Shown: positions 1 to 30,071 of the stretch, piece by piece | Position numbering within the stretch: position 1 is the stretch's first letter | Layout: every line of letters starts with the position of its first letter | IMG/VR virus record: IMGVR_UViG_3300025093_001530 | Span: 1-30,071 of that record | DNA from: a virus | DNA length: 30,071 nucleotides | Direction: 5' to 3' (one strand) | Notes under the pieces: model-generated | Database searches by the model: none | The model's input: only the letters and a program-made list of their open reading frames with translations | What the model was told of the DNA's origin: nothing | Position numbers and translations under genes: made by a program

Positions 1-216
1 TGGAGTTAACCAATCTCCGTCATTAGGCCATATAACACACCATTTAGGTTCAACATCTGATTGAAATGAAAATGAATGAGATAAATTTAATTCACTTATC
101 TCAAATCTTTTTATAAGATTTCTATCCTTATCTTCAAAACCAAAAAATACAAAATTATACTTAGATTTCGATGATAAAATTTTCTTATCTACATTTATGT
201 TAAGTGTATAATCCAT
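1..216 (-). CDS. Partial gene (3' end outside window), N-terminal domain shared with the DUF5672/GT9-like fusion
   Basis: About 72 codons are visible from an ATG at 216 running off the window edge. The ATG overlaps the stop of the upstream methyltransferase gene as TAATG, which suggests translational coupling. The visible residues (a YNFVFFGFEDKDRN segment and a later WCVIWPNDGDW segment) align by eye with residues 20-70 of the fusion protein encoded at 866-2521 (YEFLFTGFESQNGD, then LILWPFKNHW). This looks like the same small beta-rich domain placed before another enzyme domain. The gene is probably another glycosyltransferase-type protein of the same operon, but its catalytic part is outside the window, so the function is not assigned. 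Confidence 0.7.
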   Translation of the reverse strand, partial: MDYTLNINVDKKILSSKSKYNFVFFGFEDKDRNLIKRFEISELNLSHSFSFQSDVEPKWCVIWPNDGDWLTP

Positions 217-827
217 TAAGTTTTACGAATAATAACTTCTATTTGATATTCTGGAGTTGGGTGAATAGGCCATTTGGTTTTCCGGTTATCAACTTCAGAG
301 TTTTCACATATATTATATTCTAAAACTTCATAGTTATAGGTTGAAAAAGCACTTTCTATTAAATTTTTTAAATTAATAGTAAATGGCAATCTTTCTTCAG
401 AGTCATGTATAAAAAACTTATGATCACCGTTGCCTTCCGAAGGTAATTCAGATTTTCTTTCATATAAATCTGCATGTGGTACGGTAAAAATAAGTAACCC
501 TCCTTTTTTTACCAAACGAAACCAGTTTTTAAGCCCCAAATAACAATTAGCTATGTGCTCTAATACATGAGAAGCGTGCACTAAATCATATTTTTCTGAT
601 TCTAATTCCATACAATATGTTGCATCGATATTTGTGTTTTTCCAATGATGTTGATCGTAATGTTCGGCCCAATCTACTAAAGGATCTTCAGTACCACCGA
701 TTTCTAAAGCAGTGTTAATATTCTTTAAATACTTTTCAAAAAAATTATTATCTAATCTTCTAGAAGAACTGTTAAGTACTTCACCTCCTTGAGAATTATA
801 CCACTTACCTTGATCATTATATGGCAT
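216..827 (-). CDS. Class I SAM-dependent methyltransferase
   Basis: The 203-residue protein has the Methyltransf_11-type layout: a motif I-like segment ALEIGG near residues 41-46, an acidic residue at the end of the next strand, then YDLVHASHVLEHI near 80-92 and GGLLIFTVPH near 110-119. Family members methylate small molecules, sugars or lipids; the substrate cannot be read here. It sits at the end of an operon rich in glycan-related genes, so a sugar or glycan O-methyltransferase is a reasonable inference. A weak early-type promoter fits the 38-nt gap before it, and its stop codon overlaps the next start. Confidence 0.8.
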   Translation of the reverse strand: MPYNDQGKWYNSQGGEVLNSSSRRLDNNFFEKYLKNINTALEIGGTEDPLVDWAEHYDQHHWKNTNIDATYCMELESEKYDLVHASHVLEHIANCYLGLKNWFRLVKKGGLLIFTVPHADLYERKSELPSEGNGDHKFFIHDSEERLPFTINLKNLIESAFSTYNYEVLEYNICENSEVDNRKTKWPIHPTPEYQIEVIIRKT

Positions 828-832
828 ATAAT

Positions 833-860
833 AAATTATTCAGATATTAATTTTTATCAA
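833..860 (-). promoter_or_regulatory. Weak early-type promoter before the methyltransferase
   Basis: TTGATA (860-855), a 16-bp spacer and TAATTT (838-833), then 5 nt to the ATG at 827. The -10 is poor (3 of 6), but the spacing equals that of stronger promoters here and the element fills the 38-nt gap. Confidence 0.35.
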
Positions 861-865
861 TTTTA

Positions 866-2521
866 TCATACATAATGATCTATAAAATTAGATATTTCAG
901 AAAACTTATAATTTTCGCCATTTTTACTAATAAATGCATTATGTCTTGTATATTGGCAATTACCAACCCACGTATCTGTTTCTTGTATACAATTTTGCTT
1001 AATTGATTCTGCTATTGAGTATGGAAAAGATTGATTACCTATAAAAAGTTTTGCACCCGCTATAACTTGCATTAATTTTTTATAAGTGGGTGTATTTTTA
1101 TATTTTACATAACCGAAATTTTTAACAAAGTCTTCATATTCTTTGTTACTACCTACAAATATAATTTTATCACCATATTTTTTTACTATTTCACTCCAAG
1201 GAAATTTATCATTTCTATACCTAAATGTCCTGTTAATGATAATTGGGTAATCTATAATTTTTAACAAACTTTTAGGATAATAAAATTGATTTATATATGT
1301 ATAATTTAAATCATACAATCTTTCATAATGTTCCGTTAACAGTCTACTTCTTAATATATCTACTTCTTCTTGACTAAATTCACCGCTACCCCATTTGATA
1401 AAATCTATTCTAGAATCATTTAAATCATAATCAATATCTGAAGGTTTTTTAGGAGCATGACCTACATAAGTAATATAATCTTGATCAGATAAAAGTTCTT
1501 TTAACATAAGAGCTTTTTCTTCAGTCATAATATCACGTATTTCCATTTTATCGTAATCAGAGGTTAATATTAAACAACCCCCTCCTAATGCTTTAATAAC
1601 AGGTAACGAATAAATTATATCTCCTAAATCCCCACTATGATGAAATTTATTTTTATAATGATATCTACAATAATTTGGTAAATTTTGAGATGTAAAAGAA
1701 TGAAATCCAAATTGGTTGTTATATATACCGGACTCTACACTAAACTTATTTTTTATTTCATCTGGAGCAAAAACTATTTCACGTTTTTGAAATTCTTCTA
1801 TATTTTCTTCTATTAGTTCGTCCTCATTTTTTTCAATTAATTTATCGTTAAATATTTCAGAGGATACTTTTAAAAATTTTTTACTTCGTAATGAAAAACC
1901 ACCATTACCAGAAATTGTATTTTTTAACCACCACCATTCAGCACCTATAAAATCATAATCATAAAAGTTATGATCAAAACTATTAAAATTACAAATAAAA
2001 CCATCCCACTGACTAATTAAACAAAATTCAGTGTCGATATAGTTGTGTAAATTTTTAAGAACAAAATCAGAATAATCATTTAAACTGTTAATTGGTTTAA
2101 TTTTAAATCTTTTAGAATTTATAACAATTATTTTTTCAATACCCAATTTTTTATAATACAAAATTAATTGAGATACTTCTTTTTCATTATTTTCATCAAT
2201 AATAACACAAGTTACTAATTTATTGAATATAGATAATTTTCTTCTACTAGGAGGAGGTATATCTACTGTTGTATCAGTTTTAAGATCTTTAACATCGACA
2301 AAAACTTTTTCTTTCCAGTGATTTTTAAAAGGCCATAAAATTAATTTGTCTGGTTTAGAAGTAGAATTAAATTTCCATTTTAATTCATTTGATTTACCAG
2401 TAACATCATTTCTATAAATCAAATCACCATTTTGTGATTCGAATCCTGTAAAAAGAAATTCGTAATCATAATCAAAATTTTTAGGTAATTTATAGCTATA
2501 ACTATATGTTTTATTCAACAT
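866..2521 (-). CDS. Three-part glycosyltransferase fusion: N-terminal domain, DUF5672, GT9-like domain
   Basis: The 551-residue protein has three regions. Residues 1-75 match the partial protein at 1-216. Residues about 95-280 look like DUF5672, a family found with glycosyltransferases: CLISQWDGFI at 167-176, YDFIGAEWWW at 189-198 and SGNGGFSLRS at 204-213. Residues about 285-551 resemble GT9/heptosyltransferase-type GT-B proteins: HSGDLGDIIYSLP at 295-307 and FIGNQSFPYSIAES at 493-506. It probably transfers sugars to a surface glycan, with two catalytic modules in one chain. The start overlaps the DUF1796 gene by 11 nt, and no Shine-Dalgarno motif precedes it. Donor and acceptor are unknown. 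Confidence 0.75.
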   Translation of the reverse strand: MLNKTYSYSYKLPKNFDYDYEFLFTGFESQNGDLIYRNDVTGKSNELKWKFNSTSKPDKLILWPFKNHWKEKVFVDVKDLKTDTTVDIPPPSRRKLSIFNKLVTCVIIDENNEKEVSQLILYYKKLGIEKIIVINSKRFKIKPINSLNDYSDFVLKNLHNYIDTEFCLISQWDGFICNFNSFDHNFYDYDFIGAEWWWLKNTISGNGGFSLRSKKFLKVSSEIFNDKLIEKNEDELIEENIEEFQKREIVFAPDEIKNKFSVESGIYNNQFGFHSFTSQNLPNYCRYHYKNKFHHSGDLGDIIYSLPVIKALGGGCLILTSDYDKMEIRDIMTEEKALMLKELLSDQDYITYVGHAPKKPSDIDYDLNDSRIDFIKWGSGEFSQEEVDILRSRLLTEHYERLYDLNYTYINQFYYPKSLLKIIDYPIIINRTFRYRNDKFPWSEIVKKYGDKIIFVGSNKEYEDFVKNFGYVKYKNTPTYKKLMQVIAGAKLFIGNQSFPYSIAESIKQNCIQETDTWVGNCQYTRHNAFISKNGENYKFSEISNFIDHYV

Positions 2522-3347
2522 CGATGTTGCGGGTTAATTTTTTCTTCTCAAAACCGTACGGTAGTTCAAAGTCCTGTAAATCGGTTAAATTAAGAAAATT
2601 ATTAATACAACTACACATTGCATTTCCTTCTACACGAACCTTACCGGGTTTAACAATAACAGGTGTAATATTATGATCTTTAAACCCAAGTTGTTCCACA
2701 TATGTAAATTTTTTAGCCTCTTCTATTTGAGTTTGACCATCAGGTAATTCTAAATCATCATACGAAACATTACCGTTTGAATCATATGGTAATGTTTCAA
2801 ACTCGCTCATATCTTGATACACATAAATTATATCAAACTTATCGTTATTATATTGATTCTTTAATATATCAGAAACTTCAATAAGTTTTTGTATATCATG
2901 CTCAATTGGATTTAAATCTCTCTGCCTGTCATTATTACCTTCAGCTTTAGACCAATACCAAACATACTTATGTCTATATAACAACAATCTCCGTTCGTTC
3001 TCTTTGAGCAATTTAACCAATCTGTTACTTCTTCTTGAGTAAATCTTATTAGTTTCTTCGTGGTTAATTCTATTAGATTCATTACCATTTTCATCTGGGT
3101 AATAAATTACATGAGCAAAATCTACACCGGAATCTGGATAAAAATTGGAAAATTCGTTTTTAAATATATTAGGTAAAACATCAATGTCAGTAATTTGCCA
3201 ATCAAAAGGAAAAGAAGATTTTCTCATGTAATTTAAAGCTTGACCTACACAACATCGGTGACCTAAGCTAACATAATAATCAAATTCTTTATCAAAAATA
3301 GAATTTGTAGGTGCTTTAAAAAAATTAGGAACGTTCCAATCTGACAT
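2511..3347 (-). CDS. DUF1796 family protein (putative papain-like cysteine peptidase)
   Basis: The N-terminal region carries the family signature: YVSLGHRCCVGQAL at residues 25-38 followed by RKSSFPFDW at 42-50, with candidate nucleophiles Cys32 or Cys33. DUF1796 (PF08795) proteins are predicted papain-like peptidases and often occur in surface-glycan or glycosyltransferase clusters, as here, directly upstream of the fusion glycosyltransferase. The length, 278 residues, is close to family members I know. Enzymatic activity is not established for the family, so the call is by motif only. It follows gcvH by 12 nt and is probably in the queE operon. Confidence 0.7.
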   Translation of the reverse strand: MSDWNVPNFFKAPTNSIFDKEFDYYVSLGHRCCVGQALNYMRKSSFPFDWQITDIDVLPNIFKNEFSNFYPDSGVDFAHVIYYPDENGNESNRINHEETNKIYSRRSNRLVKLLKENERRLLLYRHKYVWYWSKAEGNNDRQRDLNPIEHDIQKLIEVSDILKNQYNNDKFDIIYVYQDMSEFETLPYDSNGNVSYDDLELPDGQTQIEEAKKFTYVEQLGFKDHNITPVIVKPGKVRVEGNAMCSCINNFLNLTDLQDFELPYGFEKKKLTRNIDVE

Positions 3348-3359
3348 AATATAATTTAA

Positions 3360-3719
3360 TTAAGATATAGAAGATATATAGTCTTCTTTAGATAAAAGAT
3401 CATCTAATTCGGATTCATTATCTATTTTTAATTTTAAAAACCAACCTTCATCTTCTGCATTACTATTTACCAAAGAAGGGTCATCTAAAATAGTTTCATT
3501 AACTTCTAAAACTTCCCCCGATACGGGGCTGTAAACATCACTTGCTGATTTAACAGATTCAACAATACCAAAAGATTGACCTTGTTGTAAATTATCACCC
3601 ACAGAAGGTAGTTCAATAAAACATAACTCAGTAAGTTCTTGTTGAGCATGATCACTTATACCAATTGTTGCAATACCGTTTTCTAATTTTACCCATTCAT
3701 GAGATTTCTGAAATTTCAT
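3360..3719 (-). CDS. gcvH: Glycine cleavage system H protein (lipoyl carrier)
   Basis: The 119-residue protein is a full-length H protein. It has HEWVKLENGIATIGIS at residues 7-22, the lipoyl-attachment segment GIVESVKSAS at 51-60 with Lys57 as the predicted lipoylated residue, then SPVSGEVLEVN, NSNAEDEGWFLKLK and a short acidic C-terminus. H protein shuttles the aminomethyl group between the P, T and L proteins when glycine is oxidised; no gcvP, gcvT or lpd is present here, so a phage copy would have to use host partners. It begins 1 nt after the queE stop, and AAGGTG about 8-10 nt before the ATG is one of the few Shine-Dalgarno-like sites in the window. Confidence 0.95.
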   Translation of the reverse strand: MKFQKSHEWVKLENGIATIGISDHAQQELTELCFIELPSVGDNLQQGQSFGIVESVKSASDVYSPVSGEVLEVNETILDDPSLVNSNAEDEGWFLKLKIDNESELDDLLSKEDYISSIS

Positions 3720-3720
3720 A

Positions 3721-4470
3721 TCACACCTTAAGAGCCATATCCCACAACAACAAATGTAATCTTGGACTAAAGTTAAAATGATATTCTTTTGCTAATTCAG
3801 CTACTTCAGCGGCAACTTGAATATGTTCTTCACGACTACCAGCACATGGCATTAACCAAACTCGTCCCGTTGGTATATCAAACTTATCCACATACTCAGT
3901 CATAATTTCATCCATATCACGACGACTTTGAACAACAAACTTAAACCCTGAATTATGCATAGTATGCCAATCAAGTACTTCTTCAATATAACGTTTACCA
4001 CGTGGGTCGCCATTTGATTTTAACTTAGGTGAAGTTGTAAATGTTGCTTGAAAGTCTGTAACCCATCTTTCTTCAGGATAAAGAGTTGCATTAGTTTCGA
4101 AATCAATACGTGGTACAAATCCCCACTCTTGATTTAAGTAATCAATAAACTTAAGAAGTTTAGCCTGCTGAATAAGAGGTTCACCACCAGTTAACTTAAG
4201 GATTGCACCGTTAAAAAGGTGTTCTTTATAACCTTCATCTTCCATCATATTCTTAATATGATAAAAAGACATTTTATTCTTTATACTCCACGAAATATAA
4301 CTATCACAACCATACGGTGCATCTTCAGACTTAAATCCAATACAGGTAAGATTACACATCGACATTCTCATAAATACCGATGGCATCCCTACAAACTCTC
4401 CTTCACCTTCTATAGTGTAAAATACCTTATCATCACTAAGAAAAATAGTCTCATCCTTAAGTTCGGTCAT
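3721..4470 (-). CDS. queE: 7-carboxy-7-deazaguanine synthase-like radical SAM protein
   Basis: QueE converts 6-carboxytetrahydropterin to 7-carboxy-7-deazaguanine, a step toward queuosine or deazaguanine DNA modification. Visible are FYTIEGEGEFVGMPSVFMR at residues 17-35, the cluster cysteines and LTGGEPLI at 93-100. The cysteines are unusual: C39-x3-C43-x11-C55 instead of the usual C-x3-C-x2-C, so the loop between the second and third ligand is longer. The ATG at 4470 (249 residues) is preferred to an in-frame ATG at 4500, because the latter lies inside a good promoter whose -10 box ends 6 nt before 4470. It heads the operon with gcvH. Confidence 0.85.
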   Translation of the reverse strand: MTELKDETIFLSDDKVFYTIEGEGEFVGMPSVFMRMSMCNLTCIGFKSEDAPYGCDSYISWSIKNKMSFYHIKNMMEDEGYKEHLFNGAILKLTGGEPLIQQAKLLKFIDYLNQEWGFVPRIDFETNATLYPEERWVTDFQATFTTSPKLKSNGDPRGKRYIEEVLDWHTMHNSGFKFVVQSRRDMDEIMTEYVDKFDIPTGRVWLMPCAGSREEHIQVAAEVAELAKEYHFNFSPRLHLLLWDMALKV

Positions 4471-4476
4471 ATGATT

Positions 4477-4504
4477 ATTATATGCTAGGACTAGTAACAT
4501 TCAA
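4477..4504 (-). promoter_or_regulatory. Early-type promoter of the queE-gcvH operon
   Basis: TTGAAT (4504-4499), a 16-bp spacer and perfect TATAAT (4482-4477), 6 nt before the ATG at 4470. Predicted initiation falls at or beside the start codon, so the mRNA would be nearly leaderless. Confidence 0.7.
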
Positions 4505-4505
4505 G

Positions 4506-4513
4506 CATAAATA
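4506..4513 (+). promoter_or_regulatory. Late-type box before phoH
   Basis: CATAAATA, one mismatch from TATAAATA, 7 nt before the phoH ATG. It abuts the divergent queE promoter. Confidence 0.5.
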
Positions 4514-4520
4514 TGTTTAT

Positions 4521-5261
4521 ATGGCTAGAAAAAACTCGCGGTTGACCGCAATTTTCGAACCGGAATCATTAGAAACTAATGATTATGAACAAAACAATTG
4601 GGAATTAAATTTCAATATTAAAAGTAAATTTAAATTTTCAGAAAAACATCAAAGGTTTGTAAAAACTTTAATAGATGAGAAAACTAAAATGGTATTTGCA
4701 GATGGGTTTGCAGGTACCGCTAAAACGTATTTATCGGTTTATGGAGCATTAAGTTTACTTGAATCGAAAAAGGTGGATGAAATAATCTATCTAAGAAGTG
4801 TGGTTGAATCAGCTACACAAAAGATAGGTCATTTACCTGGTGAATTAGAACAAAAATTCCAACCTTATTCCTTACCTTTAATTGATAAGTTAGATGAATT
4901 AGTAAGCAAAACTACTTCAGATAAATTAGTTAAACAAGGTTATATAAAATGTTTACCTGTTAATTTTACAAGAGGTTTAACATTTCATAATTCAATAGTA
5001 ATTATTGATGAAGCTCAAAATTTAACAAGGCAAGAACTAGTTACATTGTTAACTAGGTTCGGGGAAAATAGCAAATACGTTATTATTGGAGATACAAATC
5101 AAAGTGATATTAATGGTAAATCAGGTTTTAAACCTATTATTAAAGCATTTGATTCCGATACTAGTGAAGTAAATGGTATACATACATTTAAATTTTATAA
5201 AAATGAAATTGTAAGAAGTCAAATACTAAAACATATTGTTCATGTATTAGAGTCAGTTTGA
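4521..5261 (+). CDS. phoH: PhoH-like P-loop ATPase
   Basis: The 246-residue protein has Walker A GFAGTAKT at residues 62-69 and Walker B IVIIDEAQNL at 159-168, with the conserved LRSVVESATQKIGHLPGELEQK region between them. PhoH-like ATPases are widespread in marine phages and predicted to act on RNA or nucleotide metabolism; the role in infection is unsettled. The start is the ATG at 4521 (MARKNS); an upstream in-frame ATG at 4482 lies within the queE promoter. A late-type box CATAAATA sits 7 nt before the start. The gene overlaps the convergent small gene by 22 nt, and a strong intrinsic terminator follows its stop. Confidence 0.93.
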   Translation: MARKNSRLTAIFEPESLETNDYEQNNWELNFNIKSKFKFSEKHQRFVKTLIDEKTKMVFADGFAGTAKTYLSVYGALSLLESKKVDEIIYLRSVVESATQKIGHLPGELEQKFQPYSLPLIDKLDELVSKTTSDKLVKQGYIKCLPVNFTRGLTFHNSIVIIDEAQNLTRQELVTLLTRFGENSKYVIIGDTNQSDINGKSGFKPIIKAFDSDTSEVNGIHTFKFYKNEIVRSQILKHIVHVLESV

Positions 5262-5428
5262 TCTTTTTCAAGCTCAAGTAACTCTTTAATAGCCTCTTCA
5301 GGCGATATAGTTTTTACATCATTCTGAAGAGGCTTTTTTTCACCTGGCTCGGGTTTTGATATTTCCGACATTTTAGCAAAAATATCACTCTCTAATTTAT
5401 TAATAGATGGATCTCTTTCAATGTCCAT
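5240..5428 (-). CDS. Small acidic hypothetical protein (62 residues)
   Basis: I do not recognise this protein. It is short, charged and probably helical, with a Lys/Pro stretch in the middle and an acidic C-terminal half (EEAIKELLELEKDQTD). Its ATG overlaps the stop of the queD-like gene as TAATG, which supports real translation. Its 3' end overlaps convergent phoH by 22 nt, and its coding sequence contains the phoH terminator hairpin (5291-5334). The size and acidic tail are loosely like the late co-activator gp33, but the characteristic C-terminal clamp-binding motif is not seen, so that name is not given. Confidence 0.6.
   Translation of the reverse strand: MDIERDPSINKLESDIFAKMSEISKPEPGEKKPLQNDVKTISPEEAIKELLELEKDQTDSNT
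5291..5340 (+). terminator. Intrinsic terminator of phoH inside the antisense gene
   Basis: Perfect 11-bp stem (AGCCTCTTCAG at 5291-5301, CTGAAGAGGCT at 5324-5334) with a 22-nt loop, followed by seven T. It lies 30 nt past the phoH stop and wholly inside the convergent 62-residue gene. Confidence 0.75.
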
Positions 5429-6126
5429 TATCTCATACCATCACCATTTTTAGCGTCCCATGATGTACCAGCAAATGCATTACCAATACCACCTGAAACT
5501 TTATTACCCACTGGTGCTGGAATTGACCCATCCGGGTTAACAGGTAAACCTTCTTTAGTTGTCTGTTGTACTGGTTCTGGTTCTTTTACAGCTTCCGGTT
5601 CTGGTTTAATAATAGTGGGTGTAACATCTGGCGTTACCGGTTCGAAAACGTCTTTATTTTCTTCTTTAAAGATCATTGATTGTACTTGTTTATTAGTATA
5701 TGTAGCACTATTGCTCTCATGTTCCCATACTTCGACCTTTTCTACATTACATCTATCATTAGTCATTGCTGAGACATAAATGTCCGCAATATCAAAACAT
5801 TTCTTAGCAAACATTTCAATACCAACTCCATCATCGATACGAAGATCAATAACACCCTTTCTGTTCAGATCGTTAAAATCATCTAGAAAAGGATCATTCT
5901 TTGAGATAATAGTAGTGTGATCAAAATGTTGTTGAAGTTTATCTTTAAGACCTTTTAGACCACCAAAATCTACAACCCAGTTATTTTCATCAAGTTCATT
6001 ACAACCGAACCAAAATTTAGCAGTTAATCTGTAACCGTGAAGAAACCTACAATGAGATTTGGCTTGTGGTTGACGAAATGCGCAACTACCAAGCTCAATA
6101 ATTTTAGTACTTTCAAAATTAGCCAT
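5428..6126 (-). CDS. queD: QueD/6-pyruvoyl-tetrahydropterin synthase-like protein with Pro-rich tail
   Basis: QueD makes 6-carboxytetrahydropterin from the FolE product. Residues 1-145 align with the fold: CRFLHGYRLTAKFWF near 26-40 corresponds to the C-x3-LHGH segment, followed by WVVDFGGLK near 49-57 and a late E-x-W-E segment. Compared with E. coli QueD, the catalytic-type Cys and one His are kept, but the second His of LHGH is Tyr and the first zinc His (AAH) is not obvious (GSCAFR). Residues about 150-232 are a Pro/Glu-rich, probably disordered tail ending in Gly-rich sequence, absent from ordinary QueD. A good promoter lies just upstream. It may be a diverged phage subfamily rather than a standard QueD. 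Confidence 0.75.
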   Translation of the reverse strand: MANFESTKIIELGSCAFRQPQAKSHCRFLHGYRLTAKFWFGCNELDENNWVVDFGGLKGLKDKLQQHFDHTTIISKNDPFLDDFNDLNRKGVIDLRIDDGVGIEMFAKKCFDIADIYVSAMTNDRCNVEKVEVWEHESNSATYTNKQVQSMIFKEENKDVFEPVTPDVTPTIIKPEPEAVKEPEPVQQTTKEGLPVNPDGSIPAPVGNKVSGGIGNAFAGTSWDAKNGDGMR

Positions 6127-6131
6127 ACCTT

Positions 6132-6159
6132 ATTATAGTTATGTATCTGATACAATCAA
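6132..6159 (-). promoter_or_regulatory. Early-type promoter of the queD-like gene
   Basis: TTGATT (6159-6154), a 16-bp spacer and TATAAT (6137-6132), 5 nt before the ATG at 6126. Confidence 0.7.
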
Positions 6160-6567
6160 CTATAAAAGTGTATCTAATGTTCTCTGCATTTTATTGCTAC
6201 CGTAAGTGTTTTTATCACCCTTTAATTGTTGAAAACCTTTTTTAGCTTTTGATTCTTCTGATTCACTCTTTTTCTTTTTAAATGGTCTTGGGCATGCAGT
6301 ACCTTTTACATGAGTGTGACCACATCTTCCACAGTATGTAGCTTTTTTAGCTTCAAGTAATTTAGCAATATCACTATTAATATACTTGGAAGCAATTTCA
6401 TTCATTTTCCTTGATTTATTTTCAGAAATTTTATCAGCTTGTTTCTTCATCTGCTTTCTATACTTCGGGTCATTCTTCCATTTTTTTGAAACCTTGCCTC
6501 TTTTTTTAGCTTTATTAATATTATCCCAAAGACCTTCTTCTAAAATTTTATTTGTTTTACCCTGCAT
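6160..6567 (-). CDS. Basic protein with a putative zinc knuckle
   Basis: The 135-residue protein is very Lys-rich. Residues 79-92 ([14 protein letters not shown]) hold C79, C82, H84/H86 and C92, a plausible zinc-binding site. The basic N-terminal part ([20 protein letters not shown]) could bind nucleic acid. The first 11 residues ([11 protein letters not shown]) resemble the capsid-targeting-like leaders found on other proteins in this window. It overlaps the upstream gene by 11 nt, so the two are probably co-translated. I know similar Cys/His-rich basic proteins in T4-type marine phages without assigned function; none is claimed here. Confidence 0.65.
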
Positions 6568-7006
6568 GTTTTAAAACTTTCTTATAAAGATTCATTATAT
6601 CGTTATCAGATAAACCACCTTGTTTTAAGTATTGTTCTATATCATTAATATTATCAGTGTTTTTAATCTGTTCTAATTCTTTATTATCTAACTGATTAGA
6701 TAATTTTTTAGCAATAAAGCTTTTAAACATCTTTATTGCATTAGGTTTACTTGGAGTAATTACAGGTTCTTTTATATTAAAAATACCTGGCATAGAACCA
6801 CCGGGCATTAATATTTTCAACATAGGTGGTATACCACCCGCCATTGGACCCCCGCAAGCTTCATTGTTTAACTCGTGTAAAATAAACCCCTCGTAACTTT
6901 CACTTTCTTCAAAGCCTCTATTAAGAGTAGGATCTACTTTGAACCTAATATATCTTAACCCTTTGCTTTTTAAGCATTCGGTTAATATAGTGTCAAAGTC
7001 TTTCAT
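6557..7006 (-). CDS. Hypothetical phage protein with Gly/Met/Pro-rich centre
   Basis: I do not recognise this 149-residue protein. It has a short N-terminal leader-like stretch ([10 protein letters not shown]), a Gly/Pro/Met-rich middle ([19 protein letters not shown]) and a charged helical C-terminal half. The leader ends in Glu after hydrophobic residues, like a T4 capsid-targeting peptide, so an internal head protein is possible. It starts 8 nt downstream of the YibB-like gene stop and overlaps the next gene by 11 nt, so it belongs to the minus-strand operon that begins at the sulfotransferase. Confidence 0.6.
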
Positions 7007-7014
7007 ATTAATAT

Positions 7015-8082
7015 TTAATCAGACTGATAATTGATTACGTCTAATAGAGTTGTATAAAAGGGTTTAGAACATTCTTGATGAAAACACGGTTCATTTTCCC
7101 TACCATGATTCCAATTATCAAACCAAAATAGGTTGTATTTATGTTCAAAAGCTAAAATACTATAGTAAGGTTCTTCAGTAAAAGGTAATATGTTATGGTC
7201 GTTAGTAAATTCATTAAACAATTCGTCGTACTTAGGGATAAGTACGTTATCTAAGATGTCAAATGAACCTCCGAAAAATGTACCTACAGTCCAAGCAGGG
7301 TAATCTAAATAAAATGGATCTACATCAAAACCCTTAACACCTTTGAGGTCAAAAACTAGTTTATCAGGATCATCGTAATGTTTACCTAAAATAGGCCAAT
7401 TCATTACTTTAGATATTATCTTATTAGTTCTTTTACCGTATCGTTCCCAATCATATTCAGCTAATCTGTCATTTTGTTGATTTTGAGTAATAAAAAACCA
7501 TTCTTTATCATTAAAAATTCTTTTTACACCATCGGTAATTTTTTCATTAAAAATGTTATTTTTATTTTCTGGCCAATAATGCGAATCAGGGTACTTATTT
7601 TCATGTTCGTGGGGGTATACGTATTCAGCGCCACCTAAAGATAAAGGTACTTTACACCATTCAGTCACACCGGCATCGATCCAAAAAACTTTATCGCACC
7701 CCCATTCGTTATCCCGTGCCATACTACACCACTTTAACTTCCAATGACATAATAGTTCGTTTCTAGGTGCATACATCCAATAGTCTTTTTTACCAGCGTG
7801 CTCTCTATGAAACCATACAAAATTATTTTTAGTTTCTAAAATCTCATAAGATCTGGGGTAATCAAAAAGATTACACCCTATAACTTTAAATTCTTTAAAA
7901 AAAGGTTTTATTAATTCTTCTAATCTTTTAACTTCATGTGGCCAACAATACAAATGCATTGGCATGTTAAGTTTAGATAAATTTTTAAGAGATGAAACAT
8001 AAAGACCTTCATCATTATCCTTACCTCCTACCAACCAATCAGATCTTGAATGGTAAACACATGTTACTAAAATCGGTTTCAT
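7015..8082 (-). CDS. HtrL/YibB-like protein, putative glycosyltransferase-type fold (copy 1)
   Basis: The 355-residue protein matches the general pattern of HtrL/YibB (PF09612): LVTCVYHSRSD at residues 5-15, YVSSLKNLSKLNMP at 28-41, PRNELLCHWKL at 106-116, FWIDAGVTEW at 133-142 and HYWPENKNN at 168-176. The WID.G motif sits where GT-A enzymes place their metal site, but activity is not established. A paralog at 28870-29907 shares all of these motifs. It overlaps the sulfotransferase gene by 4 nt, suggesting the pair modifies the same glycan. Cellular location is probably cytoplasmic, since no signal peptide is seen. Confidence 0.7.
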   Translation of the reverse strand: MKPILVTCVYHSRSDWLVGGKDNDEGLYVSSLKNLSKLNMPMHLYCWPHEVKRLEELIKPFFKEFKVIGCNLFDYPRSYEILETKNNFVWFHREHAGKKDYWMYAPRNELLCHWKLKWCSMARDNEWGCDKVFWIDAGVTEWCKVPLSLGGAEYVYPHEHENKYPDSHYWPENKNNIFNEKITDGVKRIFNDKEWFFITQNQQNDRLAEYDWERYGKRTNKIISKVMNWPILGKHYDDPDKLVFDLKGVKGFDVDPFYLDYPAWTVGTFFGGSFDILDNVLIPKYDELFNEFTNDHNILPFTEEPYYSILAFEHKYNLFWFDNWNHGRENEPCFHQECSKPFYTTLLDVINYQSD

Positions 8083-8672
8083 ATCATATTATATTTTAAA
8101 AATTCAAAATCTTCGTGATATATTTCATTAATCTTTTGAATACAATTTTTACTTAAGTCTTTTATATAGTTAGAAGAACTTTTTCCGGTTCGTGAAGGGT
8201 TATGGTGTGGTAAATCCCCGGAAAAACTAAAATCTTTAGCCATTTTAGAAAATTCTTCATTTAAATTTTCAAATCTTAACACATAATCATAATCAACGTT
8301 TTCAAAATAACGTTTTTGCGGAATAGTATGATCAGACCATTCTAAAGGAATTCTATCTATAAAAGATTCTAAATTTGATAAATCATAAACAGTTTCTCTA
8401 TAAAAATATTCCGATATAATTTTTGTATATGGATTTCTAACTATAGTAAATTTTTTACAATTATTATATTCATTGTTATATCGTTCAGCTACCATAGGGG
8501 GTGTATAATGTTGAGGAGCAAAAACAATATCACCAATTTTTTCTTCTGTCCAGGAATAGCATATATCTGAATTATGTTGAAAATTATCTAAACCAAACTT
8601 TCTTTCAATAGACGAACCACCTGTTTTGGGTATGTGAATAAAAAGTAAATTGTGATCAAATATAAATGGCAT
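8079..8672 (-). CDS. Sulfotransferase (copy 1, Sulfotransfer_2-like)
   Basis: The 197-residue protein has the two PAPS-binding signatures of carbohydrate sulfotransferases: FIHIPKTGGSS at residues 11-21 (5'-phosphosulfate loop) and FTIVRNPYTKIISEYF at 75-90 (3'-phosphate site). It is short but includes both sites and the C-terminal helices. It should transfer sulfate from host-made PAPS to a sugar or other acceptor in the cytoplasm. It is the first gene of a minus-strand operon with the YibB-like protein. No clear early-type promoter or TATAAATA box is visible ahead of it, and no Shine-Dalgarno site. Confidence 0.85.
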   Translation of the reverse strand: MPFIFDHNLLFIHIPKTGGSSIERKFGLDNFQHNSDICYSWTEEKIGDIVFAPQHYTPPMVAERYNNEYNNCKKFTIVRNPYTKIISEYFYRETVYDLSNLESFIDRIPLEWSDHTIPQKRYFENVDYDYVLRFENLNEEFSKMAKDFSFSGDLPHHNPSRTGKSSSNYIKDLSKNCIQKINEIYHEDFEFLKYNMI

Positions 8673-8689
8673 TACATTTATTTACTCAG

Positions 8690-8717
8690 TTGAAACTAAA
8701 AGTAAATGTTATAATAT
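8690..8717 (+). promoter_or_regulatory. Early-type promoter of folE
   Basis: TTGAAA (8690-8695) with TAATAT at 16-bp spacing (8712-8717), 7 nt before the ATG. A better -10, TATAAT at 8710-8715, is preceded by TG one base away (extended -10) but gives a 14-bp spacer. Either way the leader is only a few nucleotides. Confidence 0.6.
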
Positions 8718-8724
8718 TAGTCAT

Positions 8725-9381
8725 ATGACTGATGATCAAAGAGTAAAAGAATTTGTATTACCTACTGCTAATAGTTCAGTAGCATTGACAGAAGACCAAC
8801 AAGGCATTGTTATTGAAAATGCTGCAAAAGCATATGAAGCATTTCTAGATGCACTTGGTTTTGATTGGCGTAAAGACCCTAATAGTGATAATACACCGCA
8901 TCGTGTGGCTAAGTCTTTCGTTAAAGATCTTATTGCAGGTTGTTATAATGGACCTCCAAAAGTTACTTCGTTTCCATCTGATGGTTACGATGGTATAGTT
9001 GCTCAGACTAATATTCCCGTTAAAAGTCTCTGCAGTCATCATCATCTTGCGTTTACAGGTAAAGCGCATGTTGCATACATACCTTCACTTGAAGGTAGGG
9101 TTATTGGTCTGAGTAAACTAAATCGTATTGTTGAGTATTATGCTCGTCGTCCTCAAATTCAAGAAGGTATGACAATGCAAATTCATCAAGCTATTGATAA
9201 AGTTTGTGAATTGAATAAAGGTGTTGCAGTAGTTATTAAAGCTACCCATACTTGTGCTTGTCTTAGAGGAGTTAAGCATGATGGTTGTTCAATGGTTACC
9301 TCTAAACTATCAAAAGACTTTATGGACGATGTTAAGACTCGTAAAGAGTTCTACGATTTTATTCGTATGGCTGAGTCTTGA
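8725..9381 (+). CDS. folE: GTP cyclohydrolase I
   Basis: The 218-residue protein is a complete type I GTP cyclohydrolase: TPHRVAKSFVKDL at residues 57-69, SLCSHHHLAF at 101-110, GLSKLNRIVEYYARRPQIQE at 128-147 and THTCACLRGV at 174-183. Expected zinc ligands are Cys103, His106 and Cys177. It makes dihydroneopterin triphosphate from GTP, the entry to folate and to 7-deazaguanine synthesis; with the QueD- and QueE-like proteins it covers the first three enzymes toward preQ0. QueC and a transglycosylase are not in the window. An early-type promoter ends 7 nt before the ATG. Base composition is slightly less AT-rich than its neighbours. Confidence 0.97.
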   Translation: MTDDQRVKEFVLPTANSSVALTEDQQGIVIENAAKAYEAFLDALGFDWRKDPNSDNTPHRVAKSFVKDLIAGCYNGPPKVTSFPSDGYDGIVAQTNIPVKSLCSHHHLAFTGKAHVAYIPSLEGRVIGLSKLNRIVEYYARRPQIQEGMTMQIHQAIDKVCELNKGVAVVIKATHTCACLRGVKHDGCSMVTSKLSKDFMDDVKTRKEFYDFIRMAES

Positions 9382-9388
9382 AATATAA

Positions 9389-9414
9389 CCCACGTTTATA
9401 AATATTAGCGTGGG
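9389..9414 (+). promoter_or_regulatory. Hairpin covering the GTG start of the late gene at 9410
   Basis: CCCACG (9389-9394) pairs with CGTGGG (9409-9414), enclosing a 14-nt loop that contains the late box; the GTG start (9410-9412) is in the right arm. It can form only in transcripts begun upstream, such as from folE. Confidence 0.5.
9397..9404 (+). promoter_or_regulatory. Late promoter, exact TATAAATA
   Basis: Perfect T4-type late box 5 nt before the GTG at 9410. Confidence 0.75.
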
Positions 9415-9970
9415 TAAAAAAAGTAATGATGATTTAGGCTTTGAAAAAGCTATTTTAAGAGTTTGTAGCCTAAGAGAAAAAAATCTCTTAGGCCCTGCAA
9501 CCAAAGCAGCTGAAGATCCTGAAACCGGTATTGTTATAAAACAAAAACCGGCTTTTTTTGTCATTAAGGATTGTGCTAATATTGCTAAAAGATATATGTT
9601 TCTTTTGTGCTACGGTTCTTTAACTGACCCAATTAGTCAATTAAAAGGTAAAGTTAGTGTTGAAGATATTGAAGACTTTGTAGGAAGAAGTCGCAATAAA
9701 GCTAACTACGAAACAGCTCAACTTCTTAACTTAGTATTTGCAGACATCAATAGTTATATACCCGGTTTAAGAGAATCAGGAGCAGATGAACTAGATATTA
9801 GCTTTGATACTATTGACGAAGAAAATGTATACGGTGATTACGAAGATTTAGGAAACGAACGTATCAAAGAAATGGAAAATCGGATGGAAATTGAAAAACA
9901 AAAAATTGATCTTAATAACGATCAAGCTGTTGTTGATAAACTAGTCGAAGTGTTTGTATTAGATGACTAA
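9410..9970 (+). CDS. Hypothetical late phage protein with GTG start
   Basis: I do not recognise the 186-residue product. It is soluble, with an acidic C-terminal half (DYEDLGNERIKEMENRMEIEKQK) likely to be coiled helix. The GTG at 9410 is chosen because an exact late box TATAAATA (9397-9404) ends 5 nt before it, the spacing used by other late genes here. The start codon lies in the right arm of a 6-bp hairpin whose loop contains the late box, which may silence the gene on read-through transcripts from folE. A second perfect 10-bp hairpin lies inside the gene (9468-9493). A late, possibly structural role is inferred. Confidence 0.7.
   Translation: MGKKSNDDLGFEKAILRVCSLREKNLLGPATKAAEDPETGIVIKQKPAFFVIKDCANIAKRYMFLLCYGSLTDPISQLKGKVSVEDIEDFVGRSRNKANYETAQLLNLVFADINSYIPGLRESGADELDISFDTIDEENVYGDYEDLGNERIKEMENRMEIEKQKIDLNNDQAVVDKLVEVFVLDD
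9468..9493 (+). repeat. Intragenic perfect hairpin
   Basis: GCCTAAGAGA (9468-9477), loop of six A, TCTCTTAGGC (9484-9493). No T-run follows on either strand, so it is not a standard terminator. Confidence 0.6.
9900..9925 (-). terminator. Putative terminator of the oxygenase gene in the antisense gene
   Basis: Read on the minus strand: TTGATC, 8-nt loop, GATCAA, then six T. It lies about 41 nt past the oxygenase stop, inside the convergent gene. The stem is short and AT-rich. Confidence 0.4.
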
Positions 9971-10659
9971 TATTCAATATAGTTTAATAAACTCTTTTTC
10001 CCAGCTTTACCTCTAAGCATTAAATTAAAAGCTATAGTGACTCTATATTGTTCACCTGGATGTTTAGTTACTGAATGTCTTAACCAACTTGGAAAAAGTA
10101 CTAATGTTCCAGAAGTAAGTTGGGGCATTACATTAGTAGTATAATATTTAGAACCACCTTCTTTAGCAGTTGGATGCATAACGAAATTTTGCATAATAGG
10201 ATTCATAAAACAAGTCCTACCAGGTGAAGGAATATTATTTGCAAAATTTTTGTCCATAATATCGTCTTTTAAAACGTATATACCACTTAAAAAACTATTA
10301 GGGTGAAAATGTTCGCCATTCTCTCCATACTTACTATAAATGTTATACCACATCATAGTAATTTCAAAATTTTCGACATCTATATTAGTGTTATCGCAAT
10401 AAGTGTAAGCACAATCAAAAATTTCATCTACTAAAAAATTAAATTTTTCATTTTTATAAATGTCATCTTTAGATTGGTAAGTATTAATGTCATTAGTTTT
10501 GCAAAATGAAATAACATTATCTGCAGCTTTTTTATCTTTACATACAGTTTTCATTTCACTTAATATAACATCAAGTGTTTGTTTTGTTGTGTCAGGGGAA
10601 ATCGTAAAGAAATTTATAGGTACGGGAAAAAAATCTATTAATTCATTATGATGTGGCAC
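9967..10659 (-). CDS. 2OG-Fe(II) oxygenase
   Basis: The 230-residue protein fits the putative 2OG-Fe(II) oxygenase family common in T4-type marine phages: GEHFHPNSFLSGIYVL at residues 115-130, GTLVLFPSWLRHSV at 184-197 and YRVTIAFNL at 205-213. Likely iron and 2-oxoglutarate ligands include His117 or His119, His195 and Arg206. Such enzymes hydroxylate proteins, nucleic acids or small molecules; the target is unknown. The start is GTG at 10659, supported by a promoter whose TATAAT ends 6 nt upstream. It overlaps the convergent gene by 4 nt. Confidence 0.85.
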   Translation of the reverse strand: MPHHNELIDFFPVPINFFTISPDTTKQTLDVILSEMKTVCKDKKAADNVISFCKTNDINTYQSKDDIYKNEKFNFLVDEIFDCAYTYCDNTNIDVENFEITMMWYNIYSKYGENGEHFHPNSFLSGIYVLKDDIMDKNFANNIPSPGRTCFMNPIMQNFVMHPTAKEGGSKYYTTNVMPQLTSGTLVLFPSWLRHSVTKHPGEQYRVTIAFNLMLRGKAGKKSLLNYIEY

Positions 10660-10665
10660 TCACTT

Positions 10666-10693
10666 ATTATAGATTATTCCTCTTCTTTATCAA
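10666..10693 (-). promoter_or_regulatory. Early-type promoter of the 2OG-Fe(II) oxygenase gene
   Basis: TTGATA (10693-10688), a 16-bp spacer and TATAAT (10671-10666), 6 nt before the GTG at 10659. It overlaps the 3' end of the protease gene. Confidence 0.7.
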
Positions 10694-11111
10694 CGTCAAT
10701 AAGTTTATCAATTTTTGATACAAAATCTTTACCTACAAGAACCGGGTATTCGTTTTCAGATCTATCAGCTATAGAAAAAGGTACATCTTTATATTTTTTA
10801 CCGTCAAACATTATATCAAACAAAACTACCGGTCTTTCTTCTTTATTACCAGATCCGATATGTATTATTACTTTATCTACAACTTGTTTTTTTAATTTTT
10901 TATCATTAACTGTTTTTACAATAATATTATTACCACGTTTGCTTATAATATCACCGTGTAACACATTATAAGCTCCGTTACCAGAATCTACTTTAGCATG
11001 AATTTCACCGATATCTTGTATTTCAATAGGTTCAACCAAACCTATTACATCATTATCAGCTATTTCATTTAAAAAATAGTTTCTATATATATTATTAAAA
11101 CTTCTATTCAT
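10674..11111 (-). CDS. Retropepsin-like aspartic protease (RimK-associated/AtsB-type)
   Basis: The protein resembles PF05618, putative ATP-dependent zinc protease that is in fact retropepsin-like. IHAKVDSGNGAYNVLH holds the D-S-G active site, and VLFDIMFDGKKYKDVPFSIADRSENEYPVLVGKDFV matches the typical second half. Two starts are possible: ATG at 11147 (157 residues) or ATG at 11111 (145 residues, 8-nt overlap with the upstream gene). The shorter is preferred for its overlap and because its N-terminus (MNRSFNNIYRNYFLNE) then looks like a capsid-targeting leader. Retropepsins act as dimers. Its target is unknown; processing of packaged or head proteins is a possibility. Confidence 0.75.
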   Translation of the reverse strand: MNRSFNNIYRNYFLNEIADNDVIGLVEPIEIQDIGEIHAKVDSGNGAYNVLHGDIISKRGNNIIVKTVNDKKLKKQVVDKVIIHIGSGNKEERPVVLFDIMFDGKKYKDVPFSIADRSENEYPVLVGKDFVSKIDKLIDVDKEEE

Positions 11112-11289
11112 CTGATTTTCTAGATTCAAGAATATTCTTTCTTTCATCTCTTGCTAATTTTACTAAGTCAGCTAAGGCTTTACGAGCTCTAGTAGATGCT
11201 GATTTATTATTTTTTTCAGTAAATAAATCAATATTTTTTACGTAATTTGCAACTAACTCTAAGATTTCTTGTTTTTTTGATTCAGCCAT
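11104..11289 (-). CDS. Histone H1/Hc1-like small basic protein
   Basis: The 61-residue protein has the pattern of bacterial histone H1-like Hc1 proteins (PF07432): LVANYVKNIDLFTEKNNKSA leading into STRARKALADLVKLARDERK (residues 32-51), a basic helix pair. Such proteins bind DNA and shape nucleoids. The length is close to the short Bacteroidetes-type members of the family. It is first in an operon with the retropepsin-like protease. A degenerate late box GATAAATA lies 23 nt before the ATG. A role in packing phage DNA, or in binding host DNA, is inferred. Confidence 0.7.
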   Translation of the reverse strand: MAESKKQEILELVANYVKNIDLFTEKNNKSASTRARKALADLVKLARDERKNILESRKSDE

Positions 11290-11312
11290 AACTATAATTA
11301 TTGTGTTCTTAA

Positions 11313-11320
11313 TATTTATC
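11313..11320 (-). promoter_or_regulatory. Possible late box before the Hc1-like gene
   Basis: GATAAATA, one mismatch from consensus, 23 nt before the ATG at 11289, farther than other late boxes here. Confidence 0.35.
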
Positions 11321-11328
11321 TACATACG

Positions 11329-11356
11329 TTGATTATTATAGAAAATATTAAATAAT
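11329..11356 (+). promoter_or_regulatory. Early-type promoter of the outer-membrane protein gene
   Basis: TTGATT (11329-11334), a 16-bp spacer and AATAAT (11351-11356), 6 nt before the ATG at 11363. Confidence 0.6.
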
Positions 11357-11362
11357 AGTTAC

Positions 11363-12082
11363 ATGAAGAAAACCTTATTTTCTCTCATTTTGTTGGCTGC
11401 CCTTACTATTAACGGTAATGCGCAGGTTAAAGTAGACGCTGGTTATACCTCTGATTTTACAATCTTAGGTACTGCAAGAGCTAAAGATTCGGCATATTTC
11501 GGTATTACCGGGGTAAAGGAAATTAAAGAAGGTTTGCATGGTTATGCATTCAATTATTTCGTCCCTGGCAATACTTGGTCTGGAGCTGATAATAATATCC
11601 TTGATGCATCTCAAAATCATGCAGGGGTTGGATTAGTTTATGAAGTCGATTCTATTGCAGGTAAATCTTTGGGTAATTACGCTTTTACGCTTGATACCCA
11701 AGCTGTTTATCACTTGGTTAATGGTGCTCTTGGAGATTCATTTCAGTATAGCGTAGGTGGTACATTTAGTAAATTGCCTGTATTGGGTCAAGTTGCTGAT
11801 TTAACACTTGCATATGTTGATGATGTTGATCTTGATTTGAACGGTGTTCAAGTCGAATTAAGCAGAAGTTACAGTGTGATCGATAACGTAAGTATTACAC
11901 CTAAAGTTGGGGCATATTTCATTGACGACAATGAATCTTTGTATGCTGGTGCAAGAGTTTCGTATGACAAGTACGCTATTAAACCTTATGCCGGTGTTCG
12001 TTATATGGATAATGACTTTGGTGGTATTTTAGCAGTTGAGGACGACGTTCAATGGACATTGGGCGCTAAACTTAGTTTCTAA
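11363..12082 (+). CDS. Secreted outer-membrane beta-barrel-like protein
   Basis: The 239-residue protein starts with a clear Sec signal peptide: MKK, a hydrophobic core about residues 4-16, and NGNA before Gln21 as the cleavage site. The mature part alternates polar and hydrophobic residues in Gly/Tyr-rich strands (for example LYAGARVSYDKYAIKPYAGV) and ends in ...WTLGAKLSF with a C-terminal Phe, as in beta-barrel outer-membrane proteins. It is monocistronic, with its own early-type promoter ending 6 nt before the ATG and a strong terminator. Codons look less AT-biased than the neighbours, suggesting acquisition from a bacterium. It may be a porin-like or receptor-masking protein. Confidence 0.8.
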   Translation: MKKTLFSLILLAALTINGNAQVKVDAGYTSDFTILGTARAKDSAYFGITGVKEIKEGLHGYAFNYFVPGNTWSGADNNILDASQNHAGVGLVYEVDSIAGKSLGNYAFTLDTQAVYHLVNGALGDSFQYSVGGTFSKLPVLGQVADLTLAYVDDVDLDLNGVQVELSRSYSVIDNVSITPKVGAYFIDDNESLYAGARVSYDKYAIKPYAGVRYMDNDFGGILAVEDDVQWTLGAKLSF

Positions 12083-12096
12083 AATATTGTTGGTTT

Positions 12097-12124
12097 AAGA
12101 CCCGCTTCGGCGGGTCTTTTTTTT
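12097..12124 (+). terminator. Strong intrinsic terminator after the outer-membrane protein gene
   Basis: AAGACCCGC, TTCG tetraloop, GCGGGTCTT, then a run of T (eight in a row to 12124). It is the most GC-rich hairpin in the window and separates convergent genes. Confidence 0.95.
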
Positions 12125-12326
12125 ACATAAAGCTTTTAATTTGCTTCTTATACTTTTCTATATCTTTTTTAGCTTCTTTAAATTTTTCAAACAATTTTTC
12201 GTTTCTAGGAAACTTCATAATAGTACCACACGTTGGGCATGCTGCAGCGGGATTTTCAACAATAAAATCGATAGTTAATTGCAATCTTGTTCCACAAACT
12301 GGACAAGGTAAACCTGTACCTATCAT
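12123..12326 (-). CDS. Small zinc-ribbon protein with C-terminal coiled coil
   Basis: The 67-residue protein has two CxxC pairs, CPVC at residues 8-11 and CPTC at 30-33, forming a classic four-Cys zinc ribbon, followed by a Lys/Glu-rich helix (residues 43-66). It overlaps the upstream DUF2589-type gene by 4 nt and ends at the terminator shared with the convergent outer-membrane protein gene. Zinc ribbons of this kind bind nucleic acid or protein partners. The tight coupling suggests it works with the DUF2589 pair, but no function is known. Confidence 0.7.
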   Translation of the reverse strand: MIGTGLPCPVCGTRLQLTIDFIVENPAAACPTCGTIMKFPRNEKLFEKFKEAKKDIEKYKKQIKSFM

Positions 12327-12742
12327 AAATTTAACGTTTGAAGAAGATGGTCATTAATTCTCTGTAAAGCTTCAGGTGAATCTGATTGCTTAAATGATAT
12401 CTTTATATGAGCAAACTCATCTGGGTTATCATCTTTAGGTTTCTTTACATCAACAAGTACTTCACAATCACAGTCTTTATCTTTTGGTAATTCATAATCA
12501 AAAAGTCTGGCCTTGAATTCCATTTCAAGACCATCTATAGTTAATGTTTGATGATTAACTAAAGTAAAAGCTGGTACTTGACATTTTTTACCATCAAGTA
12601 CCAGCTCAACTGTTTTCGGGGTACCATCCTCGTTAAAATAATCACTTAAACGTTTTAAATGATGTTTCTCTAATACTTCAGTCGACCTTACTATCGACGA
12701 CTTAATAGTCTTTATTAGAGTTTGTAACGAGATAACGTTCAT
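12323..12742 (-). CDS. DUF2589-type protein, second (short) member of a pair
   Basis: The 139-residue protein (from ATG at 12742) resembles the companion proteins of DUF2589: CQVPAFTLVNHQTLTIDGLEMEFKARL in the middle parallels the VPLLPLIPLPALAVTTADIEFTMQV segment of the neighbouring gene product, and AHIKISFKQSDSPEALQRINDHLL near the end is also family-like. ATG at 12748 (MVM...) is an alternative start. The downstream ATG at 12742 fits a weak promoter with 16-bp spacing. Function is unknown. It lies between the larger DUF2589 gene and the zinc-ribbon gene. Confidence 0.65.
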   Translation of the reverse strand: MNVISLQTLIKTIKSSIVRSTEVLEKHHLKRLSDYFNEDGTPKTVELVLDGKKCQVPAFTLVNHQTLTIDGLEMEFKARLFDYELPKDKDCDCEVLVDVKKPKDDNPDEFAHIKISFKQSDSPEALQRINDHLLQTLNL

Positions 12743-12749
12743 CACCATA

Positions 12750-12777
12750 ATTTAAGGTGACTTACCGCGATAATCAA
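12750..12777 (-). promoter_or_regulatory. Weak early-type promoter before the short DUF2589-type gene
   Basis: TTGATT (12777-12772), a 16-bp spacer and TTAAAT (12755-12750), 7 nt before the ATG at 12742. The -10 matches 4 of 6. Confidence 0.4.
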
Positions 12778-13392
12778 CTATGACGATGATCCACCGCCTG
12801 AACTACTTGACCCGCCAGGGTTAACAATTGCAGGTTCGATCATTGTTACCAATGCATCGGAAAGTTTTAACATACCTTCTGTTGGTGGTAATTGCTCTGC
12901 ATGAACTTTAACATCATACTTAGCAGAGTTATCAGTTTTACGAGTATTTTCACTATGAGTAGCAACTTTACCTGACATACTTGCACTTACTTTAAGACCC
13001 CACCAAGAACTATAACTAGCTTTAGCGCTCACATCAGTTTCGGTGTCTCTTGAGTCTGTATGAGCAGATTGCTCATCAACTTGCATAGTAAATTCAATAT
13101 CAGCAGTAGTTACAGCTAATGCAGGGAGAGGAATAAGAGGTAAAAGAGGTACTTTGCTCTTTAAAGTTTGTAATTGAGGCTCGGGTTGACCTTCAACTTC
13201 AACGTAACGGTTAATTTCTACGTCAATGTTATTGGGTGTCTTTTTACCATCTTTATCCGTGGTAAATCCGATTTCATTAATGTACTGCCAAGTAACATCA
13301 TTAAGTTTTGCTTGTCCCTTTGAAATACCAACTAAAGGCGATACGATAAGTTCTTCAATTGGTAAACCTCTAAATTTATCTGCGATACTCAT
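12778..13392 (-). CDS. DUF2589 family protein
   Basis: The 204-residue protein matches DUF2589 closely in several places: MSIADKFRGLPIEELIVSPL at residues 1-20, KVPLLPLIPLPALAVTTADI at about 80-99, SAKASYSSWWGLKVSASMSG and ATHSENTRKTDNSAKYDVKV, then a Gly/Ser-only tail. The family is found in diverse bacteria, usually as neighbouring pairs, and is uncharacterised. An exact late box TATAAATA lies 8 nt before the start, so the protein is expected late in infection and may be virion-associated. It is followed by a shorter relative and a zinc-ribbon protein. Confidence 0.85.
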   Translation of the reverse strand: MSIADKFRGLPIEELIVSPLVGISKGQAKLNDVTWQYINEIGFTTDKDGKKTPNNIDVEINRYVEVEGQPEPQLQTLKSKVPLLPLIPLPALAVTTADIEFTMQVDEQSAHTDSRDTETDVSAKASYSSWWGLKVSASMSGKVATHSENTRKTDNSAKYDVKVHAEQLPPTEGMLKLSDALVTMIEPAIVNPGGSSSSGGGSSS

Positions 13393-13400
13393 ATCAAAAG

Positions 13401-13408
13401 TATTTATA
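13401..13408 (-). promoter_or_regulatory. Late promoter of the DUF2589 operon
   Basis: Exact TATAAATA on the minus strand, 8 nt before the ATG at 13392. Confidence 0.75.
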
Positions 13409-13424
13409 GCTTACCGAGATAATT

Positions 13425-14840
13425 TTATGCGTCTTCAAGCCAGTTAGCAGCGGCAAAATATAAACCAGATCCCGCACCGGATTTTAATGGTGTAACAAAT
13501 ATATGATATTCATCTGAAGTACCTTGAATATCGTGACCAAATGTAACAAAACTTTCTTTTAATGTAGCTAAATCAGCAGCATTATCTTTTGATACAAATA
13601 CTGTTGATAGTACTTGACCACCACTAATATATTGAAACCCTGATCCTCCAACCCCCACAGCTACAGCAGAATCTTGAATTGATTGTAGAGTGAAAGTACC
13701 GGTATATGAAGGGTTTCTTATAATTCTAATTCTTGTATCTATATTAGAGTCGGTGTTAATAACACTAAAATCTTGAGGTGTAACAACAGCATTTTGTCTT
13801 GTGGCAGATAATGTTAACATTAAAATAGAACATTCGGTTTTAACGGGGATAGAAATTTCTACATTTGATGTATCTAATGCTGTATCAAAAGAACGTAACG
13901 AACCTTGTTTACTTACACCGCCTTCAGAATTTACATTAGCACATATGTGTAATAATTGACCAGCTGTAGCGCCATTTTGTCTTATTTCTGCTCTAATAGG
14001 TAAATTGGGGTTTTGTATAAAAGTAGATGCAATTACATTAGCATTAAGTACTTCATGACAATAAATTGTTTGACCTTTTTCATTAAATCCAAATCTTATT
14101 CTACCGGATCCCAACCATTCAAAGTCAATAGTAAATATCTGAACCTTTGACATGTCAAGGGTTAAACCACTTGGACCGTTACCATCTAACTTATCCAAAT
14201 TCCACGAACTTTGCGGTATAGATATAGATGGTGCATTACCAAAAGCATTTTGAACATTTACAGAAAGAACATTATCGTTCATTCTAAAAAATACACCATT
14301 ATATTGATCATAATCAGCAGATGTATTTGATTTAAATGCACCGTAACACATATCTAAATCATCACCCCCACTTAAAATACCGGTCATTAAAAACTGTTGC
14401 GACTTACCTGGTTGGTAACTAAAACTTTGAAACGTTTGCCTTATTGCATAATCACCGGAATTTAATGTATATAACACTGTTCCGGTATCACCAAAACTAT
14501 GTCTACATCCAGCTGTACCGTTACCTAATTCATCATAAACAAAATCTCTTTTACTATATAATTGTTTTGCAGAAAATATTGCAGTAGGATTACTTACTCT
14601 TAATCTACCAAAAGCATCTATAGAACTGTTATCACCAAAAGGTAGTGAGTTTGTTTGAGCTTGACCTATATCATATGTAAGTATTGCAGTTTTAGGAAAA
14701 ACTTGAGTTTTGCTAGTAACGGGATTAGTTGAATCCCAAACAGCAGTTACGGGTGGAAAATTTGTATCGTTTAAAATTTCAACAAATTTTTGATATTCAT
14801 AGGTTTGATAACCACCATTTAAAACAGTTCTAAGTGACAT
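13425..14840 (-). CDS. Putative virion structural protein (tail-fibre or adhesin type)
   Basis: The 471-residue protein is rich in Ser, Thr, Asn and Gly with predicted beta structure. It contains SSIDAFGRLRVSNPTAIFSA near residues 72-91, a motif I associate with large structural proteins in phages and giant viruses, and jelly-roll-like segments such as IFTIDFEWLGSGRIRFGF. No enzymatic motif is visible. It lies in the late operon read from the TATAAATA box at 16449, downstream of the lipoprotein. A host-recognition or decoration role is inferred from composition and context only. Confidence 0.65.
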   Translation of the reverse strand: MSLRTVLNGGYQTYEYQKFVEILNDTNFPPVTAVWDSTNPVTSKTQVFPKTAILTYDIGQAQTNSLPFGDNSSIDAFGRLRVSNPTAIFSAKQLYSKRDFVYDELGNGTAGCRHSFGDTGTVLYTLNSGDYAIRQTFQSFSYQPGKSQQFLMTGILSGGDDLDMCYGAFKSNTSADYDQYNGVFFRMNDNVLSVNVQNAFGNAPSISIPQSSWNLDKLDGNGPSGLTLDMSKVQIFTIDFEWLGSGRIRFGFNEKGQTIYCHEVLNANVIASTFIQNPNLPIRAEIRQNGATAGQLLHICANVNSEGGVSKQGSLRSFDTALDTSNVEISIPVKTECSILMLTLSATRQNAVVTPQDFSVINTDSNIDTRIRIIRNPSYTGTFTLQSIQDSAVAVGVGGSGFQYISGGQVLSTVFVSKDNAADLATLKESFVTFGHDIQGTSDEYHIFVTPLKSGAGSGLYFAAANWLEDA

Positions 14841-14841
14841 A

Positions 14842-15024
14842 TTATTTCTTCTTTAAATTTACTTTTTTCTTTTGATTTGTTTTACCCTTATTAACCATCT
14901 TTTTTGTTTCTTTATCTTGTTGCTTGGTTCTTTTAACATTCTCTCTCGGAAACGTATCTAATGGGTAATCTTCTAACAACTTTTCAATTTTTTTATTAAA
15001 TGTTCTCATATTGTTTTTGTTCAC
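14842..15024 (-). CDS. Very small basic protein
   Basis: This 60-residue protein is about one third Lys, ending in a Lys-rich tail (KGKTNQKKKVNLKKK). The GTG at 15024 overlaps the lipoprotein stop as GTGA; an in-frame ATG at 15009 gives 55 residues beginning MRTFNKKIEKLLED, which looks like a capsid-targeting leader. It ends 1 nt before the large structural gene. A DNA-binding internal head protein is one reading, but composition is the only evidence. Confidence 0.5.
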   Translation of the reverse strand: MNKNNMRTFNKKIEKLLEDYPLDTFPRENVKRTKQQDKETKKMVNKGKTNQKKKVNLKKK

Positions 15025-15320
15025 GGGTCTCTTGGTTCTGTAGGTTTTCGTGATTCTAACGGTTTTCTTTTTGGTACACCATTAACTGGAAGTGGTCTGC
15101 TAGGTGGTGTGGGTCTAGATATTTTAGGTGGCGAATAATCTTTTCTTTTTTCTCTTTTTCTATAATGGTGGTGATCGTGATCATCATAAACATAAACGGT
15201 TCTTGTATGGTGAGTATGATGGTGGTGTATATGCCCACCACAACAGTAATCGGATTCTACTACCTCCCAACCGGAGCATCCGACTAATAATAAAAATAAT
15301 AATAAAATACAATTTTTCAT
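15021..15320 (-). CDS. His-rich lipoprotein
   Basis: The 99-residue protein (ATG at 15320, overlapping the upstream stop as ATGA) has a lipoprotein signal peptide: MKNC, a Leu-rich core and lipobox LVGC with Cys15 as the lipidated residue. Next come two Cys and a striking His cluster, 11 His within about 25 residues near 30-55, then a basic segment and a Pro-rich C-terminus. The size and Pro-rich tail are compatible with an outer spanin-type lysis lipoprotein; the His cluster suggests metal binding. The longer frame to 15356 would hide the signal peptide and is rejected. Confidence 0.75.
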   Translation of the reverse strand: MKNCILLLFLLLVGCSGWEVVESDYCCGGHIHHHHTHHTRTVYVYDDHDHHHYRKREKRKDYSPPKISRPTPPSRPLPVNGVPKRKPLESRKPTEPRDP

Positions 15321-16132
15321 TTTTGGTTTATTATTTTTAATGAACGTTCTTTCCATATATTTAATAAATCAACATTTGTATAATCTAAACATCTATTATA
15401 AAATTTTTTACATCTATCGTCTCCGTCTACCATACTTACATAACCTTGTGTAATACCACTATAATGTTCCCACCATATATCTTCATTATCTAATAGTAAA
15501 ATATCATTTTTATCAATCTTATCTACAATTTGAGTGGAAATTAAATTAAAATGATCATAATCTTGTTCATCAACATCGATAACTTCAAATTTATTATCTA
15601 TGTAAGTTATTTTTTTATTGTATTCAATATTTGCCTGTTGTTTAATATTATTACCAAAAGCAGAAAAAGTTTTATATTTTAAATCACTTAATAATTCTTT
15701 TTTACATAACCAAAAACAAGGCCAAAATCTTTCTCTCCACACAGACATGAATTTAAATGGTTTTTTGTTTATAATATCTAAAGCTTTATCCCAATCTAAA
15801 GCCATATCAGGTTCTAGAGAAAGAATATAATCACCGGTAGATTGATTTAAAAAATCCTGCATGCATGAATCTCTCCAATCAGAACACAAACTATTGTCTT
15901 GATGATGATGTCTTGTAATAAATTTACATTTATCTTTTAAATCGGATTTTATAAATTCAGTATACGGGGTTTCTGCAGAACAAACTAAATCATCGGGATA
16001 AGTTTCATTATTATATGTAAAAATATAATATATTGAATTAAAAAAGTTGTGATATTTGTGAATAAAGTCCCTTATTAAAGGGCTATCCAAAATAGTCACA
16101 GATATAATTACAACATCAATTTTTTTATGCAT
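15317..16132 (-). CDS. Putative GT-A-type glycosyltransferase
   Basis: The 271-residue protein has a GT2-like beginning (MHKKIDVVIISVTILDSP), a RDSCMQDFLNQSTGDYILSL segment at residues 87-106 and an acidic EPDMALDW at 107-114, where GT-A enzymes hold the DxD-like metal site. The C-terminal third is not recognised. It begins 1 nt after the Cys-rich protein gene in the late operon, and its stop overlaps the lipoprotein start. Late expression of a glycosyltransferase suggests virion or late surface glycosylation, but this is inference. Confidence 0.55.
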   Translation of the reverse strand: MHKKIDVVIISVTILDSPLIRDFIHKYHNFFNSIYYIFTYNNETYPDDLVCSAETPYTEFIKSDLKDKCKFITRHHHQDNSLCSDWRDSCMQDFLNQSTGDYILSLEPDMALDWDKALDIINKKPFKFMSVWRERFWPCFWLCKKELLSDLKYKTFSAFGNNIKQQANIEYNKKITYIDNKFEVIDVDEQDYDHFNLISTQIVDKIDKNDILLLDNEDIWWEHYSGITQGYVSMVDGDDRCKKFYNRCLDYTNVDLLNIWKERSLKIINQK

Positions 16133-16133
16133 A

Positions 16134-16436
16134 TTACCAGTTCTTACAGCTTAGATATCTTGCTGTACCTGGCTTCGCAGAAGAACACTTATGTCTTGCT
16201 CTAAAACTTTTACGTCTTTTAGGATTACTCTTTTTAATACGTCTCTTTGGATCTCCGTAATGTATCCTTTTGTATCCCTTACCGGAAGGGTTCTTTACAC
16301 ACTTCATATACTTCTTACTTGCAAGGTAAGAGCTAGCTTGTTTTGTGGTTTTTGTGCATCTAGATCCTTTTTTCTCTAAAATATCACTCAACTCAAAATC
16401 TTCTTCCATTAATTTTAAAAGAGAGTCAAAATCCAT
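16134..16436 (-). CDS. Conserved Cys-rich basic phage protein
   Basis: The 100-residue protein has a short acidic N-terminus (MDFDSLLKLMEED) that resembles a capsid-targeting leader, then a basic domain with C27, C46, C84 and C97 and the segment GYKRIHYGDPKRRIKK followed by KSFRARHKCSS and YLSCKNW. I know this C-terminal pattern from structural-region proteins of T4-type phages and large viruses, but no function is established. An exact late box ends 5 nt before the ATG. It is the first gene of the late operon that runs to 13425. Confidence 0.7.
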   Translation of the reverse strand: MDFDSLLKLMEEDFELSDILEKKGSRCTKTTKQASSYLASKKYMKCVKNPSGKGYKRIHYGDPKRRIKKSNPKRRKSFRARHKCSSAKPGTARYLSCKNW

Positions 16437-16441
16437 ACAAG

Positions 16442-16449
16442 TATTTATA
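16442..16449 (-). promoter_or_regulatory. Late promoter of the Cys-rich protein/lipoprotein/virion-protein operon
   Basis: Exact TATAAATA on the minus strand, 5 nt before the ATG at 16436. It shares four bases with the divergent late box. Confidence 0.8.
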
Positions 16450-16453
16450 AATA
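16446..16453 (+). promoter_or_regulatory. Divergent late promoter of the gene at 16459
   Basis: Exact TATAAATA, 5 nt before the ATG at 16459. Together with the minus-strand box it forms TATTTATAAATA, a 12-bp palindrome serving both directions. Confidence 0.8.
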
Positions 16454-16458
16454 TATGT

Positions 16459-16947
16459 ATGAATAAAGACGAAAAGAGTTTAACTGAACTCTATGAAGCA
16501 ACTTTATCACCTTTGAATGGTGTGGGACTTGGTCCTCATGCTCAAGATTCTGCTGGTGGATTAGGTAGCCCAACTTTAACAAAAATTGAAGTAGAAGATG
16601 AAGAAAGAGAGCAGATTGACGACCATGAAGTTGATATGGCTAAGTCTGAACTTTATAAGTTAGCTGAATATGCTCCCAAATTACTCGATCTAATTAAGAA
16701 TTATGATGAATTAGAAGGTTGGGTTCAAGCTAAACTTACAAAAGCTAGTGATTATGTTTCTGATATATATCATTATCTAAAATACGAAGAAGAAGCTAAA
16801 GTACATAGTCATCAAGTAGACGAACCTTCTCCTTGCGAAGTAGCACAAGCTGAAGAACCAGGTGTTGAAGTAGAAGTTGTCGCAGACGACGATAATAATC
16901 AAGCTATTAATGATGAAGTTATCAAAGCTTTAATGAATAGATTTTAA
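16459..16947 (+). CDS. Conserved phage protein, late, acidic
   Basis: The 162-residue protein contains AKSELYKLAEYAPKLLDL followed by ELEGWVQAKLTKASDYVSDI, a helical segment I recognise from small capsid-region proteins of marine T4-type phages, flanked by disordered acidic sequence. The start is the ATG at 16459 (MNKDEK), 5 nt after an exact TATAAATA; an out-of-frame ATG at 16455 gives only a three-codon frame. It is monocistronic and ends overlapping the convergent sulfotransferase by 4 nt. It is probably virion- or scaffold-associated. Confidence 0.7.
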   Translation: MNKDEKSLTELYEATLSPLNGVGLGPHAQDSAGGLGSPTLTKIEVEDEEREQIDDHEVDMAKSELYKLAEYAPKLLDLIKNYDELEGWVQAKLTKASDYVSDIYHYLKYEEEAKVHSHQVDEPSPCEVAQAEEPGVEVEVVADDDNNQAINDEVIKALMNRF

Positions 16948-17612
16948 AAACAATAATTAAATCTATCTAATTCTTCTTTACATCGTTTAGAAATAATATC
17001 AATACCCTGCTGATCGTACATATCTTTATAGTCAGCAGGGTATTCTAAGTCAAATATATTACCTTCCCTACCACCTTTACTAGTAAACTCTTTTGTTGAA
17101 TTTGTTTTCATTAATTCAACTTTATTATATTCAAATTTATCTAATAGAATATTAAAACTATGATCCAATTCTTCAAATTTAAACCATTCGTCATTCATAA
17201 AATTAGGATCTTGAAAAGTTACAGTTGATTGCGGTACATAAATATTTTCTAAGTAATTGTTAAAGCTTTTGTAATCTTCTTCACCTATAATATTTTTATC
17301 TAAATCTTTATGCATTTCTTTTGGCCATCTATGTCTGTTAATAACATGAAAATATAAACTAACAGCGTGACTAAAAGGGTTTCTAGTAAAACAAAATTTA
17401 TAATAATTTTTTATCTTACTATACACATCAGGAAATCTATTAAGAAGTTCAGTGTATGACCCGTGCATACCCATAATTATTTTCCACTTATCTTCTTCTG
17501 TGGGTTCTCTCCCCAATAATGAACTCATTCGAGCTATAGTCATATGAAAAGAAGTACCACCGGTTTTCATTACATGATAAAACGCGGCTTTTTTAAGATC
17601 ATTAACGTGCAC
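16944..17612 (-). CDS. Sulfotransferase (copy 2)
   Basis: The 222-residue protein has the phosphosulfate loop FYHVMKTGGTSF at residues 11-22 and the 3'-phosphate motif FCFTRNPFSHAVSLYF at 73-88, typical of Sulfotransfer_2-like enzymes. It should use PAPS to sulfate a glycan or small molecule. It differs strongly from the sulfotransferase at 8079-8672, so the two were probably acquired separately or serve different acceptors. The start is GTG at 17612, 8 nt after the nucleotidyltransferase gene. A 12-bp hairpin lies within it near its 3' end. Confidence 0.8.
   Translation of the reverse strand: MHVNDLKKAAFYHVMKTGGTSFHMTIARMSSLLGREPTEEDKWKIIMGMHGSYTELLNRFPDVYSKIKNYYKFCFTRNPFSHAVSLYFHVINRHRWPKEMHKDLDKNIIGEEDYKSFNNYLENIYVPQSTVTFQDPNFMNDEWFKFEELDHSFNILLDKFEYNKVELMKTNSTKEFTSKGGREGNIFDLEYPADYKDMYDQQGIDIISKRCKEELDRFNYCF
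17002..17043 (+). repeat. Long hairpin near the 3' end of the second sulfotransferase gene
   Basis: Perfect 12-bp stem ATACCCTGCTGA / TCAGCAGGGTAT with an 18-nt loop. It lies 54 nt past the stop of the convergent plus-strand gene. No T-run follows, so termination is uncertain. Confidence 0.6.
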
Positions 17613-17620
17613 TAAAAAAT

Positions 17621-18232
17621 TTAATCAGAAGGAAGATTACTCAACTCACTATATACGTATTTTAATATCTCTTCGTTATTAGCTAATTCATTGGGTACAA
17701 AAGCTCTAAGATTTTCTAAACTTAAGTTATCGATAATATTTCTAAAGTTACTTGCACTAACTTCACCACCTTCGTCACTTACAACATCAGCAACTTGTAC
17801 ATCAACACTAACGCCTTCGGGTGTATGTTTATCTATATTATTATATCGTGCTTTATCGTCACCTTTACCACCGACACCAACTAAAATTTGATCACCTGGC
17901 GTTGCATAATCTTTTATAAAATCATAAACTTCACCAACTGCATTTTTAGCTGTAGAAACATTTACGTTGCGTAAACCTAATGCACTAATATAAGCTTTTA
18001 ATATGTCAGCTGCTACTGTACCGGGTATATACTTACCATCTGGTGTATATCTTCTAGACTTAGGTGACGGTTCTGTAACGATGACATTTACTATTCCTTC
18101 AGGCCCGACCATTTCTTTAAATCTTTTTATTAATTCAACATGACCTTTATGAGGCGGTTTAAATGAACCGGGAAATAAAACTATTTTTCTAGTAATTTGC
18201 TCTTTTAAGAAATAGTCTTTAAACGTTAACAT
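17621..18232 (-). CDS. HxGH-type nucleotidyltransferase (NadM/cytidylyltransferase-like) with capsid-targeting-like leader
   Basis: The 203-residue protein belongs to the HIGH superfamily of nucleotidyltransferases: GSFKPPHKGHVELI at residues 22-35 with the H-K-G-H motif, and EVSASNFRN at 157-165 matching the ISSTxxR motif. Members adenylate or cytidylate small phosphates, such as nicotinamide mononucleotide. The N-terminus MLTFKDYFLKE precedes the catalytic domain and resembles T4 internal-protein leaders (MKTYQEFIAE). Related marine-phage proteins that I know carry a similar leader, so packaging in the head is plausible. The substrate is not readable. Confidence 0.8.
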   Translation of the reverse strand: MLTFKDYFLKEQITRKIVLFPGSFKPPHKGHVELIKRFKEMVGPEGIVNVIVTEPSPKSRRYTPDGKYIPGTVAADILKAYISALGLRNVNVSTAKNAVGEVYDFIKDYATPGDQILVGVGGKGDDKARYNNIDKHTPEGVSVDVQVADVVSDEGGEVSASNFRNIIDNLSLENLRAFVPNELANNEEILKYVYSELSNLPSD

Positions 18233-18241
18233 TAATAATAT

Positions 18242-19498
18242 TTAATTATTATACCAATCTAAATACAGTTCTTTAAATTTTTGATTGAAAATATCATAAA
18301 CATTAAGAACAAAATCATTAAACAATATATCTTTATTATAACTAGCTAATGCATCAGCATCTGCGCACTTTCCTAGTATTTCAAAGTTTATATCTAATGG
18401 TATATTATCTAAAAACTCTTGTAACTTTTCGTTAAACAAAATATCAAATATAAAAAATTCAACATTATAAAATTTTTGTAAAAGAGTAATAAAGAAATGA
18501 TATTTAGCTTGTCTTTTAGATTTATTATAATCTGTAAATTCGTTTTCCATATATTCGTCTATAGATTGACGAATTAATAATTCTGTTTCTTTTTTATCAA
18601 TTTTTACTTCGAAAAATCTAGGCTCTATTTTGCAAAGTTTACGGGTACCAAACATTGTAACATTATTTTTTTCAATAACACAGTCGTTAGCTCTAGTTAT
18701 TTTAATACTAGGTGTTACATTTATACCAGCTTCAACATCTCTAATAGTATTGTATACTAACCCATCCATAGATACAAGAATACCTTTATGATCTAAAACT
18801 AAATTAGTTAAACTTTCATCACCATAATGTACGTCCTTTAATGAAAGAGTTTTACTCTCATTTAAAACTTCGAAAATAGTGGGTCTTATACTAGTATGCA
18901 AATTACCATAAAAAATTAAATTATAAGGATTAATTTCTCTTTTGTTTCGCTTTTCCCATTCTTTATCAAAAGTAGTATCTTTTAAATTATAAAGTTTAGA
19001 AAATGTTTCACATAAAAAACCTTGCTTACAAAAATTAAAATTTTTAAATCTCTTATAATTTTCGTCACCAGCTGGTACGTTATGGCCTATTGAATGATAT
19101 GTAATATTAGGGATGGTGTCATACTCATAAAACCAATCCACAACATCATGGATTTCCTTATAATAAAAATTTTGTTCTTTTTGAATAAAAACTATAAATT
19201 TATCTAAAGGAAAATCTAAACTATATATAAATTTTTTAAATTCGGGGTAATAATTATTAACGTAAGCTTCAGGTATAATAATTTTTTTAGGTTTTAAATC
19301 AATAATTAATTGTTTAAGTTTATCAAAATTAATATTGTTGATTCTACCCCCCTGTGCTGGTGGTATATAACCGCCTATACTACACTCAAAAAGATAAGGA
19401 CCAGAAGAAGTAAGTAATACTACAATATCGTAGTTAAAAATTGTACAATCTGCTCTAAAATAATCAATTGAGGGGTCAATCTCAACAAATGAAGACAT
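18242..19498 (-). CDS. Hypothetical protein, possibly glycosyltransferase-like
   Basis: I do not recognise this 418-residue protein with confidence. It contains a KPKKIIIPEAYVN strand-loop, a central INPYNLIFYGNLHTSIRPTI and a later HKGILVSMDGLVYNTIRDVE segment that recalls GT-B/exostosin-type proteins, where a conserved acidic loop binds the nucleotide sugar. No membrane segment or signal peptide is seen. It lies between the ligase-like gene and the nucleotidyltransferase in a long minus-strand operon. A short inverted repeat spans its start region (19499-19514). Confidence 0.55.
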   Translation of the reverse strand: MSSFVEIDPSIDYFRADCTIFNYDIVVLLTSSGPYLFECSIGGYIPPAQGGRINNINFDKLKQLIIDLKPKKIIIPEAYVNNYYPEFKKFIYSLDFPLDKFIVFIQKEQNFYYKEIHDVVDWFYEYDTIPNITYHSIGHNVPAGDENYKRFKNFNFCKQGFLCETFSKLYNLKDTTFDKEWEKRNKREINPYNLIFYGNLHTSIRPTIFEVLNESKTLSLKDVHYGDESLTNLVLDHKGILVSMDGLVYNTIRDVEAGINVTPSIKITRANDCVIEKNNVTMFGTRKLCKIEPRFFEVKIDKKETELLIRQSIDEYMENEFTDYNKSKRQAKYHFFITLLQKFYNVEFFIFDILFNEKLQEFLDNIPLDINFEILGKCADADALASYNKDILFNDFVLNVYDIFNQKFKELYLDWYNN

Positions 19499-19514
19499 AT
19501 AGTTACTTAACTAT
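19499..19514. repeat. Short inverted repeat at the junction of the 418- and 448-residue genes
   Basis: ATAGTTA and TAACTAT with two bases between, spanning the stop of one gene and the start region of the next. AT-rich; it may be chance or a small operator. Confidence 0.3.
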
Positions 19515-20849
19515 TTTACCTTTAAATCCAGTACCACCAGGATCTTTACTACTTCTTGGATTTGTAAAATAAGATGAAAAGTCCATATGGCCATTACCCA
19601 TATTAGCAGCTGGTGCGGATTGATCATCTTCGTCTGTTTTAATTGAACGATTAGAAGCTAATGCACCGCCCATACCAGATAAAATAAATTCACCGGTAAT
19701 TTTAATTGAATTGGGGTTACCTAACCCATCTTTACCATAATCAATATGTGAAATAACTATACCTTCGTGTTTATCTGCATCACCATAATTATCGGTAGTA
19801 TAATTTTTAAGCAATTCATTACCCAATTCTTTAGTTAAATGATATGTTAAAGCACCTGATATAGCCGTATCATAATCTTGTTCATCATATATTTGATTCA
19901 AAGGTACTTTATCAGAGTTTAATATATTAATATAATTTTCTTTACTTACTGCTCCAATAGATTTGCCTTGTTTATTTGTAATTCTATTAACCTTAGGTAT
20001 GTGATTATAGCTGTTAATATAATCTCTTAACTTCATCTTTAAAACATTATCACCTAAGTTTATTGAAAAATCTTGATTAAGAACATTATCAAAATTAGGT
20101 TCACCTTTTTTAGTTGCGTATATACCCGTTTCAACATCAAACCCATATTTTTGTGCGATAGGTTTTACCTTTTCTCTTAAAGAATCTAAAGCTTTGTGGT
20201 CATAATCAACTGTACGTGAAACTGTTTTTTCTTTTCTTAATTTACCTTTTTCATCTTTAAAAACATTTGGTTTTAATTCAGATGGTCTTGTTACATTTCC
20301 TTTTCTATCTGTCTTTTCAAAAAACTGATTTATACCATGAAAAGCAATAATTTTATTTTCACCATAGTCAATAACATTTTCGGTACCTTCTATATATTCG
20401 GTGTTAATAAATTTTGAAGGATTGTCCCATAAATCTAAATCTTTAAGTTCCTCTTTAATAAGCGGAATAGATTCATTCATTATCTTTAATATAGTACCAC
20501 CCTTACGAACCATACCATGAACTTCACCAGTTTGTGGATTAACAGGAAATCTAGTTGAAAGATCATTTATGGTAATACCTTTTACATCAATTTCTTTTTG
20601 AGAACCTCTATCTAATGCAAATTGTTTTTCATTACCTTCACCAATAACTTTTAAACTTAAATTAACACCGTCTAATTTAATAGTTGATTGACCTTCTTCT
20701 AATTTTTCATCTGCATCTTGAAATGTTCGAACCAGATCGATAAGATTTACAACTTTAGGTAAATCGAAAGGGTGCATCATATGACCAGCCGCACCACCTT
20801 CATTTACAACTCTTAAATATTTTTCGAAAATTAATGATTGTTCGTTCAT
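19503..20849 (-). CDS. Ligase/nucleotidyltransferase-like protein with KxDG motif (DUF6267-like)
   Basis: The 448-residue protein has motifs in the order expected of covalent nucleotidyltransferases (DNA/RNA ligase type): STIKLDGVNLSLKV at residues 55-68 with KLDG and candidate AMP-accepting Lys58, INTEYIEGTEN at 148-158, KHEGIVISHI at 360-369 and SIKITGEF at 381-388. AGHMMHPFD before the first motif is also typical of phage proteins annotated DUF6267. It may ligate or adenylate nucleic acid. The N-terminus (MNEQSLIFEKYLRVVNE) resembles a capsid-targeting leader. It overlaps the upstream gene by 4 nt (ATGA). Confidence 0.6.
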   Translation of the reverse strand: MNEQSLIFEKYLRVVNEGGAAGHMMHPFDLPKVVNLIDLVRTFQDADEKLEEGQSTIKLDGVNLSLKVIGEGNEKQFALDRGSQKEIDVKGITINDLSTRFPVNPQTGEVHGMVRKGGTILKIMNESIPLIKEELKDLDLWDNPSKFINTEYIEGTENVIDYGENKIIAFHGINQFFEKTDRKGNVTRPSELKPNVFKDEKGKLRKEKTVSRTVDYDHKALDSLREKVKPIAQKYGFDVETGIYATKKGEPNFDNVLNQDFSINLGDNVLKMKLRDYINSYNHIPKVNRITNKQGKSIGAVSKENYINILNSDKVPLNQIYDEQDYDTAISGALTYHLTKELGNELLKNYTTDNYGDADKHEGIVISHIDYGKDGLGNPNSIKITGEFILSGMGGALASNRSIKTDEDDQSAPAANMGNGHMDFSSYFTNPRSSKDPGGTGFKGKIVK

Positions 20850-22351
20850 ACGTTTAATTTAATTGCTACACCTTTTGATCTTGAATCAATACTCAAACCA
20901 ATACTTAATTTGTTTTCGTCAATTAATCTTTTTATTACATTAAAAGTATAAACAAAACGTTCTTTAACTGATTCGCCTTGAGGCATAAGTGGAAACCCAT
21001 TCATTGTATTATCATTCATGAATAAAATAATTTTAAATTTTTCATGTTCTTTATACATTGAAATTTGTAAAGCACCGATAATAGCTCTTAAAAGATTATC
21101 GTCTCTTTTTCTAGCTAATGATCTCATTGTTTCTAAATCTAAAATTTGATCTAAACCTGCTTTAAAATCTTTTGTGTTAAATTTAGCTTCACTTGCTAAT
21201 TCTAGAAAACCGGCAATAAGTTCATCTTTAGAAAAGCCCCATTCATTAAGAAAGAAATTTTTAATAACCGGGTCAGTTGTAGACGATTCATTATCTTTTC
21301 CAGTTACTACTTTATTCTCATTTGCATTAATGTAATCTCTTAATGAGTTAAAATATTTCGAAACTCGATTTATTACAGCATTGTAAGAAGTTTTGTTAAC
21401 TACTTTAGGTAAAATTCTAACTAAATCGTTTTTAAGCTGAAATTCTAAATCATTAGCATCTTTAAGTTTAACATCACTATCGTTATCGATTTCTTCAATA
21501 AATTCAGAAACTTCTTTAATACTATCAGAAGTACCTTGTTCAAATTTATCATCAATAGTTTGTATAACTTTATCTAAGTATCTAGATAATTCATTTCTAT
21601 TTTTTGCTAATGTTTTATATTTGTCTCTAATTTCACTACCAGTAAATACGTCTTGACCTTTTAAATCTTTTAACATCTTAGGTAATGTTTTCATAGCAGC
21701 GAATGCATTACCAGTTTTACCAGGTCTACCACTTAACCCTTTTAATTCAACGTCACCAAATCCCGGGAAATATAAATCACCTACATCACCTTTTACGGCA
21801 TTAGAAAACATTGTTATTGCAATTTCACCTTTACCCACACCAACATTATTCAAAGTAGGGTTAATTAAGCAAATATCTTGAATGGTCTCGTGAGGGTTTG
21901 AAAAAACCGCTTTTACTGCATCTTCTAACGGGTCTATAATACTAAATGTTTCTTCGTTTTCAGCAGCTTGTAACATTGTATCTAAAAACAATGTTTTGTT
22001 TTTCTTTTGTGATGCAAATTCTTTAAGTTCTGCATTCCTTACATCAGAAGTACTTTCAACAGCTTCATTTACTGGTCCTAAAATCTTCTGAATATATTCT
22101 TTTTCACTAGTACCTTTCCAATCACATTTAACAAGAATATCGTTAAGAATTTTTACAGTTCCTTCACTACTGTTTAATATTTTTCTTTTTAATTTTGCAG
22201 CAGTATCGTCATCGATAGCTCCAATAACTTTAGGTTGATTATCCTCATCTGTTTGAAAGTAAACTTGTACGCGTTCTCGTACTAAAGGTTCAAGTTTTTT
22301 ACCTATAGTGTTTTCAGAATAAACATCGAGTAGTGATTTATATTTGCTCAT
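20846..22351 (-). CDS. Large phage protein, possible PD-(D/E)xK nuclease-like core
   Basis: The 501-residue protein contains NNVGVGKGEIAITMFS (near 167-182) and then DLYFPGFGDVELKGLSGRPG (near 192-211). The GE ... D ... ExK arrangement fits a restriction-endonuclease-like fold, but this rests on motif spacing only. The rest is helical and unrecognised. Its N-terminus MSKYKSLLDVYSE resembles a capsid-targeting leader. It is translationally coupled to the ligase-like gene, so a nuclease and ligase pair is possible. It might equally be a structural protein. Confidence 0.5.
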   Translation of the reverse strand: MSKYKSLLDVYSENTIGKKLEPLVRERVQVYFQTDEDNQPKVIGAIDDDTAAKLKRKILNSSEGTVKILNDILVKCDWKGTSEKEYIQKILGPVNEAVESTSDVRNAELKEFASQKKNKTLFLDTMLQAAENEETFSIIDPLEDAVKAVFSNPHETIQDICLINPTLNNVGVGKGEIAITMFSNAVKGDVGDLYFPGFGDVELKGLSGRPGKTGNAFAAMKTLPKMLKDLKGQDVFTGSEIRDKYKTLAKNRNELSRYLDKVIQTIDDKFEQGTSDSIKEVSEFIEEIDNDSDVKLKDANDLEFQLKNDLVRILPKVVNKTSYNAVINRVSKYFNSLRDYINANENKVVTGKDNESSTTDPVIKNFFLNEWGFSKDELIAGFLELASEAKFNTKDFKAGLDQILDLETMRSLARKRDDNLLRAIIGALQISMYKEHEKFKIILFMNDNTMNGFPLMPQGESVKERFVYTFNVIKRLIDENKLSIGLSIDSRSKGVAIKLNV

Positions 22352-22352
22352 A

Positions 22353-22724
22353 TTAATAATCTATATCAGGATCGTCAGAGTATGTATTAATGAAATTTTT
22401 CATTGCCATTAATTTTTCTCTTCCGTTATCCTCATTTATTTCGTCATCTAAAATAGTTGAAGGAATGGTTCCTTCTGTTGGCTCTAAAACTAAAGCTTTA
22501 CGAATTAGTCTTATAAGTTCGACTTCACCAGCTGATGTAAGTTGTTTTACTTGAGGTTCTGGTTCTTTAATAGTTTCAGTTTCACGTGCTGCGATTATTT
22601 CTTCCCCACCTCCACGTCCACCAGCTGCAGCTGGTGATTGAGATAAATCAGGTACTGGCGCAAGTTCTGACAAAACACCGCGTTTATTTTTTATAATTTT
22701 GAAAAATTTGCTTTTTATTTTCAT
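22353..22724 (-). CDS. Hypothetical protein with low-complexity Ala/Gly-rich segment
   Basis: I do not recognise this 123-residue protein. It has a basic N-terminus (MKIKSKFFKIIKNKRG), a Pro/Ala/Gly low-complexity region, and an acidic helical C-terminal half. Its ATG overlaps the upstream stop (TAATG), and it ends 1 nt before the next gene starts, so it is firmly within the operon. The disordered composition suggests a scaffold-like or internal protein, but nothing specific can be said. Confidence 0.6.
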   Translation of the reverse strand: MKIKSKFFKIIKNKRGVLSELAPVPDLSQSPAAAGGRGGGEEIIAARETETIKEPEPQVKQLTSAGEVELIRLIRKALVLEPTEGTIPSTILDDEINEDNGREKLMAMKNFINTYSDDPDIDY

Positions 22725-23227
22725 TAGTATTTTCCTACAGGTAATGTTTTTGTTTGTAAAGCTTTATCCATCTTATCTGAAAGCTCTTGGGTGCGTTTAT
22801 GATATAAATCTACACCTTTATTCATTAAAGCCTGTCTTTGTTTTACTGCTGTTCTTGCTCTACCTGCAGATGTACCAAAAGCTGAACCAATCATGTTACT
22901 TTTTGCACCATGAGCTTCAACATCTGCTTCGAAATCATATGGATCATCTTTTAACTCAATAGATGCTTCTTCTTCATCTTTAACGGGTTGTTTAAGTAAA
23001 TCATCTACTTTAAAATATATCTCACCACCTGCAATACCCGCCGCATCGAAATCTGGATTATCTGGATCAGGTCCTTTTTTAAGTCTATCGATAGCAATAC
23101 CTACAACTTCTTTATCAATTAAAATATTTTTAATTTTTTCTAAAGTATTTCTACCTATTGAAATAGTTTCTTCGTCCTCTGAAACATAGTTATTATACCC
23201 TTCTCTTAGAGCTTGGTCAAACTTCAT
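22724..23227 (-). CDS. Hypothetical late protein, probably capsid-associated
   Basis: The 167-residue product is not recognised. It has a leader-like start (MKFDQALREGYNNYVSE), an acidic middle and a basic, helical C-terminal third (SAGRARTAVKQRQALMNKG). A late-type box AATAAATA sits 5 nt before the ATG, the same spacing as for other late genes here. Late expression plus the leader suggests an internal head or scaffold protein. That is inference from position and composition. Confidence 0.6.
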   Translation of the reverse strand: MKFDQALREGYNNYVSEDEETISIGRNTLEKIKNILIDKEVVGIAIDRLKKGPDPDNPDFDAAGIAGGEIYFKVDDLLKQPVKDEEEASIELKDDPYDFEADVEAHGAKSNMIGSAFGTSAGRARTAVKQRQALMNKGVDLYHKRTQELSDKMDKALQTKTLPVGKY

Positions 23228-23232
23228 AATAT

Positions 23233-23240
23233 TATTTATT
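23233..23240 (-). promoter_or_regulatory. Late-type box before the gene at 22724
   Basis: AATAAATA, one mismatch from consensus, 5 nt before the ATG at 23227, the same spacing as exact late boxes. Confidence 0.5.
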
Positions 23241-23796
23241 TAAAAGCAATCTGTTTAGTTTTCATATTGTTAAAATACTCACCTGATAAAAAAGTTAAAT
23301 TATTTTTAACTGCAAACTTTTTAACCTTTTGAAATGTAAAATTTTCTACTTTAAAGTTATTAATTGTGTTTACTATTCGAATCAATGTACCTCTAGCTCT
23401 ACCGTCATCTTTATCTAATAAATGTTTAAAGAAATCTAAACTCTTACTAGAGATAACAACTTTAATAGGTAAAAGTCCACGAATCTTAACCAACATCAAC
23501 GTTATTAATTTCATATATTGGCTTTCATCTATATAATTCAACACTTCGCTTTCGTAAAATTGTGTGTTATTAAAGTAAAGTACGAGTTTATTATCGGTTT
23601 TTACTGAATTTAAGTAGTCTACAGCTTCTTTAATGGTATAGTGAAGTATTAATTTTCTACAATCTCTTGATAAATCGTAAAGTGAGTCAAGTAATTGTAA
23701 ATTATGAAGCTCATCTAATAGATTTTTTTCGTAATTACGGTGAATATCCTGAAAGTCGATAAGAGTAACATTATATTCGGGTAAATCTAAGTTCAC
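23236..23796 (-). CDS. Hypothetical early protein with GTG start
   Basis: I do not recognise this 186-residue protein. It alternates hydrophobic strands (NVTLIDFQDI, KLVLYFNNTQFY, IKVVISSK) with helices, which would suit a Rossmann-like or PIN-like alpha/beta fold, but no catalytic motif is clear. The GTG start is supported by one of the best promoters in the window (TTGAAA, 16 bp, TATAAT, then 6 nt). That places it in early expression, unlike its late neighbours upstream and downstream. Confidence 0.6.
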   Translation of the reverse strand: MNLDLPEYNVTLIDFQDIHRNYEKNLLDELHNLQLLDSLYDLSRDCRKLILHYTIKEAVDYLNSVKTDNKLVLYFNNTQFYESEVLNYIDESQYMKLITLMLVKIRGLLPIKVVISSKSLDFFKHLLDKDDGRARGTLIRIVNTINNFKVENFTFQKVKKFAVKNNLTFLSGEYFNNMKTKQIAFK

Positions 23797-23802
23797 GTAG
23801 TG

Positions 23803-23830
23803 ATTATAATGAGTTCTCTGTTACTTTCAA
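23803..23830 (-). promoter_or_regulatory. Early-type promoter of the gene at 23236
   Basis: TTGAAA (23830-23825), a 16-bp spacer and TATAAT (23808-23803), 6 nt before the GTG at 23796. The -35 overlaps the stop codon of the GIY-YIG gene. Confidence 0.7.
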
Positions 23831-24246
23831 CTTTTTTTAACCTTACCTATACGTAAATTGATAATACCGTTGTAGAACTTATCTTCATGCAGTAAAACAT
23901 CATGATCGAACTGTAATTTAGCTTCATAGTATGCTAATTCTGACTTAGAACAACAAAACCTTACTATTTCGAAGTGAAATTTATCTTTGCCGTACTCAAT
24001 AAGGTCGTGATTAACTTTATCTGAAGAAGATGTATAAGTTTTCCAATCTGTTTCTTTAATAACGTGTCTGCGGCGTGATTTACCTTTAAGAGGAGGAAGT
24101 TTTGCTACTTTTCTAGCTTGTTTTTTTCCTATATATTTTTTTCCGGTGATTGTATTGGTAATAATGTAGATAAAACCAAAGAAGTCCTCGGGTATCTCTT
24201 CTCTTAATCCATTATAAGTCCAATGCCCTAAATTATCAACTGTCAT
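23827..24246 (-). CDS. GIY-YIG family endonuclease-like protein
   Basis: The 139-residue protein has a GIY-YIG core: GFIYIITN at residues 24-31, KKYIGKKQARK at 36-46 with Arg45 and, further on, ELAYYEAKLQ at 103-112 with Glu108 as the metal-binding residue. Free-standing homing endonucleases such as T4 Seg proteins have this domain, but they usually carry extra DNA-binding modules not seen here, so a phage-specific nuclease is equally likely. No intron or interrupted gene is nearby. The start overlaps the next gene's stop region by 4 nt (ATGA). Confidence 0.75.
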   Translation of the reverse strand: MTVDNLGHWTYNGLREEIPEDFFGFIYIITNTITGKKYIGKKQARKVAKLPPLKGKSRRRHVIKETDWKTYTSSSDKVNHDLIEYGKDKFHFEIVRFCCSKSELAYYEAKLQFDHDVLLHEDKFYNGIINLRIGKVKKS

Positions 24247-24449
24247 TTTTTAGTTTTCTTCTTTTTACGCTTCTTTTTCTTATTACGTCTTTGAACCGCA
24301 CCTAATACTTTGGGCATTCTAGAATCGCCTGGAGCGTAAAAATCACCAGAAAACTGTGATGATGTCCATGTACCTAAAGCCCCACCGGGTCCAGCTACAT
24401 TACCATCTTCGTCAAGCAATTTTAAAAAAATGTTTTTAAATGTTGACAT
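24243..24449 (-). CDS. Small late protein with capsid-targeting-like leader and poly-Lys tail
   Basis: The 68-residue protein begins MSTFKNIFLKLLDED, close in pattern to T4 capsid-targeting leaders, continues with a Gly-rich region containing SQFSGDFYAPGDSRMPKVLG, and ends in a Lys/Arg-only tail of about 15 residues. A late box TATAAATA lies 6 nt before its ATG. A short basic internal head protein that binds packaged DNA is a good fit. I know similar small proteins from marine T4-type phages, but none is characterised. Confidence 0.65.
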   Translation of the reverse strand: MSTFKNIFLKLLDEDGNVAGPGGALGTWTSSQFSGDFYAPGDSRMPKVLGAVQRRNKKKKRKKKKTKK

Positions 24450-24470
24450 TAATAGTATTTATAGCATAAT
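24443..24470 (+). promoter_or_regulatory. Early promoter of the uvsY-like gene
   Basis: Perfect TTGACA (24443-24448), a 16-bp spacer and CATAAT (24465-24470), 8 nt before the ATG at 24479. The divergent late box lies inside the spacer. Confidence 0.7.
24456..24463 (-). promoter_or_regulatory. Late promoter of the poly-Lys small protein operon
   Basis: Exact TATAAATA on the minus strand, 6 nt before the ATG at 24449, nested in the uvsY-like early promoter. Confidence 0.75.
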
Positions 24471-24478
24471 TTATTTAA

Positions 24479-24877
24479 ATGTCTGATATCATAGATCAAT
24501 ACTCTCAAGAATTGACCGAACAGCTAGCTATTGATGAACTTAATCTAAAGGATTATGAACTCAAATTACCTGGTCGTAAGCATTTATGGATTGGTCGACT
24601 TATGAGACATAAACAACAACTTAACACTCATAGAAGAAATAAGAAAAAACTTATTGAAAAACTTACTAAATCTATTCAAGAGTCTAGTAATGTTCGATTA
24701 TCGGTACCTGCAGCAGAAAAAGTTGCATGGAATACAGACCCGGTTAAAAAGCTAAATGAAGAAATTGAACACGAAGAAATTATTATTGAATATCTTGAAA
24801 AGGTTGAAAAAATATGGCAAGGTGTAAGTTTTGATATAAAGAATATTATCGAGATACAAAAACTCGAAACTATGTAA
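24479..24877 (+). CDS. uvsY: UvsY-like recombination mediator
   Basis: The 132-residue protein has the length and arrangement of T4 UvsY: an N-terminal helix with ELTEQLAIDELNLKDYEL, a basic segment (RLMRHKQQLNTHRRNKKKL) and a C-terminal helix EEIIIEYLEKVEKIWQGVSFDIKNIIEIQKLE. UvsY loads the UvsX recombinase on gp32-covered single-stranded DNA. Identity is low, so the call leans on length, composition and position two to four genes before uvsW, close to the T4 arrangement. A near-perfect early promoter (TTGACA, 16 bp, CATAAT) lies 8 nt before the ATG. Confidence 0.65.
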   Translation: MSDIIDQYSQELTEQLAIDELNLKDYELKLPGRKHLWIGRLMRHKQQLNTHRRNKKKLIEKLTKSIQESSNVRLSVPAAEKVAWNTDPVKKLNEEIEHEEIIIEYLEKVEKIWQGVSFDIKNIIEIQKLETM

Positions 24878-25407
24878 TGAAAAAACCTAAACTAATTTTA
24901 TTTGATATTGATGGTGTGCTTACAGATGGTAAAGCTTCTATTAATATAGATAGTATGGTAACCCATAAACAATATAACTATAAAGATATTACTGCTTTAA
25001 GAAGATTTAAAAAGGAACTTAATATTGATATTGCTTTATTCACCGGTTGTAAAGAAGTAAATGTAAATTATGCAAAGTCTAAAAGAGTAAAACATTATTA
25101 TGTTAACCCTAACGTTACTAATAAAGTAGAAAAATTAGTACATATTTGTAATCTGGATGGGTTAACACCATCGCAAGTTGGTTATGTTGGTGATGATTAC
25201 CAAGATTATGAAATTATGAAAGCTGTTGGGTTTAAATACTGTCCTAGTGATGCAATTTACGAAGTTAGAAATATTAAAGGTGTAAATGTGTTACCAATAC
25301 GTGGTGGTGAAGGTGTAGCTGACTGCGTTTTTTCAACAATCAAATATAATTTAAAGAAAAATGAATATAGTAATTCCAATGGCAGGAAAAAGTTCTTCTT
25401 TTTCTAA
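24877..25407 (+). CDS. KdsC-like HAD phosphatase
   Basis: The 176-residue protein matches KdsC-type HAD phosphatases: LFDIDGVLTDG at residues 8-18 with nucleophile Asp10 and acid Asp12, ALFTGC at 53-58 (motif II), a Lys near 83-86 (motif III), GYVGDDYQD at 102-110 (motif IV) and RGGEGVADC at 142-150. KdsC removes phosphate from Kdo-8-phosphate or related nonulosonate phosphates. The start overlaps the uvsY stop. The end overlaps the next gene by 47 nt. It probably supplies an acidic sugar for the adjacent enzymes. Confidence 0.85.
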   Translation: MKKPKLILFDIDGVLTDGKASINIDSMVTHKQYNYKDITALRRFKKELNIDIALFTGCKEVNVNYAKSKRVKHYYVNPNVTNKVEKLVHICNLDGLTPSQVGYVGDDYQDYEIMKAVGFKYCPSDAIYEVRNIKGVNVLPIRGGEGVADCVFSTIKYNLKKNEYSNSNGRKKFFFF

Positions 25408-26080
25408 TGAAGGAATAGAAACCCCAAAACCTTATATTGATATAAAAGGTAAAACAATGGTTCAAAGAGCGTATGAATCATTGAACATTGATTCTAGTAT
25501 GGTGTATTTTATTGCTTTACAAGAACACGTAAAGAACCATAACGTAGCAGATATTATAGGGTCGTTTTGTACTAATGCAAGAATATTTTATTTACCAGAA
25601 GTAACATCTGGGCCTGCTGAAACACTTTATAAATTAAAAGGAGCTATTCCAGATGACGAACCAATGTTACAAACTAATGTAGATCAAGTACTGGACTGGG
25701 ATAGTAGCAGATTTACTAAATTTATTTCTGAAACAGATCCCGATGCATGTGTAGTTACTGTTAATACTTGCGATCCTCATTATAGCTATGCAAAATATGG
25801 TCCAGATAGAACAGCTAGAGAAATTTTAGAAAAACAAGTCGTATCAAACGACGGGTTAATTGGTACCCATTATTGGAAAAAAGCAAGTTACTTTTTTGAT
25901 TCATATGAAAAGGCTAAAGAACAAGGATTAAATTATAATAATGAACTTTATGTATCTTTAACTTTTAACCCTTTAATACAAGAAGGTAAAAAGGTTGTAG
26001 ATTTTAAATTAAAACAATCAGAAAAACAAAACGTGGTGGGTGATGTACCATCTTTACAACAATATGAAGACAGACTCTGA
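25361..26080 (+). CDS. Sugar-phosphate nucleotidyltransferase-like protein
   Basis: The 239-residue protein has the NTP-transferase signature: IVIPMAGKSSSF at residues 3-14, TPKPYIDIKGKTMVQRAYES at 21-40, TSGPAETLY at 82-90 and an acidic NVDQVLDWD at 106-114. The motif order fits nucleotidyltransferases that activate sugars, although a GT-A glycosyltransferase cannot be excluded. It lies between the KdsC-like phosphatase and the next glycosyltransferase, suggesting a short pathway that makes and uses an activated sugar. The 47-nt overlap with the phosphatase is larger than usual here. Confidence 0.75.
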   Translation: MNIVIPMAGKSSSFSNEGIETPKPYIDIKGKTMVQRAYESLNIDSSMVYFIALQEHVKNHNVADIIGSFCTNARIFYLPEVTSGPAETLYKLKGAIPDDEPMLQTNVDQVLDWDSSRFTKFISETDPDACVVTVNTCDPHYSYAKYGPDRTAREILEKQVVSNDGLIGTHYWKKASYFFDSYEKAKEQGLNYNNELYVSLTFNPLIQEGKKVVDFKLKQSEKQNVVGDVPSLQQYEDRL

Positions 26081-26879
26081 ATTAACAGTATTAGTTTTAT
26101 CGTCAGACCCATACCAACCAATTCTAAAGGTGTGGGAAAGATATTTTAAAAAACATTGGCCTGATTGTCCGTATAAAGTTAAAGCTGTTTGTAACCACAA
26201 ACACTTTGAAAGTGATTTAATTAATTGGGTAAAGACTGATCATATTATAAGGCCCGATGCATCACATTTTAAACCGATGCTAGCCCGAGCGCTAGAAAAG
26301 AAAAAGATCGATACCAAATATATTTTGTTAATGGTGGAAGATCAAATTTTAGTTAAAGATGTTATTACTGATAACTTTAAACAAGCTATGAGTTATATGG
26401 ACGAAAATGATATTACAAAAATAAGATGTTTATCAATGCCAAGTCCTGATGAACCGTTAGTAGTTGAAAAGGGTATTATTAATAATGATAATTTTGGATT
26501 TATAAGCAAAGATAATGAGTATAGAAACTCTTTGCAAGCTGCTATTTGGAATACAGAACGGTTTTTTGAATTGTTAGTTTCTGTAAGAGAAGATTTTTCT
26601 GGTTGGGTGCTTGAAACAGGAGAACATTTTCGTGATTATTCTAAAAAATGGAAGTACATGTCCTGTAAACATGGTAAAGGTGGTACCTTTTTAGACAGAT
26701 ATGAAGGAATGGGTGATTCGCCTCTAATGAACTATGTTGAATTAGTACGTTGGGGTAAATTTGATGCACTTTATATAGACTATTTTAGAGAAATGTTTGC
26801 AAAGGATGGGTTTTCAGTTGATACTAATGCATATATTAATTTCGGAGCCGGGTTAAGTAAAGAAGAATTACCACAATAA
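26064..26879 (+). CDS. Putative GT-A-type glycosyltransferase
   Basis: The 271-residue protein (ATG at 26064) has ILLMVEDQIL near residues 87-96 with an acidic DxD-like position, SLQAAIWNTERFFELL at 156-171 and WVLETGEHFRDYS at 181-193, a pattern I associate with small glycosyltransferases in capsule and phage loci. The ATG at 26040 is in frame but adds MMYHLYNN, which overlaps the previous gene by 41 nt; 26064 (17-nt overlap) is preferred. It completes the sugar cassette inserted between uvsY and uvsW. Confidence 0.6.
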   Translation: MKTDSELTVLVLSSDPYQPILKVWERYFKKHWPDCPYKVKAVCNHKHFESDLINWVKTDHIIRPDASHFKPMLARALEKKKIDTKYILLMVEDQILVKDVITDNFKQAMSYMDENDITKIRCLSMPSPDEPLVVEKGIINNDNFGFISKDNEYRNSLQAAIWNTERFFELLVSVREDFSGWVLETGEHFRDYSKKWKYMSCKHGKGGTFLDRYEGMGDSPLMNYVELVRWGKFDALYIDYFREMFAKDGFSVDTNAYINFGAGLSKEELPQ

Positions 26880-26881
26880 CA

Positions 26882-26909
26882 TTGATACCTATAGTTAATA
26901 ATATATATT
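26882..26909 (+). promoter_or_regulatory. Early-type promoter of uvsW
   Basis: TTGATA (26882-26887), a 16-bp spacer and TATATT (26904-26909), 7 nt before the ATG. An inverted repeat, GTTAATA / TATTAAC with a 5-nt centre (26894-26912), overlaps the -10 and could be an operator. Confidence 0.55.
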
Positions 26910-26916
26910 AACTGTA

Positions 26917-28356
26917 ATGGCTCTTTTTAGTTACGACAAGAAAAAGAAAAAAGCTTATCTTAAAATAGATGAGATTAATCTAATAAGAGAACATTTTTCC
27001 TACCCTAATGAAGGTGCTGTCTTTGCTAGACGACGAGGTGCATGGTATATGCCTTCACGTACCTATATTATAACACCAGCTGGTCAATATGAAGTTGGTA
27101 TGACCTTAGATATAATAAAGTTTATACGCAAGGAATTACCTAATGAACCTATTGAATTAGATGATACAATAAAAGACGTTATAAAACCTCAACTTAAAGG
27201 AGATAAAGTATCTCTTGCTTTAGAGTTACGTGATTATCAATCAGAAATTGTTGATGAATGTATGAAGTTTGGTAGAGGTGTTGTTGTATTAGCAACAGCT
27301 GGTGGTAAAACGTTGACTATGGCAAATTTACTTGAACGAGTTTATAATTCTTGTCAAGATAAAGAGTCGTGGAAAGCATTAGTTATAGTACCTGATTTAG
27401 GTCTGGTTAATCAAACATATGGTGACTTTGAAAAATATAAAGTATCATTTACACACGGTAAATGGACAGGTAGTAACCCGGTCAACATTACCGATAACGT
27501 GGTTGTAGCAAATATTGGTATATTGCAAAGTAATAAAAGCGATATTGATTGGATTAACTATGTTGACTTTCTTATAATTGATGAGTGTCATAAATTACGA
27601 AAAGGTAATAAGGTAAACAAAATAATTAAAAAGATTAACACTAATCATAAGTTCGGTTTTACCGGTACATTACCTGATAATGATGCTGATTTGTGGAACA
27701 TTTTCGGTAAAATAGGACCAACAATATATCAAAAAGGTAGTTATGAATTACGATTGGAAAAATATGTTAGTAATGCATTAGTTCAAATTGTTAAACTACA
27801 TTACAAAAATAAACCTCGTTATTCATCTGAACTAAATGACCCGGGTGAAAGATATAGACAAGAGTTTGATTTTTTGTTTACCAATACTTTTAGAAATAAT
27901 ATTATAGAAAAATTATCAACTGGAGTAAAAAAGAATACTCTTATACTCGTTGATTATATACGTCATGGTGAGGAACTATATAACGTATTAAGTAAAAATA
28001 AAGATAAACAAGTATATTTTATTCAAGGTGAAGTAGATGTTGAAGAACGTGATAAAGTTAAAAGACTTATTGAAAGCAATAACAATATTATTTGTATTGC
28101 TATTAGTAAAATATTCAGTACTGGTATTAGCATTAACAATCTTCATTATATCATTTTTGCATCAGGCGGTAAAGCAAAAATTAAAATACTTCAATCGATC
28201 GGAAGAGGTTTAAGACTACATAAAGATAAATCTAAGTTAGTTATATTAGATATAGCAGATCAATTACGTTATGGTCAACAACATTCTGAAAAACGAATAG
28301 AGTTATACCATAAAGAAAATATTCAAACAAAAGTTATTGACTTTCAAGAGAAATAG
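26917..28356 (+). CDS. uvsW: UvsW helicase
   Basis: The 479-residue protein is an SF2 helicase of the UvsW type, which remodels recombination and replication intermediates and regulates origin R-loops in T4. Motifs: LRDYQ at 104-108, Walker A ATAGGKT at 126-132, DECH at 222-225, FTGTLPD at 248-254, GEVDVEERDKVKRL in the C-terminal domain, ISKIFSTGISINNLHYIIFA and QSIGRGLRLH at 426-435. The N-terminal 100 residues correspond to the small UvsW N-terminal domain. An early-type promoter ends 7 nt before the ATG and includes an inverted repeat of 7-bp arms. Confidence 0.95.
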   Translation: MALFSYDKKKKKAYLKIDEINLIREHFSYPNEGAVFARRRGAWYMPSRTYIITPAGQYEVGMTLDIIKFIRKELPNEPIELDDTIKDVIKPQLKGDKVSLALELRDYQSEIVDECMKFGRGVVVLATAGGKTLTMANLLERVYNSCQDKESWKALVIVPDLGLVNQTYGDFEKYKVSFTHGKWTGSNPVNITDNVVVANIGILQSNKSDIDWINYVDFLIIDECHKLRKGNKVNKIIKKINTNHKFGFTGTLPDNDADLWNIFGKIGPTIYQKGSYELRLEKYVSNALVQIVKLHYKNKPRYSSELNDPGERYRQEFDFLFTNTFRNNIIEKLSTGVKKNTLILVDYIRHGEELYNVLSKNKDKQVYFIQGEVDVEERDKVKRLIESNNNIICIAISKIFSTGISINNLHYIIFASGGKAKIKILQSIGRGLRLHKDKSKLVILDIADQLRYGQQHSEKRIELYHKENIQTKVIDFQEK

Positions 28357-28387
28357 TTGAACTATTCGTTCCCTATTTTACTATAAT
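28357..28387 (+). promoter_or_regulatory. Promoter of gene 55
   Basis: Perfect TATAAT (28382-28387) 6 nt before the ATG at 28394. The nearest -35 is TTGAAC (28357-28362), giving a 19-bp spacer, unlike the 16 bp used elsewhere. Confidence 0.45.
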
Positions 28388-28393
28388 GGTGCC

Positions 28394-28873
28394 ATGCAGT
28401 CAAAGAAACCAAAAAATGGTCAAAAAATTAAACCTAAAAGTAAAGAGCATTATGTAAATTCACGTGAGTTTAAACAAGCTATTGAAGAATACTATAACAG
28501 TGGTGATTGTAGTGATGAACTTGGTGATATGATTACTAAAATTGCTCATGGTTTAAGTTACGCTCCTAACTTTATCAATTATTCATATAAAGATGAAATG
28601 GTTGGTGATGCTATCGTTAAAATGTTTACAGCATTATTCAATAAAAAGTTTGATCTTAATGCTGTTGATAGTAAAGGTAACAAATATAATCCATTTTCAT
28701 ATTTTACCACGATTGCATTTCATGCATTTATTAACCGTATTAAGAAAGAAAAAAGACACTTTGATGCAGTTAATGAATACAAAGAACGTGTTTATGAAGA
28801 ACTAATGCACACAGAAGAGGCCGAACAAAAAGTATATGTTCGGCCTGCAAATGAAGAAGAACTGCATTATTAA
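28394..28873 (+). CDS. 55: gp55 late sigma factor
   Basis: The 159-residue protein is a gp55-family sigma: MVGDAIVKMFTALFNKKFD near residues 67-85 and FSYFTTIAFHAFINRIKKEK near 97-116 match the T4-type conserved core, and the acidic C-terminal tail is family-like. gp55 directs host RNA polymerase to TATAAATA late promoters with gp33 and the gp45 clamp; eight such boxes are visible in this window. A TATAAT box ends 6 nt before the ATG. A strong hairpin lies near its 3' end. It overlaps the convergent YibB-like gene by 4 nt. Confidence 0.92.
   Translation: MQSKKPKNGQKIKPKSKEHYVNSREFKQAIEEYYNSGDCSDELGDMITKIAHGLSYAPNFINYSYKDEMVGDAIVKMFTALFNKKFDLNAVDSKGNKYNPFSYFTTIAFHAFINRIKKEKRHFDAVNEYKERVYEELMHTEEAEQKVYVRPANEEELHY
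28818..28846. repeat. Strong hairpin at the 3' end of gene 55
   Basis: Perfect 10-bp stem AGGCCGAACA / TGTTCGGCCT with a 9-nt loop. It is inside gene 55 and begins 24 nt past the stop of the convergent YibB-like gene. There is no T-run on either strand. Confidence 0.6.
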
Positions 28874-29907
28874 GCAGATCGATATTCGGGTATAGAAGAC
28901 GGGGCATAGGTTTTAACTATGTCCCAAACTTTATAAAATTGTATCATACTTTTTCTCTTTTCATTTTCATCACCATAACATACAAATGCTGGATCATCTT
29001 GACCGTCATGAGGCCAATCATCAAAATGAATAGTAAATGGTTTACGTACTAAATTATAAGCACTTAAAATTATTTCTTCAGTAAAGAAATCTGATTTAGG
29101 TGGTCTTGTTGCTGCTAATTTTTCTAACCCATTTTCATAAAACTCAAATAGTTTATCAAATTCACTAGGTTTCAACCCAATTAAACCACCTACTAGTTGT
29201 TCACTAATCATAGGTTCATCTATACCGTAATCTTCTTTTAACAATTCACATAATGTATGAATATGATGAGAATTATACCATATATTGTTATGTTTAAATT
29301 CAAACATACCATGTTTAGTAATTAAAGCGTCAATACCTTTACCTATTTCAGGTGTGTAAATGTTGTTTTTATTCCAAGGCCAGTAATGACGTTTATCAAA
29401 GAAGTTATTAATTTCAACACCACCTTTACTAAAGGGTGTAAGAGCCCAATGAGTAATACCAGAATCAATCCAACAAAAATTATCAGTATTAAAAGGATTA
29501 AGATCAGCTACACTTTTTGTAAAGTATAATTTTCTATGACATAAAATTTCACATCTTGCATGAAAGAAACCGGGTTCTTCAGGATTAGTTTTTTTCCTTA
29601 ACTCGGTTTGTTCGATTTGGTAATCAATGCAAGACTCTCTATGTTCTCTAATTATGTCTTTATACTTAAAATCTCCTAGTTCACTTTTAAGAATTTTCCA
29701 TCTTTTTTCACCTGTTACGGAAGTTAAGTATTCTAGATACCTTTTAACTTTAGGATAACCTCTATCATCACAATACACAACAATTGGTAATCCAAAGTTA
29801 TAGATATTTTGTAATGATGAAAAGTAATATTGTTCTTGCCAACATCTTCCCCCTAAAGGTCCTTCTCTGTCGCTATAATAAACTGATGTAACTAGTGTGG
29901 TACTCAT
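28870..29907 (-). CDS. HtrL/YibB-like protein, putative glycosyltransferase-type fold (copy 2)
   Basis: The 345-residue protein is a paralog of the 7015-8082 product: LVTSVYYSDRE near residues 5-15, YFSSLQNIYNFGLP at 28-41, HARCEILCHRKL at 116-127, FCWIDSGITHW at 144-154 and HYWPWNKNNIY at 174-184. It shares the ending DDWPHDGQDDPAF with DNWNHGRENEPCF in copy 1. It is a lone minus-strand gene inserted between gp55 and gp47, which sit together in related phages, so it looks like a moron. AAGG about 8 nt before the ATG may be a ribosome binding site. Confidence 0.7.
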   Translation of the reverse strand: MSTTLVTSVYYSDREGPLGGRCWQEQYYFSSLQNIYNFGLPIVVYCDDRGYPKVKRYLEYLTSVTGEKRWKILKSELGDFKYKDIIREHRESCIDYQIEQTELRKKTNPEEPGFFHARCEILCHRKLYFTKSVADLNPFNTDNFCWIDSGITHWALTPFSKGGVEINNFFDKRHYWPWNKNNIYTPEIGKGIDALITKHGMFEFKHNNIWYNSHHIHTLCELLKEDYGIDEPMISEQLVGGLIGLKPSEFDKLFEFYENGLEKLAATRPPKSDFFTEEIILSAYNLVRKPFTIHFDDWPHDGQDDPAFVCYGDENEKRKSMIQFYKVWDIVKTYAPSSIPEYRSA

Positions 29908-29934
29908 TGATTTTACCTTGTTATATTATATTAT
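29907..29934 (+). promoter_or_regulatory. Early-type promoter of gene 47
   Basis: TTGATT (29907-29912), a 16-bp spacer and TATTAT (29929-29934), 7 nt before the GTG at 29942. The -35 touches the start codon of the divergent YibB-like gene. Confidence 0.6.
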
Positions 29935-29941
29935 TTAGAAA

Positions 29942-30071
29942 GTGAAAGATCTCTACTTCAAACAATCTAAGATTTGTTGTATATCCGATATTCATATTGG
30001 TGTTCATCAGAATAATAGTAGTTGGCATAAAGTTTTGTTAGATTGGTCGGATTGGTTATGTAAAGAGTTAA
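29942..30071 (+). CDS. 47: gp47/SbcD-like recombination nuclease, 5' part only
   Basis: About 43 codons are visible, beginning GTG at 29942, the only start in the open frame because a stop codon (29936-29938) precedes it. The N-terminal segment KICCISDIHIGVHQNNSSWH carries the metallophosphoesterase motif D-x-H (SDIHIGVH) of SbcD/Mre11-type nucleases, and the following WLCKEL is also family-like. In T4-type phages gp47 pairs with gp46 for recombination-dependent replication. Position after gp55 fits the known order. An early-type promoter (TTGATT, 16 bp, TATTAT) ends 7 nt before the start. Confidence 0.85.
   Translation, partial: MKDLYFKQSKICCISDIHIGVHQNNSSWHKVLLDWSDWLCKEL

Follow-up and report, generated by a model that had tools for sequence, protein, structure and literature searches.

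Candidate capsid-targeting leader peptides on enzymes and basic proteins of a marine T4-like phage

Introduction

The loading of proteins into the phage prohead by short N-terminal leaders that are removed by the gp21 protease is known from T4, in which ten residues suffice for targeting (PMC9026906). In marine relatives, virion mass spectrometry of cyanophage S-CREM2 detected 52 proteins (PMC10665884), a cytidylyltransferase was found in virions of S-SZBM1 (PMC9146016), and the T4-GC190 family was found in those of S-SM1 (PMC3037559). The authors of the S-CREM2 study left contamination open (PMC10665884), as did those of the S-SCSM1 paper. Among the open-licence papers found, none reports leaders in cyanophages.

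Here, we describe leader-like N-termini in a 30,071-base IMG/VR record (IMGVR_UViG_3300025093_001530; 30% G+C), referred to as the window, which is a fragment of a marine T4-like phage. A preliminary description had compared nine N-termini in the window with T4 internal-protein leaders, and proposed that they direct proteins to the prohead and are cut by gp21 after Glu.

Results

The window and its relatives

The window encodes homologs of UvsW, the late sigma factor gp55, PhoH, QueD and QueE, together with a phrog_1645 virion protein; its UvsW shares 30-33% identity with the proteins of cyanophages and other T4-like phages. The close relatives (G001, G002, G039-G042 and G045) are 14-35 kb fragments. 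G038 (157,857 bases), a longer record, is more distantly related; it has gene order near the leader genes in common with the window and encodes gp21 (E=6e-35). A gp21-type protease gene is not present in the window, a 30-kb fragment.

Leader genes and conservation of the terminal Glu

The genes with leaders or leader-like starts are as follows, a slash marking the putative cleavage site here and below.

17621..18232, minus strand: nucleotidyltransferase (PF01467), leader MLTFKDYFLKE at 18200-18232
19503..20849, minus strand: RNA-ligase-like protein, leader MNEQSLIFEKYLRVVNE at 20799-20849, V[VL]NE/GG kept in relatives
24243..24449, minus strand: poly-Lys protein, copy of the mature gp23 N-arm, leader MSTFKNIFLKLLDE at 24408-24449, LLDE/D kept
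16134..16436, minus strand: Arg-rich basic protein, phrog_7595-like, leader probably MDFDSLLKLMEEDFELSDILE at 16374-16436
10674..11111, minus strand: Zn_protease-family protein (PF05618), leader MNRSFNNIYRNYFLNE at 11064-11111
6160..6567, minus strand: basic 135-aa protein, leader at 6535-6567
22353..22724, minus strand: Pro/Ala-rich 123-aa protein, leader MKIKSKFFKIIKNKRGVLSE at 22665-22724, overlooked by the preliminary description
14842..15009, minus strand: basic protein, leader MRTFNKKIEKLLE at 14971-15009, likewise overlooked
16459..16947, plus strand: 162-aa protein, second leader class MNKDEKSLTELYE/A at 16459-16497, likewise overlooked
22724..23227, minus strand: 167-aa protein, leader MKFDQALRE/GYNNYVSE at 23177-23227
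20846..22351, minus strand: 501-aa protein, leader-like MSKYKSLLDVYSE at 22313-22351
6557..7006, minus strand: 149-aa protein, leader-like start at 6977-7006

All nine of the N-termini first proposed lie at the genes to which they had been assigned. The Glu is kept in relatives for the nucleotidyltransferase, ligase-like, poly-Lys, protease and Arg-rich leaders, and the 135-aa leader is also counted as holding. The nucleotidyltransferase leader has the form F[KW]x[YF]F[LI][KR]E, which is retained in G001, G002, G040 and G041, and is an extra element, because solved adenylyltransferases begin at their own residue 2-3 where the window enzyme is at 15-16. The protease leader YFLNE/I is kept in close relatives and absent from the more distant G038; its start is an internal Met (11111) rather than the first Met of the reading frame (11147), and G042 has the internal start only. 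In the Arg-rich protein the leader boundary probably follows ..SDILE rather than ..LMEE. The position in G038 equivalent to the 123-aa protein reads MTFNERMAKYKSLLNE/QEPVP, and leaders of the LIFE/AY type of the second class occur on three G038 proteins.

At the remaining three of the nine sites the proposed Glu is not conserved. It is Gly in G002 for the 149-aa protein, and Asp or Ala in relatives for the 501-aa protein. In the 167-aa protein the Glu of NYVSE is Gln in G002, and an earlier A[LI][RK]E/G (ALRE/G in the window) is conserved. Some of the proteins, such as those of 501 and 149 aa, might be targeted and left uncleaved. The hydrophobic residues of the 501-aa leader are conserved without a conserved Glu, and in T4 an Asp at the cleavage position blocks processing and not targeting (PMC9026906). 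We nevertheless regard this as unlikely: the stronger families keep their Glu, and in the poly-Lys protein the leader stops where gp23 is matured. For about six of the nine leaders and for the three overlooked genes, delivery to the prohead core and gp21 cleavage after Glu is, with good confidence, the preferred interpretation. The 501-aa protein has a nuclease-like ELKG..GR motif, from which we draw no assignment because the structure model is of low confidence.

Leader codons are under purifying selection, with pN/pS of 0.11 against G001, 0.26 against G002 and 0.20 against G040.

Enrichment of the leader pattern

A loose leader pattern, [FYLIVMW]..[FYLIVMW][LIVMFY].E within residues 2-20 (hydrophobic at P7, P4 and P3, Glu at P1), occurs at 6 of 44 gene starts in the window, against 1.5 expected when residues are shuffled (1 of 500 shuffles gave as many) and 1.4 from internal segments (2 of 500). 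A stricter form of this pattern matches three window genes against 0.3 expected; the probabilities for both forms are only indicative, because the patterns were composed after reading the leaders. A narrow T4-like pattern, [FYL]..[FY][ILMF].E, matches none of the 44 window genes, and is found in the G038 and G040 orthologs of two window proteins. The window leaders are therefore enriched for the loose pattern yet divergent from T4. In G038 the ligase-like protein has as its entire leader MMTFKQFLLE/GG, close to T4 IPIII MKTYQEFIAE/A (from AF158101). The G038 ortholog of the Arg-rich protein carries the leader MISFKEFYLE.

With a matrix derived from other phages, the window leaders receive only weak scores (2 of 44 at p<=0.01, against 0.4 expected). 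In G038 the top three of 188 genes by the same matrix are counterparts of window leader genes, although the training set included ligase-family leaders. Across whole genomes, the narrow pattern is observed five times against 0.5 expected in C48C1, four against 0.2 in S-CREM2 and seven against 0.7 in G023, with a slight excess in G038 (2 against 0.6). It is absent from gp21-positive HTVC008M (0 against 0.4 expected in the whole genome), and has one match in gp21-negative CRP-6.

The motif is short and degenerate, and [LIVMFY].E by itself is hardly enriched in the window. The leaders could on these grounds be ordinary amphipathic N-terminal helices of unrelated proteins that resemble those of T4 by chance. 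Three further lines of evidence, given below, make this very improbable: the exchange of leaders and bodies between relatives, the missing leader of the Arg-rich body in most gp21-negative phages, and virion mass spectrometry of S-CREM2.

Leaders as separable modules

Between the window and its relatives, one body can follow different leaders and one leader can precede different bodies. The 135-aa body sits behind a different leader, MNSFNKKIEELLSVNE, in G002 (13817-13987), and the leader type MNxFNKKIEELL precedes one body in the window (14842..15009) and others in G002 and G040. This swapping is not expected of chance helices, and it favors prohead targeting by a separable leader.

The ligase-like protein, which has 77 relatives in viral contigs, displays the same behavior within a single family. 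Leaders vary in length and sequence before a near-invariant GGAAGHMMHPFD (for example MKIYTNFTEFLNE, MKLLSFDSFINE and MKTLLNYTEFLIE, then a second ..xE/GG), and nearly all of the 77 end in Glu before GGAAGHM; L046 has Met in place of the terminal Glu. The protein has no Pfam match and is not named by PHROGs. Its best fold matches are T4 RNA ligases 2 and 1 (E 0.003 and 0.011), which are weak, with low TM-scores. Residues K58, D60, G61, E151, H171, E362, G363 and K383 are invariant across 24 sequences, including the KxDG nucleotidyl-acceptor motif and the EG and K motifs of the ATP-dependent RNA ligase superfamily. In some family members (L043, L046 and L069) a nucleotidyltransferase is fused to the ligase-like domain, and this fusion suggests that the two work together. 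Searches by tblastn with the ligase-like, nucleotidyltransferase and poly-Lys proteins found no match in isolated phages. A 407-aa leader-bearing protein of C48C1 was considered as a relative of the ligase-like protein and dropped, as no homology was found.

A link between leaders and gp21

A Peptidase_S77 (gp21) match is present in 16 of the 37 records with the ligase family. Those without one are mostly shorter fragments, and one record of 123 kb also has none. The Arg-rich body allows a closer comparison, as it carries a leader in gp21-encoding phages and none in most gp21-negative phages. In gp21-positive C48C1 and HTVC008M it follows ..LELTE/AEYQGKK and ..LPLEE/AEFQGKK, respectively. It starts without a leader in Aegir (MAKYQGR) and in HTVC106P and CRP-235 (both MAIDK); no gp21 match was found in these three phages or in CRP-6. 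The case of CRP-6 is less clear-cut: its protein begins MADAFDIDNLPLEE/D, similar to the last residues of the HTVC008M leader. This distribution again counts against chance likeness, and is consistent with leaders that serve a gp21-type protease.

The poly-Lys protein copies the mature gp23 arm

The G038 ortholog of the poly-Lys protein reads ..FCKLLEE/DNVAGGTGSAFGSG..GNFGNQFPSQNDDAYAPNDARVPKILGTKKKKKKK, and the gp23 of the same phage reads ..KWCFE/ASNIAGSSSSVF..GNYGNQFPSQNDSAYAPNDSRLPKILIPMIRR. A profile built from 80 gp23 arms matches the G038 ortholog with E=5e-16 and the window protein with 1.6e-5, while reversed decoys score 8 or worse. The poly-Lys protein is thus homologous to the mature gp23 arm from the cleavage Glu onward, and its leader Glu lines up with the Glu at which gp23 would be matured, the gp23 site itself being placed by position from the T4 site. 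The family is seen at 69 viral loci, and some members retain a downstream VPLIRRTFPGM.

Late promoters

T4-type late promoter sequences lie immediately upstream of several leader genes:

24456..24463, minus strand: TATAAATA, T4-type late promoter, 6 nt upstream of the poly-Lys gene
16442..16453, divergent, no single strand: two overlapping TATAAATA sites, 5 nt before 16436 (minus) and 16459 (plus)

The divergent pair is conserved in G001 and G040. The window contains five TATAAATA sites, fewer than expected by chance; four are 5-8 nt upstream of start codons, three of which belong to leader genes, and the remaining site is 5 nt upstream of the GTG of 9410. Of permuted octamers, 12% fall within 40 nt of a start. 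The promoter positions predict late expression of the leader genes.

Leader-bearing enzymes in cyanophage virions

All four non-structural, non-lytic enzymes detected in S-CREM2 virions bear T4-type leaders. These are MKDFDSFLEE on a SAM hydrolase, VKRFDAFLTE on a kinase, MKNFSSFLTE on a cytidylyltransferase and, located further in, LRFASFMAE on a Cas9-annotated (Cas9-like) nuclease. Detected hypothetical proteins 13 and 136 begin MKDLHSFLTE and MQTFSMFFSE, and protein 15 is a weaker case. Within the first 16 residues, the narrow pattern is found in 5 of 52 detected and 0 of 171 undetected S-CREM2 proteins (Fisher p=6e-4, indicative only because the allowed residues were picked after inspecting the sequences). 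The S-SZBM1 cytidylyltransferase has the N-terminus MRFRQFIIE/A, and members of the T4-GC190 family start MKSFFQFLSE/A (S-SM2) and MKKFSAFLTE/A (Syn33 and P-SSM7). The leader of the cyanophage cytidylyltransferase appears not to have been remarked on by its authors. The S-CREM2 virion proteins also count against a chance resemblance.

Discussion

Four results obtained by comparison, namely the modularity of the leaders, their link to gp21, the coincidence with the gp23 site, and leader-bearing enzymes in the virions of related cyanophages, together support capsid targeting and gp21-type cleavage as first proposed for the window. The three leaders without a conserved Glu stand outside that support as regards cleavage. 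In the window phage itself, targeting and cleavage would proceed as follows. Late in infection, the proteins would be made from gp55-type promoters; the hydrophobic leader would dock each protein into the prohead core, and the phage gp21 protease would cut behind the terminal Glu and so release the body within the head as it matures. In this clade the cargo would include the nucleotidyltransferase, the RNA-ligase-like protein, the Zn_protease-family protein, several basic proteins, and the copy of the gp23 N-arm with its Lys-rich tail.

The cargo may, on T4 precedent alone, be injected. The enzymes would then exit alongside the DNA and be active as soon as infection begins, with NAD or RNA repair as examples of their tasks. 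The gp23-arm copy may anchor DNA at the inner face of the capsid; these roles are what we infer for the cargo. Alternatively, the leaders would target and be cleaved in the same manner, and the cargo would work within the head (in DNA condensation, as scaffold or in maturation) and not be injected. Such a role fits the small size and basic character of several bodies, the likeness of one of them to the gp23 arm, and the effect of T4 IPIII on head assembly (PMC9026906); the enzyme cargo, however, has no obvious function in the head, and we consider confinement of the cargo to the head somewhat unlikely.

It is tempting to speculate that a modular code for export into the head is common to marine T4-like phages, such that a leader removed by gp21 can be placed on almost any protein. 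Each phage would load its own kit (nucleotidyltransferase, RNA-ligase-like protein, protease, SAM hydrolase, kinase or Cas9-like nuclease) to be delivered at time zero, together with a small gp23-arm copy, bearing a Lys-rich tail, that would line the inner capsid wall and bind DNA. We offer this broader proposal tentatively, judging its chances to be a little short of even. To judge by the open-licence literature searched, what appears to be new is the enzyme cargo, its range among marine phages, the second class of leader and the copy of the gp23 arm. The leaders offer a mechanism for the open cyanophage puzzle of whether virion enzymes are cargo or contaminants, and make that question testable from existing spectra. 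They also provide a rule, readable from sequence, by which proteins that are packaged and possibly injected can be predicted in phage genomes. In addition, the analysis describes a small family of gp23-arm proteins.

The window leaders share with those of T4 IPI, IPII and IPIII a length of 10-20 residues, modular use and T4-type late promoters, and appear to share the hydrophobic spacing and the terminal Glu. They differ in being more divergent, in being carried by nucleotidyltransferase, RNA-ligase-like and protease-family proteins, and in the presence in this clade of a second leader class, MNKDSxLIFE/A. The combination of an enzyme with an N-terminal propeptide is shared with T4 Alt, an ADP-ribosyltransferase whose N-terminus is removed by gp21 and which is packaged and injected in T4; in contrast to Alt, several enzymes in this clade would load through one leader type. 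Unlike the major capsid protein gp23, the poly-Lys protein has its own short leader and a Lys-rich tail, without the shell domain. Also comparable to the window nucleotidyltransferase is the NMNAT-like virion cytidylyltransferase of cyanophages (S-CREM2 ORF154, S-SZBM1_140, T4-GC190). Both are CTP_transf_like proteins with a leader; their similarity is only local, and the cyanophage enzyme is the one seen in virions by mass spectrometry.

Leader classes and fusion proteins

A second leader class, M.KD..LIFE|AY (bar, predicted gp21 cleavage), is found on several mutually unrelated proteins, at the following positions:

Window, 16459
G002 (close relative fragment), 363
G038 (more distant relative encoding gp21), 83824, 134462 and 150332

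A nucleotidyltransferase is fused to the ligase-like domain in three viral relatives:

L043, 5335-7863
L046, 6202-8190
L069, around 5210-6844

Because two of the three fusions keep the junction Glu ahead of GG[AG]AGHM, gp21 might split the fusion in two.

G024, a phage fragment with gp21, has gene starts of another recurring N-terminal type (MDRKALKKIIREEIKKMEE, MSSRVKISKERLNDIIREEYLNILSE; L106, L107), perhaps a different leader code. At 174-179 kb of the phage record G023 (L103), clustered adjacent genes carry almost identical leaders (MKKVKLFEQYVAE, MKKVKLFEDFINE, MKHVKLFEQFIGE, MKTVKLFEQFVNE), one of which precedes a P-loop (GGPGSGKS) protein.

Window genes and late promoters

In the 501-aa protein (20846-22351, -), the stretch GD..FPGFGDVELKG..GR resembles a PD-(D/E)XK nuclease motif; the predicted model of this protein is low-confidence. 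Two further proteins are kept in relatives:

11363-12082, protein with signal peptide and likely outer-membrane barrel
15021-15356, His-rich likely lipoprotein

T4-type late promoter boxes lie in the window at:

24456-24463 (-)
16442-16453
13401-13408 (-)
9397-9404 (+)

Since a gap of just 5-8 nt separates these boxes from the start codons that follow them, late mRNAs may be leaderless, provided that transcription starts as in T4. A Shine-Dalgarno sequence is present at few window starts.

Comparison with S-CREM2

In the T4-like cyanophage S-CREM2 (OR473000), ORFs 12-15 (7704-13331) are contiguous virion-detected genes encoding a Cas9-annotated nuclease, a kinase and two small proteins, and nearly all virion-detected genes of this block carry leaders.
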